This document shows, piece after piece, positions 1-64,000 of a stretch of 64,000 bases of DNA. The DNA lies in the NCBI GenBank assembly GCA_025559845.1, contig CP048469.1, positions 248,001 through 312,000 on the forward strand, in the 5' to 3' direction. The notes beneath the pieces were generated by a model that saw only the letters and a program-made list of their open reading frames with translations, was not told where the DNA came from and did not search any database. Each line of letters begins with the position of its first letter. Within the stretch, counting starts at the first letter, position 1. The position numbers and the translations under genes were made by a program. This DNA is from Agrobacterium tumefaciens (GTDB lineage Bacteria; Pseudomonadota; Alphaproteobacteria; Rhizobiales; Rhizobiaceae).

Positions 1-1076
1 GTTCGCTTGGTGCCCGCAACGGTGTTGTCTGTGGTGCGATTGAGCACAAGATGGGTATTCACGGCAATTCCACCTGCGTCATGAACTACGATGACGCGAC
101 CGGGTATCTGATCGGCGCGGAGAACAAGGGCCTTTCGGCCATGTTCGTGATGATGAACGAGGCTCGCCTTGGTGTTGGCCTGCAAGGGCTTTCGATCGGT
201 GAAATCGCCTATCAGAACGCTGCCGAATATGCCCGCGACCGCATCCAGGGCCGTTCGCTCACCGGTGCGAAAAACCCGGACAGGAAGGCCGATCCGATCA
301 TCGTTCATCCGGATGTGCGCCGTACATTGATGACGATCCGCGCCTTTAACGAGGCAGGTCGCGCTTTCCTGCTTTGGACGGCGTTGCAGTCGGATATCGC
401 CCATCGCTCACCGGACGAGAAGGAGCGGCAGACGGCGGACGATTTGCTCGGCCTGGTCACGCCGATCCTGAAGGGTGTGTTGACCGACAAGGGCTTCGAT
501 CACGCAGTTGCAGCCCAGCAGGTCTTTGGTGGCCACGGATACATCGAAGAACATGGCATGAGCCAATATGTTCGCGATGCGCGTATCACCATGATCTACG
601 AAGGTGCCAACGGCATTCAGGCGCTCGATCTGGTTGGCCGCAAGCTCGGTCTCAACGGTGGCCGTGCCGTCATGGCGCTCTTCAAGGAGATCGGCGATTT
701 CTGCGAGGAGAACCGTGCGGATGAAAGCCTGGTGCTTTACACCAAGGGTCTGAAGAAAGGCTTGAACGACCTTCAGGCTGCGACCATGTGGTTCATGCAG
801 AACGCCATGGCCAAGCCGGACAATGCCGGGGCCGGTTCGACCGACTACATGCACCTCTTTGGCCTTGTGGTTCTGGGCTATATGCACGCCCGCATGGCAA
901 AGGCTGCGCAGGCAGCGCTCGCGTCCGGTGCCGCATCGGACGAGCAATACCTCAAGAACAAGCTTGTCACAGCGAAGTTCTTCATGGAGCGTATCCTGCC
1001 GGAAACGGTACTGCGCAAGGCCCGCATTGAAACCGGTGCCGATACGACGATGGAACTGGCTGCCGAAGCATTCTGA
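1..1076 (+). CDS. Acyl-CoA dehydrogenase, C-terminal part (start outside window)
   Basis: The reading frame is open from base 3 with no stop before it, so the gene begins left of the window and only about 357 C-terminal residues are seen. The stretch GGHGYIEEHG followed by MIYEGANGIQ is the C-terminal acyl-CoA dehydrogenase signature; the Glu in YEG matches the usual catalytic base. The long tail after it fits the FadE5-like subgroup with an extra C-terminal domain. The family oxidises acyl-CoA to trans-2-enoyl-CoA with FAD. Thiolase and FadB-type genes follow on the same strand with 37-bp and 16-bp gaps, so this is the first known step of a beta-oxidation operon. Chain-length preference cannot be read from the sequence. 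Confidence 0.9.
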   Translation, partial: SLGARNGVVCGAIEHKMGIHGNSTCVMNYDDATGYLIGAENKGLSAMFVMMNEARLGVGLQGLSIGEIAYQNAAEYARDRIQGRSLTGAKNPDRKADPIIVHPDVRRTLMTIRAFNEAGRAFLLWTALQSDIAHRSPDEKERQTADDLLGLVTPILKGVLTDKGFDHAVAAQQVFGGHGYIEEHGMSQYVRDARITMIYEGANGIQALDLVGRKLGLNGGRAVMALFKEIGDFCEENRADESLVLYTKGLKKGLNDLQAATMWFMQNAMAKPDNAGAGSTDYMHLFGLVVLGYMHARMAKAAQAALASGAASDEQYLKNKLVTAKFFMERILPETVLRKARIETGADTTMELAAEAF

Positions 1077-1113
1077 TAAAGCTGGCGCCCGTGCGCCGCA
1101 GGGAGATTGAGAA

Positions 1114-2322
1114 ATGACCGAGGTTTATATTTACGATCACGTCCGCACACCGCGCGGACGCGGCAAGAAGGATGGTAGCCTGCACGAAGTGCCGTCCGTT
1201 CGCCTTGCCGCCAAGACGCTCGAAGCCATCCGCGACCGTAATGGACTGGACACGACCACCGTCGATGACATCATCATGGGCTGTGTTGATCCAGTCATGG
1301 ATGCTGGCGCCGTCATTCCGAAAGCCGCAGCTTTTGAGGCCGGCTATTCGACCAGGGCACCCGGCATGCAGATCTCGCGCTTCTGCGCGTCGGGTTTGGA
1401 CGCCATCAACTTCGCTGCTGGAAAGGTTGCAGCCGGTTCCGACGATATCGTCATTGCTGGCGGCGTCGAAAGCATGTCGCGCGTTGGCATGGGGATGTCT
1501 GGTGGCGCCTGGTACATGGACCCGTCGGTCAACTTCCCGGCCTTCTTCATGCCGCAGGGCGTTTCCGCTGATCTCATCGCCACCAAATACGGTTTCAACC
1601 GTGATGACGTGGACGCCTATGCGGTGGAAAGCCAGAAGCGCGCCGCCCACGCCTGGGAAAACGGCTACTTCAAAAATTCCGTCGTTCCTGTGAAGGACCG
1701 GAACGGCATCGTCATTCTCGACCGGGATGAGCATATGCGCCCGGGCACGGATATGCAGGCGCTTGCTTCGCTCAATGCATCCTTCCAGATGCCGGGTGAA
1801 ATGGGTGGCTTCGAAGCTGTGGGCATCATGGCGCATCCGGAAGTCGAGCGGATCAACTACGTCCACCACGCTGGTAATTCTTCCGGCATCGTCGATGGCG
1901 CGGCGGCAGTGCTGGTCGGCTCGAAGGCCGGTGGTGAATCCATGGGCCTGAAGCCGCGAGCACGGATCAAGGCGTTCGCAAATATCGGCTCCGATCCGGC
2001 TTTGATGTTAACGGGTCCTGTGGACGTAACGGAAAAGCTGCTGAAGAAGACCGGCATGTCGTTATCGGATATCGACCTGTTCGAACTTAATGAGGCCTTT
2101 GCGGCTGTCGTGCTGCGCTACATGCAGGCCTTCGATATCAGCCACGACAAGATGAACGTCAACGGTGGTGCAATCGCCATGGGTCACCCGCTGGGTGCCA
2201 CGGGCGCGATGATCCTGGGCACGGTGCTGGATGAACTGGAACGCCGTGATCTCAACACGGCGCTGGTCACGCTCTGCATCGGTGCAGGCATGGGCACGGC
2301 AACCGTCATTGAGCGCGTTTGA
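1114..2322 (+). CDS. fadA: Acetyl-CoA C-acyltransferase (beta-ketothiolase)
   Basis: A 402-residue thiolase of normal length. The nucleophilic Cys is C91 in [10 protein letters not shown], the catalytic His is in [14 protein letters not shown], and the second Cys is in CIGAGMG near the C-terminus, so the active site is complete. It cleaves 3-ketoacyl-CoA with CoA in the last step of beta-oxidation. A GGGAG ribosome site lies just before the ATG. The gene sits between an acyl-CoA dehydrogenase and a FadB/FadJ-type enzyme, which favours a degradative thiolase over the biosynthetic PhbA type. The symbol is by role; the neighbourhood does not distinguish FadA from FadI. Confidence 0.92.
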
Positions 2323-2338
2323 TTTCGGGAGGAAACCG

Positions 2339-4552
2339 ATGAGCTATACCAATTTCACCGTCGAAACCGACGCAGACGGCATTGCCCTTGTTACCTGGGA
2401 CATGCCGGAAAAATCCATGAACGTCTTTACGGCGCTGGTCATGGAAGAGTTGAATGCAATCGTTGACGCAACGGTCGCGGACACTGCCGTAAAGGCCGTT
2501 GTCTTCACCTCCGGTAAAAGCACCTTCTCCGGTGGCGCTGACCTTTCGATGATCAAGTCAATGTTTTCCTTCTACCATGAGGAAAAGGCCAAGAACCCGG
2601 ATCAGGCAGCGCAGAAGCTTTTTGATCTCGTCGGCAAGATGAATGGACTGTTCCGCAAGATCGAGACAAACGGCAAACCCTGGGTCTCTGCTATCAACGG
2701 CACCTGCATGGGCGGCGCATTTGAACTGTCGCTGGCCTGCCATGGCCGTGTGGCCTCGAACGCCAAGAGCGTCAAGATCGCCCTACCGGAAGTCAAGGTT
2801 GGCATCTTCCCCGGTGCTGGTGGCACCCAGCGTGTTCCCCGTCTGACAGATGCACAATCCGCCCTGCAGATGATGACGACAGGCCAGTCCTTGACCGCGC
2901 AGCGAGCCAAGGCCATGAACCTCGTACATCAGGTCGTGGAACCGGATCAGTTGATCGTGGCTGCCAAGCAGTTGATCAAGGACGGTCTGAAGCCTGTTGC
3001 TCCGTGGGACGAAAAGGGTTTCAAAGCCCCCGGCGGCGGCATCTGGACACCGGCGGCCGCGCAGCTTTGGCCGGCAGCCCCAGCCATCCTGCGGCGTGAA
3101 AGCGCCGGCAATTATCCGGCAGCGCTTGCCATCCTCAAATGCGTCTATGAAGGCCTGCAATTGCCCTTCGATACGGCATTGAAGGTCGAGCAACGCTATT
3201 TCACGGAAATTCTTCGTTCCAACGAAGCCTTCGCGATGATCCGCTCGCTGTTCATCTCCATGCAGGAGCTTGGTAAAGGCGCGCGTCGTCCTGCAGGCCA
3301 GCCGAAGAGCGACTTGAAACACGTCGGTGTTGTTGGCGCGGGCTTCATGGGAGCATCGATTGCTTATGTCACAGCCGTTGCCGGTCTCGATGTCACATTG
3401 ATTGACCGTGATGACGAAGCGGCTGCCAAGGGCAAGGTGACTTGCGAGGGATTGGTCAAGGACAGCATCGGCAAGGGCCGCATGACACAGGAGGAGGGTG
3501 CTGCCATCCTCGCTCGCATCACGCCGACCTCTGATTACGCTGCTCTGAAAACCGCTAACTTGGTGATCGAAGCTGTGTTCGAAGATCGCGATGTGAAAAA
3601 GGCGGTGATCGAGCAGGTGGAAGCGGTACTGCCGGAAGGGGCAATCTTTGCCTCCAATACGTCAACCCTGCCGATCACCGGTCTTGCAAAGAATTCCAGG
3701 CGTCCGCTTGATTTTATCGGTATCCACTTCTTCTCGCCCGTTGAGAAGATGATGCTGACGGAGGTTATCCTTGGCAAGGAGACTGGCGACAAGGCTCTGG
3801 CTGTCGCATTGGACTACGTTGCGAAAATCAAAAAGACACCGATCGTGGTCAACGATACGCGTGGCTTCTTCGTCAATCGCTGCGTTCTGCGTTACATGGC
3901 GGAAAGCTATGACATGCTGATCGAAGGCGTTCCTGCCGCAATGATCGAGAACGCCGCGAAGTTCGCGGGCATGCCGGTCGGTCCGCTGGCGTTGAACGAC
4001 GAGGTCGCCATCGACCTCTCCTACAAGATCCTCAAGGCCACCGTTACCGATCTGGGTGAAAAGGCTGTCGATCCGCGTCATATGGAGCTGGTCAGGAAGC
4101 TGGTGGAAGACGAAGGGCGTTTTGGGCGCAAGAATGCCAAGGGCTTCTACGACTATCCGCCGAAGCCTGCGAAGAAATCTCTCTGGCCGGACCTGAAGAC
4201 GCTTTACCCACAAAAGAAGCCGGAAGATGTGGACATGGACGTGCTGAAACAGCGCTTCCTGGTCACGGTTGCGCTTGAAGCGGCGAGAACGGTCGAAGAA
4301 GGCATCGTCACCGATCCGCGTGAAGCCGATGTCGGCTCGATCCTCGGTTTCGGTTTCGCACCCTATACCGGTGGCGCCTTGTCCTACATCGACGGAATGG
4401 GCGTGAAGACGTTCGTGGCTCTTGCTGAGAAGCTGGCGGGCATCTATGGCCCGCGCTTCCAGCCAACGCCGCTCCTGAAGGACATGGCGGCGAAAGACGA
4501 GACCTTCTACGGCCGGTTCGACCCCTACGCCGATGCCGCCAAGGCAGCGTAA
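2339..4552 (+). CDS. fadB: 3-hydroxyacyl-CoA dehydrogenase / enoyl-CoA hydratase (FadB/FadJ type)
   Basis: This 737-residue bifunctional enzyme does the hydratase and NAD-dependent dehydrogenase steps of beta-oxidation. The N-terminal crotonase domain (about 10-200) has the oxyanion motif FSGGADLS and two Glu residues placed like the hydratase pair (E129 in [10 protein letters not shown]151 in LPEVKVG). The dehydrogenase domain begins with [11 protein letters not shown] (about 330-340) and has the catalytic His at about H463 in [10 protein letters not shown]. The ATG at 2339 follows GGGAGGAAAC at good spacing and gives a normal N-terminus; an in-frame start at 2231 would overlap the thiolase gene and add unrelated residues. 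It is last in the operon and is followed by a terminator. Confidence 0.93.
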
Positions 4553-4572
4553 TAAGATTGCTGATAAAACAC

Positions 4573-4600
4573 ACAGGCCCTTCGGGGCCTGTTTCTTTTT
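4573..4600 (+). terminator. Rho-independent terminator of the fad operon
   Basis: An 8-bp perfect stem (ACAGGCCC / GGGCCTGT) with a TTCG tetraloop is followed directly by TTCTTTTT. It lies 20 bp after the stop of the FadB-type gene. Confidence 0.93.
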
Positions 4601-4902
4601 CAGGATGTTGCACAAACGCGCGATGAGAGCCTTGGGAGGATATTTTATTGCAAGTGGCTGGTTTGATTTATGTTTGAGAAAGGAACGAGTGGGTTTCACC
4701 AACCGAAAGACAGCATTTTTTCAGCCGTGAGCAGGCTCTCCGGGGCGGATATTATGGTCATCCACAGGCTGAATAAAAAAACTGTCAAAAAAGTTCGAAG
4801 GGGTGCTTGCCATGTTCGAACAAGATGTTATAACCCCGCTCACTTTCGGGGCAGCGAGCTGCTTCAAGTCGCGAAAGCGAAGGTTCTTCAAGAGCCTAAA
4901 GT
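4601..4902. other. Intergenic region upstream of tRNA-Phe
   Basis: No convincing gene is seen. Short open frames here lack a ribosome site and recognisable families. The right half holds a plausible tRNA promoter (listed separately) and a leader with local self-complementarity around 4834-4855. Confidence 0.6.
4807..4834 (+). promoter_or_regulatory. Candidate housekeeping promoter of tRNA-Phe
   Basis: TTGCCA (4807-4812) and TATAAC (4829-4834) are separated by 16 bp and point towards the tRNA, about 70 bp ahead of it. This is a pattern match only. Confidence 0.45.
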
Positions 4903-4978
4903 GCCCGGATAGCTCAGTTGGTAGAGCAGCGGATTGAAAATCCGCGTGTCGGTGGTTCAAATCCGCCTCCGGGCACCA
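4903..4978 (+). tRNA. tRNA-Phe (GAA)
   Basis: A 76-nt cloverleaf with 7-bp acceptor stem GCCCGGA / TCCGGGC, D-loop AGCTCAGTTGGTAGAGC, anticodon arm GGATTGAAAATCC with GAA anticodon, T-arm with GGTTCAAATCC, and an encoded CCA end. Confidence 0.97.
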
Positions 4979-5522
4979 TTTATAATTTCTTGTCTCAGAT
5001 TTCTTTTGGTGCGGAAAAGTCAATCGACTGTTCCGCCTGTATTCTTCGATATGCTTTCGGGTCGTTCGATAGGCTTCCGTCTTCTGACGAGAGGTTGTCA
5101 ATTTCAGTCGTTTGCAATGCGTATGATACACTAAGTCGGCACATCAGTTCTTCCATGAGCAGCTTTAGGCCGGAGAGGATCTCAAAACAAAATGGCTGCA
5201 AGAGGCGGAAGTGATAACTGAAAATGAAGTAGAAAATTGGCACAGTACGGTAGGGCGCCATTATGTTGTGCACTACTTAACGTCTTGAAATCCTAACGCC
5301 TTCTTAATATTAGCGATCACTGAATAGCCTTCGGGCGCAAATGTGTTACAAATTCGTCACACGGCCAAAGCGTCGTATCACGGATATATAAGTACATTAG
5401 CAAATACGATTGCAGTTTTGTCTGACTTTCTGTCTCCTGTCGAGGAGCGCAGGCCTTGGCGGCGGTAACCTGACGTCCAAGATCTGCGTGGGTGGAAAAT
5501 AAAACTTTGACTGGAGGTCAAC
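4979..5522. other. AT-rich intergenic region before the porin gene
   Basis: No supported gene. A 92-codon minus-strand open frame (4995-5273) has no ribosome site, atypical codon use and no recognised family. The last 150 bases presumably carry the porin promoter; a TATATAAG stretch near 5384 is the best -10-like sequence, without a clear -35. CTGGAGGT just before 5523 is the porin ribosome site. Confidence 0.55.
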
Positions 5523-6620
5523 ATGAACATCAAGAGCCTTCTGATCGGCTCCGCTGCAGCACTTGCAGCAGTATCCGGCGCACAGGCTGCGGACGCTATC
5601 GTCGCTGCTGAGCCTGAGCCCATGGAATACGTTCGCGTTTGTGACGCTTTCGGGACCGGCTTCTTCTATATTCCCGGCACCGAAACCTGCTTGAAGTTCG
5701 GCGGTTACGTTCGTTTTCAGACGGACTTCGGTCGTAATGAATCTGGCACGTCCGACTGGAACACGTTCACGCGTGCCCAGTTCGAAATCGATACCCGCAC
5801 CGACACCGAACTCGGCGCTCTGCGTGGCTTCATCGGGTTCCGAGGCAATGCCGACAATGGTTCGTCCAGTGACAGCTCGGTATTTGTTGACCAGGCTTTC
5901 ATCGAACTCGGCGGTCTGAAGGTCGGTAAGTTCTACAGCTGGTGGGACGATGGTCTTTCCGGCGAGGCGGACGTTCTCTCCACCAACGCTCTGTTTAACT
6001 CCATTCGTTACACATACGATGCGGGTTCATTCTGGGCTGGTATTTCCGTTGATGAACTCGAGGGGACTTGGGATCAGTTTGCAACGATCACTGGGCCGGC
6101 CGATCCCGTCACCGGTGTCTTCCCTGTATCCTATGAAAACGACAATAACGTTGGTATCGCCCTCGGAGTAGGCGCAAAGCTCGGTGCGGCCTCGCTGCAG
6201 CTGATCGGCGGCTATGACACGGATCAAGAAGAAGGTGCCATTCGTCTGATCGCAACGGCTGATCTGGGCCCGGGTACACTTGGCTTGGCTGGTGTTTGGG
6301 CTTCCGGCGCAAATGCTTACTACGCAGAATCCGAATGGGCTGTTGCTGCTGAATACGCTATCAGGGCAACCGACAAACTAACCATCACCCCTGGTGCTCA
6401 GTATTTCGGTAACGTCGCTGACACGATTTCGGTGACGGGCATTGGCACGTCTTTCATCACCAACGACTGGTCGAACCGAGACGCTTGGCAAGCCGGCGTG
6501 ACTGTTGACTACAAGTTTACTGAGGGTTTGTCTGCCAAGGTCGCTGTGAATTACTTCGATGAAGACGATCTTGATACCGAAGAATGGAACGGTTTCGTTC
6601 GCCTTCAGCGTTCGTTCTAA
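5523..6620 (+). CDS. Outer-membrane porin, alphaproteobacterial Porin_2 family
   Basis: A 365-residue protein with a signal peptide (about 1-22, cleavage after GAQAA). Then comes the hallmark start of the rhizobial/Brucella porin family: a short acidic linker, two Cys residues (VCDAFG and TCLKFGGYVRF) and repeated amphipathic strands. It ends in Phe (LQRSF), the usual C-terminal signature for outer-membrane barrel insertion. The family forms trimeric water-filled channels for small hydrophilic solutes (RopA/Omp2b-like). It stands alone, with a CTGGAGGT ribosome site and its own terminator, so it is probably a monocistronic, highly expressed gene. Confidence 0.93.
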   Translation: MNIKSLLIGSAAALAAVSGAQAADAIVAAEPEPMEYVRVCDAFGTGFFYIPGTETCLKFGGYVRFQTDFGRNESGTSDWNTFTRAQFEIDTRTDTELGALRGFIGFRGNADNGSSSDSSVFVDQAFIELGGLKVGKFYSWWDDGLSGEADVLSTNALFNSIRYTYDAGSFWAGISVDELEGTWDQFATITGPADPVTGVFPVSYENDNNVGIALGVGAKLGAASLQLIGGYDTDQEEGAIRLIATADLGPGTLGLAGVWASGANAYYAESEWAVAAEYAIRATDKLTITPGAQYFGNVADTISVTGIGTSFITNDWSNRDAWQAGVTVDYKFTEGLSAKVAVNYFDEDDLDTEEWNGFVRLQRSF

Positions 6621-6646
6621 TATAATTTAGCATCTGTGAGCGAATG

Positions 6647-6680
6647 AGGCCCCGGCAGCACTGTCGGGGCCTATTTATTA
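6647..6680 (+). terminator. Rho-independent terminator of the porin gene
   Basis: AGGCCCCG / CGGGGCCT stem, extended by inner pairs around a GCAC loop, followed by ATTTATTA. It lies 27 bp after the porin stop. Confidence 0.88.
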
Positions 6681-7262
6681 GAAAATAATAATAAAGACAT
6701 GTTCATCGATTGCTTGTATTGTTTGCTTGATGTTCTGGCGGAGATCCACAGCCGGAAGGCTTTCGCTAGTTGATCCCAGTCAATCCCCTCGGCCTGTCCC
6801 TGGGTCGAGGGGGGCGGACGAGAGAACGATATCTCCCAAACTCTCCAAATCCTGTGCCGTCATACTGGCGACGGCAATTCTCTGTTTATTTAGGTCTTGC
6901 TGATATAAGCGACGCATGTTTCAATTCAGTTGCCTCTGTGGGAGGGGCAATGCTCGGACCTGTTCGCTGCCTCCAGCTGCGAGCAGGTCTCCGGTCTCGA
7001 GTCGGTTCACAATCAGCGTATAACTGGTTCCGACGGACATTATTATTTACGCGTTAAGCGTATCTTCCTTATTTCGTGGTGGGATGAGCCCTTAGGTTGT
7101 AATTTCAACCGGTGCGGATAAGAAGCAAGAAAATTTGTCTGTACTTTATTGATTCTTATTCCGCTTCAGAACTGAAACATGTCTGAACTGTCCAGATGGT
7201 GTCTGCCTGGCAATCGGACAGGGTTTGGCCAGCAATCACTCATTCAAAACCGCGAGGTGTTC
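6681..7262. other. Intergenic region between porin and GGDEF-EAL gene
   Basis: Short plus-strand open frames at 6770-7057 and 6930-7121 overlap each other, lack ribosome sites and match nothing recognisable. A CCCCTCG/CGAGGGG inverted repeat (6785-6812) has no T-run after it. No other structure is seen. Confidence 0.5.
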
Positions 7263-9242
7263 GTGTCGCACGTCGAATCGCATAATCTGGAAGACGCAAT
7301 CCGTCTTGATCAGTTGTATGCCGTGCGTAAAACGGTTTCGATTTCGATACCGGTCAACATCGTTCTCGGGATCGCTGCCGTTGTCATTGCAATCAACTCC
7401 GGCCGGACGACAACCGGTTTGGGCTGGTTTTTTGTCTCCTCTCTCGTCAATGTGTTCCGCTTCGGGTTTTGTCGTTATCCGATCAACACCGATAACGCTG
7501 GTCGTGTGCGCCTGCCGCAACTGAGCGTCAATCAACACCTGGTAATGCATGCTGTTTTCGCGCTGGCGTCGGGCATCGTTTGGGCCTCCATCCCCATTCT
7601 GTCTGACGGATACACCACCCCGGAAAGCCTGTTTTATTTGATCCTCGGCTGCGGTATCACGGCTGGTGCGGTGACCTACGGTTATTCCTTCGCCCCTATC
7701 GCGATATCCTTCATCACCCCTCCGATCCTGTCGGCTGTTGGCTGCTTTATCTGGGCGGGCGGGCTGGAGAGGAACTTGCTTGCCGCGACGATGGTGCTCT
7801 ATCTCGCCGCGCTGGTTCGCGGCGCGATCGTCGGCCAGCGGCTTGTCAGAAGTGACAGTCGTCTGAAGCACGAGGCGACGCTTCTGTCTCGTTCGCTGGA
7901 GGTCGCCAATGCCAATGCGATCAGTTTTGCCAGCCTCATGCAGCAGAGGGCTGTCCACGACCAGCTGACCGGTCTTCTGAACCGCAGAGGGTTTTCGGAG
8001 GCGCTTGAGCTTTTCGTTCCGACCAGGGAGCGTGGGTGCTTGATGCTGCTCGATCTGGACGGCTTCAAATCGGTCAACGACGCCTTCGGACACAAGGCGG
8101 GAGACCGTGTTCTGATCGAAGTCGCAAGACGATTACGCGCCACGGTCCCGGATGACATTCTTGTCGCCAGATTGGGCGGAGATGAATTTGCGGTCCTCTA
8201 CGATGACAGGAGCGTTGAAGAAGAGCCGGAAATTCTGGCGACACGATTGATCGCCGCCATCTCCATTCCCTTTTCGCAGCTCGATGCTGGCCGCGTCGGT
8301 GTCAGTATCGGCATTTATCAGGGTCGGACGCAGGATATCGACGAGATGCTGATCTATGCCGATACAGCGCTCTATTCGGCGAAGAAGGAGGGGCGAAACC
8401 GCTTCCGCATGTTTGATGAGGAACTGCGCCGACAGGCATTGATAAGGCGGGACATCGAGCGGGATCTGGCCACTGCGCTTGCGAAAGAAGAACCGGAAAT
8501 CTGGTTCCAGCCGATCATGCGGGACGGCGGCAGGAAGCTAGATACGCTGGAAGCACTTCTGCGGTGGAACCATCCTGAACATGGTTGGATTGACCCTATG
8601 GAGATCGTCGGCACTGCTGCGACATCAGGACTTTCCGAGACTCTGACCCGGTTCGTCCTGCGTGAAGTTATCAACATGATCCGTGTCCTCAAGGCACTGG
8701 GCATGACGGATGTCAGGGTGGCGATGAATGTGTCGCCGCGCGAAATGGCACAGATTGCCATCGATGAACTGGTCCTGAGGAAGCTTAAGGAAAAGGGTGC
8801 GCCTGCATCCATGCTTGAGCTTGAGATGACCGAGGAGGTTGCTGTCAATCCGCGTGCGGTTCAGGAGAAACTTGCCCGACTGAAAGCCGCCGGTGTCAGC
8901 CTCGCCATCGACGATTTCGGATCGGGTTATTCGTCACTCGGTTTGCTGCAGCAGTTTCATGTTCACCGCGTCAAAATCGACAAGTCCTTTATTGCTGGTG
9001 TCGCGGGCTCGGAAAAGGACCGCTCGCTGGTAGGCGCGGTTCTGGGTGTATCGAGAGCCTTTGGCTTTGATGTCGTCGCTGAAGGGGTAGAGCGCGAAGA
9101 GGACGTGGAAGCGCTTCGCGAGCTTGGCTGCTCGTTATTGCAGGGGTATTATTTCGCCAAACCCATGTCGTTCGAACAGGCTGTAAACTGGGCGAAGCGT
9201 CACCACGTCGGTAAACGGAATGGCGCTGCGCCGGAAACCTGA
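7263..9242 (+). CDS. Membrane GGDEF-EAL cyclic-di-GMP enzyme
   Basis: The protein has several N-terminal membrane segments (roughly the first 190 residues), then a GGDEF domain with intact LGGDEFAVLY and an EAL domain with intact EALLRW, IDDFGSGYSS, KIDKSF and QGYYFAKP. It could therefore both make and degrade c-di-GMP; the net activity cannot be told. No RxxD inhibitory site precedes GGDEF at the usual spacing. The GTG at 7263 is preferred because GAGGT lies 4 bases before it and the protein then starts MSHVESHNLED; an in-frame ATG at 7179 is possible but has no ribosome site. It ends 13 bp from the convergent phaG. A role in motility or surface attachment is likely from the neighbourhood but is inference. 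Confidence 0.9.
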   Translation: MSHVESHNLEDAIRLDQLYAVRKTVSISIPVNIVLGIAAVVIAINSGRTTTGLGWFFVSSLVNVFRFGFCRYPINTDNAGRVRLPQLSVNQHLVMHAVFALASGIVWASIPILSDGYTTPESLFYLILGCGITAGAVTYGYSFAPIAISFITPPILSAVGCFIWAGGLERNLLAATMVLYLAALVRGAIVGQRLVRSDSRLKHEATLLSRSLEVANANAISFASLMQQRAVHDQLTGLLNRRGFSEALELFVPTRERGCLMLLDLDGFKSVNDAFGHKAGDRVLIEVARRLRATVPDDILVARLGGDEFAVLYDDRSVEEEPEILATRLIAAISIPFSQLDAGRVGVSIGIYQGRTQDIDEMLIYADTALYSAKKEGRNRFRMFDEELRRQALIRRDIERDLATALAKEEPEIWFQPIMRDGGRKLDTLEALLRWNHPEHGWIDPMEIVGTAATSGLSETLTRFVLREVINMIRVLKALGMTDVRVAMNVSPREMAQIAIDELVLRKLKEKGAPASMLELEMTEEVAVNPRAVQEKLARLKAAGVSLAIDDFGSGYSSLGLLQQFHVHRVKIDKSFIAGVAGSEKDRSLVGAVLGVSRAFGFDVVAEGVEREEDVEALRELGCSLLQGYYFAKPMSFEQAVNWAKRHHVGKRNGAAPET

Positions 9243-9255
9243 GCGCCTGATGATA

Positions 9256-9600
9256 TCAGAGATGCTCGCGGTTTTCGGTGTTTTGCTCGGAGCGATCACG
9301 ATAGAGCGCGGAACGGCCGAGAAGCATCAGGGAAACCGGCGTTGTCACGGTCATGAAAATCCCGATGAAAATTTCATGGAAAACCAGGCGGTCGCCGGAG
9401 ATCGAAAAATAGATCATCGAGGCCATGACGATGCCGCCCGTGCCCCAGCTCGTGCCAAGCGTCGGCGCGTGCAGCCTTTCGTAAAAGCTGTTCAGCCTGG
9501 CCAGGCCGATCGTCCCGATCAATGTCAGAGATGCGCCAAGCAGAACGAAGAACGCCACCAGAAGGGCGCCCCAGAGCGGAAATTCAGCAGCGTTGCTCAT
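9256..9600 (-). CDS. phaG: Monovalent cation/H+ antiporter subunit G
   Basis: A 114-residue membrane protein with three hydrophobic segments. The central LNSFYERLHAPTLGTSWGTGG is the signature of the MrpG/MnhG/PhaG family. It is the last gene of the pha operon and overlaps phaF by 4 bases, indicating translational coupling. In Mrp-type antiporters the six or seven gene products form one inner-membrane complex exchanging Na+ or K+ for protons. No terminator is seen between it and the convergent GGDEF-EAL gene. Confidence 0.92.
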   Translation of the reverse strand: MSNAAEFPLWGALLVAFFVLLGASLTLIGTIGLARLNSFYERLHAPTLGTSWGTGGIVMASMIYFSISGDRLVFHEIFIGIFMTVTTPVSLMLLGRSALYRDRSEQNTENREHL

Positions 9601-9878
9601 TCAATCACCTCGCCACGCATCAGGAACTTTGAGAGCGCAACAGTCGAGACGAAGCCGAGGATCGCGATCAGCAGCGACGCTTCGAAATAGATGTCGTTGC
9701 CGGTGCGAAGGCCGAAGGTCAGCAAGAGCAACATCGCGTTCACATAAAGCGTGTCGACTCCGAGTACGCGATCTTGCGCGCGTGGCCCGATGGCGATCCG
9801 GTAGACCGAGATCGCCATGGCGATGGCAAGCATCAACTGTGCGAGTGAAAAGGACCAGAAAAGGATAATCGAACTCAT
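9597..9878 (-). CDS. phaF: Monovalent cation/H+ antiporter subunit F
   Basis: A 93-residue protein with three membrane helices. The stretch RIAIGPRAQDRVLGVDTLYVN is typical of MrpF/MnhF/PhaF. It overlaps phaE and phaG by 4 bases each. In the Mrp complex it is one of the small accessory membrane subunits; order and length match the family. Confidence 0.92.
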   Translation of the reverse strand: MSSIILFWSFSLAQLMLAIAMAISVYRIAIGPRAQDRVLGVDTLYVNAMLLLLTFGLRTGNDIYFEASLLIAILGFVSTVALSKFLMRGEVIE

Positions 9879-10363
9879 TCGAATATCTCCATCAGTAGTT
9901 TTTCATAGCGGGTCTTGATGAGGTTGATCCAGGCGGTTTCGTCAACGTCATCCAGAACGTGAATGAGAAGTGTTCCCTGGCTGGAATTGAATTCGAGCCA
10001 TGCGCTTCCCGGCGTGGAGGTCAGGATTGTAGCCAGTACCGCCAGACCCATCGGATCACGAATTTCGAGTGGCACTGTCAGGAAGCCTGATTTTCGATTC
10101 TTTTCCCGTTTGAAAAGAATGATCGTCATCACCGAGATATTCGACCTGATGATGTCGTAGAGCACGATCACGATCAACTTGACGAGAAGATGCCAGTTGC
10201 GAATGCGGGGTTTTGCCGGCCGCAATGATGCCATCGACCGCGAGGCAATGAGGGCAACCCCCGTGCCGAGCAGCAGATGACCGGGCGAAAAGCTGTTGAT
10301 TGTCATCCAGAAGATCACCAGCGAAGCGGTCAGCAGTGGGTAGGGCAGGATACGACTTATCAT
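9875..10363 (-). CDS. phaE: Monovalent cation/H+ antiporter subunit E
   Basis: A 162-residue protein with two N-terminal membrane segments and a cytoplasmic C-terminal part; LTSTPGSAWLEF is the conserved MrpE/PhaE core. It is coupled to its neighbours by 4-base overlaps. MrpE-type subunits are needed for assembly or full activity of the antiporter in the systems where this was tested. Confidence 0.92.
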   Translation of the reverse strand: MISRILPYPLLTASLVIFWMTINSFSPGHLLLGTGVALIASRSMASLRPAKPRIRNWHLLVKLIVIVLYDIIRSNISVMTIILFKREKNRKSGFLTVPLEIRDPMGLAVLATILTSTPGSAWLEFNSSQGTLLIHVLDDVDETAWINLIKTRYEKLLMEIFE

Positions 10364-12006
10364 GGCTGCGCCTCCGGATCGCTACCGGCACGTGGGGCAG
10401 AGATCACACCCTGGATGTAACTGCCGGGCAGATCGAGAATGCGTGCGGTCTCCTGCATGTAGCGCATGATCGAGCCCGCCTGCACAGTCATGGCAAGCGT
10501 GAGGAAGAGCAGGATCATCACCGGCGCGATTTCGATCACAAGAACGCGCGGCACAGTGCCCTCGATCGAGGCCCAGAAGGTACGGATGCCTGCACGCGTC
10601 ATGGAAATCAGAGATGCGAAGCCGGAGAAGACGATAAGGAAGACGAGCCACCACGACAGTGTCGAAATGCTGTCATTGGCGCCCAACCCGGATGGGTTGA
10701 GAATGGCTGAGAGCATCGAAAACTTGGCGATGAAACCGGAAAGCGGCGGCAGGCCGGCCAGCAGGATGCCACATGCGGCAAAACATGTGCCGAGTACTGC
10801 CATGGTGCCGGGCATGGTCGTGCCGACTTCCTCTTCTTCTTCCTCTTCGTCGAGATCGCCATAGGCTTCCATCGTAACGGCAAGAACGTTGGCGCCTGCG
10901 TCCTGTCCGCGCTCGACCAGTTCGATCAGCATGAAGAAGGCGCTGATCGTCAGCGTCGAACTGACCAGATAATAGAGCGCACCCGCGGCCACCATCGGAT
11001 TTCCGGTGCCCATGGCAGCAAGCAGTGTACCGGAAGACACAAGAACCGAGAAACCCGCCAGTCGACCAAGTGCCTGCGAGGCGAGCACGCCGATCGTGCC
11101 GAAGATGATGGTCGCAATACCACCGACGAGGAGGGCGTCATGGCCGAACCCGGCGGATTCTCCAGCCGTCTGGCCGAAGAGAAGGAAAGACAGCCGAGCA
11201 ATGACGTAGATGCCGACCTTGCTCATGATCGCAAACAGTCCGCCCACGGGCGCGGATGCCGCGCCATAGGCGGATGGAAGCCAGAAATTGAGTGGCCACA
11301 TGCCGGCTTTCACGAGAAACGCGACACCCAGGATCGCCGCACCCGTTTCAAGCAACATTCTCTGGTCGGTATTGAGCCCTTCGATACGATGGGCAAGGTC
11401 GCCCATGTTCAGAGTTCCTGTTACACCGTAGATCAGGCTCACGCCGATCAGGAAGAACAGCGCTGCAACAAGATTGATCGCGATGTAGTGCAGGCCGGCC
11501 TTCACGCGCTGCTGTCCGGAACCGTGCAGCAGAAGTCCGTAAGATGCCGCCAGCATCACTTCGAAGAAGACGAAGAGGTTGAAAAGGTCGCCGGTCAGGA
11601 AAGCTCCGTTGACGCCCATCAACATCATATGAAACAGCGAATGGAAGTGCGCACCCGACTTGTGCCATTTCGCCAGCGCATAAATCAGCGATGGAATGGC
11701 CAGCAGCGATGTCAGCAGCACCATGAGACCGGATAGCCGGTCGGCAACGAGCACGATGCCGAAGGGGGCTGGCCAGTTGCCGAGAAGATAGACACCGGTC
11801 GAGATGACAGCCGCAATTTCGGTATTCACCGTTGAGTTCACATCGATGAACAGCAGCACCGCGACAATCAACAGGATGAAGGTCGAAGCCAGGCTGATGC
11901 CCGCCTTTATCGCACGCTGGCGCTCATCGAAGAACAGCAGAAGCGCTGCGGTAATCAATGGCACCAGAATGGGAGCGATGACGATGTGGAAGGGGAATGA
12001 GCTCAC
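10360..12006 (-). CDS. phaD: Monovalent cation/H+ antiporter subunit D (NuoM/N-like)
   Basis: A 548-residue polytopic protein of the proton-translocating NADH-quinone oxidoreductase subunit family (MrpD/PhaD), homologous to complex I antiporter-like subunits. HKSGAHFHSLFHMMLMGVNG and a FNLFVFFEVMLAASYG segment mark the family. An unusual run of seven Glu flanked by Asp (encoded around 10826-10858, near residue 385) lies in what should be a loop; it is in frame and the helices resume after it. It overlaps phaE and phaC by 4 bases each. Confidence 0.93.
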   Translation of the reverse strand: MSSFPFHIVIAPILVPLITAALLLFFDERQRAIKAGISLASTFILLIVAVLLFIDVNSTVNTEIAAVISTGVYLLGNWPAPFGIVLVADRLSGLMVLLTSLLAIPSLIYALAKWHKSGAHFHSLFHMMLMGVNGAFLTGDLFNLFVFFEVMLAASYGLLLHGSGQQRVKAGLHYIAINLVAALFFLIGVSLIYGVTGTLNMGDLAHRIEGLNTDQRMLLETGAAILGVAFLVKAGMWPLNFWLPSAYGAASAPVGGLFAIMSKVGIYVIARLSFLLFGQTAGESAGFGHDALLVGGIATIIFGTIGVLASQALGRLAGFSVLVSSGTLLAAMGTGNPMVAAGALYYLVSSTLTISAFFMLIELVERGQDAGANVLAVTMEAYGDLDEEEEEEEVGTTMPGTMAVLGTCFAACGILLAGLPPLSGFIAKFSMLSAILNPSGLGANDSISTLSWWLVFLIVFSGFASLISMTRAGIRTFWASIEGTVPRVLVIEIAPVMILLFLTLAMTVQAGSIMRYMQETARILDLPGSYIQGVISAPRAGSDPEAQP

Positions 12007-12338
12007 TTGCTTTCCCTCCCGTCAACATGGTCCGTTCCGGTCAAACCACGCGCGGCAAGCAGCACGACCAGGAACAGCGCGGTCGTTGCAAAACCGATGA
12101 CGATCGCCGTCAGGACAAGTGCTTGCGGCACAGGGTCTGCTAGGGTCGAGATGTCGGCACCGGTATTGAGCACTGGAGGGGCATTGGTCTTGATGCCGCC
12201 AACGCCAAAGATGAAAAGGTTGACTGCATAAGACAGCAGAGAGAGACCAACGATGACCTGATAGGTTCTTGGGCGAAGCACCAGCCACACGCCTGAGCCG
12301 GTCATGATGCCGATGCCGATTGCAAGAATAAGCTCCAT
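12003..12338 (-). CDS. phaC: Monovalent cation/H+ antiporter subunit C (NuoK-like)
   Basis: A 111-residue protein with three membrane helices. The mid-membrane stretch LSYAVNLFIFGVGG and the C-terminal VPQALVLTAIVIGFATTA are typical of MrpC/PhaC, the NuoK homologue. The start codon overlaps the phaAB stop by one base and its stop overlaps phaD by 4. Length is normal for the family. Confidence 0.93.
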   Translation of the reverse strand: MELILAIGIGIMTGSGVWLVLRPRTYQVIVGLSLLSYAVNLFIFGVGGIKTNAPPVLNTGADISTLADPVPQALVLTAIVIGFATTALFLVVLLAARGLTGTDHVDGRESK

Positions 12339-15256
12339 TACGCGTCCTCCGCTCGTGTCGCTTCAGGCGTGCGAACGCGGTAGTTGCGCAACGATTGGTG
12401 GGCGATTGCTATGAGAATAAGAACAGTCGATCCGACGACGAGAGAAAATACGCCGAGATCGAACAACAAGGCCGAGGCTGTCGGCATTTTGCCGATATAG
12501 GGTATTTCCGTATACTGGAAATAGGACGTCAGGAACGGATAACCGAAGTACCACGATCCAATCCCCGTCGCCGCTGCCATCAAGAGTCCAAAGCCCATCC
12601 AGCGTAGCGGAAGAATGCGGATACGGTCTTCTGCCCAGCGTGCACCGCCCGCCAGATATTGCAGCAGGAAGGCGATCGCCATGGTGATGCCGGCGGCAAA
12701 TCCCCCACCTGGCTGATCGTGGCCACGCATGAACAGGAAGATCGAGAAGGTGATGATGACGGGGAACATCCACTGCATGACGATCGACGGCACGTAGAGA
12801 TAGTCACGGACCGTATCGCCCTTGCTGCGCTCTGGACGTTCCGAATCGAAGGCGTTCTGCAACTGCTGCTGTTCGGGCAAGCCGATGCTTTCATGCGCCG
12901 GACGGAAACGTCTCAGAAGCGCGAAGACCGTCAACGCAACGATGGCCAGAACGGCGATTTCACCGAATGTATCGAAGCCGCGGAAATCGACCAGAATGAC
13001 ATTGACGACATTGGTACCGCCACCTTCCGAATAGGCACGCTCCAGGAAATAGGTCGCGATGGCGTTGGGCACCGGAAGCGTCATCACCGCATAAGCGATG
13101 ACAGACATGCCGATACCGCTTGCTGCAGCCACCAGAAAGTCTCGGGCGCGGCGAAGCTGAGCGGGAAGCTCATTGTTGTTGTCGACCTTTTCCATACGCT
13201 TCGGCAGCCAACGCAGGCCGAGCAGAATGAGAACGGTCGTGACGATCTCGACAAGCAACTGCGTAATGGCGAGATCCGGTGCGGAGAGCCACACAAAGGT
13301 CAGGCACGTGACGAGGCCGGAGACACCGAGCATGACGAGGGCAGCAAGGCGGTGATATTTCGCCTGCCAGGCTGCTCCGAGCGCGGCGATCATGCCGATA
13401 AGCCACAGGATCGCGAAGATCGGATCGAAGGAGGTGACGCGCGGTAGCGTCAGCGAGAATTCCGAGAGGAAGAGGGGTGAGAAACCAGCCAGCAATGCCA
13501 CCAGGATAAGCAGCCTGAGCTGCGGCTGAAGGCGGCGTGTGCCAAGCGTATTCTCAAGCCACCGCGCCCACTTCCAGGACACGGTGACGAGGATGCGCTC
13601 GAAAATGCGCTGTCCCCGCAAGTGCCTGAAGATCGGCGGGCCATCCTCGCATCTGGAGAAATAGCCACCGAGGGCTGCATAGATCGCCACACCGCCGGCC
13701 AAGGCCACGATGCTCATGATGAGAGGCAGGTTGAACCCGTGCCAGATGGAAAGGCTATAGGTTGGTGTCTGCGGTCCAAGAACCGATAGCACCGCCGAAT
13801 GCAGGAAAGGCCCGATCGACAAACTCGGAACAATGCCGACCACGAGGCAGGCAAAGACGAGAAATTCGATGGGAAAACGCATCCAGCGCGGCGGCTCGTG
13901 GGGATGCGGATTGGGCAGGTCGACAGGCTTCGGACCGAAGAAGACGGTATGGATGAAGCGCAGCGAGTAGGCGACCGCAAAAGCACCCGAAAGCGTCGCA
14001 ACATAGGGCAATGCCCGATCCAGCAACGAATCCGCATGGGTTTCGACCGCTTCGGCAAAGAACATTTCTTTTGACAGGAAGCCGTTGAACAGCGGTACCC
14101 CGGCCATTGCGGCACTCGCGGCCATGGCGAGCGTGGCGGTAGCAGGCATGTAGGTGTAAAGCCCGCTCAACCGGCGCATATCGCGTGTCCCGGTTTCGTG
14201 GTCGATGATGCCTGCCGCCATGAACAGCGATGCCTTGAAGGTCGCGTGGTTCACCATATGGAAGATCGCTGCGACAGCCGCCAGCGGGCTACCGAGGCTG
14301 AGCAGGGTGGTAATCAGGCCAAGATGACTGATGGTCGAATAGGCGAGCAGACCTTTGAGATCCTGCTGGAACATCGCGAAATAGGCGCCAAGCAGAAGGG
14401 TGATGATGCCGGCAGCCCCCACCAGCCAGAACCATTCCTGTGTGCCGGCGAGAACCGGCCAGAACCGCACCAGCAGGAACACACCAGCCTTCACCATCGT
14501 CGCGGAATGGAGATAGGCTGAAACAGGTGTCGGCGCTGCCATCGCATTGGGCAGCCAGAAGTGGAACGGAAACTGCGCGCTCTTTGTCAGTGCACCGCCC
14601 AGAATGAGGATAAGCGCCGGGAGGTAGAGCGAATGCGCCCGAATATCAGGGCCGGCGGCAATGATCTGGTCAAGATCGTAACTTCCGGCCATATGGCCAA
14701 GGATCAACAGGCCGGCGAGCAGGCTGAAGCCGCCAATGCCCGTCACTGTCAAAGCCATGCGCGCACCGTCGCGCGCTGCGGCGTTCTGGTGCCAATAACC
14801 GATCAGCAGAAACGAGAAAACACTCGTCATCTCCCAGAAGATCGACAGCAGAATGACATTGCCGGAGACCACCACGCCCAGCATCGATCCCATGAAGGCA
14901 AGCAGGAAGGCAAAAAAGCGTGGAATGGGGTCTTCTGCCGACATGTAATAGCGGGCGTAAAGAACGACGAGCAGCCCGATGCCGGTAATAAGGATTGCAA
15001 AGATCCAGGCAAATCCATCCATTCGCAGGGTGAAGTTCAACCCGAGTTGTGGCAACCATTCCACATGATACCGTAATACGCCGCCGTCGCTGACCTGGCT
15101 ATACAGATAGAGGCTGCTGACGAGCCCAAAGAGTGAGACAGCGCCTGCGACAGAGGCAGGAATGGCGGCCGCGCCGTCGCGCGGCATGAATGCCGTTACG
15201 ATGGCGCCGATGAACGGCAAAGCGACGAGAAACGGTAAAATAGTTGCGACGGTCAT
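12338..15256 (-). CDS. phaAB: Fused monovalent cation/H+ antiporter subunits A and B
   Basis: A 972-residue protein and the largest subunit. The N-terminal about 780 residues are MrpA/NuoL-like (family stretches PFHFWLPNAMAAPTPVSAYL and HMVNHATFKASLFMAAG). The last about 170 residues are an MrpB domain starting near QWMFPVIITFSIFLFMRGHD with the MrpB hallmark DQPGGGFAAG. In many bacteria A and B are separate genes; the fusion is the usual form in rhizobial Pha systems. It is the first antiporter gene of the operon. The transported ion (K+ or Na+) cannot be told from sequence. Confidence 0.93.
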   Translation of the reverse strand: MTVATILPFLVALPFIGAIVTAFMPRDGAAAIPASVAGAVSLFGLVSSLYLYSQVSDGGVLRYHVEWLPQLGLNFTLRMDGFAWIFAILITGIGLLVVLYARYYMSAEDPIPRFFAFLLAFMGSMLGVVVSGNVILLSIFWEMTSVFSFLLIGYWHQNAAARDGARMALTVTGIGGFSLLAGLLILGHMAGSYDLDQIIAAGPDIRAHSLYLPALILILGGALTKSAQFPFHFWLPNAMAAPTPVSAYLHSATMVKAGVFLLVRFWPVLAGTQEWFWLVGAAGIITLLLGAYFAMFQQDLKGLLAYSTISHLGLITTLLSLGSPLAAVAAIFHMVNHATFKASLFMAAGIIDHETGTRDMRRLSGLYTYMPATATLAMAASAAMAGVPLFNGFLSKEMFFAEAVETHADSLLDRALPYVATLSGAFAVAYSLRFIHTVFFGPKPVDLPNPHPHEPPRWMRFPIEFLVFACLVVGIVPSLSIGPFLHSAVLSVLGPQTPTYSLSIWHGFNLPLIMSIVALAGGVAIYAALGGYFSRCEDGPPIFRHLRGQRIFERILVTVSWKWARWLENTLGTRRLQPQLRLLILVALLAGFSPLFLSEFSLTLPRVTSFDPIFAILWLIGMIAALGAAWQAKYHRLAALVMLGVSGLVTCLTFVWLSAPDLAITQLLVEIVTTVLILLGLRWLPKRMEKVDNNNELPAQLRRARDFLVAAASGIGMSVIAYAVMTLPVPNAIATYFLERAYSEGGGTNVVNVILVDFRGFDTFGEIAVLAIVALTVFALLRRFRPAHESIGLPEQQQLQNAFDSERPERSKGDTVRDYLYVPSIVMQWMFPVIITFSIFLFMRGHDQPGGGFAAGITMAIAFLLQYLAGGARWAEDRIRILPLRWMGFGLLMAAATGIGSWYFGYPFLTSYFQYTEIPYIGKMPTASALLFDLGVFSLVVGSTVLILIAIAHQSLRNYRVRTPEATRAEDA

Positions 15257-15361
15257 ATGCGGTGGCGGTTTTCTTTCAGGGTTTGAAGCGGGCGGTGATT
15301 TTCCGACGACTCCAATCCGCAGGGCTCCAACAGGAACCGGTGGTGAGGACCGTCAGATGAA

Positions 15362-15748
15362 CTACCAGATAGTGCGTGGTGGCGCTCTTGGCGCGGCACC
15401 GGAGAAATCTCGAGAGACGTGTAGCGTGACTGCAACAGCGACGATGGCAGGTCCTACCTCGTCAAACGAAAAATCGTTTGCGAAATGTGGCTCTACGCTG
15501 ATCGGGCTGTTTACAGGGCTGGTCTTGCAATCATTGCCCAGGCCGTCTGTGCAGTCCTGGCGGTAGGGAGACAAAGGGTTCCGCGACAGGTCGGCTGTCT
15601 GTAACCGCTCAAGCCGGTTTGTCTTGGAAACGGCCTTGATGCTCGACGGCGTCTGAAAGCCGACCATGATAAGCAGGCTCGCAACGACAATGCCGATCAG
15701 AACTTGCGGATGGCGCGCGGAACAGCGGCATTTTTCCATCCATTGCAA
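15362..15748 (-). CDS. Small single-span membrane protein of unknown function upstream of the pha operon
   Basis: An open frame of 128 residues. A TTG at 15748 follows GGGAGGT at ideal spacing (7 bases); an in-frame ATG lies three codons later. The N-terminus is short and Cys-containing (EKCRCSARH), followed by one clear hydrophobic segment (VLIGIVVASLLIMVGF, about residues 17-32) and a polar tail with two more Cys and an NPLSPYRQDC stretch. It ends 105 bp before phaAB on the same strand and might share its transcript. I do not recognise the family. Support comes from the ribosome site and membrane anchor; the C-terminal part could be non-native if the true gene is shorter. Confidence 0.5.
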   Translation of the reverse strand: MQWMEKCRCSARHPQVLIGIVVASLLIMVGFQTPSSIKAVSKTNRLERLQTADLSRNPLSPYRQDCTDGLGNDCKTSPVNSPISVEPHFANDFSFDEVGPAIVAVAVTLHVSRDFSGAAPRAPPRTIW

Positions 15749-16223
15749 GTTCGCACCTCCCTTTTTGCATAACTCTCGTTAAATCATCACCGCGCAGCGA
15801 ATATCTCGTTGATTTGTTTTAGGGGAAGGCCATCGCGCTTGTCCAGCGCATCGGGTGGAAAAACCGTGCCGATGCGGCATTTCGCGCATCGAAAGTCTAT
15901 TTCGGGTGTCGAAGCGAACGCATCAGTTAAAAGATTTCGCAAATTTTACCGTTTGACGCCGTGCCTGAGTTTTCTTAACTTTCAAGCAAGGAATTAACCA
16001 TAAAGATTGATGGTATTTCCACGGCGGAATGGGATTCTCATCTCCTTCCAGGCATGACGCCGCACTGCCGTACCGGGACCGATCCGGTATGCTTCGTTTC
16101 TTGGTTCAAGAAGGTCTGGCAAGCGTCGATGCCGCATCGCAAGCGATGTGCATGTTCGTTCAATAATCCCCTCTGGGTGCTGGCGTTCTGAACCGGGCCA
16201 TTGACCGGTGGACGCCGGTTGTC
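15749..16223. other. Divergent intergenic region between the pha side and the che operon
   Basis: No supported gene. It should hold the che operon promoter on the plus strand and the promoter for the minus-strand unit. An AT-richer stretch at 15930-16010 is the best candidate for the che promoter, but no clear -35/-10 pair is evident. Confidence 0.5.
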
Positions 16224-17849
16224 ATGTTTTTGGGGATGTCGGTGGGGCAGGATTTGCCATCGGATCAAACGCGTAGAGCCCCAGGCGGAAGCCTGGCGGG
16301 GCGATTGCGTTTTGCCGGCCTCGAACAGCCGCAGACGGATTTCCTGCGCAACTACCGCAGCATGCTGGAGCCTTATCTGAAGGCCGGTCTTCGCGATGTG
16401 ATGAACCGTTTCCAGTCCATGCCAGACTGTTCGCCATCATTCGAAAGCGAAAGCCAGCTCGACCGCCTGCACGATTTGCAGACGTCGCACTGGAGCGTCC
16501 TGACAGACGCGCGGTTCGATGCGCTTTATGCTGAACGTGTAAAAGTTCTGTCAGACAATGCCAGCCGTATGGGACTGGACCCGCGCTGGCAGATCGCAAG
16601 CCATGCGGTTGTTCTGGAACATATGCTTGGCGGCCTGGTCACCGAGCACGCACCGCGGTCGATTTGGCCTGGCGCCAAGAAAAAGAGCCGTGAACTTGCC
16701 GACGCCGTCAAGAACGTCGTTCGCCTTGTCATGGTCGATACCGAAATTGCCGTATCCCTACGCTTCAACGAATTACGTGTTCGCCACGGCCGCGAACTGG
16801 CGGAACAGCGTCAGAATGACAGGTCGGAAGCAGCAACGCTGCTGGGCAAGGCTTTGACCGCTTTTGCCGCTGGTGATCTGAAGGCACGTATCGGCCATGA
16901 TGTCCCTGAAGCATACCGGGATATCGCCATTACGTTCGACACCGCGTTGGACAGGATCGGCACATGCCTGGTTCAACTGACGCACAGGATCAGCCAGGCT
17001 GGAGGTTTGAGCGCCGCTTTTGCCGATAAAGGCAATTCGATCTCGCAACAGGCGCACCAGCAGGTAGAGGCGTTTTCGGGTACCACGCGTACGCTCGATG
17101 GCATGATCGACGATGTCGTGGAAAATGCGGCCCTGATATCCAAGGTCGAGACGGCTGTTTGTCGCGCCCGCGATGCGGCAATGGAAAGCGGCAAGGCGGT
17201 CGGTGAAGCGATTAACGCCATGTCGGATATCGAGCAGTCTGCCGAACAGATCGGAAAGATCATCGGCACGATCGATGAGATTGCCTTTCAGACCAACCTG
17301 CTCGCGCTGAACGCGGGAATTGAAGCTGCACGTGCGGGTGAAAGCGGACGTGGCTTTGCGGTCGTGGCGCAGGAGGTCCGTGCACTCGCGCAGCGTTCGG
17401 CTGATGCCGCACGTGAGATCAAGAGTCTTGTCGGCACGACGAAGGCTCAGGTCGAAGGCGGTGTACGGCTGGTTGATCGCACCCAACATGCAATCGGGGA
17501 CGTCGTAAAGCAGGTCTCGGGCATTAACGAAGCCGTTGTAGAGGTCTCTCGCCGCACCTCGGCGCATGCTGCCGGCCTGCGTTCTGTTGCCACAGACCTT
17601 GGGGATATGGAGCGGCAAGCCGGACGGATTGCCGGAGAGATCGCAGACGTCTCCACAGAGGCCGCCAGCCTTCACACAGTTATCCTCGAACTTGGCCGCA
17701 CGGTCCGAGAGTTTCGTGTTGCGCGCCGGGATGAGGAAAGCGCGCGCATGGAAACGGAACATCAGGGTTTTTCCTATACGACCCATGAAAGCGAGCAGAC
17801 GCCTCGCGGAAATGACTATCAACAATTCAGACGCCAAGGAGTGATGTGA
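16224..17849 (+). CDS. icpA: Cytosolic globin-type methyl-accepting chemotaxis protein (IcpA-like)
   Basis: A 541-residue receptor with no membrane span. The N-terminal about 190 residues resemble the globin-coupled sensor (protoglobin) fold seen in Hem[22 protein letters not shown] (about 100-118) aligns with the haem-pocket helix, but the position where HemAT has its proximal His reads DNASRMGL, without His. The C-terminal half is a standard signalling domain, with the hairpin tip around residue 352 ([19 protein letters not shown]). No C-terminal CheR-docking pentapeptide is seen. It heads the che operon and its stop overlaps the cheS ATG by one base. In Sinorhizobium the equivalent gene is icpA. 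An ATG at 16236 is an alternative start. Confidence 0.9.
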
Positions 17850-18148
17850 TGGCAGCCAGAAAAGCAGCCGAGGCGACGCTGAAACTGTCACCGGTTCTGG
17901 ATCTCAACGAAGCGTCGGCGCTGCATGCCAAGCTGATGACGATGAGAGGAGCACCGTTGTCGGTGGATGCGTCCGAGGTGGAACGTGTCGGCGCTCTGTG
18001 TGCTCAGGTTCTGATGGCCGGTGCAAAGTCTTGGGAAGAGGACGGCAAGGCATTCGGTTTTGCGAAAGTATCCGATGCATTCGACAAGACCATGAAATTG
18101 ATAGGCGTCAACATCGATCATTTGCTCCCCAAGGAGATGCAACAGTGA
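17849..18148 (+). CDS. cheS: CheS, STAS-domain chemotaxis protein
   Basis: A 99-residue STAS-type protein (LKLSPVLDLNEASALHAKLM, then LSVDASEVERVGALCAQVLM). In Sinorhizobium meliloti CheS helps drain phosphate from CheY1 by strengthening the CheA-CheY1 interaction, and this gene has the same operon position. The ATG at 17849 overlaps the receptor stop (TGATG), and AAGGAG lies 7 bases upstream; a GTG one codon earlier is possible. Its stop overlaps the cheY1 GTG. Confidence 0.88.
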   Translation: MAARKAAEATLKLSPVLDLNEASALHAKLMTMRGAPLSVDASEVERVGALCAQVLMAGAKSWEEDGKAFGFAKVSDAFDKTMKLIGVNIDHLLPKEMQQ

Positions 18149-18510
18149 AGAAAAAAGTCCTTACAGTCGACGATTCCCGAACCATCCGGAACATGCTCCT
18201 GGTGACGTTGAACAATGCCGGTTTCGAAACGATCCAGGCGGAAGACGGCGTCGAAGGTCTTGAAGTGCTCGAACAGAGCAACCCGGACGTGATTGTCACC
18301 GACATCAACATGCCGCGTCTCGATGGCTTCGGTTTCATCGAAGGCGTGCGTCGTAACGAAAAGTATCGCGCGATACCCATCCTCGTTCTGACGACCGAAA
18401 GCGATGCTGAGAAGAAGAACCGTGCCCGTCAGGCAGGTGCTACCGGCTGGATCGTCAAGCCGTTCGATCCTGCCAAACTGATCGATGCCATTGAACGCGT
18501 AACCGCCTGA
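18145..18510 (+). CDS. cheY1: CheY1 response regulator
   Basis: A 121-residue single receiver domain. The acidic pair is D9/D10, the phospho-acceptor D53 (VTDINMPRLDG), and the conserved Lys is in GWIVKPF. In rhizobia with two CheY proteins and no CheZ, CheY1 acts as a phosphate sink while CheY2 binds the motor; that role is inferred from position. The GTG start at 18145 overlaps the cheS stop (GTGA) and follows AAGGAGAT. An upstream in-frame extension from 17998 would run inside cheS and is rejected. Confidence 0.93.
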   Translation: MKKKVLTVDDSRTIRNMLLVTLNNAGFETIQAEDGVEGLEVLEQSNPDVIVTDINMPRLDGFGFIEGVRRNEKYRAIPILVLTTESDAEKKNRARQAGATGWIVKPFDPAKLIDAIERVTA

Positions 18511-18526
18511 TACGGGACATTTCACG

Positions 18527-20776
18527 ATGGATATGAACGAAATCAAGGAAATCTTTTTCCAGGAATGCGAGGAGCAGCTCGCTGAATTGGAATCGGGGCT
18601 TCTTAAATTGAACGATGGTGACCGGGACCCGGAAACCGTCAATGCCGTTTTCCGAGCCGTTCATTCCATCAAGGGCGGAGCAGGCGCTTTTGGCCTAGAC
18701 GATCTCGTCGCCTTCGCGCACGTCTTTGAAACGACGCTTGATTGCGTTCGCTCCAACAAGCTGGAGCCCACGCAGGATGTTCTCAAGGTCATGCTCAAGT
18801 CGGCAGACGTGCTCGCAGACCTCACCAACGCTGCCAGAGATGGCGGCAGTGTTGATGAAAGCCGCACACGCGGACTGGTGAAAGAGCTGGAAGCGCTGGC
18901 GAACGGAGAAGCGGTTCACGCTTCCGCACCGGCTCCGGTTGCTGCAAAAGCGCCTGTGTTTGCCGCGCCTGTACCGACGGATGACAGCGGCTTTCAGCCG
19001 ATCCCGTTCTCATTTACCGAGTTTTCCGACGACGAGCCGATGATGGAGACACCGGCTTTCCAGGTCAGCTTCAAGCCGCGCTCATCGCTGTATTCCAAGG
19101 GTAACGAGGCAGCGTTGCTGCTGCGTGATCTGTCGCGTATCGGCGAGATGAGCATCAATTGCGATCAGTCGGATCTGCCGTCTCTCGACAAGCTCGACCC
19201 TGAAGCTGCCTATTTCTCCTGGACCGTTTCGATCAAGACCGACAAGGGCGAAGAAGGCATTCGCAGCGTCTTCGAGTTTGCCGAGTGGGATTGCGATCTG
19301 GAAATCACACCGATTGCTTCGCAGACTGTGGAAGACGAAGAACTTCCAATGATTCCCGTTCCGTTCGACCTCTCCATTCTTGGTGGAGATGACGAACCTG
19401 CCGTGCAGCCTGTTTTCGAAGAGGCGTCTGACGCCGTTGTTGCTGTCGAAACGGCCGTTGCCGCAACGCAGGTCACGAAAAGCGTCAATGCTGCAATCGA
19501 AAAGCGCGAAGCCGCAGCTCCCGCTGCCGCAGCCGCCCAGGCCAACAATGCCGCAGCCAATGCGAGCGCCGGCCAGACGATCCGCGTCGATCTCGACCGC
19601 GTCGATCGCCTGATCAACCTCGTGGGCGAGCTGGTCATCAATCAGGCCATGCTTTCGCAGAGCGTCATCGAAAACGATGCCAGCGGAACCTCTGCCGTCA
19701 ACATGGGGCTGGAAGAGCTCCAGCAGTTGACGCGTGAGATTCAGGACAGCGTTATGGCGATCCGCGCTCAGCCGGTGAAGCCGGTATTCCAGCGCATGTC
19801 GCGTATCGTTCGCGAAGTGGCTGACATGATCGGTAAGCAGATCCGTCTGGTCACGGAGGGTGAAAACACCGAAGTCGACAAGACGGTGATCGACAAGCTG
19901 GCAGAACCGCTGACGCACATGATCCGCAACGCCGTCGACCACGGCGTCGAGACGCCGGAAAAACGCGAAGCTGCGGGCAAGAACCCGGAAGGCACGATCA
20001 AGCTTTCGGCCAAACACCGCTCGGGCCGCATTCTTATCGAACTCCAGGACGATGGCGCCGGTATCAACCGCGAACGCGTACGGCAGAAAGCCATCGACAA
20101 TGATCTGATTGCGGCAGATGCCAATCTGACCGACGAAGAAATCGATAACCTGATTTTTGCTCCGGGCTTCTCCACAGCCGACAAGATTTCCGACATTTCC
20201 GGCCGCGGCGTCGGCATGGACGTGGTCAAGCGCTCCATTCAGGCGCTTGGCGGTCGTATCAGCATCTCGTCCCGTCCCGGTCAGGGATCGACCTTTACGA
20301 TGAGCCTGCCACTGACACTCGCCGTCCTTGACGGCATGGTGGTGACGGTCGCCGGCCAGACACTTGTGGTCCCGTTGACGGCAATCGTCGAGACCTTGCA
20401 GCCGGAGGCGAAGAATATTCACTCCTTTGGCTCCAACCAGCGGCTGATCTCGATCCGCAACTCCTTCTGCCCGCTGGTGGATGTCGGGCGTATTCTGAAT
20501 TTCCGCCCGGTTCAGGCGAACCCGGTAGAAGGCGTAGCGCTTCTGGTGGAATCCGAAGGCGGCGGTCAGCGCGCCCTGATGGTCGATGCGATCCAGGGGC
20601 AGCGTCAGGTTGTCATCAAGTCGCTGGAAGCAAACTACACCCACGTTCCGGGTATTGCGGCTGCCACCATTCTTGGAGATGGCCGCGTAGCACTCATTCT
20701 GGATGTCGACGCGATTGTCAGCGCTTCGCGCGGGCAGCCGCTCAAGCAGGAAATGTCGCTCGCAGCGACGGGTTGA
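18527..20776 (+). CDS. cheA: Chemotaxis histidine kinase CheA
   Basis: A 749-residue kinase. P1 has the phospho-accepting His at H46 (AVHSIKGGAGAFG). A long Ala/acidic linker and P2-like region follow (about 130-350). The P3 dimer helices begin near 360 (DRLINLVGELVINQ), the ATPase P4 has N-box HMIRNAVDHG (about 464-473), DDGAGI and GRGVGMDVVK (about 560), and the CheW-like P5 runs from about 610. It phosphorylates CheY1, CheY2 and CheB in receptor arrays. It is 16 bp after cheY1 and 13 bp before cheR; the cheW gene that follows cheA in some rhizobia is absent. Confidence 0.96.
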   Translation: MDMNEIKEIFFQECEEQLAELESGLLKLNDGDRDPETVNAVFRAVHSIKGGAGAFGLDDLVAFAHVFETTLDCVRSNKLEPTQDVLKVMLKSADVLADLTNAARDGGSVDESRTRGLVKELEALANGEAVHASAPAPVAAKAPVFAAPVPTDDSGFQPIPFSFTEFSDDEPMMETPAFQVSFKPRSSLYSKGNEAALLLRDLSRIGEMSINCDQSDLPSLDKLDPEAAYFSWTVSIKTDKGEEGIRSVFEFAEWDCDLEITPIASQTVEDEELPMIPVPFDLSILGGDDEPAVQPVFEEASDAVVAVETAVAATQVTKSVNAAIEKREAAAPAAAAAQANNAAANASAGQTIRVDLDRVDRLINLVGELVINQAMLSQSVIENDASGTSAVNMGLEELQQLTREIQDSVMAIRAQPVKPVFQRMSRIVREVADMIGKQIRLVTEGENTEVDKTVIDKLAEPLTHMIRNAVDHGVETPEKREAAGKNPEGTIKLSAKHRSGRILIELQDDGAGINRERVRQKAIDNDLIAADANLTDEEIDNLIFAPGFSTADKISDISGRGVGMDVVKRSIQALGGRISISSRPGQGSTFTMSLPLTLAVLDGMVVTVAGQTLVVPLTAIVETLQPEAKNIHSFGSNQRLISIRNSFCPLVDVGRILNFRPVQANPVEGVALLVESEGGGQRALMVDAIQGQRQVVIKSLEANYTHVPGIAAATILGDGRVALILDVDAIVSASRGQPLKQEMSLAATG

Positions 20777-20789
20777 AAGCGGATAGTCA

Positions 20790-21698
20790 ATGGCAGCACT
20801 TAGTTTCAGCGATCAGCGTCAATCTCCAGACGAAGTTCTCGCCAGCGGTGAATACCCGCTGACCCGGCGCGATCTGTCCGAAATTGCTGCGATGATCTAC
20901 GCGGATGCGGGCATTTACCTGAACGACACCAAGGCGTCGCTGGTCTATTCGCGACTGTCGAAGCACATTCGCAATCTCGGCCTGTCGGGTTTCCGTGAAT
21001 ATTGTGCATTGGTGTCGTCACCGGAAGGTGCACCCGCACGGCGCGAGATGCTGTCGCATCTCACGACCAACTTCACGCGGTTCTTCCGGGAAAACCATCA
21101 TTTCGAGCACCTGCGCGACCACGTTCTTCCTGGGTTGGTGGCACGGGCCAAGGCGGGGGGGCGTGTCAGAATATGGTCTGCGGCCTGCTCTGACGGCCAG
21201 GAGCCATATTCGATTGCGTTGACCGTGCTCGCCATGTTTCCGAATGCGGCCGATTACGACTTCAAGATCCTCGCAACCGATATTGACCCGAAGATATTGG
21301 CGCAGGCCCGCGCTGGTATCTACGACGAGAACGCGCTGGAAACCGTTTCACCCGTCATGCGCAAGCAGTGGTTTACGGAAGTGGATGCGGGCGGTCGCCG
21401 GAAGTTCCGCATCGACGATAAGGTGAAACGCCTCATCACCTTCAACGAACTGAACCTGATGACGCAGTGGCCGTTCAAGGGCAACTTCGACGTCATCTTC
21501 TGCCGCAACGTTGTGATCTATTTCGACGAGCCGACCCAGGTCCGCATCTGGTCCCGTTTTGCAGGATTGCTGCCGGAGGGTGGTCATCTTTATATCGGTC
21601 ACTCCGAACGTGTCTCGGGCGACCCGAAGAACCTCTTCGATAATACCGGCATCACGACCTATCGCCTCATCGGCCACAAGTCGGGGAGAAACGCATGA
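20790..21698 (+). CDS. cheR: Chemoreceptor glutamate methyltransferase CheR
   Basis: A 302-residue SAM-dependent methyltransferase that methylates receptor Glu residues for adaptation. It has the helical N-terminal domain ([18 protein letters not shown]) and the SAM-binding motif [15 protein letters not shown] near residue 128, followed by [18 protein letters not shown]. It overlaps cheB by 4 bases (ATGA). Length and motifs are normal. Confidence 0.96.
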
Positions 21699-22750
21699 GC
21701 GTGCCAGCACGGGTACTCGTCGTTGATGACTCTCCCACGATGCGTGGACTGATTTCGGCTGTCCTCAAGGCTGACCCGGAGGTCGAGGTCGTGGGGCAGG
21801 CGGGCAACGCCATGGAAGCGCGCGCCGCGATCAAGCAACTCAATCCCGACGTCGTCACACTCGATATCGAGATGCCGGAGATGAACGGTCTCGAGTTTCT
21901 CGAAAAAATCATGCGCCTGCGTCCGATGCCGGTCATCATGGTCTCGTCATTGACGCATCGCGGTGCCGATGCCTCGCTGGCGGCTCTTGAAATCGGCGCA
22001 TTTGATTGCGTTGGAAAGCCGGCGCCCGGCGATGCACGCCCGTTCGGCGATCTGGCTGATAAGGTGAAGGCAGCGGCCCGATCGCAAAGGTCGGGTTTCC
22101 GTGCGGCGAGACCCGAAACGCCCGCGACACCGCAACAGGTCGCTGCAGCCGAATATCGGGCAGGTCGCAAGGTTGTGGCGATCGGTTCGTCCACGGGTGG
22201 CGTCGAGGCGTTGATCACCGTGCTTCAGAAGTTCCCCGTCAACTGCCCGCCGACCGTCATCACGCAGCACATGCCGCCGACGTTTACGAGAAGTTTTGCT
22301 GAAAGGCTCAACCGCATCTGTGCGCCTGTCGTCGAAGAGGCGACGGACGGTGCGCGTCTGCAGACAGGCAAGATCTATCTCGCACCGGGTGGCGAGCGCC
22401 ATCTTCAGATCGCCAATCGTTCTGCGCCCTGCTGCAGACTTGTCGAGCGCGACCCTGTCAACGGCCACCGTCCATCTGTGGATGTTCTCTTTGATTCCGT
22501 GGCTGAGCTCGCCGGGCGCAATGCCGTCGGCGTCATTCTCACCGGCATGGGGCGCGATGGCGCGGCCGGTCTCTTGAAGATGCGCCACGCTGGCGCGCGA
22601 ACGGTCGGCCAGAATGAAAAAACCTGTGTCGTTTACGGCATGCCCAGAGTGGCCCACGAACTGGGTGCCGTCGAACAACAATTGCCGTTGGGCTCCATCG
22701 GCGAAGAAATCCTGAAACTAACCACCGCCCGTAAAGAAGGTTCTGAATAA
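21695..22750 (+). CDS. cheB: Chemotaxis methylesterase/deamidase CheB
   Basis: A 351-residue protein with an N-terminal receiver domain (phospho-acceptor D57 in [11 protein letters not shown]) and a C-terminal methylesterase. The catalytic triad is visible: Ser in [10 protein letters not shown] (about 165), His in [12 protein letters not shown] (about 190) and Asp in GMGRDGAAG (about 287). It demethylates receptors once phosphorylated by CheA, opposing CheR. It overlaps cheR by 4 bases and cheY2 by 1 base (TAATG). Confidence 0.96.
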
Positions 22751-23139
22751 TGTCTCTCGCAGAAAAAATTAAAGTTCTGATCGTTGATGATCAGGTGACC
22801 AGCCGGCTGCTGCTGAGCGATGCCCTGACACAGCTCGGCTTCAAGCAGATCACCGCCGCTGGCGACGGCGAGCAGGGAATGAAGATCATGGAGCAGCAGC
22901 CCCATCACCTCGTCATTTCCGATTTCAACATGCCGAAGATGGATGGTCTGGGTTTCCTGCACGCCGTTCGTACCAACCCGAACACCAAGAAAGCCGCCTT
23001 CATCATTCTGACCGCGCAGGGCGACAGGGCTCTGGTTCAGAAGGCAGCCCAGCTTGGTGCCAACAACGTTCTGGCCAAGCCCTTTACGATTGAAAAAATG
23101 AAGGCTGCCATCGAGGCTGTTTTTGGATCGCTGAAATGA
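22750..23139 (+). CDS. cheY2: CheY2 motor-binding response regulator
   Basis: A 129-residue receiver with the acidic pair in IVDDQVTS, phospho-acceptor D58 ([12 protein letters not shown]) and Lys in [11 protein letters not shown]. By operon position this is the CheY2 that in Sinorhizobium binds the flagellar switch when phosphorylated. It is coupled to cheB (TAATG) and cheD (ATGA). Confidence 0.94.
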
Positions 23140-23681
23140 TCGAAACTGCGGCCAAGCGCGTTCATATTATACAGGGTGAGTATAAGGTCATCAGCGATCC
23201 CGATGTGGTCCTGACGACGTTGCTCGGTTCGTGCGTGGCTGCCTGTTTGAGAGATCCCGTTGCCGGTGTCGGAGGAATGAACCATTTCCTCCTGCCGGGA
23301 ACCGGGGGCACGACGGGCGGAGATGCGACGCGCTATGGCGTGCATCTCATGGAGCTGCTCATCAACGGGCTTCTCAAGAAAGGTGCGCGCCGAGACCGGC
23401 TGGAAGCCAAGGTCTTCGGTGGGGCGAAAACGATCGCCAGCTTCTCCAATGTCGGAGAGCAGAACGCTGCCTTCGCCATGCAGTTCCTGAAAGACGAAGG
23501 CATCCGCGTCATCAGCTCCTCGACGGGCGGGGAGCATGGGCGGAAAATCGAATTCTGGCCTGTTTCCGGACGGGCAAGACAACATCCGCTGACCGGCGCG
23601 GAAGCTCAGAAGACGGTTGCCCTTGAGACACGTCCGGCTCCTGCGCCCAAGCCGGTCGCGAATGACATCGAGTTCTTTTAG
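23136..23681 (+). CDS. cheD: Chemoreceptor glutamine deamidase CheD
   Basis: A 181-residue CheD. The catalytic Cys is C33 in [10 protein letters not shown], and the His is H50 in GGMNHFLLP; the conserved KVFGGA stretch is present. It deamidates specific receptor Gln residues to Glu. The start overlaps the cheY2 stop. The tail after residue 150 is longer than in minimal CheD proteins and is Pro/Ala-rich. Confidence 0.94.
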
Positions 23682-23694
23682 TGCGGAGTTATTA

Positions 23695-24078
23695 ATGCAG
23701 ATTGCAGACCACCTGGTTTCCACTCCGTTTGAAGAAGCGTTGCCGGACGTCCTGATGCGTGTCGTGTCGGAGCTGCACGATGTCGCCTACCTTATCGAAC
23801 GCATCGAACCGCAATTGCTTGATCTGGCGGATGGCGCATTGTCTGCAGAGGGCGTCAAGCTGCTGCAAGGCATCGATCTTGCCGTGCAGAAGACCCGCGG
23901 GCTTGCTGAATTCATCGATACGGTGACCGGCTCCATTCCCGGAGACTGGATCGTCGACGTCAGCACCGCGCTCAGCCTCGTCAAACTTGCCGAAATGCAG
24001 AAAGCACTCGGTTCAACCATCCGTCATGGTCATTCGCAGCCGCTCGACAAAGCTGCCGGAGACTTCGATCTCTTCTGA
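23695..24078 (+). CDS. cheT: CheT, rhizobial chemotaxis protein
   Basis: A 127-residue, largely helical acidic protein at the end of the che operon, where cheT lies in Sinorhizobium meliloti. Residues 61-65 read DLAVQ, a DxxxQ motif like the phosphatase motif of CheZ; S. meliloti CheT has been linked to CheY dephosphorylation and to CheR. The ATG at 23695 gives the conserved MQIADHLVST start with GGAG ahead of it; an open frame from 23617 overlaps cheD and adds basic residues unlike the protein. Confidence 0.85.
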   Translation: MQIADHLVSTPFEEALPDVLMRVVSELHDVAYLIERIEPQLLDLADGALSAEGVKLLQGIDLAVQKTRGLAEFIDTVTGSIPGDWIVDVSTALSLVKLAEMQKALGSTIRHGHSQPLDKAAGDFDLF

Positions 24079-24192
24079 AGCCTTCCACAATATCCTGTTT
24101 TAAAGCTTTCTAATAACACGCGGTAAGGCAACGCTCGCGCAAGCTTCGCATCCTAATGTGATGACGGGACCATAAGGTCTCGGACTCTATGA

Positions 24193-25893
24193 ATGACGGT
24201 GCGGAACAGAATGAATCTGTTAAATCAACTCCCTCAGGTCTTGAAGAATTTCGCGGCACTGGGTCAGACACGGCTGCTGATGCTGGGTGGCGTGGGCATT
24301 TTGTCCATGGCGATCATCCTTGCAGCAGCGCTTTATGTGAACCGCCCTGCCTACGAGACCCTTTATGTGGGGCTTGAGAAAAGCGATCTGAACAAGATCA
24401 GTGTTGCTCTTGCTGAAGCCAACCTTGATTTCCAGGTGGGCGCCGACGGCGCAAGCCTGCAGGTGCCGGTGGGTGCGACGAGCAAGGCGCGTCTGCTTTT
24501 GGCTGAGCGTGGCCTGCCGGACAGCGCTAATGCCGGTTACGAACTCTTCGATAACGTAGGATCGCTTGGCCTGACGTCCTTCATGCAGGAAGTCACCCGT
24601 GTTCGCGCTCTTGAAGGTGAAATTGGACGGTCCATTCAGCAGATCGACGGAGTGGCTGCCGCACGTGTTCACATCGTCTTGCCGGATGTCGGCAACTTCC
24701 GCCGTGGCGAACAGAAGCCCACGGCCTCTGTCATGATCCGCGCCAGCTCGTCTGCCGGCCGCAAGGCTGCTGCCTCCATTCGTCACCTCGTCGCCTCGGC
24801 TGTTCCCGGCCTTGAAGCCGATGACGTGACACTGCTTGATTCGACCGGGCAACTGCTCGCCTCTGGCGACGACGTCACCAACGCTGCCATGAACCGGTCG
24901 TTGACGCTCGCGCAGAACGTTCAGCAGGAAATCGAAACCAACATCGACAAGGCACTGGCGCCTTTCCTTGGTATGGATAACTTCCGTTCCAGCGTGACGG
25001 CACAGATCAATACCGACAGCCGTCAGGTTCAGGAGACCGTCTACGACCCTGAATCGCGCGTCGAGCGTTCTGTCCGCACCACCAAGGAAGACCAGAAGTC
25101 TCAGGAAACGCAGCCCGACACGGCCGCGACAGTAGAGCAGAACGTTCCCCAGGCCGCGCCTCAGGGCGGTGGCGGCGGACCGCAGTCTTCCGACGAGTCG
25201 GCCAAGAAGGAAGAGCAGACCAACTACGAGATCAATTCCAAGACCGTCGCGACTGTCAAAAACGGTTACACGTTGGAAAAGGTTTCGGTCGCCGTTGTCG
25301 TCAACAAGGGTCGTATTGCGAAAATGGTTGGCGAGCCTGCCGATCAGGCAAAGATCGACGCCTATCTGGCGGAAATGCAGAAGATCGTTACCTCTGCCGC
25401 CGGTATTTCTTCAGATCGCGGTGATGTCATCACGCTGACGGCCATGGACTTCCTAGAAACACAGCTTCTCGACGAAGCTGTGGCAGGACCGGGCATCATG
25501 GAAGTTCTCAGCCGCAATTCGGCTGGCATCATCAACTCGCTTGCCTTCGTTGCCGTCGCATTCCTGGTCATCTGGCTCGGCGTCCGTCCCCTGGTCCGCA
25601 CCGTGGCAGGCAATGGCTCCTCGGTCAGCGAACTCAGCCAGGATGCCGCTGGTCTGGAACTTCCGGATTTCGCACCGGCACTGGAAGCAGGATCGGGTGG
25701 TCTCATGGAAGGGTTCGGCGCCGACTTCGGGTTCGACAGCACCGACGATCTTCTGGCAGGCGACGACGGCGATGGCACCTTCAATCGCCGGGTTCGCGAA
25801 GGACCGGAACGCCGCCTGTCCCGCATGGTGGAAATCAGCGAGGAAAGAGCAGCGAAGATCCTTCGCAAGTGGGCCTTGGAAAAAGCTGCATGA
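24193..25893 (+). CDS. fliF: Flagellar MS-ring protein FliF
   Basis: A 566-residue FliF. One membrane segment lies near the N-terminus (LLMLGGVGILSMAIILAAAL, about 29-48) and a second near 440-460 (LAFVAVAFLVIWLGV). Between them is the ring-building region (DSANAGYELFDNVGSLGLTS), and the acidic C-terminal tail is where FliG binds. It is the base of the rotor and export housing in the inner membrane. An ATG at 24211 (MNLLNQLPQ) is an equally credible start, as no strong ribosome site decides. It lies 114 bp after cheT, and a strong terminator follows, so it is cut off from visN. Confidence 0.94.
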   Translation: MTVRNRMNLLNQLPQVLKNFAALGQTRLLMLGGVGILSMAIILAAALYVNRPAYETLYVGLEKSDLNKISVALAEANLDFQVGADGASLQVPVGATSKARLLLAERGLPDSANAGYELFDNVGSLGLTSFMQEVTRVRALEGEIGRSIQQIDGVAAARVHIVLPDVGNFRRGEQKPTASVMIRASSSAGRKAAASIRHLVASAVPGLEADDVTLLDSTGQLLASGDDVTNAAMNRSLTLAQNVQQEIETNIDKALAPFLGMDNFRSSVTAQINTDSRQVQETVYDPESRVERSVRTTKEDQKSQETQPDTAATVEQNVPQAAPQGGGGGPQSSDESAKKEEQTNYEINSKTVATVKNGYTLEKVSVAVVVNKGRIAKMVGEPADQAKIDAYLAEMQKIVTSAAGISSDRGDVITLTAMDFLETQLLDEAVAGPGIMEVLSRNSAGIINSLAFVAVAFLVIWLGVRPLVRTVAGNGSSVSELSQDAAGLELPDFAPALEAGSGGLMEGFGADFGFDSTDDLLAGDDGDGTFNRRVREGPERRLSRMVEISEERAAKILRKWALEKAA

Positions 25894-25900
25894 TTTTGAC

Positions 25901-25933
25901 AAACGGTCGGGTAACCCCGGCCGTTTTCGTTTT
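25901..25933 (+). terminator. Terminator after fliF
   Basis: An 11-bp stem (AAACGGTCGGG / CCCGGCCGTTT, one G-T pair) around a TAAC loop, followed by TCGTTTTT. It ends the che-fliF unit and makes visN-visR a separate transcript. Confidence 0.92.
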
Positions 25934-26222
25934 TGGGCCGATCGGTGTTACGTTGCGTAGGGGGACACGGATTTTCGTTTTGGGACGGCGTTTACAAATT
26001 ATTCAGCAACGTTGCACTTTGCTGGGAATAGTCCGAGAATGACAATTATGAATATGCCAGCTTTTCAGTATGTTTTCTTGGAATGGACAGATTCGGAAAT
26101 GCGTGGAAATGCTGGGGCCAAGGAATAGCAATTCCGCGTCGGTTCCATAGAATGAAGTGATTCGGTCTCCGGGGGCGCGCTGTTATGGTGGTGTGTTTCT
26201 TGAATGGAATGATTCCATCCCG
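25934..26222. other. visN upstream region
   Basis: The gap from fliF to visN is about 330 bases, with the terminator at its left end. The rest is AT-richer and presumably holds the visN promoter. No clear promoter boxes or gene are seen. Confidence 0.45.
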
Positions 26223-26993
26223 ATGTATAATCTCCCGCTGGGAGCAAGAGGGCGTAGGCGATTGAAAGTCGATGTTGATATCCGCAGGCTGTCGACCAGG
26301 CCTATGGAAGGCATGGGGAAGCCGTTGCCGCGTGATCAGCTTGCCAAAAATGTTGCGGCTTCGGCCGCGGCCGGAAACGTTGCAGGTGCTCTGGACCTGC
26401 TCGTAACCTATGCAGGTGCATCCCATTATCTTCTGGCACGGGACGATTTGCTCGAAGAGACCGGGTTGAAGTTTATCGTCACCTCGGATTGGCCTTTCGA
26501 TCTGGTTCGCAGATTGGGCACTGAGCTTGCAAACAGCCAGAACCGATCCAGCGAGATGGAAAAATGCCTCTCGCTGCTGAAGCCGCGATTGCTGCTGCTG
26601 CCGGACGACGTGTCGATCCCTTCTGGAATTGACCGGCAATATTCTGCCTTGTCGTTCTGTGTCGGCCGTATCCGCCTGTCGCTGTTGCTCCTGTTTCCGG
26701 AAGATGCGGTACCCTTGCCGGAGCGGTTGCGTGAAATCGCTCTCCTGACAGGTTATTGCGTCAGCTTCGGCATTGCCAGCGAAGCCAAGACGGTCCGTGA
26801 TATCGACCTGACGGAGCGCGAACTCGAATGCCTGTTCTGGATTGCTGAAGGCAAGACCAGCGACGAAATTGCGATGATCCTTGGAATTTCGCGAAATACG
26901 ATCAATAATTACATCACTAGCGTCATGCGGAAAACCGCGACGAAAACCCGCTCGGAGGCGATTGCCTACGCCGTGCGAAACAATCTCGTATAA
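26223..26993 (+). CDS. visN: LuxR-family transcriptional regulator VisN
   Basis: About 256 residues: an N-terminal ligand-binding-like domain and a C-terminal LuxR helix-turn-helix (LTERELECLFWIAEGKTSDE, then SRNTINNYITSVMRK). With VisR it forms the top-level activator of flagellar, motility and chemotaxis genes in rhizobia, acting through Rem. The start is uncertain: ATG 26223 is used; TTG near 26262 (after GAGGG) and ATG 26304 are also in frame. It lies just upstream of visR. Confidence 0.88.
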   Translation: MYNLPLGARGRRRLKVDVDIRRLSTRPMEGMGKPLPRDQLAKNVAASAAAGNVAGALDLLVTYAGASHYLLARDDLLEETGLKFIVTSDWPFDLVRRLGTELANSQNRSSEMEKCLSLLKPRLLLLPDDVSIPSGIDRQYSALSFCVGRIRLSLLLLFPEDAVPLPERLREIALLTGYCVSFGIASEAKTVRDIDLTERELECLFWIAEGKTSDEIAMILGISRNTINNYITSVMRKTATKTRSEAIAYAVRNNLV

Positions 26994-27003
26994 CGGTTGG
27001 ACG

Positions 27004-27747
27004 ATGGTACAGATGAAGGGCAGTGAGGGTATGGGACAGGCAGGGCCGTTTCACCGTGGGCCAGCGGTGACGAGCAGGTCGGATCTTTTTCCGAAACTCG
27101 TGTCCATGCAGAAAGTGCTCGGTGCTCGCAACTTCGTTGTATCGAAGGCTGCGGCCTCCGGTTTCCCGAACAAGAAAAAAATGACATGTGAGCTCGAAAA
27201 CTGGGGCATGAATGCCGCCGAGCAAAGCACACAGTTCATTCGCTCTGTCGGCGATATTCTTCTCGATCATATTGAAACGTCGCTTTTGCCGGTGATCTGG
27301 CGAAACAAGAACGGTGGCGGTTTCGCGGATCTCCCCGATGTTCCTGCGTTGCTGCGCCGGATCGAAAACGACACCTTGCCTTATGCGGGTCTCGCGATGC
27401 CCGTCCGGCTTGGCACGATCGGCAATGGGTATATCGTTTTCTGCGGCAGCAATCTTGTCCTCGACAATGAGATTGTCATCGAACAGCACATCAAGTGCTG
27501 TGAGATCATGGTGGACATGCTGGCACTGGATGAGCGTAAGGCCGCTCCTTCTGAAGCGCTCAGTGAACGAGAAATTGCGTGCCTTCAACTGGCTGGCGAC
27601 GGCCGTATCAGCGAAGAAATCGCTGTGAAGCTTGGCCTTTCTGTTCACACGGTCAACGCCTATCTGGGATCGGCAACGATCAAGCTTGATTCCGTCAACC
27701 GCATCCAGGCAATCGCAAAGGCGATCCGGCTCGGCTACATCCACTGA
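27004..27747 (+). CDS. visR: LuxR-family transcriptional regulator VisR
   Basis: A 247-residue partner of VisN with the same layout: an N-terminal sensing-type domain and a C-terminal LuxR helix-turn-helix (LSEREIACLQLAGDGRISEE, then SVHTVNAYLGSA). VisN and VisR act as a heterodimer in Sinorhizobium. ATG 27004 is chosen because an extension to 26881 would overlap the DNA-binding domain of visN. The gap to visN is 10 bp. In Sinorhizobium flhB follows visR; here a chemoreceptor gene and a housekeeping block do. Confidence 0.9.
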   Translation: MVQMKGSEGMGQAGPFHRGPAVTSRSDLFPKLVSMQKVLGARNFVVSKAAASGFPNKKKMTCELENWGMNAAEQSTQFIRSVGDILLDHIETSLLPVIWRNKNGGGFADLPDVPALLRRIENDTLPYAGLAMPVRLGTIGNGYIVFCGSNLVLDNEIVIEQHIKCCEIMVDMLALDERKAAPSEALSEREIACLQLAGDGRISEEIAVKLGLSVHTVNAYLGSATIKLDSVNRIQAIAKAIRLGYIH

Positions 27748-27888
27748 TAGACGCCGACAGGGTTTGTCGACATCCGCCATCGGCCACGACAGCCGAGGGG
27801 CCGCACTTTTTGCGCTTCGTCAACTTCGCCAAATTTTAACAGTTGCCCATTAAAACTATTTCAGTTTTGGCTCTGGGGAACTGTTTTC

Positions 27889-29736
27889 ATGAACAACCGG
27901 CTCTTTAAGTCCGTTGCAGGTCAGGTGGTCGCTCTCACGATAGGCTTGATAGCGGTTGCTATCGCCGCGGTCGGCGTATCGACGTACCTGCGGTTGAAAG
28001 ACAACATCATGGAAACGGCACTGCTGGATACCCGCGGGTCGCTTCGCAGCATGGCCATTCTCTACGAGATGAAAGTGGGTGGCGTGACCCTCAAGATGAA
28101 CGAGGGCGATCTGACCACGGTCAATCGCGCCAGCATCGGCACTCTTCTCGATCATGATCTTGTTGACCGCACTGTGGCTGCCAATGGCGGCGTGGCGACG
28201 ATCTTCGAAACCAAGAGCGGCGAATATGTTCGCATTTCCACGAACCTGAAAAATGAAAAGGGTGAAAGAGCTGTTGGCACCAAGCTTGCCAGCGATCACC
28301 CGGCTTTCGCGAAGGTGGCCAAGGGCGAGCCCTATTTCGGTGCGGCAAATCTCTTCGGCAAGAGCTATATGACAGGCTACATGCCGGTTCTCAACAAAAC
28401 CGGTACGACAGTTGGTATTCTCTTTGCTGGCGTTCCGATGGACGTCTATAACGCCCAGATGGATGGCCTGCGTGATCTCATTCTGCTCTGTGGAGCAATT
28501 GCGATGATCGTGATGGGCGCTCTGGCCTACTTCATCATCAAGCGCACGTTGCAGCCTCTCGGCAAGCTGACCGAAACCGTCAAAGCCCTGTCGGAAGGCG
28601 ATCTGGAAGCGCAAATCCCTTATACCGGCAACAAGAACGAGTTCGGCAACATTGCGCGCGCACTTGGTATCTTCCGGGAGAACGCCCATGAAAAGCTCGT
28701 CATCGAAGGTCGCAGCGTCGAGGAACGCGCCGCCGCCGACGCCGAGCGCAACCGGAATGATGCTGAACGCCAGGAGACCGCGCGTCAGATCGAATTTGCA
28801 GTAACCGAGATTGCATCTGGTCTCGGCCGACTTTCTCGCGGTGACCTGACCCGGACGATCGAGACACCCTTCGAAGGCCGCCTTGACCGGCTTCGGGTCG
28901 ATTTCAATGAATCCCTCCTGAATCTGCGCGATGTTCTCAGCCAGATCCATGATCGCACGTTGGTCATTCAGAACAGCGGTTATGAAATGCGCCAGTCCTC
29001 CGACGATCTGTCGCGCCGAACCGAGACGCAGGCCGCGTCGCTGGAAGAAACGGCTGCTGCTGTCGAGGAAATCACCGTGACAGTAAAATCCTCGGCGGAA
29101 CGCGCCCGTGAGGCTAACGAGGCTGTCCGACTGACGAAACGCAGTGCCGATGATTCCGGCTCGGTGGTGAGCAATGCGGTTGAGGCGATGGAGCGCATTG
29201 AAGATGCGTCGCGCAAGATCGAACAGATCATCGAAGTTATTGATGACATCGCGTTCCAGACCAATCTGCTTGCACTGAACGCCGGTATCGAGGCTGCGCG
29301 TGCTGGCGAGGCGGGTAAGGGCTTTGCGGTTGTGGCGCAGGAAGTGCGCGAGCTTGCTCAGCGCTCTGCAGACGCCGCGCGCGAAATCAAGCAGCTCATC
29401 AACCAGTCGACGCAGGAAGTCAGCTCCGGCTCGATGCTGGTTCAGGAAGCCGGCAAGGTCTTGTCCGCCATCAGCCAGCAGATCGTCACCGTCAGCAAAC
29501 ATGTTGAAACCATTGCCACAGCCACACAAGATCAGTCGTCTGCGCTGCATGAGGTCAATGGCACCGTCAACCAGATGGATCAGATGACCCAGCAGAACGC
29601 AGCTATGGCCGAAGAGTCGAGTGCCGCCAGCCAGGTTCTGTCCAATGAGGTCGAGGCACTTCTTGAGCTCGTTCAGCGCTTCCAGATGGAAAAGCATGCC
29701 GAAAGCCATGCTGATCGTTTCGGGCGTGCAGCCTGA
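27889..29736 (+). CDS. Transmembrane methyl-accepting chemotaxis protein with single Cache domain
   Basis: A 615-residue receptor. Membrane helix 1 is about 12-33; the periplasmic part (about 34-195) has single-Cache features ([19 protein letters not shown] and [20 protein letters not shown]); helix 2 is about 198-219. A HAMP domain follows (about 220-275), then a linker with further HAMP-like sequence. The kinase-control hairpin tip is [20 protein letters not shown] (about 455-475). It ends FGRAA with no CheR-docking pentapeptide. The ligand cannot be told. No cheW or other che gene is adjacent, so it probably joins arrays built by the che operon proteins. Confidence 0.93.
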
Positions 29737-29804
29737 CAATCAACGGCTGACGGCGTTTCCAGACATAATGCCGTACAGCGTTGCGAGCGTCTGCGCAGCC
29801 GATA

Positions 29805-32800
29805 TCATTCGGCTGCGGCCCGAGGCGGGCCGGATGCCTGACTGAGATAGGCACGCAACGCAGCCGGCTTGAGCGGCTTGTGCTGAACGGTAACGCTGTA
29901 TCGTTCAGCCTCGCTGCGCACTTCCGGGCTGCGATCCGCGGTGATCAGAAGAGCTGGGATGGTTTTGCCGTAGAACGCCCGGATAATCCGAATGGCGCCA
30001 AGCCCGTCTCCATCATCGAGGTGATAGTCTGCAACGATGATGTCAGGCGCTGCCGAGTGGCTAAGGAAAGGTTCGTCGAGCATGGCGACCGAACTCGCCG
30101 GCAGCACTTCGCAGCCCCACCCATTCAACAGCAGCGTCATGCCCTCCAGTATTTTCGGTTCGTTGTCGATGCACAGGACACGAATGCCTTGCAGCCGCTC
30201 CTGACCTGCCCGTGCAAGGTCGTTACCAGCGGTTTTGACTGGCATCACACGATCTGCTTCGCGCTGCAGGTGGATGCGGAATGTCGTGCCTTTGCCCGGT
30301 GTCGAGATCAATTGCACCGGATGATGGAGGATACGCGACAGTCGATCGACGATTGAGAGACCAAGGCCAAGACCGGAGGCTGTTTTCGCGCCTTCGTCCA
30401 GCCGGGCGAATTCCTTGAAAATCGTTCGGAATTTCGACGATGGTATCCCGATGCCGGAATCCGTCACCTGAATGATAACCTCGTTGCCTTTGCGCCGTGC
30501 TCCGACGACGACTTTGCCGGAGAGCGTATACTTGACGGCATTTGACACCAGGTTCTGGATCAGTCGGCGCAGCAGATTTGGGTCGGAGCGCACCGTCAGT
30601 GACGTTGGCATTACCACAAGATCAAGGTTCTTCTCTTGTGCCATCGGTGCAAAGTCCGTCTCGATCCGGCGCAAGAGGTCATTGAGGGGCACCGATGTCA
30701 TGCGTGCCTTCATCGAGCCTGTATCCAGCCGGGAAATGTCGAGAACCGCGCCGAGGATCGTCTCGACCGATTCAAGCGCGGAATCGATATTGTGAACGAG
30801 GTCTCGCTCCCCGGATGCGCCAAGCCGTTCCACCAATGAAGAGGAATAGAGCCGCGCCGCGTTCAGGGGCTGGAGAATGTCATGTCCAGCCGCAGCGAAG
30901 AACCGTGTCTTGCCGATATTGGCTTCGTCCGCCGATGCTCTCGCTTCAGCAAGCTCCCGGTTGACGCGGGTCAGCTCGGCGGTTCTTTCCACCACGCGCT
31001 GCTCCAGCGTCTCGTTCGCCTGCTTCAAGGCCTGATCGCTTGCCACGCGTTGTGTAATGTCGGTGAACGTCGCAACGATGCCTTTGTCGGGAAGCGCGTT
31101 GGAGCGGACTTCGATAATGCGTTCACCGCCGGAAAGAACGAGGGAGAACGGCATGTCCATTGTTAGAAAACGGGCAATCAACTGACCTGTTTCTCCGGCC
31201 GGCACATCGCCACGCTGTTGCAGCATCACGACGATATCGGTCAATGGCAGCCCGACCTGACCGAATTGTTCGGGCAGGTCCAGCAACGTCCGGAAGCGCC
31301 TGTTCCAGATGGTGAGCTGCTGCGAACTGTCGAAAACGGCGATGCCTTGATCCATCTGGGCAAGCGCTGTCTGCAACATGTCCTGATTGTATTGCAGCGC
31401 CTCGCTCGCCTGGTCGAGCAGCCATGCCGTGTCGGCGCTGGTGTCTTCGGCCTTCTGAAGAATGATCGACAACACCAGCCTGGCCGAAGACGAGCCGATG
31501 GCACTGCCAAGCAACTGTTCGGAAAAATGGATCAGGGCCATATCCGCTGGCTGTTCGTCGTTCAGCTTTCTGCCCGCGGTCTTCTCGTAGGTCGCCAGCG
31601 ATCGCAGCATCCGCTCTTCGCCGAGATAACGGGCAATGGCGCTTTTCAGGTCACCGACGCTGACGCGGGTCTTCCAGCCACGTGTTGCAAATTGCGATTT
31701 AGAGTGGCGTTTGACGAAGATGCCCGCCTGAATACGCTCTATGGGTCGCGGATTACGCGACAGAGACCCCAGGACAAAAGCCAGGCCATTGACGAGCAGG
31801 CTTAACAGTACGGCATTGACGAAAGGGTCGGCCTGCGGGCCGCTGAAGACGGTGCTGCCGGAGAACAGAAAACCAAGCACGGTCGCTGCGATGTGGGAAT
31901 TGTCCGGCCCGCCAAGGCTGGGCAGAAACAGCAGATAAGCCCAGACCAGAAAGCCGGAACTCAGTCCCGCAATCGCGCCACGCGCATTGGCGCGTCGCCA
32001 GACAAGCCCGCCGAAAAGCGCCGGTGCCATCTGGGCGATGGCGGCAAAGGCAAGCAGGCCGATGGAGGCAAGGCCGGACGTTGCATCGGCTGCTCTATAA
32101 TAGCTGTAACCCAGCAGCAGCACGGCAAAGATTGCCGTGCGCCGGATATTCAGAAGAGTTTTGGCGAAGTCGTCCCGATGTGGAGAGCGGTTCAGAAGTT
32201 TCTGCCGCAAAAAGATCGGCATCACGATGTCATTGGAGATCATGATGGAAAGGGCAACCGATGCCACGATAACCATTGCCGTGGCTGCCGAAAACCCGCC
32301 AATGAAGGTTATCAGCGAAACGACGGGCATTTCGTGGGTTAGAGGAAGCTGCAGCACGTAGAGATCCGCATCTCCGCTTCCGCCGAGTTTCAGAATTCCG
32401 GCGACGGCAATCGGCAGAACGAAGATGTTGATTGCAATGAGGTAAAGAGGCAGCAGAACGCCCGCCATTCGCAATTCCTGCGGCGTGCGGTTTTCCACAA
32501 CGGTGACATGAAACTGGCGCGGCAGCAGAATGATTGCAAAACCCGATAGCAGGGTCAGCACGATCCAGCGACTGATGGGCGTCTGATAGGAAATGGCGTG
32601 CATTGCCTGCTCGTTGGCGGAAGCGAGTTCCCACAGATGCGCGGGGCCGTCGAACAGGATGAAGACGACGTAGAACCCGACGGTACACATTGCGAGCAGT
32701 TTGACGAGCGACTCCATCGAAATCGCCAGGATCAGCCCGTCCTGATGTTCTGTCGCGTCCGTATGACGGGTGCCGAACATCACGGCAAAGCCCGCCATGA

Positions 32801-33314
32801 CAAGCGTGACGACAAGCGGCAGGTCGAGGAAATACAGGTTTCCACTGCCGATACCGTAGTCGCCAGGATCGACCATGGTCGCGACGGAGCTGGAAACGGC
32901 CTTCAGTTGCAAGGCGATATAGGGAATGGCCCCAACCAGGGCGATGATGGCTACGATCATTGCGACGGTGGAGTTTTTGCCATAGCGGGCGGCAATGAAG
33001 TCCGCCACCGATGTCAGCTTCTCGGCTTTCGCCAATTCGACGATCCGGCGAATGACAGGCATACCAAGCGTGAAAGCAAGGATCGGCCCGGTGTAGATGC
33101 CGAGAAACTCGAGCCCTTTGTCAGCGGCAAGCCCGACGCCACCAAAATACGTCCAGGAGGTGCAGTAGACCGCCAGGCTCAGCGCATAGACAAACGGGCG
33201 CCCTTTTTTCGGAGCGTTTCTTTTTCGGCTGTTTCTGTCGCCATAACTTGCCACTGCAAACAGCAGCAGAATGTAGGCGAATGCCGAAACGAATATGATC
33301 CATCCAGGAAGCAC
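29805..33314 (-). CDS. Hybrid sensor kinase with sodium:solute symporter-like N-terminus
   Basis: A 1169-residue protein. Residues about 1-520 are a sodium:solute symporter (SLC5-like) domain with about 13 membrane segments. A linker and PAS domain follow (about 645-760), a coiled coil, a HisKA domain with phospho-His in AAGHDILQPL (about 810), an ATPase domain (NLVSNAVKYT, DSGIGIP, GLGLGLSI) and a C-terminal receiver with Asp in IVADYHLDDGDGLG (about 1100). This order is known from CbrA-like kinases and hybrid relatives. The GTG at 33314 follows GGGAGG at good spacing. It is convergent with the chemoreceptor gene; no cognate response regulator is adjacent. Confidence 0.93.
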   Translation of the reverse strand: MLPGWIIFVSAFAYILLLFAVASYGDRNSRKRNAPKKGRPFVYALSLAVYCTSWTYFGGVGLAADKGLEFLGIYTGPILAFTLGMPVIRRIVELAKAEKLTSVADFIAARYGKNSTVAMIVAIIALVGAIPYIALQLKAVSSSVATMVDPGDYGIGSGNLYFLDLPLVVTLVMAGFAVMFGTRHTDATEHQDGLILAISMESLVKLLAMCTVGFYVVFILFDGPAHLWELASANEQAMHAISYQTPISRWIVLTLLSGFAIILLPRQFHVTVVENRTPQELRMAGVLLPLYLIAINIFVLPIAVAGILKLGGSGDADLYVLQLPLTHEMPVVSLITFIGGFSAATAMVIVASVALSIMISNDIVMPIFLRQKLLNRSPHRDDFAKTLLNIRRTAIFAVLLLGYSYYRAADATSGLASIGLLAFAAIAQMAPALFGGLVWRRANARGAIAGLSSGFLVWAYLLFLPSLGGPDNSHIAATVLGFLFSGSTVFSGPQADPFVNAVLLSLLVNGLAFVLGSLSRNPRPIERIQAGIFVKRHSKSQFATRGWKTRVSVGDLKSAIARYLGEERMLRSLATYEKTAGRKLNDEQPADMALIHFSEQLLGSAIGSSSARLVLSIILQKAEDTSADTAWLLDQASEALQYNQDMLQTALAQMDQGIAVFDSSQQLTIWNRRFRTLLDLPEQFGQVGLPLTDIVVMLQQRGDVPAGETGQLIARFLTMDMPFSLVLSGGERIIEVRSNALPDKGIVATFTDITQRVASDQALKQANETLEQRVVERTAELTRVNRELAEARASADEANIGKTRFFAAAGHDILQPLNAARLYSSSLVERLGASGERDLVHNIDSALESVETILGAVLDISRLDTGSMKARMTSVPLNDLLRRIETDFAPMAQEKNLDLVVMPTSLTVRSDPNLLRRLIQNLVSNAVKYTLSGKVVVGARRKGNEVIIQVTDSGIGIPSSKFRTIFKEFARLDEGAKTASGLGLGLSIVDRLSRILHHPVQLISTPGKGTTFRIHLQREADRVMPVKTAGNDLARAGQERLQGIRVLCIDNEPKILEGMTLLLNGWGCEVLPASSVAMLDEPFLSHSAAPDIIVADYHLDDGDGLGAIRIIRAFYGKTIPALLITADRSPEVRSEAERYSVTVQHKPLKPAALRAYLSQASGPPRAAAE

Positions 33315-33532
33315 GCATCCTCCCCATGCTGGAACTCCTTGATCACAGCATAGGGGAATTTCAGGCGGTTGAGAATGAGCGCGGTCTGAGCATAAAGTTC
33401 AACGTCAGCCTGAAATAATCCAATAAAGACAATCTTAATGGATTCCATACAACGCGCGGACGCTGTATCGTTCGTACCGTAGGGACAGTCACATAGCTTC
33501 AGCCTCAGAAGCCGGAGAGAGGGACAATCTGG

Positions 33533-33961
33533 ATGCTTAACGAATTTAAAACGTTCATTGCCCGCGGCAATGTCATGGACCTTGCCGTCGGTGTCATTAT
33601 CGGTGCCGCCTTCAGCAAGATCGTCGACTCCGTCGTCAACGATCTCATCATGCCAATCGTCGGTGCGATCTTTGGTGGTTTCGATTTTTCGAACTACTTC
33701 CTGCCGCTGAGTTCAAGCGTTACTGCTACGTCGCTGGCTGCCGCCCGCGATCAGGGCGCCGTCTTCGCCTACGGTAATTTTCTGACGGTTGTCATCAACT
33801 TCCTCATTCTGGCCTGGATCATCTTTCTGATGGTCAAGGGCGTAAACAGACTCCGCGCTTCGGTGGAACGTCAGAAACTCGCGGAGAAGGCAGAAGCTGC
33901 TCCTCCACCGGAAGATGTGAAACTGCTCACGGAAATCCGCGATCTGTTGAAGACGCGCTAG
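33533..33961 (+). CDS. mscL: Large-conductance mechanosensitive channel MscL
   Basis: A 142-residue MscL of normal length. The N-terminal amphipathic helix and first membrane span ([20 protein letters not shown]) and second span ([20 protein letters not shown]) are clear, and the C-terminal helical bundle ends with [12 protein letters not shown]. It forms a pentameric tension-gated pore that releases solutes on osmotic down-shock. It is probably monocistronic; a large stacked hairpin follows the stop. Confidence 0.96.
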
Positions 33962-33973
33962 GGCTTAAACGAT

Positions 33974-34024
33974 CCCTGGTCGGGCAACATGCGTCCGTTG
34001 AAACGGACCGATTGCCGACCGGGG
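33974..34024. repeat. Stacked inverted repeat after mscL
   Basis: CCCTGGTCGG(G)CAA (33974-33987) pairs with TTGCCGACCGGGG (34012-34024): ten pairs, a one-base bulge, then three pairs. Inside lies a second hairpin, GTCCGT TGAA ACGGAC (33993-34008). No T-run follows, so it is not a typical intrinsic terminator. It may still end or protect the mscL mRNA, or act in the leader of the next gene. Confidence 0.6.
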
Positions 34025-34118
34025 AGCAATCCATAAAGAAAATCCATCTTCGCCTCACGGAATATCATGCATATCGGCCGTTCGATGCGATAAGACGACA
34101 CCAAACGGAGTGTCTTGA

Positions 34119-35285
34119 ATGTCCATTTTGAACAGCCTGAGCGCGCGCGCTCTGGCCGCTCCCGAGAGCGGTATTGTCGAAGTCATGAACTACGCCCGCG
34201 GGCGTGATAATCTTTTGCCGCTGTGGGCCGGTGAAGGCGATTTGCCAAGCCCGGCTTTTATCAATCAGGCTGCAATCGATGCGTTGAACAATGGCGAGAC
34301 GTTTTATACTTGGCAGCGCGGTATCCCCGAACTGCGTCAGGCTTTGAGCCGTTATTACACCCGCCATTTTGCCGTATCGCTTCAGGAAGAGCATTTTTAC
34401 GTCACCGGTTCCGGCATGCAGGCCATCGCGCTCGCCGTTCAGGCTCTGACGTCGCCTGGCGACGAGATGGTGTACCTGACCCCGACGTGGCCAAATATCG
34501 TCGCCGCGATCGGCGTTGCTGGTGCCAAGGCGGTGGCCGTCGGCATCGATTTCCACGACGGCGGCTGGCATCTCGATATCGGCAAGCTTGAAAGCGCCAT
34601 TACGCCAAAGACCAAGGCACTGTTCATCAATACCCCGTCCAACCCGACCGGCTGGACAGCAACGCATGACAATCTGCGTGACATTCTCACGCTCGCCCGC
34701 AAGCACGGCCTGTGGATCGTCGCGGACGAAATCTATGCGCTCTATCATTACGCCGGGGGGCGTGCGCCGTCGTTCCTCGATGTGATGGAGCCGGATGATC
34801 GGATCATTTTTGCGAACTCCTTCTCCAAGAACTGGTCGATGACCGGATGGCGGGTCGGCTGGCTGGTTGCACCCCCGGAAATCGGTCAGGTCATTGAAAA
34901 CCTCGTTCAATACTCCACATCCGGCGTTGCCCAGTTCATGCAACGGGGCGCTGTTGCTGCGCTTGATCACGGTGACGATTTCATCAGGGAGAATTACGAG
35001 CGGGCCCTGACGTCCCGAGACATTCTTTGCGATGCCTTGATCGCGACAAACCGCGTCGAGACCCTGAAGCCCGATGGCGCCCTCTACGCCTTCCTGAAGG
35101 TGGATGGTGTCACAGATAGCCGCAACACGGCGCTCGACATTGTCGACAAGACCGGCGTCGGCCTTGCGCCAGGAACGGCCTTCGGTCAAGGCGGTGAACT
35201 GTTCCTGCGTGCATGCTTCCTGCGCAATCCGACACAGATAGAAGACGCGGCCGATCGGCTCGCCTCCTACATTCTCGGTCGATAA
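34119..35285 (+). CDS. PLP-dependent aminotransferase, class I/II
   Basis: A 388-residue fold-type I aminotransferase. The PLP Lys is in NSFSKNWSMTGWRVGWL, the cofactor Asp in IVADEIYALYHY, and the substrate-binding Asn in INTPSNPTGW. It resembles aspartate/aromatic aminotransferase-like enzymes, but the amino-acid substrate cannot be assigned. It appears to be monocistronic, between mscL and galE. A 427-codon open frame on the opposite strand over the same region is a shadow. Confidence 0.93.
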   Translation: MSILNSLSARALAAPESGIVEVMNYARGRDNLLPLWAGEGDLPSPAFINQAAIDALNNGETFYTWQRGIPELRQALSRYYTRHFAVSLQEEHFYVTGSGMQAIALAVQALTSPGDEMVYLTPTWPNIVAAIGVAGAKAVAVGIDFHDGGWHLDIGKLESAITPKTKALFINTPSNPTGWTATHDNLRDILTLARKHGLWIVADEIYALYHYAGGRAPSFLDVMEPDDRIIFANSFSKNWSMTGWRVGWLVAPPEIGQVIENLVQYSTSGVAQFMQRGAVAALDHGDDFIRENYERALTSRDILCDALIATNRVETLKPDGALYAFLKVDGVTDSRNTALDIVDKTGVGLAPGTAFGQGGELFLRACFLRNPTQIEDAADRLASYILGR

Positions 35286-35591
35286 GCGCCAAGGCGCGGT
35301 TTCCGCAGCAGACCGACCCAACATCACATCGACCTGAGGTTTTTTCAACTTCAGGGCGATGTGTTGCGCCTATATCATCGACGGCTGGAACCTTTTGTGG
35401 TATTTGTCTCGATATTGCGGTTTTGACTGCCTTTTCAGCCAATCAATAAAATTCTCCCTATTGCCATAACCAACTGTAAGCCACGTCTGCAAACAGGCGG
35501 ACGCGGGCCAGCGGTTTCGCTGTGCAAGTAATCAATGATGAAGAATTATTGGATTTGATGACTGCAACAAAAGACAACAGGGAAGAGTGTC
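35286..35591. other. Intergenic region upstream of galE
   Basis: About 306 bases, AT-richer towards the right. It presumably carries the galE promoter. GGGAAGAG just before 35592 is a possible ribosome site. No gene or clear hairpin is seen. Confidence 0.45.
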
Positions 35592-36623
35592 ATGAGTGTT
35601 CTGGTCACAGGCGGGGCCGGTTATATAGGCAGTCACATGGTGTGGGCTTTGCTCGACGCCGGGGAGGAAGTCGTTGTCGTGGACCGGTTGTCGACTGGGT
35701 CACGGTGGGCGGTTGCGCCACAGGCGCGCTTCTATCTCGGCGATGCGGCAGATAGCGCCCTGCTTGGCCAGATTTTCGAAGAGAACCAGATCGACGCCAT
35801 ATTCCATTTTGCGGGATCTTTGAGCGTTCCCGACTCGATCAGCCGGCCCCTCGAATATTATGAAAATAACACCGGAACCACGCGAGCGCTGGTCAGCGCT
35901 GCAGTGAAATATGGCATTCGTAACTTCATCTTCTCTTCGACGGCCGCCGTTTATGGAACGCAGCCAACGGAAGGGCCGGTCCCGGAGACGGCGATCCTCA
36001 GCCCCGAAAATCCGTATGGCATGTCCAAACTCGCCTCTGAAATCATGCTGCGCGACGTCGTCCAGGCACATGACTTCAACTACGTTGCACTGCGTTACTT
36101 CAACGTCGCGGGTGCCGATGTCGCGGGCAGGGCAGGGCCGTCGCCGACCGGTGTGGCAAATCTGATCAAGGTTGCCTGCGAAGCCGCTGTTGGACGACGT
36201 GACCGTGTAGAGGTTTACGGAACCGATTATCCAACAATCGACGGTACTGGCGTGCGCGACTACATCCATGTGAGCGATCTCATTGATGCGCATTTGCTTG
36301 CCATGAAGCACCTGCGTGCTGGTGGAGAAACGAAAACGCTCAATTGCGGTTACGGTGTTGGTTATTCGGTGCTGGAAGTTCTGCAGGCTGTGCAGCAGGA
36401 ATCGGGCAAGGATTTTCCGGTCGTTCACTGTGAGCGTCGTCCAGGCGATGTCGCAGCCATGACCGCGGATTCCACGCGCATTCAGTCGGAACTGGGTTGG
36501 CGGCCGCGTTACAACGATCTGCGGACGATCGTACGGACTGCTTTGCAGTGGGAAGAAAAGCGCGAAATCCGTCGTAACGAGATCATGCAGCCGGTTCGGC
36601 GCAAGCTGGCGGCTATCGGCTGA
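35592..36623 (+). CDS. galE: UDP-glucose 4-epimerase (GalE/ExoB)
   Basis: A 343-residue short-chain dehydrogenase-type epimerase. The NAD-binding motif GGAGYIGSHM is at the N-terminus, and the catalytic Ser/Tyr/Lys are in FSSTAAVYG and PYGMSK. It interconverts UDP-glucose and UDP-galactose; in rhizobia this activity (ExoB) supplies galactose for succinoglycan and LPS. One unrelated gene follows, convergent with an 11-bp overlap of the 3' ends. Confidence 0.93.
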   Translation: MSVLVTGGAGYIGSHMVWALLDAGEEVVVVDRLSTGSRWAVAPQARFYLGDAADSALLGQIFEENQIDAIFHFAGSLSVPDSISRPLEYYENNTGTTRALVSAAVKYGIRNFIFSSTAAVYGTQPTEGPVPETAILSPENPYGMSKLASEIMLRDVVQAHDFNYVALRYFNVAGADVAGRAGPSPTGVANLIKVACEAAVGRRDRVEVYGTDYPTIDGTGVRDYIHVSDLIDAHLLAMKHLRAGGETKTLNCGYGVGYSVLEVLQAVQQESGKDFPVVHCERRPGDVAAMTADSTRIQSELGWRPRYNDLRTIVRTALQWEEKREIRRNEIMQPVRRKLAAIG

Positions 36624-37473
36624 TATCTGGCCGTGTCGAGTTGCGATGGATCAAGGGCGAGGAAAACCGGAATTCCGGTTTTCCGATAGCGGCGGCACTT
36701 CGTAGCCACCTGGTGTCGTCAAAAAACGCGCGTGCAAGTTCCAGTTCGCGTGGTTTCTCTACTTCGAGCAACAGCACATTGAGCCGATGCGGAGCACTTG
36801 GCTCAGGTTTGCTGGAGGCAGAGATTCCGAAACGCTGCTCCTGATAGACCTGCATCCGGCTTGCCAGATCCGGCAAGCTTGAGAAATCACTCCAGTGGGT
36901 CGCGCCCACGATCAAGGCAAGGACGTCACGCAGGCGCGATCGTATCAGATCGCCGTCTGGCGTTTGAGGCGCAATAGCCTTGATGCGAATGGAACGAATC
37001 TCGCCCGCAGCATTGCCACGGATATCCAGGAAGAGCGATGCCTGCTCGCTTTCAGCACTCGCGTCGCTCTGCTTGAAGTCGGCCATGCACTCAAAGCTGC
37101 CGCCGTTAACAGGGCTGGTGTTTCCATCCTGCAGGCTGACGAACCCTTCGGCCAGGAAGCGCTCACACAATGATGCGCCGGGCAGCACAAAGCTGCGCAC
37201 AAAGAATGTCGGCGGGACAGATTGCTCGAATTTCAAGAGATATGCCGGGACATTGACGTCACCGGCGACCAGAGGCTTGCGTCTGATGCGTGTCATCTTC
37301 GGCGGATTGTCGATCGACTTGACCACGGGTGCGACACCAAAGTGCTGCAGCAAACTTTTGAGGTGTCGTTTGTCATTGGCCAGAAGCACTGTTGCGGCAA
37401 TTGCCAGGCACACGCCCAACACTGCAATCAGCGGCGCTATTTTGCTTCGTCTCTCCTGTAGACTTGCGCTCAT
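36613..37473 (-). CDS. Membrane-anchored protein of unknown function
   Basis: A protein of about 286 residues: one N-terminal membrane span (APLIAVLGVCLAIAATVLLA, about 12-33), then a soluble, probably periplasmic part. I recognise it only as a rhizobial conserved hypothetical. Two Cys (SLCERFL and FECMADF) could form a disulphide. ATG 37473 follows AGGGT; a TTG two codons earlier is also in frame. The stop lies inside the 3' end of galE. It is 160 bp downstream of yacG and may be transcribed with it or alone. Confidence 0.8.
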   Translation of the reverse strand: MSASLQERRSKIAPLIAVLGVCLAIAATVLLANDKRHLKSLLQHFGVAPVVKSIDNPPKMTRIRRKPLVAGDVNVPAYLLKFEQSVPPTFFVRSFVLPGASLCERFLAEGFVSLQDGNTSPVNGGSFECMADFKQSDASAESEQASLFLDIRGNAAGEIRSIRIKAIAPQTPDGDLIRSRLRDVLALIVGATHWSDFSSLPDLASRMQVYQEQRFGISASSKPEPSAPHRLNVLLLEVEKPRELELARAFFDDTRWLRSAAAIGKPEFRFSSPLIHRNSTRPDISR

Positions 37474-37603
37474 TCGCAAGACCCTATCACGGCGGGAAAT
37501 ACGCCCGGTGGCCTCTGTGCTTCATGATTTTTCAAGGCATGAAGCCGGAAATCAAATAAAATGCGGGCAACTGCCCAAAAACAATAAATAATCAATTCAT
37601 ATC

Positions 37604-37626
37604 AAAGCCACCGCTCTGGGTGGCCA
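37604..37626 (-). terminator. Weak candidate terminator after yacG
   Basis: A GCCACC/GGTGGC stem just past the yacG stop. On the minus strand it is followed only by TTTGAT, so termination would be weak. Confidence 0.35.
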
Positions 37627-37633
37627 GGGTACT

Positions 37634-37858
37634 TCAGTCGCTTGCGTTCTTGTCGTTACTTGGACGGTCAGGGCTGCTTTCGTCGTCTGCTACCGGAATA
37701 GCGTAAGAGCCTTTCAGCCATCGTGCGAGGTCGAGAGAACGGCAACGGTCCGAGCAGAAGGGGTAGTCTTCGCGCGTCGAGGCGCGGCCGCACTCCGGGC
37801 AAGGCTGTGATTTCCGAAGTGGTGTGACCTTTGACGTCTCTTTCGGTGTTTCCGCCAT
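37634..37858 (-). CDS. yacG: Zinc-binding DNA gyrase inhibitor YacG
   Basis: A 74-residue zinc-finger protein. The four Cys ligands are C20, C23, C35 and C39 (PCPECGR and [16 protein letters not shown]), the YacG signature. In E. coli YacG binds GyrB and inhibits gyrase. It follows maf by 4 bp, a common alphaproteobacterial pairing. Confidence 0.93.
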
Positions 37859-37862
37859 GATC

Positions 37863-38486
37863 CTATCCTTCGAGCCAGCCCGCCGTCACATCGAACCCCT
37901 CGCCAGCCAGCAAGGTCGATGTTTCGTAAAGCGGCAGACCGACAACGTTGGTGTAGGAGCCGGTCAGTTTCTGCACGAAGCAGCCTGCAATGCCCTGAAT
38001 GCCATAGGCACCCGCCTTGCCGCGCCACTGTCCAGAGGCAATATAGCTGTCGATCTCGCGCGTGGACAGCCGCTTGAAGCGAACCTTCGTCTCTGAGACC
38101 TTCTGGCGAACCTTGCCGCCCGGTGTAATCAGGCAGATGCCGGTATAGACCCAGTGGCTGCGGCCTGACAGCAAATGCAACGCTGCCGAAGCGTCTTCGG
38201 TATATTCCGCCTTGCCGACGATGCGGCGGCCAACTGCGACCACCGTATCGGAACCCAGTACGTAGGCATCTTTCCAGCCAAGCTCATTCTTGGTGACGTC
38301 GCGCGCAGCCTCGGCCTTTTGCAGGGAAAGGCGGCGGCAAAGCGTGCGCGGATGCTCCAGCTTTGCAGGCGTCTCGTCAATATCCATCGGCATCAGGCGT
38401 GCCGGCTCGATGCCGATCTGATGCAGCAGTTCGAGACGCCGCGGCGAGCCGGATGCCAGAACGAGCTTTTGTTTGTGGTCAGTCAT
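37863..38486 (-). CDS. maf: Maf-family nucleoside triphosphate pyrophosphatase
   Basis: A 207-residue Maf protein with the N-terminal signature [12 protein letters not shown] and the metal-binding region [13 protein letters not shown]. The family hydrolyses non-canonical or canonical NTPs to NMP and is linked to nucleotide-pool cleaning and division control. It sits 20 bp after infA and 4 bp before yacG. Confidence 0.94.
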
Positions 38487-38506
38487 GCCGCTGATGCCGA
38501 AACGGA

Positions 38507-38725
38507 TTACTTGAAGCGGTAGGTGATACGGCCCTTGGTCAGGTCGTAAGGCGTCATTTCGACCAGAACCTTGTCGCCAGCGAGAACGCGAATACGGTTC
38601 TTGCGCATACGGCCAGCCGTATGAGCGATGATTTCATGTTCGTTTTCAAGCTTGACGCGGAACGTTGCGTTCGGCAGCAATTCGGTTACGATGCCCGGGA
38701 ATTCGAGGACTTCTTCTTTTGTCAT
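38507..38725 (-). CDS. infA: Translation initiation factor IF-1
   Basis: A 72-residue OB-fold protein with the near-invariant IF-1 sequence ([20 protein letters not shown], then [14 protein letters not shown]). It binds the 30S A site during initiation. Its 110-bp upstream gap contains a perfect inverted repeat, so it may have its own promoter inside the operon. Confidence 0.98.
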
Positions 38726-38752
38726 GTAAGAGTTTTCTTCCTGTTGATGGTG

Positions 38753-38771
38753 CCGGACGTCTCACGTCCGG
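38753..38771 (-). repeat. Perfect hairpin in the infA leader
   Basis: CCGGACGT and ACGTCCGG are separated by three bases. No T-run follows on either strand. It lies 27 bp before the infA start codon on the minus strand. Confidence 0.6.
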
Positions 38772-38835
38772 GAAAATTGCGCGGAAACTACACAATCCCC
38801 GCACATTTGTGAACCTCTAGACCGCCGCTAATTCG

Positions 38836-39324
38836 TCAATCTTTTTGGAGCGTGTCGGGCGCAGGCGCTGGTCGTCTGGGCAGCCGCTCGGAAATCAGCC
38901 TGGTCAGATGATCCCGCACCTCGCGGTAGGCATCGAGAATTTGCTCTCGCGTACCGGTAATAACGGTGGGGTCCATGGTTGGCCAATAGACCACATCCAG
39001 TGAATTAGACCGGGTCAGCTCCAGTGCCGTGTGATGTGCTTCCGGTGTTAATGTAATGATCAGATCGAAAAAATCATCCTCGATCTCATCCAATGTGCGC
39101 GGTTTGTGTTTGCCGAGTGAAAGTCCCTGTTCTTCTAGCACCGCATCCACGAAGGGGTCGCGCTCACCTGCGCGCACGCCGGCGGACTGGATATAGATAC
39201 CGGGAGCGACCAGCCGTTTTGCGATGACCTCTGCCATGGGGGAGCGGATGGAATTCATGCCGCACATGAATAGGACCGATTTTGGCGCACGCGCTTCATT
39301 CGGAATTGCGGCAGGATCACTCAT
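38836..39324 (-). CDS. Low-molecular-weight protein tyrosine phosphatase family protein
   Basis: A 162-residue protein with the phosphatase P-loop CxxxxxR near the N-terminus (MCGMNSIRSPM, C21 to R27). The family also contains ArsC-type arsenate reductases, but the extra Cys pair used by those is not seen. The ATG at 39324 is used, 2 bases after the UPF0262 stop; a TTG at 39339 would overlap that gene. Substrate unknown; the setting (hisD, UPF0262, infA, maf) is a conserved Rhizobiales block. Confidence 0.85.
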   Translation of the reverse strand: MSDPAAIPNEARAPKSVLFMCGMNSIRSPMAEVIAKRLVAPGIYIQSAGVRAGERDPFVDAVLEEQGLSLGKHKPRTLDEIEDDFFDLIITLTPEAHHTALELTRSNSLDVVYWPTMDPTVITGTREQILDAYREVRDHLTRLISERLPRRPAPAPDTLQKD

Positions 39325-39326
39325 GC

Positions 39327-39800
39327 TCAACCCCGCCAATAGAGCACGCAGACCAAGGTGAAGAGTCGGCGCGCCGTATCGAAGTCGACCTTTATCTTGC
39401 CGGAAAGACGATCCATCAACGTTTGCGAGCCGTCATTGTGAATACCACGTCTGCCCATGTCGATCGCCTCGATCTGGCTTGGCGTGGAAGAGCGTATCGC
39501 CTCGTAGTAGCTCTCACATATCAGGAAGTAGTCCTTGATGATGCGGCGGAACGGTGTGAGCGACAGGATGTGGGTCGCCACATCCGTCTCGTCTTCCGTT
39601 CTGATGGAGAAAACCAGTTTGGAATCGACCAGCGATAGCGAAAGCCGGTAAGGTCCGCCGTCATGCCCCACGGGTTCGAAACTGTTTTCCTCGATCAGAT
39701 CGAAGATCGCAACGGCGCGCTCATGCTCGACGTCGGGTGTGGAACGGCCAATGCTCTCGTCCAGCACCACATCGCAGAGCTTGAACTCGCCTGATGCCAT
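39327..39800 (-). CDS. UPF0262 family protein
   Basis: A 157-residue protein recognised as UPF0262 (alphaproteobacterial, function unknown). Conserved stretches include [20 protein letters not shown] and [13 protein letters not shown]. No membrane span or known catalytic motif is seen. It lies between hisD (3-bp gap) and the phosphatase gene (2-bp gap), so it is surely co-transcribed with them. Confidence 0.9.
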
Positions 39801-39803
39801 CTT

Positions 39804-41102
39804 TTATCCTTCCGGATTGAGGCGAATGGCGACCGAACGCGCATGGGCATCCAGACCTTCGGAGTGGGCGAGCGTGATGGCAGCAGGAGCAAGCTGACGA
39901 AGTTGCTCGGGACCGAGACGCAGGATCGACGTACGCTTGACGAAATCCAGCACTGAAAGACCGGAGGAGAAGCGGGCGGAACGTGCCGTCGGCAGGACGT
40001 GGTTCGAGCCTCCGACATAGTCCCCGATGACTTCAGGCGTATGGCGGCCAACAAAAATCGCGCCCGCATTGCGGATTTTTGCCATCAGCACGTTGGGATC
40101 GTTGACGGCAAGTTCGAGATGCTCAGCGGCAATCCGGTTGGCAAGCGGGATGGCATCGGCGAGAGCGTCAACCAGGATGATGGCACCGAAATCGGCCCAG
40201 CTCGCCGCCGCCGTTTCCGAGCGTGACAGACGCTTGAGCTGCCGTTCCACGGCGGCTTCGACCGCCTTGCCGAGTTCGGCATCATCGGTGATCAGAATGG
40301 ATTGCGCACCACGATCGTGTTCCGCCTGTGCCAGAAGATCGGCAGCAATCCAGTCCGGATCGTTATCCTTGTCGGCAATCACCAGAACTTCGGAGGGGCC
40401 GGCGATCATGTCAATGCCGACGGTACCGAACACCTGCCGTTTGGCCGCCGCCACATAGGCGTTGCCGGGGCCGACGATCTTGGCAACCGGTGCGATCGTT
40501 TCGGTGCCGTAGGCCAGCGCGGCAACAGCCTGCGCGCCGCCGATACGGTAGATTTCCTCAACGCCGGCGATTTTGGCAGCCGCCAGAACCGCTGGGTTGA
40601 TCGCCCCACCATTAGCCGGCACCACCATGACGATACGGTCCACACCGGCCACCTTGGCCGGAACGGCGTTCATCAGTACCGAGCTTGGATAGCTCGCAGT
40701 ACCGCCCGGCACGTAAAGACCAACGGCCTCGATTGCTGTCCAGCGTGATCCAAGCCCAACGCCGATATCGTCTTCGTAGATATCGTCCTTCGGCATTTGG
40801 CGGGCATGGTGTTTTTCAATGCGTTTTGCGGCCAGCTCGAGGGCATCCAGAACGGACTTGTCGACAGCGGCGACAGCGGCATCGATTTCCGCAGCCGTGA
40901 CGCGCATCGGAACCTTGGAAAAGTCGAGGCCGTCAAACTTCAGGGAGTAATGGGCAAGAGCTGCATCGCCACGATGGCGAACGTCGTCGATGATCTCGCG
41001 AACCGTTGCGTTGACGTCTTCGGAAACTTCCCTTTTGGTCGTCAGGAAGGCCGCAAATTTCTGTTCGAAATCCGCCGATGCCCGCTCCAGCCAGATTGCC
41101 AC
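39804..41102 (-). CDS. hisD: Histidinol dehydrogenase
   Basis: A 432-residue enzyme of normal length for the last two steps of histidine synthesis (histidinol to histidine, NAD- and Zn-dependent). Signatures are VPGGTASYPSSVLMNAVPAK, GPGNAYVAAAKRQVFG, the catalytic pair in NRIAAEHLEL and the C-terminal GLDAHARSVAIRL. It is the only his gene here and starts the UPF0262-phosphatase run. Confidence 0.97.
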   Translation of the reverse strand: MAIWLERASADFEQKFAAFLTTKREVSEDVNATVREIIDDVRHRGDAALAHYSLKFDGLDFSKVPMRVTAAEIDAAVAAVDKSVLDALELAAKRIEKHHARQMPKDDIYEDDIGVGLGSRWTAIEAVGLYVPGGTASYPSSVLMNAVPAKVAGVDRIVMVVPANGGAINPAVLAAAKIAGVEEIYRIGGAQAVAALAYGTETIAPVAKIVGPGNAYVAAAKRQVFGTVGIDMIAGPSEVLVIADKDNDPDWIAADLLAQAEHDRGAQSILITDDAELGKAVEAAVERQLKRLSRSETAAASWADFGAIILVDALADAIPLANRIAAEHLELAVNDPNVLMAKIRNAGAIFVGRHTPEVIGDYVGGSNHVLPTARSARFSSGLSVLDFVKRTSILRLGPEQLRQLAPAAITLAHSEGLDAHARSVAIRLNPEG

Positions 41103-41238
41103 GTCTTTACCCTTTCACTTTCCCCGCAACGGTTTGCGGGGGCACACGATGTGCCGCAAAAAACATTTGCGGCTCTGGTAAGTGGCATAAATCGAAACAG
41201 GCAGGAAAGGCAACCGTTCCGAAGCGCGGTAACGTCGG

Positions 41239-41679
41239 TTAGGCTTCCGGATGATGTGGTTTTGCGGCAGTTTCCCACGCACCGCTGACATCGACGAGCT
41301 GCGCCTCGATGCATTCGACATCGAGGGCGATTGCGCCTCCGCCGGAAAGGGTCAGTTCCACCGTGCCGTCAGGGCCGTCCTGCTTCTGCTCGAAACGGAT
41401 CGCCAGCAGGGATAGCACCTGCTCTTTATCCATGCGGTTGACGTTGTGCGAGCGGACAGAGGAAACGCGCTTGAGGACGAGAACGCTGCGGCAACGCTCT
41501 GGCGGCGTGCCCTTCTTGCCTGCTTCTTCCCAAACGAAACGGTTGGCAGAGAGGCTGAATTGTCCGTGTTTCGGTTCGAAGGATGCGTCTTTCAGTTTAA
41601 AGACGCTGTCTTGCATGTGCGTCGAGATGACGGAGAGATCTTCAGTGTCCAGCGCGAGCAATTTGAGGCCGCTCATCAT
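41239..41679 (-). CDS. DUF2948 family protein
   Basis: A 146-residue protein recognised as DUF2948, found next to hisD and murA in many Rhizobiales. The stretch RCRSVLVLKRVSSVRSHNVN and the C-terminal IALDVECIEAQLVDV are typical. No function is known, no membrane segment is seen. ATG ATG at the start leaves a one-residue ambiguity. It lies 136 bp before hisD and 109 bp after murA. Confidence 0.88.
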   Translation of the reverse strand: MMSGLKLLALDTEDLSVISTHMQDSVFKLKDASFEPKHGQFSLSANRFVWEEAGKKGTPPERCRSVLVLKRVSSVRSHNVNRMDKEQVLSLLAIRFEQKQDGPDGTVELTLSGGGAIALDVECIEAQLVDVSGAWETAAKPHHPEA

Positions 41680-41788
41680 TTTCTTCCTTTTTTGCGGTGC
41701 GGGCCGCTATTCCCTTTACTTGTATAGGAAATAGGCAGTCTGAGCCCGCTCTGCAACGGCAGAGAATGGATGAGCGGCAAAGAAGCGA

Positions 41789-43081
41789 TTAATCGCTGAC
41801 GCGTTCGACCAAAGCGCCGCAGCGCGTCAGTTTTTCTTCGAGACGTTCGAAACCACGGTCGAGGTGATAAACGCGGGAAACCATCGTTTCACCCTCGGCA
41901 GCCAGACCGGCAATCACCAGCGACACGGAAGCGCGAAGGTCGGTTGCCATGACAGGTGCGCCCTTCAAGCGCGATACACCCTCGATCCGTGCCATCTGGC
42001 CCGAAAGGGAAATCTTGGCACCCAGACGCGCCAGTTCCTGCACGTGCATGAAGCGGTTTTCGAAAATCGTTTCGGTAATATGCGATACACCCTGAGAGCG
42101 GGTCATCAGCGCCATGAACTGCGCCTGAAGGTCCGTCGGGAAGCCCGGGAAGGGTTCGGTGACGACGTCGACCGGCTGGATGCCGTTGCCGTTGCGAACA
42201 ATGCGCAGACCGGTTTCCGTTTCGGTGATTTCAGCGCCTGAGAGCTTCAACGTGTCAAGCGCGTTGTCGAGCAACGAACCATTCGTGCCTTCCAGAACGA
42301 CGTCGCCGCCGGTCATGGCAACGGCCATCGCATAGGTTCCGGTTTCAATGCGGTCGGGCAGAACGCGATGGCGGGCGCCAGAAAGCGACGTTACGCCTTC
42401 GATGGTGATCGTCGATGTGCCGGCACCTTCGATTTTTGCACCCATTGCGGTGAGGCAGCGGGCAAGATCGACAACCTCAGGCTCGCGCGCTGCATTATGG
42501 ATGACTGTGGTTCCTCTGGCGAGGGTTGCTGCCATCAGCATGACGTGGGTCGCACCGACGGAAACCTTCGGGAAGGTGTACGTCGCGCCGATCAGGCCGC
42601 CCTTGGGCGCCGTCGCGTTGATGTAGCCGCCATCGATTTCCATGTTGGCGCCGAGTGCCTGAAGACCGTCAATGAAGAGATCGACAGGACGGGTGCCGAT
42701 GGCGCAACCACCCGGCAGCGAAACGCGGGCTTTTCCTTCGCGGGCAAGCAGCGGGCCGATTACCCAGAAGCTGGCGCGCATCTTTGAGACCAGCTCATAG
42801 GGTGCGGTCGTGTCGACAATGGTGCGGCAGGTAAAGTGAATCGTGCGGGAATAGGCTTCGCCCTGGCTTTCACGACGACCGTTGACGGAAATATCGACGC
42901 CGTGGTTGCCGAGAATGCGAACGAGCTGCTCGACGTCGGCCAGGTGCGGCACGTTTTCCAACGTCAGCGTATCGCTGGTCAGAAGCGAAGCGATCATCAA
43001 CGGCAGTGCGGCGTTTTTGGCGCCGGAGATCGGGATGATGCCGTTGAGTTTGTTGCCACCCGTAATTCTGATGCGATCCAT
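41789..43081 (-). CDS. murA: UDP-N-acetylglucosamine 1-carboxyvinyltransferase MurA
   Basis: A 430-residue MurA, first committed enzyme of peptidoglycan synthesis. The catalytic Cys is C126 in [13 protein letters not shown] (so fosfomycin-sensitive type), with the N-terminal [10 protein letters not shown]. The ATG at 43081 gives the conserved MDRIRITGG start with AGGA ahead; an extension to 43168 adds 29 basic residues and is rejected. Confidence 0.97.
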
Positions 43082-43186
43082 TCGTCCTACGGGCGTGCGC
43101 CCGCCTTTCTCTACGTGCCTTTTGCGGAAAATTGAGCCGTCCTTAGCCGAAATTCCGCGGCGTTTCAAATTTTGCTTGTCTGTTCT

Positions 43187-43444
43187 CTATGACGATGATT
43201 CGTCCGATTTTGCGGCGGGAAGGCCATCGGTCTCATCCGCGTCGCCAGCGCGCCGCGCTCGGGCCTGCTGCTTGCGCCGCTGCAGGTTCTCGCGCAGCTT
43301 TTTCGCCGCACGGGCTTTTCTCTCCGCTTCGCGCTGTTTTGCCGTTTCGCCCGGGCCAGCCTGCCGCTTTCCACTTTCTGCTGCTTCAGAATGCGCGGCG
43401 TCCGCATCATCGTGCGGTTCGGTCTCTATCTGATTGTCGTTCAT
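43187..43444 (-). CDS. Small charged hypothetical protein upstream of murA
   Basis: An 85-residue hydrophilic protein, very rich in Ala, Arg, Lys, Glu and Gln, with a predicted helical basic core (KARAAKKLRENLQRRKQQAR). I recognise no family, although small proteins of this kind occur next to murA in related genomes. Could be nucleic-acid binding by composition; that is a guess. It lies 105 bp before murA. Confidence 0.6.
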   Translation of the reverse strand: MNDNQIETEPHDDADAAHSEAAESGKRQAGPGETAKQREAERKARAAKKLRENLQRRKQQARARRAGDADETDGLPAAKSDESSS

Positions 43445-43599
43445 GGGCTGAGCAATAGCCGAAAATTGGAGTTTTCAACAGAGGGAGACGTTTTTTGTCC
43501 CTCTGGATGATTTAATGACACTTTGCGACTTGCACTCGTCAAAAAGCTATGGCAATAGGCGCCACGCTTGATGTTGAAGCAAACGCTTCGGCACCGGAT

Positions 43600-43674
43600 G
43601 CTGCTATAGCTCAGGGGTAGAGCACTCCCTTGGTAAGGGAGAGGCCGAGAGTTCAAATCTCTCTAGCAGCACCA
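43600..43674 (+). tRNA. tRNA-Thr (GGT)
   Basis: A 75-nt cloverleaf: acceptor GCTGCTA / TAGCAGC, anticodon arm CTCCCTTGGTAAGGGAG with GGT anticodon, T-arm GAGAGTTCAAATCTCTC, encoded CCA. It sits at the junction between the murA block and the flagellin genes. Confidence 0.97.
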
Positions 43675-43973
43675 TTTCTCCAGAATATTCAATACCTTGT
43701 TGAGTTTTCCGCAATTGCGGATGTCGTGTGGTGTGATGCATTTCGCAACGCCCATTACGATTATTCATCTGTCGCTTTCCGCGAAGCGTGGATGCTTGCA
43801 TCGTTTTTGATCCGCGCCGGAACGGCTGCCGGTCTGTCGCTTTTCCTGCGCGCTGATGGCGTTCATCCCTCCAAAACGCGAAAACCGCGCTTGTGGGAAG
43901 CGCGGTTTCCGTAACCGAGATAGTCTGCTGCTGCCAGAGCGGGACGAAACCGCCCGTAGCCATTGGGCGCCGC
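43675..43973. other. Gap between tRNA-Thr and flagellin gene
   Basis: About 299 bases. Apart from the flagellin terminator at its right end, nothing is recognised. Confidence 0.5.
43881..43908 (-). terminator. Terminator of flaC
   Basis: AACCGCGCTT / AAGCGCGGTT stem (43883-43892 with 43898-43907); on the minus strand it ends in a T-run. Confidence 0.88.
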
Positions 43974-44912
43974 TTACTGGCGGAATAGCTGCAGAATGTT
44001 CTCGGAATTGGTGTTGGCGATGGAGAGCGACTGGACCGCAAGCTGCTGCTGAGTCTGCAGCGCCTTCAGGCGGGTCGATTCCTCGTTCATGTCGGCGTCA
44101 ACAAGGCGGCCGATACCGCTGTCGATCGAGTCGGTCAGCTTGGAGACGAAGTTTTCCTGCAGCTCGATGCGCATGGCGATCGAACCGAGTGCCGATGCTG
44201 CACTGCTGAGGTCCTGGAAAGCTTTTTCAACGTCAGTCAGGACATCATTGATGCTGTAGGCTGGCGGCGCCGCATCATCGAAGACGTTAAGGTCCAGTTC
44301 GAACAGGGAAACGGTTGATGCGTCGCCTGGTCTGCCGATAATACCGGTTGTGGTGTCGATGACACCGGCTGCATCCGTTCCGAACAGCGTGTTGGCGGGG
44401 CCGTCCGCGTCCTCGGCGTCCTTCAGGGTGTACTGCGTCTGCGTGACCGAGACATTGCCGTCGCCATCGCGGGTGAAGCCCGAAACGACGGTCTTTACGC
44501 CCGCGCCGATCAGCCAGTTCTCGCCGCTGAAGGATGCGCCTTCGGCAATATTCTTGAGCTGCTCCTGAAGCTGATCGATTTCTTCCTGGATTTTCGACTT
44601 GTCGACGCCTTCTTCGGTCGCAGCTACGACCTTGGCCTTGATTTCTTCGACGACGTCAATTGTGCTTTCCATGGCGGAGTAGGCAACGTCGATCTTGGCA
44701 GCGCCGAGGCCGAGTGCGTCCTGGACTGCGGAGAGGGCCATGTTGTCGGAGCGCATGGTGGTCGCGATCGACCAGTAAGCGGCGTTGTCGGCAGCAGTGC
44801 CGACGCGAAGGCCGGACGAGACGCGTCCCTGGGTTTCTTCCATGCTCGCATCGATGGTGCGAAGGGTCTGGAGCGCGGCCATGGCGGCGGTATTGGTCAG
44901 AATGCTGGTCAT
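43974..44912 (-). CDS. flaC: Flagellin (FlaC-like)
   Basis: A 312-residue flagellin with the conserved N-terminal D0/D1 helices (TSILTNTAAMAALQTLRTID, GLRVGTAADNAAYWSIATTM) and C-terminal helix (ALQTQQQLAVQSLSIANTNS). The middle differs from the two neighbouring flagellins. ATG 44912 gives the standard MTSILTN start; an open frame from 44948 reads through the leader. The symbol is by order relative to fliP as remembered from Agrobacterium, so it is tentative. It has its own terminator and a shared leader motif, suggesting a separate transcript. Confidence 0.93.
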   Translation of the reverse strand: MTSILTNTAAMAALQTLRTIDASMEETQGRVSSGLRVGTAADNAAYWSIATTMRSDNMALSAVQDALGLGAAKIDVAYSAMESTIDVVEEIKAKVVAATEEGVDKSKIQEEIDQLQEQLKNIAEGASFSGENWLIGAGVKTVVSGFTRDGDGNVSVTQTQYTLKDAEDADGPANTLFGTDAAGVIDTTTGIIGRPGDASTVSLFELDLNVFDDAAPPAYSINDVLTDVEKAFQDLSSAASALGSIAMRIELQENFVSKLTDSIDSGIGRLVDADMNEESTRLKALQTQQQLAVQSLSIANTNSENILQLFRQ

Positions 44913-44918
44913 TGAATT

Positions 44919-44983
44919 TGCCCCTACTTGGCTGAGGAAAAGGGACATCCCGGATGGCGGGGAAGGACGTAACGGCGTGATGC
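44919..44983 (-). promoter_or_regulatory. Conserved flagellin leader of flaC
   Basis: It contains GCATCACGCC (44974-44983), then 20 bases, then CCGGGATGTCCC (44942-44953). The TGTCCCT of this element can pair with AGGGGCA at the ribosome site (44919-44925): 7 pairs, one G-U, about 15-base loop. Confidence 0.6.
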
Positions 44984-45103
44984 CTGTTAACCTCTTTTTC
45001 GTCTTGGTTAACCGATCCTTTCGATGGCCTCAGTTAAGGTAGGAATGGTTAACAAAGATTAAATGGAATTTACCGAAGTTAACAAGATGTGGCGGGTTAA
45101 ACG

Positions 45104-45131
45104 AAAAAAGGCCGCGCAGATGCGCGGCCTT
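45104..45131 (-). terminator. Terminator of flaB
   Basis: AAGGCCGCGCA / TGCGCGGCCTT, an 11-bp stem with a 2-base loop region, preceded on the plus strand by an A-run that gives a T-run on the minus strand. Confidence 0.92.
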
Positions 45132-45158
45132 CTTCGATTTTTTGTTTTGTCGGTCCGA

Positions 45159-46079
45159 TTAACGGAAGAGCGACAGAACGTTCTCGGAGTTGGAGTTGGC
45201 GATCGACAGAGCCTGAACGCCGAGCTGCTGCTGCGTCTGCAGAGCCTTGAGGCGGGTGGACTCTTCGTTCATGTCTGCGTCGACGAGGCGGCCAACGCCG
45301 GAGTCGATAGCGTCGGAGAGCTTCGTTGCGAAGTCTTCCTGCAGGCCGATACGCATGGACAGCGAACCGAGCTTGGCAGCGGCGCTGGTCATCTTCGTCA
45401 GAGCTGTTTCGACGGAGTAAAGCGCGTTGTCGAGATCATTGGCCGTGACGTCGAGGTCGAGAACAGAAATCTGGGTGTATGTTACGGCACCAACGGTGGT
45501 GGTTGCACCGGTAGCGTTCAGGATGCCAGAGTTTGCATCGATCGTGCCAGGTGTGCCTTCCGTGTAAAGCAGGGAGTCAACATCCAGTTCGTAGGTCGTG
45601 GATTTAACGCTGACGTTGCCGTCGCTGTCACGAACGAAGCCGGACACAACTGTCTTCGGGCCGGCTGCATCGGAAACGAGCCAGTTTTCGCCGCTGAACG
45701 ACGCGCCCGTGCCGATGGACTTGAGCTGCTCGAGAAGCTGCGTGACTTCTTCCTGGATCTTGGACTTGTCGACGCCCTCTTCCTTGGCAGCGACAACCTT
45801 TGCCTTGATTTCCTTTACGACTTCGATCGCGGATTCCATACCGGCATATGCGGTATCAACCTTCGAAGCGCCAAGGCCAAGGGCGTCCTGGACGGCGGAG
45901 AGAGCCATGTTGTCGGAACGCATGGTGGTCGCGATCGACCAGTAAGCAGCGTTGTCCGAAGCTTCGCCAACCTTCAGGCCGGAAGAAACGCGGCCCTGTG
46001 TGGTTTCCATGTCCTGACCGATCGTGCGAAGGGTCTGGAGAGCGGACATAGCGGCGATATTGGTAATAATGCTCGTCAT
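45159..46079 (-). CDS. flaB: Flagellin (FlaB-like)
   Basis: A 306-residue flagellin. Same D0/D1 architecture as its neighbours; very similar to the next flagellin over nearly the whole length, including the variable middle (LLYTEGTPGTIDANSGILNA). ATG 46079 gives MTSIITN; the frame from 46130 reads through the leader. Ends in LFR. It is flanked by terminators on both sides, so it is probably monocistronic. Confidence 0.94.
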   Translation of the reverse strand: MTSIITNIAAMSALQTLRTIGQDMETTQGRVSSGLKVGEASDNAAYWSIATTMRSDNMALSAVQDALGLGASKVDTAYAGMESAIEVVKEIKAKVVAAKEEGVDKSKIQEEVTQLLEQLKSIGTGASFSGENWLVSDAAGPKTVVSGFVRDSDGNVSVKSTTYELDVDSLLYTEGTPGTIDANSGILNATGATTTVGAVTYTQISVLDLDVTANDLDNALYSVETALTKMTSAAAKLGSLSMRIGLQEDFATKLSDAIDSGVGRLVDADMNEESTRLKALQTQQQLGVQALSIANSNSENVLSLFR

Positions 46080-46086
46080 AGTAGTG

Positions 46087-46154
46087 TGCCCCTTGAATGG
46101 CTGATTAAAGAAGGGACATTCCGGGTTCACCGGGAACGGCGCGCAGCGTCATGC
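46087..46154 (-). promoter_or_regulatory. Conserved flagellin leader of flaB
   Basis: GCATGACGCT (46145-46154), 20 bases, then CCGGAATGTCCC (46113-46124). TGTCCCTT of the element can pair with AAGGGGCA at the ribosome site (46087-46094): 8 pairs including one G-U, about 16-base loop. Confidence 0.65.
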
Positions 46155-46311
46155 TTGCTAACTGGCTGATTTTTAATGTTAGCTCGCCGTTTCAATGAGC
46201 TTAGGTAACGCCAGGTTGGTTAATGAATTGATAAGTCAGGAAGACAAATCTGTTGTTTTGCAAAATGAAATTGCAACCTTCGCGCGTGCGCGCGCGTAGT
46301 TCGAAATGTTT

Positions 46312-46352
46312 AAAAAAAAGATAAGGCCGCATCCGTATTCGGGATGCGGCCT
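46312..46352 (-). terminator. Terminator of flaA
   Basis: AGGCCGCATCC / GGATGCGGCCT, an 11-bp perfect stem with a 7-base loop, followed on the minus strand by TTATCTTTTTTTT. Confidence 0.93.
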
Positions 46353-46486
46353 CTCTTGTGCATTCAGTCCGATTCAGCCTCTCGGACTTGTATGCTTTCT
46401 GTCCGGATATGCATTTGGTCAGCCCCCGAATGCATATTGGAAGAAATGGTTCCCCCAGCCCCGAAGGACTATGAGATGCTCGGCTC

Positions 46487-47407
46487 TTAACGGAAGAGCG
46501 AGAGAATGTTCTGCGAGTCGCTGTTGGCGATCGACAGAGCCTGGATAGCGAGCTGCTGCTGCGTCTGAAGAGCCTTCAGCTTGGTGGACTCTTCGTTCAT
46601 GTCAGCGTCAACGAGACGGCCAACGCCCTGTTCGATGGTGTCGGACAGCTTGTCAGCGAAGTCGCTCTGCAGATCGATGCGCGAAGACAGCGAGCCGAGC
46701 TTTGCGCCAGCGCTGGTCATCTTCGTCAGAGCGGTTTCGACGGAGTACAGAGCGTTGTCGAGGTCGTCGGTGCCGACGTTGAGATCGAGAACCGAAATCT
46801 GGGTATAGGTCTTTGCGCCAACGGTGGTGGTTGCGCCGGTCGCGTTCAGGATGCCGGAGTTGGCATCGATCGTTCCAGGCGTACCTTCCGTGTAAAGCAG
46901 GGAGTCTGCATCCAGAGCGTAGTCCGTCGTCTTGACGCTGACGTTGCCATCGTTGTCGCGAACGAAGCCGGAAACAACCGTCTTGGTGGCGGCTGCGTCG
47001 GATACCAGCCAGTTTTCACCGTTGAACGATGCGCCCGTGCCGATGGACTTGAGCTGGTCGAGAAGCTGCGTGACTTCTTCCTGGATCTTGGCCTTGTCAA
47101 CGCCTTCTTCCTTGGCGGCGACAACCTTTGCCTTGATTTCAGTAACGACGTCGATTGCAGCGTCCATACCGGCGTATGCGGTATCAACCTTGGCAGCGCC
47201 CATGCCCAGCGCGTCAGAAACAGCGCCAAGAGCCTTGTTGTCAGAACGCATGGTGGTCGCGATCGACCAGTAAGCAGCGTTGTCCGAAGCTGCGCCAACC
47301 TTCAGGCCGGAAGAAATACGGTCCTGGGTGGTCGACATGTCGGAAGCGATGGTGCGCAGGGTCGAAAGAGCGGCCATTGCGTTGGTGTTGGTGAGAATGC
47401 TCGCCAT
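46487..47407 (-). CDS. flaA: Flagellin (FlaA-like, probable major flagellin)
   Basis: A 306-residue flagellin next to fliP, the position of flaA in rhizobia. N-terminal MASILTNTNAMAALSTLRTI and C-terminal ALQTQQQLAIQALSIANSDS are typical. ATG 47407 is used; the frame from 47476 reads through the leader. AAGGGACA ahead of it is the ribosome site. In Agrobacterium FlaA is the main filament subunit; here that is inferred from position only. Confidence 0.94.
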   Translation of the reverse strand: MASILTNTNAMAALSTLRTIASDMSTTQDRISSGLKVGAASDNAAYWSIATTMRSDNKALGAVSDALGMGAAKVDTAYAGMDAAIDVVTEIKAKVVAAKEEGVDKAKIQEEVTQLLDQLKSIGTGASFNGENWLVSDAAATKTVVSGFVRDNDGNVSVKTTDYALDADSLLYTEGTPGTIDANSGILNATGATTTVGAKTYTQISVLDLNVGTDDLDNALYSVETALTKMTSAGAKLGSLSSRIDLQSDFADKLSDTIEQGVGRLVDADMNEESTKLKALQTQQQLAIQALSIANSDSQNILSLFR

Positions 47408-47706
47408 AATAAATGTGTCCCTTGTTTTTAACGAGATACTGGAGTGGGGACATTCCGGACTCGTATTACCGGCCACAACGTTTCGGCTTCATGCCAATCG
47501 GTTCAGAAATACTTGTTTCCAGAAACCAAATCCGCTGCGTGTGATCGGAATTTCGCAGCGAAAAATTGCGCAATTATTAATTTGGTCGTTAAGAAATACT
47601 CGAGAATACTTATGGTTACTGTTAAGTTTACTTAAATGGTAAGTTTTTAATTTAAAACTATGGTTATCCAGCCCCTAGAGAAATTGGTAAGCAAGCCGTT
47701 AAAATG
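47408..47706 (-). promoter_or_regulatory. flaA leader and promoter region
   Basis: CCGGAATGTCCC (47447-47458) lies 39 bases before the ATG, and GCATGAAGCC (47485-47494) lies 26 bases further upstream. TGTCCC can pair with GGGACA of the ribosome site (47416-47421), 6 Watson-Crick pairs. The remainder (47500-47700) is AT-rich, with no gene; the promoter is presumably there. Confidence 0.6.
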
Positions 47707-47707
47707 C

Positions 47708-47738
47708 AAAAACCCCGCAGCACTGGGGCTGCGGGGTT
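47708..47738 (-). terminator. Terminator of the flgB-fliP operon
   Basis: AACCCCGCAG / CTGCGGGGTT, a 10-bp stem with an 8-base loop; on the minus strand it runs into TTTTTGCATTTT. It lies 41 bp after the fliP stop. Confidence 0.92.
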
Positions 47739-47779
47739 AAGAAACAGGGTTAATGGGTGTCAGTTCGGCACAGCGGCCG

Positions 47780-48517
47780 TTAATTGAACGATCTTACCAG
47801 GCTGCCAACAAGCAGGTTCCAGCCGTCAATCAGCACGAAGAAAAGAATCTTGAACGGCAGCGAAATCGAGGTCGGCGGAAGCATCATCATACCCATGGCC
47901 ATGGTGATGGTCGCGACGATCAGGTCGATGACGAGAAACGGCAGAATGATCAGGAAGCCGATTTCAAAACCGCGACGAATTTCCGAAAGCATGAACGCCG
48001 GAACCAGCACGCGGTAATCGATAACGTTCGCCGTCATCACTTCCTGTCCACGCTCACGGGCGATATCGACAAAAAGTTTGAGATCCTTGTCGCGGGTATT
48101 GGCGGACATGAAAGTACGGAACGGCTCAGCGATCCGCTCTACGGCTTGCTGCTCGTTGATCTGGTTCTGCAACAATGGCTGGACACCATCCGTCCATGCT
48201 TTGTCGAAGGTAGGCGACATGACGTAGAAGGTCATGAACATCGCCATCGACAGCAGGATCATGTTGGACGGTGTTGATGCGAGGCCCATGCCCGAGCGCA
48301 GGATCGAGAACGCGATCACGAAACGCGGAAAGCTCGTGACCATGATGAGAATGCCAGGAGCGACCGAAAGGACCGTCAGAAGTCCGAAAGTGCGGATAAT
48401 CCACGCCGCCACCGAACCGTCGATCTGTGTGTTGAACAAATCAGACGGAAATTGCTGGGCGTTGGCAAGACCCGGCAAGGCGAGAAGGACGGCGAGGGTT
48501 ACAAAAAATCGAATCAT
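47780..48517 (-). CDS. fliP: Flagellar export apparatus protein FliP
   Basis: A 245-residue FliP. It has a cleavable signal peptide (MIRFFVTLAVLLALPGLANA) and four membrane segments, with the family stretch ILIMVTSFPRFVIAFSILR and EIRRGFEIGFLIILPFLVID. FliP with FliQ and FliR forms the export gate core. It is the last gene of the ten-gene operon, overlapping fliL by 4 bases; fliQ and fliR are not in the window. Confidence 0.96.
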   Translation of the reverse strand: MIRFFVTLAVLLALPGLANAQQFPSDLFNTQIDGSVAAWIIRTFGLLTVLSVAPGILIMVTSFPRFVIAFSILRSGMGLASTPSNMILLSMAMFMTFYVMSPTFDKAWTDGVQPLLQNQINEQQAVERIAEPFRTFMSANTRDKDLKLFVDIARERGQEVMTANVIDYRVLVPAFMLSEIRRGFEIGFLIILPFLVIDLIVATITMAMGMMMLPPTSISLPFKILFFVLIDGWNLLVGSLVRSFN

Positions 48518-49020
48518 TCGATGACAAAGGTCCGGAACATGACCTTGGATACGCGCCCCTGTGAGCGCAGGTCAACTCGTTCCTGAATGTCATCCTTAAG
48601 ATATTGAAAGCCGCGTGGCCCTTCGAGTTGCTGGAGAGACACAGTCCTTACATAGGCGAGGATATCCTGATGGATATCTTCCGCCAGACCGACTTCGACA
48701 GGGCCTTTGAACATGAGAGCCACTTCCAGCCGCACCCAGTTGGTCGAGGGGTAGGCGAGGTTGGTGGTGATCGGGTCGAGCTGGACGATGCCGTTGGCTT
48801 CCGCGGGAATTTTCGGGATGCCTTCTTCCTTGCTCTCGCCATGCCCGCCTGCTGCGGCCTGCTGATGGGCAGCGGCTGTAGCGCCGGAGATCTTCGGCGC
48901 CATCATTCCGCCCAGCACCCAGCCACCACCGCCGCCGAGAACGGTCAGGATGGCAAGGCCGACGATGGTCATGACCAGAGGCGACGACTTTTTCTTTTCC
49001 TCTGCCTGTGCATTGTCCAT
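48514..49020 (-). CDS. fliL: Flagellar stator-associated protein FliL
   Basis: A 168-residue FliL: one N-terminal membrane span after a short Lys-rich segment, a low-complexity linker and a periplasmic domain (LEVALMFKGPVEVGLAEDIH, then VSKVMFRTFVIE). FliL rings surround the MotAB stators and support torque in several species. It overlaps fliP by 4 bases and lies 28 bp after flgH. Confidence 0.93.
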   Translation of the reverse strand: MDNAQAEEKKKSSPLVMTIVGLAILTVLGGGGGWVLGGMMAPKISGATAAAHQQAAAGGHGESKEEGIPKIPAEANGIVQLDPITTNLAYPSTNWVRLEVALMFKGPVEVGLAEDIHQDILAYVRTVSLQQLEGPRGFQYLKDDIQERVDLRSQGRVSKVMFRTFVIE

Positions 49021-49048
49021 GGCTTAGGTCCGCTCCATCAAGACAGCA

Positions 49049-49765
49049 TCAGATCGGCGAGAACAGGTCGACGACCTGCTGGCCAACCGGAGGCTGCTGA
49101 ACCTCGGTCAGGCGACCGCGACCACCGTAAGAGATGCGAGCCTCGGCGATGCGCTCGTAGGAGATCATGTTGTCGGCGTTGACGTCCTGCGGACGTACGA
49201 TACCGGCGACGTTCAGAATGCGGATCTCGTGGTTGACGCGGACTTCCTGCGAACCGCTGATGATCAGGTTGCCGTTCTCCAGGATGCCGGTGACCACGGC
49301 TGCGACGAGCAGCGTCAGCTTTTCCGAGCGCTTGGTCTTGCCCTTGCTCTGCGTATCGGTGTCCGAGCCATAGTTGATGCTGGAGTCCGCCTGCGGGTTC
49401 CAACCCAGAACCTGTGCATTGGCTTTCCAGTTCAGGCCACTGGAGTTGGTGCGGTTGCGCTCGGTCTCGTTGTCGAAATCGGCCTTGTCATTGATCTGGA
49501 TGTTCACCGTCAGAATGTCGCCAATGTTGAGCGCGCGCAGATCCTTGAAGAGCGCGCCCTGGGTATCGCTCCACAACGAGTAACCGCTTGCCATATGTTT
49601 CGGCTGTTTCGGATACATGCCCATCTGCGGCGTCTGGCTGAACTGCAGACCGCTGCCGATCGGGCTCATCGAAGGCGCGTTGCCGATTTCCTTCAGGGTC
49701 TGGTTGTTCTGGCAGCCGGCAAGCAGCGCGAGCGGCAAAAGGAGGGCCGGAATACGAGAGGTCAT
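49049..49765 (-). CDS. flgH: Flagellar L-ring lipoprotein FlgH
   Basis: A 238-residue outer-membrane lipoprotein. The lipobox is LLAGC with the acylated Cys at C18. It continues with the FlgH family core (YSLWSDTQGALFKDLRALNI, GDILTVNIQINDKADFDNET). It builds the L ring through which the rod passes. It overlaps motE by 4 bases. Confidence 0.96.
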   Translation of the reverse strand: MTSRIPALLLPLALLAGCQNNQTLKEIGNAPSMSPIGSGLQFSQTPQMGMYPKQPKHMASGYSLWSDTQGALFKDLRALNIGDILTVNIQINDKADFDNETERNRTNSSGLNWKANAQVLGWNPQADSSINYGSDTDTQSKGKTKRSEKLTLLVAAVVTGILENGNLIISGSQEVRVNHEIRILNVAGIVRPQDVNADNMISYERIAEARISYGGRGRLTEVQQPPVGQQVVDLFSPI

Positions 49766-50298
49766 GAAGGGTCCTTCGAGGTGTTCGGGTCGGTAGCTTG
49801 CGACATGATGCCGGCGACAAGGGCTGCCTTGGCAGCATCCATCTCGCTGAGGATCAGGCCCGACTGACGGGGTGGTAGCTGCATGATGATCGCGGCTGCA
49901 ATTTCCTCATGCATTTTCTCAAGCTGAGGCGCTGCCGCATCGGCCTTCATCGTTTTGTAGACGTCGACCAGATTGGCTTTTGCCTGATTGAGGAAGTGAT
50001 TGCGGCGTGCCAGCCAGTCTTCGTATTCCGCCTTGCGGTTTTCAAGAACGGTGATGCGCTCGTTGACATCAGCCTGCAGTTTCTCAAGTTCCTGTTTCTG
50101 CAGCAGGTAACGCTGATCGCGGGCCGCGTCGGCAATGTTGGTGCAGAAGCGCTGGATTTCATCCTGCGTACTGAGTTCGGAGACGACGTTCTGCTGGCTT
50201 TCCGCCGTTGCGGCGGGAAGCAGGAACAGCAGAGACGCGACTGCGGCAAACCGGCAGAGGTTATCGGAAAGACTGCGGGTGCGTTGAACGTTCATCAT
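49762..50298 (-). CDS. motE: MotE, periplasmic motility chaperone
   Basis: A 178-residue exported protein: signal peptide (hydrophobic FAAVASLLFLLPAATAE), then a long coiled coil (about 55-115) and a helical C-terminal segment (EEIAAAIIMQLPPRQSGLIL) that resembles the MgtE-N/FliG-like repeat. In Sinorhizobium MotE is a chaperone for MotC, the rhizobia-specific periplasmic motor protein; motC is not in the window. It overlaps flgI and flgH by 4 bases each. Confidence 0.9.
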   Translation of the reverse strand: MMNVQRTRSLSDNLCRFAAVASLLFLLPAATAESQQNVVSELSTQDEIQRFCTNIADAARDQRYLLQKQELEKLQADVNERITVLENRKAEYEDWLARRNHFLNQAKANLVDVYKTMKADAAAPQLEKMHEEIAAAIIMQLPPRQSGLILSEMDAAKAALVAGIMSQATDPNTSKDPS

Positions 50299-51416
50299 TG
50301 CAGCACGAGCTCCGCTTGAAGGGCACCGGCAGATTTGATGCCTTGCAGGATGGCGATGATGCCGTCTGCCTTGAGGCCAATGCTGTTGAGGCCGGCAACC
50401 AGTGTGCGAAGGTCAGGACCTTCCACAATGGCGACATTGCTGCCTTCCTGCATGGCCATGATGTCGGTCTGCGGCTGAACGGCTGTCTCGCCGCGTGAGA
50501 ACGGTGCCGGCTGGATCACCTGCGGCGTTTCTGTAACCTGCACGGTCAAGGTGCCGTAGCTGACCGCTACGCGGGAAATACGGACATCCGCACCGATCAC
50601 GATCGTTCCCGTGCGCTCATTGATGACAACCTTGGCCGGCGTGTCGGTCTCGACAGTCAGATTTTCGATTTCGGCCATCAGGCGTGTCAGATCGGCGGTA
50701 CGCGGCTTCTGAACACCGATTTCCTGCGAATCGCGCGGTTCGGCAATCGCGTCGCCATATCGGGCGCGGGCGAATGCGTTGACGACATCGGCCACCCGGA
50801 CGGCGGTCGAGAAATCGGGGTTTCTCAGTTGCAGGACGAGATTGACCGAATCCTTGAACTTCGAAGGCAGCTCACGCTCGATGATTGCGCCGTTCGGCAC
50901 GCGGGCGGAGGTCGTGACACCCTGCGTCAGTGTCGCAGCATCACCCTGCGCGGAAAAACCGTTGACGATCAGGGTGCCCTGCGCAACGGCGTAGATCTGA
51001 CCGTCCGCGCCCGAAAGCGACGTCATGATGAGGGTACCGCCGCGCAACGAAGAGGCGTCGCCGAGCGAACTGACGGTCACGTCAACGCGGCTGCCGGGGC
51101 TCGCAAAAGGCGGCAGGTTCGTCGTGACCATCACGGCCGCGATGTTCTTTGCGTTCGACTGGCCGCCCTGTGTTGTAATGCCGAGGTTCTGCAGCATGGC
51201 GCGCATCGACTGCTCGGTGAACGGCGATGAGCGCAGACTGTCGCCCGTGCCTTGCAGGCCGACGACGAGACCGTAACCGATGAGCTGGTTGTCGCGACCG
51301 GCCTGCAGCGAGGCAATGTCCTTGATCCGCGACGTATCGGCCTGAACCGGGAGCGCGGAGAGAAAGGGGAGGGCTGCGGCCAGAAACGCCGTGGCCAGAA
51401 TACGCAAACTTCTCAT
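50295..51416 (-). CDS. flgI: Flagellar P-ring protein FlgI
   Basis: A 373-residue FlgI with a signal peptide (to about 26, PVQA) and the typical mature start DTSRIKDIASLQAGRDNQLI followed by GYGLVVGLQGTGDS. It forms the periplasmic P ring, with FlgA as chaperone. Both neighbours overlap it by 4 bases. Confidence 0.97.
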   Translation of the reverse strand: MRSLRILATAFLAAALPFLSALPVQADTSRIKDIASLQAGRDNQLIGYGLVVGLQGTGDSLRSSPFTEQSMRAMLQNLGITTQGGQSNAKNIAAVMVTTNLPPFASPGSRVDVTVSSLGDASSLRGGTLIMTSLSGADGQIYAVAQGTLIVNGFSAQGDAATLTQGVTTSARVPNGAIIERELPSKFKDSVNLVLQLRNPDFSTAVRVADVVNAFARARYGDAIAEPRDSQEIGVQKPRTADLTRLMAEIENLTVETDTPAKVVINERTGTIVIGADVRISRVAVSYGTLTVQVTETPQVIQPAPFSRGETAVQPQTDIMAMQEGSNVAIVEGPDLRTLVAGLNSIGLKADGIIAILQGIKSAGALQAELVLQ

Positions 51417-51898
51417 TTCGCCATCACCTGGATAGTGCCGTCCTGCATCACGGTGCCATTCACAATGACGCCGGAATCGATATTGCGCACGCGCACCACA
51501 TCGCCCATCGAGCCATCAGTCATTGGGGTGCCGGATGCCATGAGTGTCATATTGCCGATCGTGAAGACGAGCTTGACGTTGGTTCCTCGTGTCACCAGCG
51601 ATGGAACACGCAGTGCCGCGATCGGGATGGTGCGCCCGGGAAGCAGGGTTTGTTTCGAAACCATGCCATCCACTTCGCTGACATGGCTGGCGTAACCCGA
51701 CGAGAGATTGGGGTTGGTCACTTCCACCGGCTTGACCTGGTCGGGCGTAATGGTTTCGCCCGGATAGATCGTGCGCGTCGGAACCAGCGCCATCGGAGAC
51801 TGCGCCGCAGCGGCGAAGGCCGTCAATGAAATGGCGGACGTCAGGAACAAACGGACGAGTGCCGTTCTGTAGCTGCTATTTCTCTGGCTAAACGTCAT
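51413..51898 (-). CDS. flgA: P-ring assembly chaperone FlgA
   Basis: A 161-residue exported protein with a signal peptide (cleavage about AAAA-QSP) and a SAF-like domain (PTRTIYPGETITPDQVKPVE). It is shorter than the about 219-residue enterobacterial FlgA, lacking its N-terminal region, as usual in alphaproteobacteria. It helps FlgI polymerise. It overlaps flgI by 4 bases and follows flgG by 20 bp. Confidence 0.92.
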   Translation of the reverse strand: MTFSQRNSSYRTALVRLFLTSAISLTAFAAAAQSPMALVPTRTIYPGETITPDQVKPVEVTNPNLSSGYASHVSEVDGMVSKQTLLPGRTIPIAALRVPSLVTRGTNVKLVFTIGNMTLMASGTPMTDGSMGDVVRVRNIDSGVIVNGTVMQDGTIQVMAK

Positions 51899-51918
51899 GT
51901 TCGCCCGCCTTTCCGTTG

Positions 51919-52707
51919 TTACTTCAGGTTCTTGCTGACAATCGATGCCATTTCGTCAGCCGTGGTAATGACCTTGGAGTTCATTTCGTACGCACGCTGC
52001 GCCGTGATGAGATCCGTGATTTCCTTGACGGCATCGACGTTGGAGCCTTCGAGATAGGATTGCTTGATGTATCCGTAGCTCGGATCATCCGGCACGCCGA
52101 TCACGGCATCGCCCGACGCCGGTGTCTGTGCGAAGAGGTTATCGCCGAGCGGCTTCAGGCCAGCCTCGTTGGCAAAGTTCGCAATCGTCAACTGACCGAG
52201 TTCGGTGAACTCCGTTGCGTTACCAATACGTGCCGTCACCTGCCCGGTGCGGGTGATGGTGATGTCGGTGGCGTCAGTCGGAATGTTGACGTTCGGGATG
52301 ACGTTATAGCCATCAATCGTCACCAGATCGCCGTCGGCATTCTTGTTGAATGCGCCGGCACGGCTGTAAAGCGTCGAGCCGTCGGCGGCTTCGATCTGGA
52401 ACCAGCCCTGGCCGATGATTGCAACGTCGAGATTGTTTCCGGTCTCGATCAGGTTGCCCTGGGTGTGAATATTGCGGACAGCCGATGTCTGCACACCAAG
52501 ACCGATATTGGCGCCTTCCGGAACGATCGCCTGGTTGGCGCGGTTCGGCACGCCCTGCATACGCTCAGTCTGATAAAGAAGGTCGGTAAACTCCGCACGT
52601 GCGCGCTTGTAGCCGGTGGTGTTGATGTTCGCGATGTTGTTGGCGATGACTTCCAGGTTGGTCTGCTGGGCGTCCATACCGGTCGCAGCGATGGCAAGAG
52701 CTCTCAT
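51919..52707 (-). CDS. flgG: Flagellar distal rod protein FlgG
   Basis: A 262-residue rod protein with the N-terminal rod signature [20 protein letters not shown] and the C-terminal [20 protein letters not shown]. It forms the distal rod crossing the periplasm. It lies between fliE (21-bp gap) and flgA (20-bp gap). The central [13 protein letters not shown] region and length fit FlgG rather than FlgF. Confidence 0.96.
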
Positions 52708-52728
52708 GTCTTTACTTTCCTGCTGGTG

Positions 52729-53064
52729 CTAGATCTGCATCTTTGTGATGTCGAGGTAAGCCGTGACGATCTTGTCGCGGAGCGCGATTGCCGTCTGCAG
52801 CGACTGCTCGGCGGACAACATTGCGTCGACCACTTCGCGGGTGTTTGCTTTGCCCTGAATGCCTTCGAACGACGCCACTTCCGCTTTTTTCAGATTGTTC
52901 ATCGCGTCGACGGACATGTTGCCGAGAACGTTGGCGAAGCTCATGCCGGTCTGCTGGCCGGGTGTCGTCTGCTGGCTGCCGAGCACGTTTTCCGTCAGGG
53001 ACGAAACGCTGTTTGCACCACGCGTCAGGGAGAGGGAGCTGAGCTGTTTGATACCGTCAATCAT
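52729..53064 (-). CDS. fliE: Rod/MS-ring adaptor protein FliE
   Basis: A 111-residue Fli[21 protein letters not shown] and the C-terminal [20 protein letters not shown] are conserved in the family. It links the MS ring to the proximal rod and is the first exported subunit. Its start overlaps the flgC stop by 4 bases. Confidence 0.94.
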
Positions 53065-53480
53065 TGTGATGCTTTCAGAAGGTCGATGGTGGAGGCAACG
53101 AGGTCACGCGTCTGGCGGATGACCTGAAGATTGGCGTCATAGCTGCGGTTTGCTTCGCGCATGTCTGCCATTTCGATCAGGATGTTGACGTTCGGCATCT
53201 TCACCATGCCGTTGCCATCGGCTGCCGGGTTGCCGGGATCGTATTCGTGGGTGAAGTCACCCTTGTCTTCGCCGAGCTTCTTGACCGTGACGCGTTCGAC
53301 GCCGCTGGCGCGATCCAGCTCGGAACCGAAGGTGACGGTCTTGCGGCGATAGGGATCAGCGCCAGGTGTGTCGCCGGTCGACCGGGCGTTGGCGATGTTT
53401 TCCGAAACGATACGCAGACGCGTGGACTGCACTTCCAGTCCGCTGCCGGCGATCTTGCTTGCCGCGCTCAAGGGGTCCAT
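53061..53480 (-). CDS. flgC: Proximal rod protein FlgC
   Basis: A 139-residue FlgC with the rod N-terminus ([20 protein letters not shown]), the PDADGNG-like turn (here [20 protein letters not shown]) and C-terminal helix. It is normal in length and lies 4 bp after flgB. Confidence 0.96.
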
Positions 53481-53484
53481 CAGT

Positions 53485-53877
53485 TTACCTCTTTACCGTC
53501 ATCAACATCATGCGATGGAAGGATTTGACGAGATTGGCGTTCAGGTCGTACTGACGCTTGATCTCACCGGTCTTGGTCATTTCAGATGCCAGAGCGACCG
53601 TGTTGCCGGATTCCTGAATGCCAATTTCGTTGTTGGCCTCCGTATCGCGGACCTCGACGTTTTCGCTGAGATTGCTGGCACCGAAATGGGCAGGATGAGT
53701 CTTTGCCATGCCAACCTGCTGATCGGTTGACTGCATGACAGCCTCAAACGGGCTGATATCCTTCGCGCGGAATTTGGGGGTGTTGGCGTTGGCAATGTTG
53801 GTCGCCACGACTTCCTGCCGCACGCTCAGCCATTCCGCTTGGCGGGATGCCAGTTCGAACAGTTGAATCGGTTGCAT
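53485..53877 (-). CDS. flgB: Proximal rod protein FlgB
   Basis: A 130-residue FlgB with rod motif [21 protein letters not shown] (here [20 protein letters not shown]). The ATG at 53877 follows GGAGAAG and gives the conserved [10 protein letters not shown] start; the upstream frame to 53994 crosses the terminator. It is the first gene of the ten-gene rod/ring/export operon. Confidence 0.94.
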
Positions 53878-53990
53878 AGACTTCTCCATTTCGTATGGCC
53901 GGAACCTACGGGACCAATCTTGCGTCAGACTTACGGAAGAGGTCGAAGATGGAAAAGACGCAGTTCCCTGCCGATTGGCGAGCGTGACAA

Positions 53991-54023
53991 ACAAAAAAGC
54001 GCGCCGTTTCAGGGCGCGCTTTT
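53991..54023 (-). terminator. Bidirectional-looking terminator upstream of flgB
   Basis: AAAAGCGCGCC / GGCGCGCTTTT, an 11-bp stem with a 7-base loop and an A-run/T-run on either side. It separates the DUF1217-flgF-fliI-orf unit from the flgB operon. Confidence 0.92.
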
Positions 54024-54041
54024 GTTTGAAAATTTAAGGGC

Positions 54042-54602
54042 TTAGCGTTCGGGGTAATATGTCTTTCCGGCCGATGTCTCGATCAGCCATTCGCCGTCGC
54101 GCTGCTCGATCTTGGTCAGCAAAGCGTTGTCTGGAAGTGTTGAACCGATCCGCACCATGTAGAGGCCCGAACCATCCTCGATCAGTGCACGACCGTTTGC
54201 GACATGCAGCAGCCGGAACGAGGTCTTGCCCGGGAACGGCTGATCAGCTCGTCCTGCAGCAAGATCGTTCTGTTTCTCCTTGCCGTCTTCACTGACGGTC
54301 GCGGTGGTCAGCATATCAGGCAGCTCTACCGGTGGCATATCTGCCTTGTTACGGTTGGTCATTGCCATCGGAGAAACGCTGAACACTTCACGTGGTCCCG
54401 TATGCGGCAGGTCTCGTGTGCGGTCACCACTTGCGACCTTCATGCCGAACTTGTCTTCATTGAAAAAGACGTACCAGGGAAAGAAGGCAGCCGCTGCTGC
54501 AAGCCCGATACCGGTCCAGGCGAGGATGCGATCGGGGGTGAAAAAGACCTTCTTTGGTAGGTCCGTGCCGTTGTCGATAGTGTTTTTCTGTTGGCGTTTC
54601 AC
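54042..54602 (-). CDS. Membrane-anchored protein of unknown function in the flagellar cluster
   Basis: A 186-residue protein. One membrane span is near residues 27-47 (ILAWTGIGLAAAAAFFPWYV); the rest (about 48-186) is probably periplasmic and ends with a compact beta-rich part (GLYMVRIGSTLPDNALLTKI). I recognise no named family, though a gene at this place is kept in related flagellar clusters. The start lies 3 bp after the fliI stop, and the terminator follows, so it is the last gene of the flgF-fliI unit. Confidence 0.82.
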   Translation of the reverse strand: MKRQQKNTIDNGTDLPKKVFFTPDRILAWTGIGLAAAAAFFPWYVFFNEDKFGMKVASGDRTRDLPHTGPREVFSVSPMAMTNRNKADMPPVELPDMLTTATVSEDGKEKQNDLAAGRADQPFPGKTSFRLLHVANGRALIEDGSGLYMVRIGSTLPDNALLTKIEQRDGEWLIETSAGKTYYPER

Positions 54603-54605
54603 GGG

Positions 54606-56000
54606 TCAGACCCTTCTCTGGTTGGCCTGCGCCTGCATGCCGCCACGCAAGGCGGTTGCCAGATCGGCATAGGCGTCCTCGGCTGCCGGATCGCTCGGAA
54701 GCTGTTTCAGCGTTTCGTAGATAATGGGAACCTGTTTGACCGCCATATCGAGATCAGGATCGGTTCCCTGCCGGTAGCCGCCGATGAGGCGAAGATCGCG
54801 TGTCTCTTCGAAGCGGTGCACCAGCGCCTTCAGGCGGGATACCAACTTCTCCTGATCCGGTGTCCATGCCTTCTTGGCGAGACGCGAGATGGATGACAAC
54901 GGGTTGATGGGCGGATAACGCCCTTCTTCGGCGAGGCTTCTATCCAGTACGATGTGGCCATCGAGAATACCGCGGGTGGAGTCGGCGATCGGGTCATTGT
55001 GATTATCGCCGTCGACCAGAATGGAAACGATTGCGGTGATGGTGCCGGTGCCTTCGGCGCCAGGACCCGCACGCTCCAGCAGGCGCGGCAACTCGGTAAA
55101 GACCGACGCCGGGTAACCACGTGCCACGGGCGGTTCACCAGAGGCAACCGCCACTTCACGGATCGCATGTGCAAAGCGCGTGACGCTGTCGATGATGAGA
55201 AGAACGTTGTCCCCCTTGTCGCGGAAATGCTCTGCGATGGTGACAGCGGACAACGGCGCCATCTTGCGCAACATCGGGCTCTCGTCACTCGTCGCGACGA
55301 CGGCGATCGACTTCACCATATTGTCGCCCATCGTGTCTTCGATGAACTCGCGCACTTCACGTCCGCGTTCGCCGACAAGGGCAATCACTACCTTGTCGAA
55401 GGCATCGGCCTTGGCCAGCATCGAAAGCAGGGTCGATTTGCCGACGCCCGAACCGGCGAAGATGCCGAGGCGCTGACCCAGGCAAAGTGGCGAAAAGATA
55501 TCGATTGCCCGAACACCTGTCTTGAATGGTGTTTCGACCCGCTTTCGCGTCATGGACGGAGGGGCATTGTTGGAAATCGAGCGTCGATCCGTCCCCGAGG
55601 ACAGGGGGCCGCCGCCATCGATTGGTTCGCCAAGCGCATTGATCGTGCGTCCGCACCAGCTATCGTCGGGTGCAACGCGAAAAGCCCCCTTGCGGATCAC
55701 CGTGTCGTGGATACCGATAGGCTCGCCCGGCTCGATAGGGCAGACATAGCAGATATCCGGTTCGACACGGACCACTTCGCCGAGATGGATTCCGGTCGCA
55801 CTGCGATGCGCGACGAACTCGCCAAGCCTGACATGACGCGAAAGACCGGAAACCGTGTAGTGTCCGGCTGCAATTGTCCGCACATGACCGCCCGGAGCAA
55901 TCGAAAAATCCGGGTTGGCATAGTGTTCCGCCAGACTGGCAAGCTGGGCGAGTTTGGGTGAAATCGCCTTGGCCGAAAGCAGGGAGTCCTGCGCTTTCAT
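54606..56000 (-). CDS. fliI: Flagellum-specific ATPase FliI
   Basis: A 464-residue ATPase of the F1-beta/type III secretion family. The Walker A is GSGVGKST (about 183-190) and the Walker B is in NVLLIIDSVTRFAH. It energises flagellar protein export from the cytoplasmic face. It lies 11 bp after flgF. The usual regulator fliH is not found next to it. Confidence 0.96.
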   Translation of the reverse strand: MKAQDSLLSAKAISPKLAQLASLAEHYANPDFSIAPGGHVRTIAAGHYTVSGLSRHVRLGEFVAHRSATGIHLGEVVRVEPDICYVCPIEPGEPIGIHDTVIRKGAFRVAPDDSWCGRTINALGEPIDGGGPLSSGTDRRSISNNAPPSMTRKRVETPFKTGVRAIDIFSPLCLGQRLGIFAGSGVGKSTLLSMLAKADAFDKVVIALVGERGREVREFIEDTMGDNMVKSIAVVATSDESPMLRKMAPLSAVTIAEHFRDKGDNVLLIIDSVTRFAHAIREVAVASGEPPVARGYPASVFTELPRLLERAGPGAEGTGTITAIVSILVDGDNHNDPIADSTRGILDGHIVLDRSLAEEGRYPPINPLSSISRLAKKAWTPDQEKLVSRLKALVHRFEETRDLRLIGGYRQGTDPDLDMAVKQVPIIYETLKQLPSDPAAEDAYADLATALRGGMQAQANQRRV

Positions 56001-56011
56001 CCGTCAAATCC

Positions 56012-56746
56012 TCAGCGGGCGCCGCCCAGTGTCTTGATGCCTTCAGCGAAGGTGGATTCCGTGTCGCGCATCAACGAAGAGATGCTTTCGAACGCACGGT
56101 TGACCTGGATGAGCTGCGTCATCTGCGAAATGCCGTTGACGTTGGACTCTTCGACATAGCCCTGAACGACACCGATCTCGTGATTGTTGGCAACGGGAAC
56201 GGGCTGTGCGACAGGCTTTACGCCGCTGTTTGGATGGCGCAGGAAACCTTGAGAAAGATCTGCCTGAAAGATGCCGAGCGTTGCGGCGATATTGTCATTC
56301 TGGCGGATTGCTCCATCGAGACCGACAGTGATCGGGCCGCCATTCGGGTTCAACTGGATGGGGCCACCGCCCGCGTCGAGAACCGGATACCCGTTTGAGG
56401 AAATCAGCGCGCCATCCGGGCGCATGCTGAAGCGGCCATCACGGGTCAGCACCTGGCCATCGGGCGTGTCCAGCGAAAACCATGCGTCGCCCTTGATGGC
56501 GAAATCGAAAGAGTTGCCGGTCTGCTCGAAAGCGCCCTGTTGCGTGGAAAGATAGTCGTTACCCTGCGAAACGAACGCGATCTTGGCGTTCATGTCATTG
56601 CGGGTCTTGGCAATCATCTCATCGAATTTGACCTCGGAGCCGCGAAAGCCGACCGTGTTCACGTTCGCCATGTTGTCGGAGATGGTGGTGAGACGACGCT
56701 CAAGCGCGATCTGCGAGGAAAGGGCGACGTAAAGTCCGGATTGCAT
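56012..56746 (-). CDS. flgF: Proximal rod protein FlgF
   Basis: A 244-residue rod protein with N-terminal ERRLTTISDNMANVNTVGFR and C-terminal ISQMTQLIQVNRAFESISSL. It differs from FlgG in its variable middle and position. It begins 1 bp after the DUF1217 gene and lies 11 bp before fliI. Confidence 0.94.
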   Translation of the reverse strand: MQSGLYVALSSQIALERRLTTISDNMANVNTVGFRGSEVKFDEMIAKTRNDMNAKIAFVSQGNDYLSTQQGAFEQTGNSFDFAIKGDAWFSLDTPDGQVLTRDGRFSMRPDGALISSNGYPVLDAGGGPIQLNPNGGPITVGLDGAIRQNDNIAATLGIFQADLSQGFLRHPNSGVKPVAQPVPVANNHEIGVVQGYVEESNVNGISQMTQLIQVNRAFESISSLMRDTESTFAEGIKTLGGAR

Positions 56747-56747
56747 A

Positions 56748-57527
56748 TCATTTGCCTCCGAGTTTCAGGGAATTGATGGAAAGCAGCAGGTCCGGCGAGA
56801 TGCCGTAGCCGCTGGAAGAGCCGAAAACGGCGAGTGGGTCGTATGTTGTCGAAGGATTTTCCATTTCCCACATGATGGTGAAGCGCTCGAGGAGCTTTCC
56901 CACCTTCTCGGGGTCTTGCAGATCCTTGATATTGATCGTTTTTTCGATGAGGGCCGACTGTTTGTCGACATCGGTCGCGGCGAACTCGTCGGGCAGGTTG
57001 AAAGCCGTGCGGAAGACCTGCGCCAGCGCGTCATCCGCCAGAAAATCCATGCCGGAGGTGATCGTCGGCGCCATCCGCTCGAAATAAAGCGCGAGCCGCA
57101 CGCCGGTATTGTCGTCGCCGGCCGATTGTTCCAGCGTCGTGCGGTTATATTTGCTGACGACGCCGGATTTCGCCGCGTCCGTCGAGGTTGCCGCTGCACC
57201 GTCCGCAGCAAAATTCAGAGATTTCGCCAGGTCGGCATAACGGCTGTCTGACAGCTTGTTGGCAAAGGCGTCCTTGTTGTCCACGCCCTCCGTCAGAACC
57301 TTCCGGATGAAGGCCTTGGCATAGGCCATGTCTTCCAGGCCGTGTGCCTTGAGGGCGTAATTATAAAGCCGCGTGTCGGCCATGAAATCGTCGATGGATT
57401 TCACGTCCGATATCTTTGACAAATAGTATTCGGTTTCCCGCGCCACATCCGGTTGCTTGGACACGCGGTCGAGCGATTTGCCGATGTCTTGGCTGATCAA
57501 CTGGTAGCTGGTGTAGGTCGACGTCAC
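56748..57527 (-). CDS. DUF1217 family flagellar-cluster protein
   Basis: A 259-residue, mostly helical, acidic protein; the start TSTYTSYQLISQDIGKSLDR matches the DUF1217 family, found in flagellar clusters of alphaproteobacteria, function unknown. The GTG at 57527 is chosen because the family N-terminus begins there; the long open frame up to 57680 adds Cys- and Arg-rich residues and overlaps the divergent motA promoter region. No signal peptide or membrane span. It is the first gene of the flgF-fliI unit. Confidence 0.85.
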   Translation of the reverse strand: MTSTYTSYQLISQDIGKSLDRVSKQPDVARETEYYLSKISDVKSIDDFMADTRLYNYALKAHGLEDMAYAKAFIRKVLTEGVDNKDAFANKLSDSRYADLAKSLNFAADGAAATSTDAAKSGVVSKYNRTTLEQSAGDDNTGVRLALYFERMAPTITSGMDFLADDALAQVFRTAFNLPDEFAATDVDKQSALIEKTINIKDLQDPEKVGKLLERFTIMWEMENPSTTYDPLAVFGSSSGYGISPDLLLSINSLKLGGK

Positions 57528-57707
57528 GGGGAATACCGTTCTCTTGTTGATGCAAGGCACAAATCTGCCTTTGCACCCATTGTGGCGCCGGTTGCTTGCG
57601 CGAAACTGTTTGCCGCAACGGTGATGAACGCGGGCCGCGGACAGGTTCACGCAAGCCACATTTTCTAGAGATGGCCGCATGGAACACTGTTCGGGCGTGG
57701 GCGATCA
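57528..57707. promoter_or_regulatory. Divergent promoter region between the DUF1217/flgF and motA units
   Basis: A 180-base gap between divergent starts (GTG at 57527 minus, ATG at 57708 plus) must carry the promoters of both flagellar units. No consensus boxes are clear by eye. Confidence 0.55.
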
Positions 57708-58580
57708 ATGAATATTGTAATTGGACTTGTAATCACCTTCGGCTGCATCATCGGCGGCTACATGGCGATGGGCGGTCATCTGGACGTCCTCGTTCAGCCG
57801 TTTGAATTGGTGATCATCGGAGGCGCAGGCCTCGGCGGCTTCATCATGGCAAACCCGATGAAGGTCGTGAAAGATTCGGGTAAGGCGCTGGGAGAGGCTT
57901 TCAAGCACTCGGTTCCCAAGGAGCGCAATTATCTCGACGTTCTCGGCGTGCTCTATTCGCTGATGCGCGATCTGCGCACGAAGTCGCGAAACGAGATCGA
58001 AGCGCATATCGACAACCCGGACGAATCCTCGATCTTCCAGGCGGCACCCTCGGTTCTGAAGAACAAGGAACTGACCTCTTTCATCTGTGACTATGTGCGC
58101 CTGATCATCATCGGCAACGCGCGTAGCCACGAGATCGAGGCGCTGATGGACGAGGAAATCGAAACCATCCTGCACGACAAGCTGAAGCCCTACCATGCGA
58201 TTACGACCATGGGCGATTCCTTCCCGGCCATCGGTATCGTCGCGGCGGTTCTGGGTGTTATCAAGGCCATGGGCAAGATCAACGAATCGCCGGAAGTGCT
58301 TGGCGGCCTGATCGGCGCGGCGCTCGTCGGCACCATGCTCGGCATCATTCTGTCCTACTCGATCTGCAACCCGCTCGCATCGCAGGTCAAGATCGTCCGC
58401 ACCAAACAGCACCGTCTCTATATCATCGTCAAGCAGACGCTGATTGCCTACATGAACGGCTCCGTGCCGCAGGTGGCGCTGGAATACGGCCGCAAGACGA
58501 TCTCCAACTACGAGCGTCCTTCGATCGATGCCGTTGAGCAGGAAATGATGAATCCTGGCGGCGAAAACAAGGCGGCATGA
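57708..58580 (+). CDS. motA: Flagellar motor stator protein MotA
   Basis: A 290-residue MotA with four membrane segments (start [29 protein letters not shown]) and a large cytoplasmic loop that meets Fli[21 protein letters not shown] is the third span. It forms the proton channel with MotB, which is not in the window. It overlaps fliM by 4 bases. Confidence 0.97.
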
Positions 58581-59536
58581 CGATGGCACAAGCGGCACAG
58601 CAACACGCACCGACAATCGATTCCGCACTGCTGGCGAAACTCACGGGCGGTCTGTCCGACCGCAAGACGGTCGCCAAGATCGGCACGGACATCGGTCGCC
58701 TCTACAGCGAGTTCCTTCCGGATATCTTCCATAGCGAAACCGGAATCGCCATCGAGGTCGAATATGTCGGCTCCGAATCGGGACTGATGACCGATCTGAT
58801 CGCAAATGTCGGCGAGAATTTCTCGGTTGCCGATTGCTCGCTACGCAACTGGTGCCCCAACTTCATGATGGCGCTCGGCAATGGTTTTGTCATTGCCTTG
58901 ATGGAACGCATGCTCGGTGCCGCTCCCGACACCATCGGCGAGCCTGATGAGCGCAGCCTGTCGCACATCGAAATTGATCTTGCCGCAATGGTCATGGGTC
59001 GCATCGCAGGCGTTCTGCGTTCCGGCGTGAACGCACCTGGTGGTTTTGAGGCGACGATCGATCCGCCTTTCAATTCCAACGGCAAAAGTGCCTTCGATGA
59101 GCAACTCGCCGGCCTTTATGGCATGACGATCCGCATGAAGATCGTCATCGGCAAGGTCGCCTCCGAATTCGTTCTTATCGTTCCGCAACGTCCGTTGCTC
59201 AAGACGTCCATTGTGGCTCCCAAGCCTTCCGCCCAGGCGTTGAAGAAGCAGGAAGAGTGGATGGACATGATTTCGGAGCAGGTAAAGCGATCGCAGGTCA
59301 CGCTCGAAGCGCGAATCACGCTCGAGACGCTGACGCTGAAGACGATCTCGAGACTGATGGTGGGCGACGTCATTCCATTCCAGGCCGCAAAACAGGACGA
59401 TATCGGTGTTGAGGTGAGCGCCAATGGCTCGAAGCTCTACAATTGCGAGTTCGGCAAGTCCGGTGAGCGCTACATGGTTCGTGTCAAAAACAATGTCAGT
59501 ACGGATGACGAGATCCTACGACATTTGATGAGTTAA
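58577..59536 (+). CDS. fliM: Flagellar switch protein FliM
   Basis: A 319-residue FliM. The middle CheC-like domain (about 50-225) and C-terminal FliN-like domain (about 240-319, [20 protein letters not shown] and [19 protein letters not shown]) are present. The N-terminus is [20 protein letters not shown], without the usual LSQxEIDALL peptide that binds CheY-P in E. coli. It lies in the motA-fliM-fliN-fliG order, overlapping motA. Confidence 0.93.
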
Positions 59537-59601
59537 AACTTGGCCTACCCTTCGCGGGTTTTGGGCAGGCTGACGCAAGTTTCAAAGGGAATAATCAGCG
59601 C

Positions 59602-60156
59602 ATGGCTACGAAGAAAACACCTGTGACCGACGATACGACGCTGCCGTCACTTGATGACGGCAACGATATCGATCAGGCTATCGGCGATCTGCGCGGCGTT
59701 CTGAAAACGGACGCGGAAGGCTCTCTTTCCGGTTTTGGCGACTTCGGTGATTTCGGAGACGCAGGCGATGCAGCGCAGGATACGGATCTTTCAGCTTTCG
59801 GCGGTGGCGCCGGGAGCTTTGCAAGCGACAGCTTCGCAATGGACGACTTTTCGGCAACGTCCGATGTTGCTGGCGTCAAGGCGCCACTCGGCAGCGGTCT
59901 GTCGGACAATCTCGATCTCATCATGGACATTCCGATTGATGTCCAGATTGTTCTCGGCACAAGCCGCATGCTGGTGTCGGGTCTGATGAGCCTCGAGGAA
60001 GGCGCAACCATCGCGCTCGACCGTAAGATCGGCGAACCCGTCGAGATCATGGTCAATGGTCGCCGCATTGCGCGCGGCGAGATTACTGTTCTTGAAGATG
60101 ACGATACGCGCTTCGGCGTAAAATTGATTGAAGTACTGAGTACGAGAAAAGCCTGA
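59602..60156 (+). CDS. fliN: Flagellar switch protein FliN with long acidic N-terminus
   Basis: A 184-residue FliN. The C-terminal SpoA domain (about 100-184: [40 protein letters not shown]) is standard. The first about 95 residues are acidic and Gly-rich with [13 protein letters not shown] and further Phe/Asp/Ser repeats, longer than in E. coli FliN (137 residues). The 65-bp gap after fliM holds no clear terminator. Confidence 0.94.
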
Positions 60157-60183
60157 TCCCTGTGGGGACGGAGAGGAAAGACC

Positions 60184-61227
60184 ATGATGGACTTTGAGGA
60201 TTTCGGTAACCCTGTGGCGGGGAAGCCGTTGTCTCAGGCCGACAAGGCGGCCGCTGTGCTTCTGGCCATGGGAAAAGGCGTCGCAGGCAAGCTGCTGAAA
60301 TTTTTCACGCAGCATGAACTGCAGATGATCATTTCCTCGGCCCAGACGCTGCGCGTCATTCCTCCCGACGAGCTGGCTCAGATCGTTGCCGAGTTCGAGG
60401 ACCTGTTCACGGAAGGAACAGGTCTCATGGACAACGCCAAAGCCATCGAAAGCATTCTCGAAGAAGGGCTTACGCCGGAAGAGGTGGACAGCCTTCTCGG
60501 CCGTCGCACGGCCTTCCAGGCTTACGAAGCGTCGATCTGGGATCGGCTTCAGGATGCAGAGCCTGGTTTTGTCGGAAAGTTCCTGCTGCGCGAACATCCG
60601 CAGACCATCGCTTATATCCTCTCCATGCTGCCATCTTCCTTCGCGGCGAAGGTTCTTCTGACAATTCCCGAAGAACAGCGTGCCGATATCATGAACCGAA
60701 CGGTCAACATGAAGGAAGTCAGCCCGACGGCCGCTCAGATCATCGAAAAACGTGTGGTGAACCTCATCAACGAAATCGAGGCAGAGCGGAATGCGGGTGG
60801 CTCCACGAAGGTCGCGGACCTCATGAACGAACTCGACAAGCCGCAGGTCGATACCCTGCTCAGCTCTCTCGAAACGCTCAGCAAGGAAGCCGCCAACAAG
60901 GTCAAGCCGAAGATCTTCCTCTTCGACGACCTCATGTTCATGCCGCAGCGCAGCCGTGTCATGCTTCTCAACGACGTTTCCGGCGATGTACTCACCATGG
61001 CGCTGCGTGGCGCCACGGCCGAGATCAAGGAATGTGTCCTGTCCAGCATCAGCCCGCGTCAGCGCCGCATGATCGAATCGGACCTCTCCGTTCCGCAGGC
61101 ATCGATCAACACCCGCGAAGTTGCCATCGCCCGCCGCGCCGTCGCACAGGAAGCCATCCGTCTGGCGAATTCCGGACAGATCCAGCTCAAGGACGTTGCC
61201 GAAGCCACCCAATCGGCAGCCGCCTGA
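60184..61227 (+). CDS. fliG: Flagellar rotor switch protein FliG
   Basis: A 347-residue FliG with N-terminal FliF-binding domain (about 15-110), middle domain with EHPQT and (about 195-235) and C-terminal torque domain (about 250-335) containing FLFDDLMFMPQRSRVMLLND. It transmits torque from MotA and is part of the C ring. It starts 27 bp after fliN. EHPQTIAYILSMLP is the conserved middle motif. Confidence 0.96.
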   Translation: MMDFEDFGNPVAGKPLSQADKAAAVLLAMGKGVAGKLLKFFTQHELQMIISSAQTLRVIPPDELAQIVAEFEDLFTEGTGLMDNAKAIESILEEGLTPEEVDSLLGRRTAFQAYEASIWDRLQDAEPGFVGKFLLREHPQTIAYILSMLPSSFAAKVLLTIPEEQRADIMNRTVNMKEVSPTAAQIIEKRVVNLINEIEAERNAGGSTKVADLMNELDKPQVDTLLSSLETLSKEAANKVKPKIFLFDDLMFMPQRSRVMLLNDVSGDVLTMALRGATAEIKECVLSSISPRQRRMIESDLSVPQASINTREVAIARRAVAQEAIRLANSGQIQLKDVAEATQSAAA

Positions 61228-61307
61228 GCGGAAGCCGGTTGATAACCCGGCCGTGTACCGGGAAGGGCGTTGCGATCCGCAACCCTGATCGTTAGTTTCC
61301 TGACAAC

Positions 61308-61337
61308 GGGCCTGCCGGTATCGGTGGGCCCTTTTTT
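61308..61337 (+). terminator. Strong terminator-like hairpin between fliG and flhB
   Basis: GGGCCTGCCG (61308-61317) pairs with CGGTGGGCCC (61322-61331): ten pairs, two G-T, GTAT loop, then TTTTTT. Only 17 bp separate its T-run from the flhB start codon. Confidence 0.88.
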
Positions 61338-61354
61338 ATCGCGGGGAACGGGCC

Positions 61355-62434
61355 GTGTCGGACGAGGACAAGGACAGTAAAACAGAAGCCCCCACGGAGA
61401 AAAAAATCCGTGATGCGGCCGAAAAAGGCAATCTTCCGTTTTCCAGGGAAGTGCCGATCTTTGCATCCTCGCTCGCCTTTTACTGCTATCTCGTCTTTTT
61501 CCTGCCTGAAGGTGCCGGGCGCATCGGCGAAACGTTGAAAGACCTTTTCGGTCAGCCGGAGCAATGGAACCTGAGTGCCAGCCCGGATGTAACGTCCCTG
61601 CTGTTCTTTCTCGGCATGGCAATCGCCAATCTGCTCTTGCCGGCCATGTTGCTGTTCATGGTTTTCGGTCTGGCTTCATCCATTTTCCAGAACCTGCCGT
61701 CACCGGTGCTGGAACGGGTACGACCGCAATGGTCTCGCGTGTCCCCGGCGGGAGGGTTCAAACGCATCTACAGTGTCCAGGGTTTTGTCGAATTCGGGAA
61801 GTCTCTTTTCAAGATCCTGATTGTCTCGATCATCATGTTCTTCGCGCTGCGCGGAGAATATTACAACATCATCGATCTGATGTTTTCCGACCCTCAGGTC
61901 ATTTTCGTCAAGCTGATCGAGGTCGTCAAAAAAATGATGATCGTCATTCTGCTGTCGACGGCACTTCTGGCGGCGGTTGACCTGTTGTGGACGCGCCATC
62001 ACTGGTTCAGCCAGTTGAAGATGAGCAAGCAGGAAGTGAAGGACGAATTCAAGCAGTCGCAGGGCGACCCGGTCGTCAAATCCCGCCAGCGCTCGATTGC
62101 CCGCGATCGTGCTCGCCGCCGCATGATCAACAATGTCCCACGCGCCACGCTGGTGATCGCCAACCCGACGCACTTTGCGGTGGCACTCCGTTATGTCCGC
62201 GAAGAAAGCGACGCGCCGATCGTCGTCGCCAAGGGGCAGGACCTTATCGCATTGAAAATCCGTGAGATTGCGGAGAAGAACGATATCCCCGTTTTTGTCG
62301 ATCCTCCGCTTGCGCGCTCCATGTTTGCGCAAGTCTCGACCGATAATGTGATTCCACCAGTCTTTTACAAGGCTGTGGCTGAACTCGTGCATCGGGTTTA
62401 CGCCAGGAAATCACCGAAATTACGGGTTCAATAA
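61355..62434 (+). CDS. flhB: Flagellar export gate protein FlhB
   Basis: A 359-residue FlhB. It starts [20 protein letters not shown], typical of the family, has four membrane segments (about 30-210) and a cytoplasmic domain with the autocleavage motif NPTH ([12 protein letters not shown], about 268-271), where cleavage switches export specificity. The start is GTG at 61355. It follows fliG by 127 bp with a terminator-like hairpin in the gap. In Sinorhizobium flhB lies next to visR, here it is 33.6 kb away. Confidence 0.95.
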
Positions 62435-62438
62435 TTAG

Positions 62439-62876
62439 ATGAAAAAATGCCCTTATTCTGAACAGCGAGAAATGATCGTAGCAGAGGCTATCAACCCTGT
62501 AGCGACGGAATTGCGCCTGCTCGATCCGGCTGATTTGATTTCATTGCTCCGTTTCGAGTGCTACGGCAGTATCGCCGACCTCGTGTCTTCGGCTGCGGAG
62601 CTTTATTACCATCCCGGCACCATCAATTTCGGTGCGGGTGGGGAATATAAATTAGAATGGGAAGGCGTTCCCGAAGTTGTTATCGATCTGGAATTGAAAC
62701 CACGTGGCGCCACTGTCTATGCGCAATTGACGCTCGCCGCAGAACATGCGGCAATTGAAATCAATCATATTTCCTTCCAGAACCCATCGGATAATCCGGA
62801 CGAGAATACGGAGTTTCTGCGTCGCAGCTTCCGCGAGGCACGTTTTGTCTCCAGTCGTCAGGGCGAGGCGGCCTGA
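62439..62876 (+). CDS. Hypothetical protein downstream of flhB
   Basis: An open frame of 145 residues, 4 bp after flhB. ATG 62472 (MIVAEAINPVATEL) is a likelier start than ATG 62439, although neither has a strong ribosome site. It is soluble and acidic, with a Gly-rich turn (YYHPGTINFGAGGEYKLEWE) and a beta-rich middle. I recognise no named family. The position before the terminator and flaD suggests co-transcription with flhB. Confidence 0.75.
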   Translation: MKKCPYSEQREMIVAEAINPVATELRLLDPADLISLLRFECYGSIADLVSSAAELYYHPGTINFGAGGEYKLEWEGVPEVVIDLELKPRGATVYAQLTLAAEHAAIEINHISFQNPSDNPDENTEFLRRSFREARFVSSRQGEAA

Positions 62877-62905
62877 TTCTCTTCAGGTTGTATGGTGAAA
62901 AAATG

Positions 62906-62943
62906 CTGCGCCTGCCGCGTGTGTCAGGCGCAGTCTTCGTTTG
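62906..62943 (+). terminator. Terminator of the motA-flhB unit
   Basis: CTGCGCCTG / CAGGCGCAG, a 9-bp perfect stem with a 10-base loop, followed by TCTTCGTTT. Confidence 0.8.
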
Positions 62944-63192
62944 TGGAGCGATTTCTGCCTCACCACAGGCTCTAGCTTGCCTGAAACCTTCGGCATTGAT
63001 TGAATCTACTAACGAAAATTAAGGAATGGCTTGCAAATCGGCTGAGTTGTTTGTTACGTATCGAATTAACGATTTGTTAACGAACGACAGGTCGCGATGG
63101 CGGTTTCAAGCCATCGCTGATGCGCATGATGCTTCTGGTCGTTTCCGGCAAGGCGCCGGATTTTCCCTGACAGTACGAACTGAGCGGAACTC
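62944..63192 (+). promoter_or_regulatory. flaD leader and promoter region
   Basis: It has GCATGATGCT (63124-63133), 22 bases, then CCGGATTTTCCC (63156-63167), matching the two-part leader of the other flagellins with two changes in the second element. TTCC of the element could pair with GGAA of the ribosome region (63186-63189), a much weaker pairing than in the others. The AT-rich 62990-63085 stretch may hold the promoter. Confidence 0.55.
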
Positions 63193-64000
63193 ATGACCAG
63201 CATTTTGACCAATGCGGCAGCTATGGCTGCGCTGCAGACCCTTCGCATGATCGACAAGAGCCTTGAAACGACGCAGGCGCGCGTTTCCTCGGGCTATCGC
63301 GTCGAAACGGCGGCCGACAATGCAGCCTACTGGTCGATTTCCACGACGATGCGGTCCGACAACACAGCGCTTTCCGCAGTGCAGGACGCGCTCGGTCTCG
63401 GCGCGGCGAAGGTCGATACCGCCTACGACGCGCTTGAAAGCACCATCGAAGTCGTCAAGGAGATCAAGGCAAAGCTGGTTGCCGCCTACGGCGTCGGCGC
63501 TGATCGCGGCAAGATTCAGGACGAAATCGAGCAGCTCCAGGAACAGCTGAAAAGCATTTCCGAATCGGCATCGTTCTCCGGCGAGAACTGGCTGCAGGCA
63601 AGCATCAGCGATGGCGGTACGCCGCCTTCCGAAACGCCGATCACCAAGAAGGTTGTCGCGTCCTTCACGCGGACCGGTTCTGGCAGCGTTGGCGTCACGA
63701 CCGTCAACTATGTGCTTGATAGCAGCGCCGTCCTGTTCGACCTCAGCGGTGGAAAGTTCGGCATTCTGGACAAGGACGCGGTTTTTGTCGCCAACGACGA
63801 ATATCAGGTTCACCAGACGTCCACCGATACCGGTGTCACGTCCTCCACCGGATACGTCGTTCCGAAGCTGACGGATGCGCAAATCGGCGCTTTGGGCACG
63901 ACGGACACCAATACCGATCCATCGGTTTATAGCGATGGCACGAACAATTATCTGCGTCTGGCTGAAAATGTCTGGGTTCCGGTGACCACCACCGATCCTT
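63193..64000 (+). CDS. flaD: Flagellin (FlaD-like), C-terminus outside window
   Basis: An open frame of 269 codons running off the window end. It starts MTSILTNAAAMAALQTLRMI with GYRVETAADNAAYWSISTTM, as in the other three flagellins. After about residue 140 it diverges into a longer Thr/Ser/Asp-rich variable domain (SSTGYVVPKLTDAQIGALGT), so the whole protein should be larger than the 306-312-residue paralogues. Opposite strand to flaA/B/C, on the far side of the flagellar block. Confidence 0.93.
   Translation, partial: MTSILTNAAAMAALQTLRMIDKSLETTQARVSSGYRVETAADNAAYWSISTTMRSDNTALSAVQDALGLGAAKVDTAYDALESTIEVVKEIKAKLVAAYGVGADRGKIQDEIEQLQEQLKSISESASFSGENWLQASISDGGTPPSETPITKKVVASFTRTGSGSVGVTTVNYVLDSSAVLFDLSGGKFGILDKDAVFVANDEYQVHQTSTDTGVTSSTGYVVPKLTDAQIGALGTTDTNTDPSVYSDGTNNYLRLAENVWVPVTTTDP

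Follow-up and report, generated by a model that had tools for sequence, protein, structure and literature searches.

Flagellin genes of the lateral-type flagellar system, among them those in this stretch of Agrobacterium tumefaciens DNA, appear to share a leader with two predicted hairpins, P1 and P2. The second of these would keep the ribosome-binding site covered, and translation would wait for a factor acting in trans, likely FlbT with FlaF. From the sequence comparisons described below, we consider this reading reasonably probable. The window, that is, the whole stretch analysed, comprises 64,000 nt of assembly GCA_025559845.1 (contig CP048469.1, positions 248,001-312,000, forward strand). 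Along the leader, the parts follow one another as the GGCATGANGCC element, P1, P2 and the start codon, an order that emerges from comparison. Comparison of leaders shows pair-preserving changes in the predicted stem P1 and, more weakly, in P2, and it also shows that such leaders stand almost exclusively before flagellin genes, with a small number before chemoreceptor genes. The leader is filed with the known FlbT-controlled flagellin 5' UTR, as a distinct form.

Anatomy of the leader

The elements found upstream of flaA, flaB, flaC and flaD, and of one chemoreceptor gene, are the following:

47485-47495, minus: flaA upstream element GGCATGAAGCC (GCATSANGCY exact at 47485-47494)
47469-47472, minus: flaA P1 5' arm, CCGG
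47455-47458, minus: flaA P1 3' arm, CCGG
47447-47452, minus: flaA P2 5' arm, TGTCCC
47416-47421, minus: flaA P2 3' arm, GGGACA, within ribosome site AAGGGACA (47416-47423)
46487-47407, minus: flaA flagellin gene, ATG at 47407
46145-46155, minus: flaB upstream element AGCATGACGCT (GCATSANGCY exact at 46145-46154)
46130-46133, minus: flaB P1 5' arm, CCGG
46121-46124, minus: flaB P1 3' arm, CCGG
46111-46118, minus: flaB P2 5' arm TGTCCCTT
46087-46094, minus: flaB P2 3' arm AAGGGGCA, the ribosome site
45159-46079, minus: flaB flagellin gene, ATG at 46079
44974-44984, minus: flaC upstream element GGCATCACGCC (GCATSANGCY exact at 44974-44983)
44958-44961, minus: flaC P1 5' arm, CCCG
44949-44952, minus: flaC P1 3' arm, CGGG
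44941-44947, minus: flaC P2 5' arm, TGTCCCT
44919-44925, minus: flaC P2 3' arm, AGGGGCA, the ribosome site
43974-44912, minus: flaC flagellin gene, ATG at 44912
63124-63133, plus: flaD upstream element GCATGATGCT (GCATSANGCY exact)
63144-63149, plus: flaD P1 5' arm, TCCGGC
63155-63160, plus: flaD P1 3' arm, GCCGGA
63163-63166, plus: flaD short P2-like 5' arm, TTCC
63186-63189, plus: flaD P2-like 3' arm, GGAA, in its own ribosome site
63193-64000, plus: flaD flagellin gene, ATG at 63193, continuing beyond the window end
16051-16061, plus: chemoreceptor leader, same upstream element, GGCATGACGCC
16070-16077, plus: chemoreceptor leader P1 5' arm GTACCGGG, 8 pairs in the minimum-energy fold
16083-16090, plus: chemoreceptor leader P1 3' arm TCCGGTAT, without P2
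16224-17849, plus: protoglobin-type chemoreceptor (MCP) gene, downstream of the P1-only leader
18527-20776, plus: cheA, downstream of the MCP gene

A preliminary description of this DNA had pointed to a 12-mer, CCGGAATGTCCC, and its location is borne out: exact copies occur at 47447-47458 and 46113-46124 (both minus), while the copy at 44942-44953 (minus) carries a single change and that at 63156-63167 (plus) carries two. Its end lies 39, 33, 29 and 25 bases from the ATG of flaA, flaB, flaC and flaD, and gaps of 26, 20, 20 and 22 bases, respectively, separate it from GCATSANGCY. The 12-mer alone, at up to 3 mismatches, shows no enrichment across the window (73 matches versus 69.5 expected), so that its significance rests on position and conservation; CCGGRATGTCCC has four copies genome-wide, and these flagellin leaders account for three. 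What had been taken for one element pairing with the Shine-Dalgarno (SD) region probably consists of two arms. The TGTCCC part keeps that role, as P2, and the pair counts of 6, 8 and 7 for flaA, flaB and flaC were correct. The CCGG half (CCGGA/T), overlooked together with P1 itself, the chemoreceptor half-leader and the order-wide spread, would instead pair with a second CCGG upstream. The omission of flaD does not hold either, since its UUCC pairs with the GGAA of its ribosome site in the minimum-energy fold and its leader scores 34.7 bits with the covariance model R1.

This model was trained on 118 Rhizobiaceae leaders and was searched against the 6.3-Mb genome of the window, 397 genomes of the order Hyphomicrobiales and a class-wide draw of 289 genomes. 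In the window's genome, at E<=0.001, it matched flaB (64 bits), flaA (62), flaC (56), the chemoreceptor gene upstream of cheA (39) and flaD (about 35), and no other place. Across the leaders compared, P1 takes the form ACCGG...CCGGT with a loop of median 7 (range 2-18) bases and is directly followed by P2, TGTCCC...GGGRCA, with a median loop of 20 and the SD region as its 3' arm; the start codon follows GGGRC at a median distance of 7 bases. TGTCCC is lost in some leaders (G151, G187, G416). Further upstream, 219 of 328 leaders carry a perfect GCATGANGCY, and GCATSANGCY may be part of a promoter, an operator or a 5' hairpin of 3 bp. Both arms of P1 would lie in the transcript, in which case transcription would begin either upstream of both GGCATGANGCC and P1 or in the interval that separates them.

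Comparative support for the predicted hairpins

Much of the leader's conservation is at the level of sequence, which lends some weight to a reading at the level of DNA, where GGCATGANGCC, both CCGG boxes and TGTCCC would serve the transcription of late flagellar genes as promoter, operator or activator sites, with SD complementarity as a by-product of conserved sequence. The GGCATGANGCC element is almost palindromic and stands at a near-constant distance from the first CCGG (21-23 bases from the start of GCATGA in 199 of 209 leaders), and it accompanies P1 in the chemoreceptor leader as well. Nevertheless, the second CCGG shifts relative to the first, as the loop lengths indicate, while the flanks covary as pairs. 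In a tree-aware test on a sequence-only alignment of 209 leaders, with 200 simulations as the null, the signal of P1 was reached by none of them, and its closing pair ranked first among 2556 column pairs. Tested singly over all pairs, none was significant (best E=0.18), and a smaller leader set again gave the P1 closing pair as the best (E=0.68). Double changes in P1 include GUCGG/CCGAC, GCUGC/GCAGC and GCCGA/UCGGC.

For P2, the earlier proposal of a conserved SD-pairing structure stands in that pairing is mostly kept as bases change, but in weakened form in the tree-aware test, where P2 alone misses significance (16 of 200 simulations reach it, p=0.085), a point that also favours DNA sites. 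Against these, its arms change together in distant families (UGUUCC/GGAACA, UGUCUUU/AAAGACG). At least 6 contiguous pairs are formed in 137 of 160 non-redundant leaders versus 4.5% of shuffles, and a partner-swap test gave 0 of 5000 permutations; among 42 leaders with variant P2 5' arms, pairing with the leader's own ribosome site beats that with the median foreign site in only 23. The strongest counts come from A2, an alignment fitted to the structure, with changes on both sides in 11 of 12 pairs (0 of 500 shuffles as high) and all slid registers worse than the one proposed. RNAalifold on alignment A1 drew P1, with P2 absent. SD function does not require the C and A after GGG, yet these are kept in 150 and 126 of 160 leaders, respectively, which also speaks against SD complementarity as a by-product. 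Altogether, we judge the DNA reading unlikely.

Individual folds are more mixed. The minimum-energy fold of flaB contains P2 with 8 pairs, the bases of its P1 5' arm being paired elsewhere, and that of flaA contains neither hairpin. No clear folding advantage over shuffles is seen for the window leaders (z of 0.54, -0.45, -0.28 and -1.81 for flaA, flaB, flaC and flaD). No conserved alternative pairing, as expected of a built-in switch, was noticed in a non-systematic look at the leaders.

Distribution and the putative reader

Leader matches (R1, E<=0.01) occur in 112 of the 397 Hyphomicrobiales genomes and, at E<=1e-3, in 15 families of the order. Of 114 aligned matches outside the window, among which overlapping loci are counted twice, 107 lie at flagellin starts and 4 before MCP genes; the other 3 are a flagellin leader clipped by its locus end and two weak matches. 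In the class-wide draw, R1 gave, besides the window's genome, one weak match, a false positive preceding what looks by eye like a dUTPase gene. The chemoreceptor leader of the window, with the upstream element and P1 only, makes it more likely that P1 is a module common to late flagellar genes, at the mRNA 5' end or for recognition, and that P2 chiefly gates the translation of flagellin. This gate would not be strictly flagellin-only, since the chemoreceptor leader of G411 has a perfect P2.

Adjoining genes for FlaF and FlbT (PF07309, PF07378) are located some 11 kb beyond the right-hand end of the window (G000:C1, 322.8-323.6 kb). In a draw of 121 genomes, FlbT is present in 18 of 19 leader-bearing genomes, the 19th being a draft 86% complete. 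All 10 FlbT proteins tested from leader-bearing systems fall into a single clade (100/100, 10/10 rows), a split that holds within two genomes carrying both FlbT types, and among the rows compared this subfamily shares 23-32% identity with the other type. FlbT is the likely, though putative, reader of the leader: P2 would cover the SD region and lower translation, and FlbT with FlaF would open it and let flagellin translation proceed.

A different reader, be it heat melting the hairpin, a small RNA, or mRNA stabilisation by P1 as a 5' hairpin with P2 merely slowing initiation, seems improbable to us. It would be suited by the small size of P2, with its G-U pairs and long loop, by the lack of a folding advantage of the window leaders over shuffles, and by P1 standing without P2 on the chemoreceptor leader. 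A flagellar reader agrees better with the link of the leader to flagellin genes and a single FlbT clade, and in an Rfam scan of the window only two tRNAs reached any gathering score, so that no thermometer or small-RNA family did; a known Rfam thermometer was accordingly rejected.

Relation to known systems

The closest likeness is to the Caulobacter fljK type of 5' UTR controlled by FlbT and FlaF. Here too the leader lies directly upstream of flagellin genes (4 of 4 in the window, besides those 107 matches outside), and FlbT and FlaF are encoded in the same genome. It differs in that R1, run on the class-wide draw, had its only true matches in the window's genome, and in the FlbT subfamily itself. 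Caulobacter flagellins are described as transcribed from RpoN promoters in the portion of PMC3930126 considered. In part of a 2015 review (PMC4347634), FlbT is described as lacking an RNA recognition motif and its mechanism as unresolved, with target degradation in Caulobacter and a proposed activation in Brucella; passages of PMC8781033 and PMC8429497 describe it as required for Brucella flagellin production and Bradyrhizobium lateral flagellins.

The flg-Rhizobiales RNA (RF01736) is likewise a structured RNA candidate of Rhizobiales named for flagellar genes, but the window leader differs from its 141 positions and three stem-loops, as given in an extract of PMC3765529. This identity was rejected, as nothing in the window reached the gathering score (55 bits), nor did positions 44800-47700 and 63000-63300 give any match to this family, even at E<=10. 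None of 41 relatives' genomes was above cut-off, and their sole sub-cut-off match (G095, L149) lies upstream of what looks by eye like a rod-protein gene, not a flagellin gene. In Bacillus and Campylobacter, CsrA/FliW also control flagellin through the mRNA leader (PMC4894983, in part), but by another protein; tests for similarity between CsrA and the N-terminus of FlbT gave no support for one. The helical domain of FlbT resembles, in a predicted model, the flagellin chaperone FliS. A more elaborate version is offered tentatively and may well prove wrong: the leader would be a new RNA family and the partner of the lateral FlbT subfamily, P1 would be a recognition hairpin common to chemotaxis and flagellin mRNAs, P2 would gate the ribosome, and FlbT, with its FliS-like domain, would release that gate in response to free flagellin.

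The leader offers concrete targets for studying the action of FlbT on flagellin mRNA: it is order-wide, its two hairpins can be separated, with a chemoreceptor gene also bearing the first, and pair-swapped variants of it occur naturally. It lets one ask which hairpin FlbT reads, and whether P2 yields repression or activation. The leader could explain a single translational control over several separately transcribed flagellin genes, and its predicted second hairpin, by covering the ribosome site, likely helps the cell to time the making of a very abundant protein.

Two predicted hairpins in the flagellin leaders

The preliminary description had claimed a two-part leader shared by flaA, flaB, flaC and flaD, and the coordinates and distances of its elements all proved correct on re-checking. 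Three of the four occurrences of CCGGRATGTCCC in the 6.3-Mb genome are in the flaA, flaB and flaC leaders; since this word by itself is not enriched within the window, the case for the leader depends on comparison. Flagellin genes were sampled from a 61-genome draw of the family (50 with a match, stretches being taken from 40 genomes) and from 74 named loci, and 328 unique leaders were retained from 399 starts. Both CCGGWATGTCCC with up to two mismatches (255 of the 328) and GCATGANGCY with up to one (277) were found far above shuffled sequence.

Sequence comparison revealed that the CCGGWATGTCCC element comprises two adjoining arms, one for each of two predicted hairpins: in P1, CCGG and the base after it pair with (N)CCGG further upstream, and in P2, TGTCCC pairs with GGGACA or GGGGCA at the ribosome site. 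Pairing was counted in 160 of the 209 non-redundant leaders, after removal of any with over three mismatches to the first word or over one to the second; this filter selects in advance for the 5′ arm of P2, whereas the 3′ arm is left free. Six or more contiguous P2 pairs occurred in 137 of them, compared with 4.5% when the 3′ part was shuffled, and the third P2 position was TA in 78, TG in 72, CG in 7 and something else in 3. The P1 closing pair was tallied in 163 leaders, the ten commonest types making up 160 cells; here T stood with A in 52 and with G in 10, G with C in 12 and with T in 2, and C with G in 9 and with A in 1, whereas 69 of the 74 A cells in that register were unpaired. By eye, flaB-type leaders possibly form an alternative P1, TTCC(C)GG/CCGGAA with one C bulged. 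Single-sequence folds contained both hairpins in flaC and in the fetched loci L199, L217 and L279, P1 alone in L181, P1 with the remainder arranged differently in L265, P1 with a short P2-like helix in flaD, P2 alone in flaB, with the upstream bases in other pairings, and neither in flaA.

Flagellin leaders at L193, L195 and L270 (genomes G187, G151 and G416) have P1 with TGTCCC replaced by TGTCAAA or TGCAA; a GGTA(C/T)GNGTA-like stretch precedes the ATG, and by eye they look like a different subtype.

Tests for covariation in the two stems

A covariance model of the leader, R1, was built from 118 leaders, whose alignment had 22 cells changed on both sides of a pair, in comparison with 7.6 in shuffles. 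A second alignment, with 111 distinct model-aligned rows, showed both-side changes at 11 of 12 pairs and 73 both-side cells against 15.4, a value equalled in 0 of 500 shuffles, every slid register being worse. Its rows came from 119 matches, for the most part in the wider order; the five leaders of the window and four other chemoreceptor leaders were among them. As this model-made alignment is biased towards the structure, 209 leaders, none of a chemoreceptor gene, were also aligned by sequence alone and compared with a tree-aware null in which the observed substitutions were re-dropped on a flagellin gene tree. The value of P1 was reached in 0 of 200 simulations, and among 2556 column pairs its closing pair came top (E = 0.18); the P2 core stayed at p = 0.085 (16 of 200), although 95% of its cells pair against a simulation mean of 56% and a maximum of 95%. 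In a partner-swap test, where the 3′ arm needs no alignment, 42 variants scored 12.62 with their own ribosome site versus 10.84 with swapped ones (0 of 5000 permutations), the own site lying above the median foreign partner in just 23 of the 42; on all 209 leaders the own site was again the better partner. Clear double changes include GUCGG/CCGAC, GCUGC/GCAGC and GCCGA/UCGGC in P1, and UGUUCC/GGAACA, UGUCUUU/AAAGACG and UGUCCU/AGGACA in P2.

Distribution and chemoreceptor leaders

At E ≤ 0.001, R1 found five places in the window's genome, the four flagellins and the following leader, with no match at the flagellin-domain gene G000:C2:1347965-1348567 (second contig, 632-aa frame).

16050-16134, plus strand: chemoreceptor (MCP) leader retaining GGCATGACGCC, the spacing and an eight-pair P1

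In a draw of 121 genomes of the order, R1 matched at least 19 at E ≤ 0.001; a larger one of 397 genomes gave at least 112 at E ≤ 0.01, with at least 15 families at E ≤ 1e-3; these are lower bounds, the best 11 to 36 candidates per genome having been scored. Over a class-wide draw of 289 genomes, the matches listed were the window's genome and one weak match, a false positive that precedes a gene encoding, by eye, dUTPase; the draw took in the window's own genome and, outside 267 unlisted rows, three or more further members of the order. Outside the window, 82 fetched loci gave 114 aligned matches, places present in two loci being counted twice. Of these, 107 stand at the start of a flagellin gene and 4 precede genes with an MCP-signalling domain; the others were a flagellin leader cut by the locus end and two weak matches.

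The chemoreceptor gene in the window, of protoglobin type and upstream of cheA, starts about 134 bases downstream of P1, and its leader has no P2. In G172 the MCP start directly follows the leader and R1 aligns a P2-like pairing. The leader of G411 (L285:220-325) carries a perfect compensated P2, UGUUCC/GGAACA, immediately followed by a 25-codon ORF, possibly a leader peptide or a decayed start; the MCP start comes about 210 bases later. With the chemoreceptor leaders as a natural control, P1 appears to be a common module, and P2 to be tied to an immediate start codon rather than to flagellin alone.

Upstream element, FlbT and a proposed mechanism

Covariation between the two arms of P1 implies that both should be part of the RNA, and transcription likely begins upstream of the first CCGG. 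The upstream element is the following:

47485-47495 and equivalents: GGCATGANGCC, nearly palindromic

With its near-constant distance of 21-23 bases from the first CCGG (199 of 209 leaders), it may serve as an operator, as the -10 region or as a small hairpin at the 5′ end; given its near-palindrome and a third, outer stem pair covarying as GC, AT and TA across the 209 leaders, it could be either a 5′ RNA hairpin or a DNA site. For flaA, flaC and flaD of S. meliloti, CtrA motifs are reported in PMC3616915.

On the minus strand, hairpins resembling terminators and followed by a T-run were seen by eye at 45104-45131 (flaB/flaC), which also gives weak Rfam matches, and at about 46312-46351 (flaA/flaB), so that flaA, flaB and flaC each look like a separate transcription unit.

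The leader matches none of the Rfam families at their cut-offs, and the flg-Rhizobiales RNA is a different RNA. The portions of the open-licence literature consulted describe no leader of this kind, which does not prove its absence in print.

FlbT was present in 80 and a flagellin domain in 91 of the 121 genomes, and 18 of the 19 leader-bearing genomes had FlbT. A tree of 20 FlbT loci (10 leader-associated, 10 not), recovered from 22 of our choosing, the two lost both being without leader, splits exactly by leader presence with 100/100 support. G117 and G201 have both FlbT types; in each, the lateral-type copy is 12-13 kb away from the leader, the other copy megabases away. Left out of the tree were G181, G182, G193 and G202, whose FlbT seems to be lateral if match length is taken as a rough guide, but in which the search of the 121 genomes gave no leader; G181 gave a weak match (E = 0.005) in the larger draw. 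Joint inheritance of the whole lateral flagellar system, which PMC6406911 describes, explains the FlbT split no less well than direct recognition. FlbT is already known to bind a flagellin 5′ UTR in Caulobacter. In the proposed mechanism, the preferred reading, P2 would mask the ribosome site; either P2 or mRNA lifetime would be altered by a trans factor, probably FlbT together with FlaF, and P1 would be a mark on the 5′ portion of late flagellar mRNAs.
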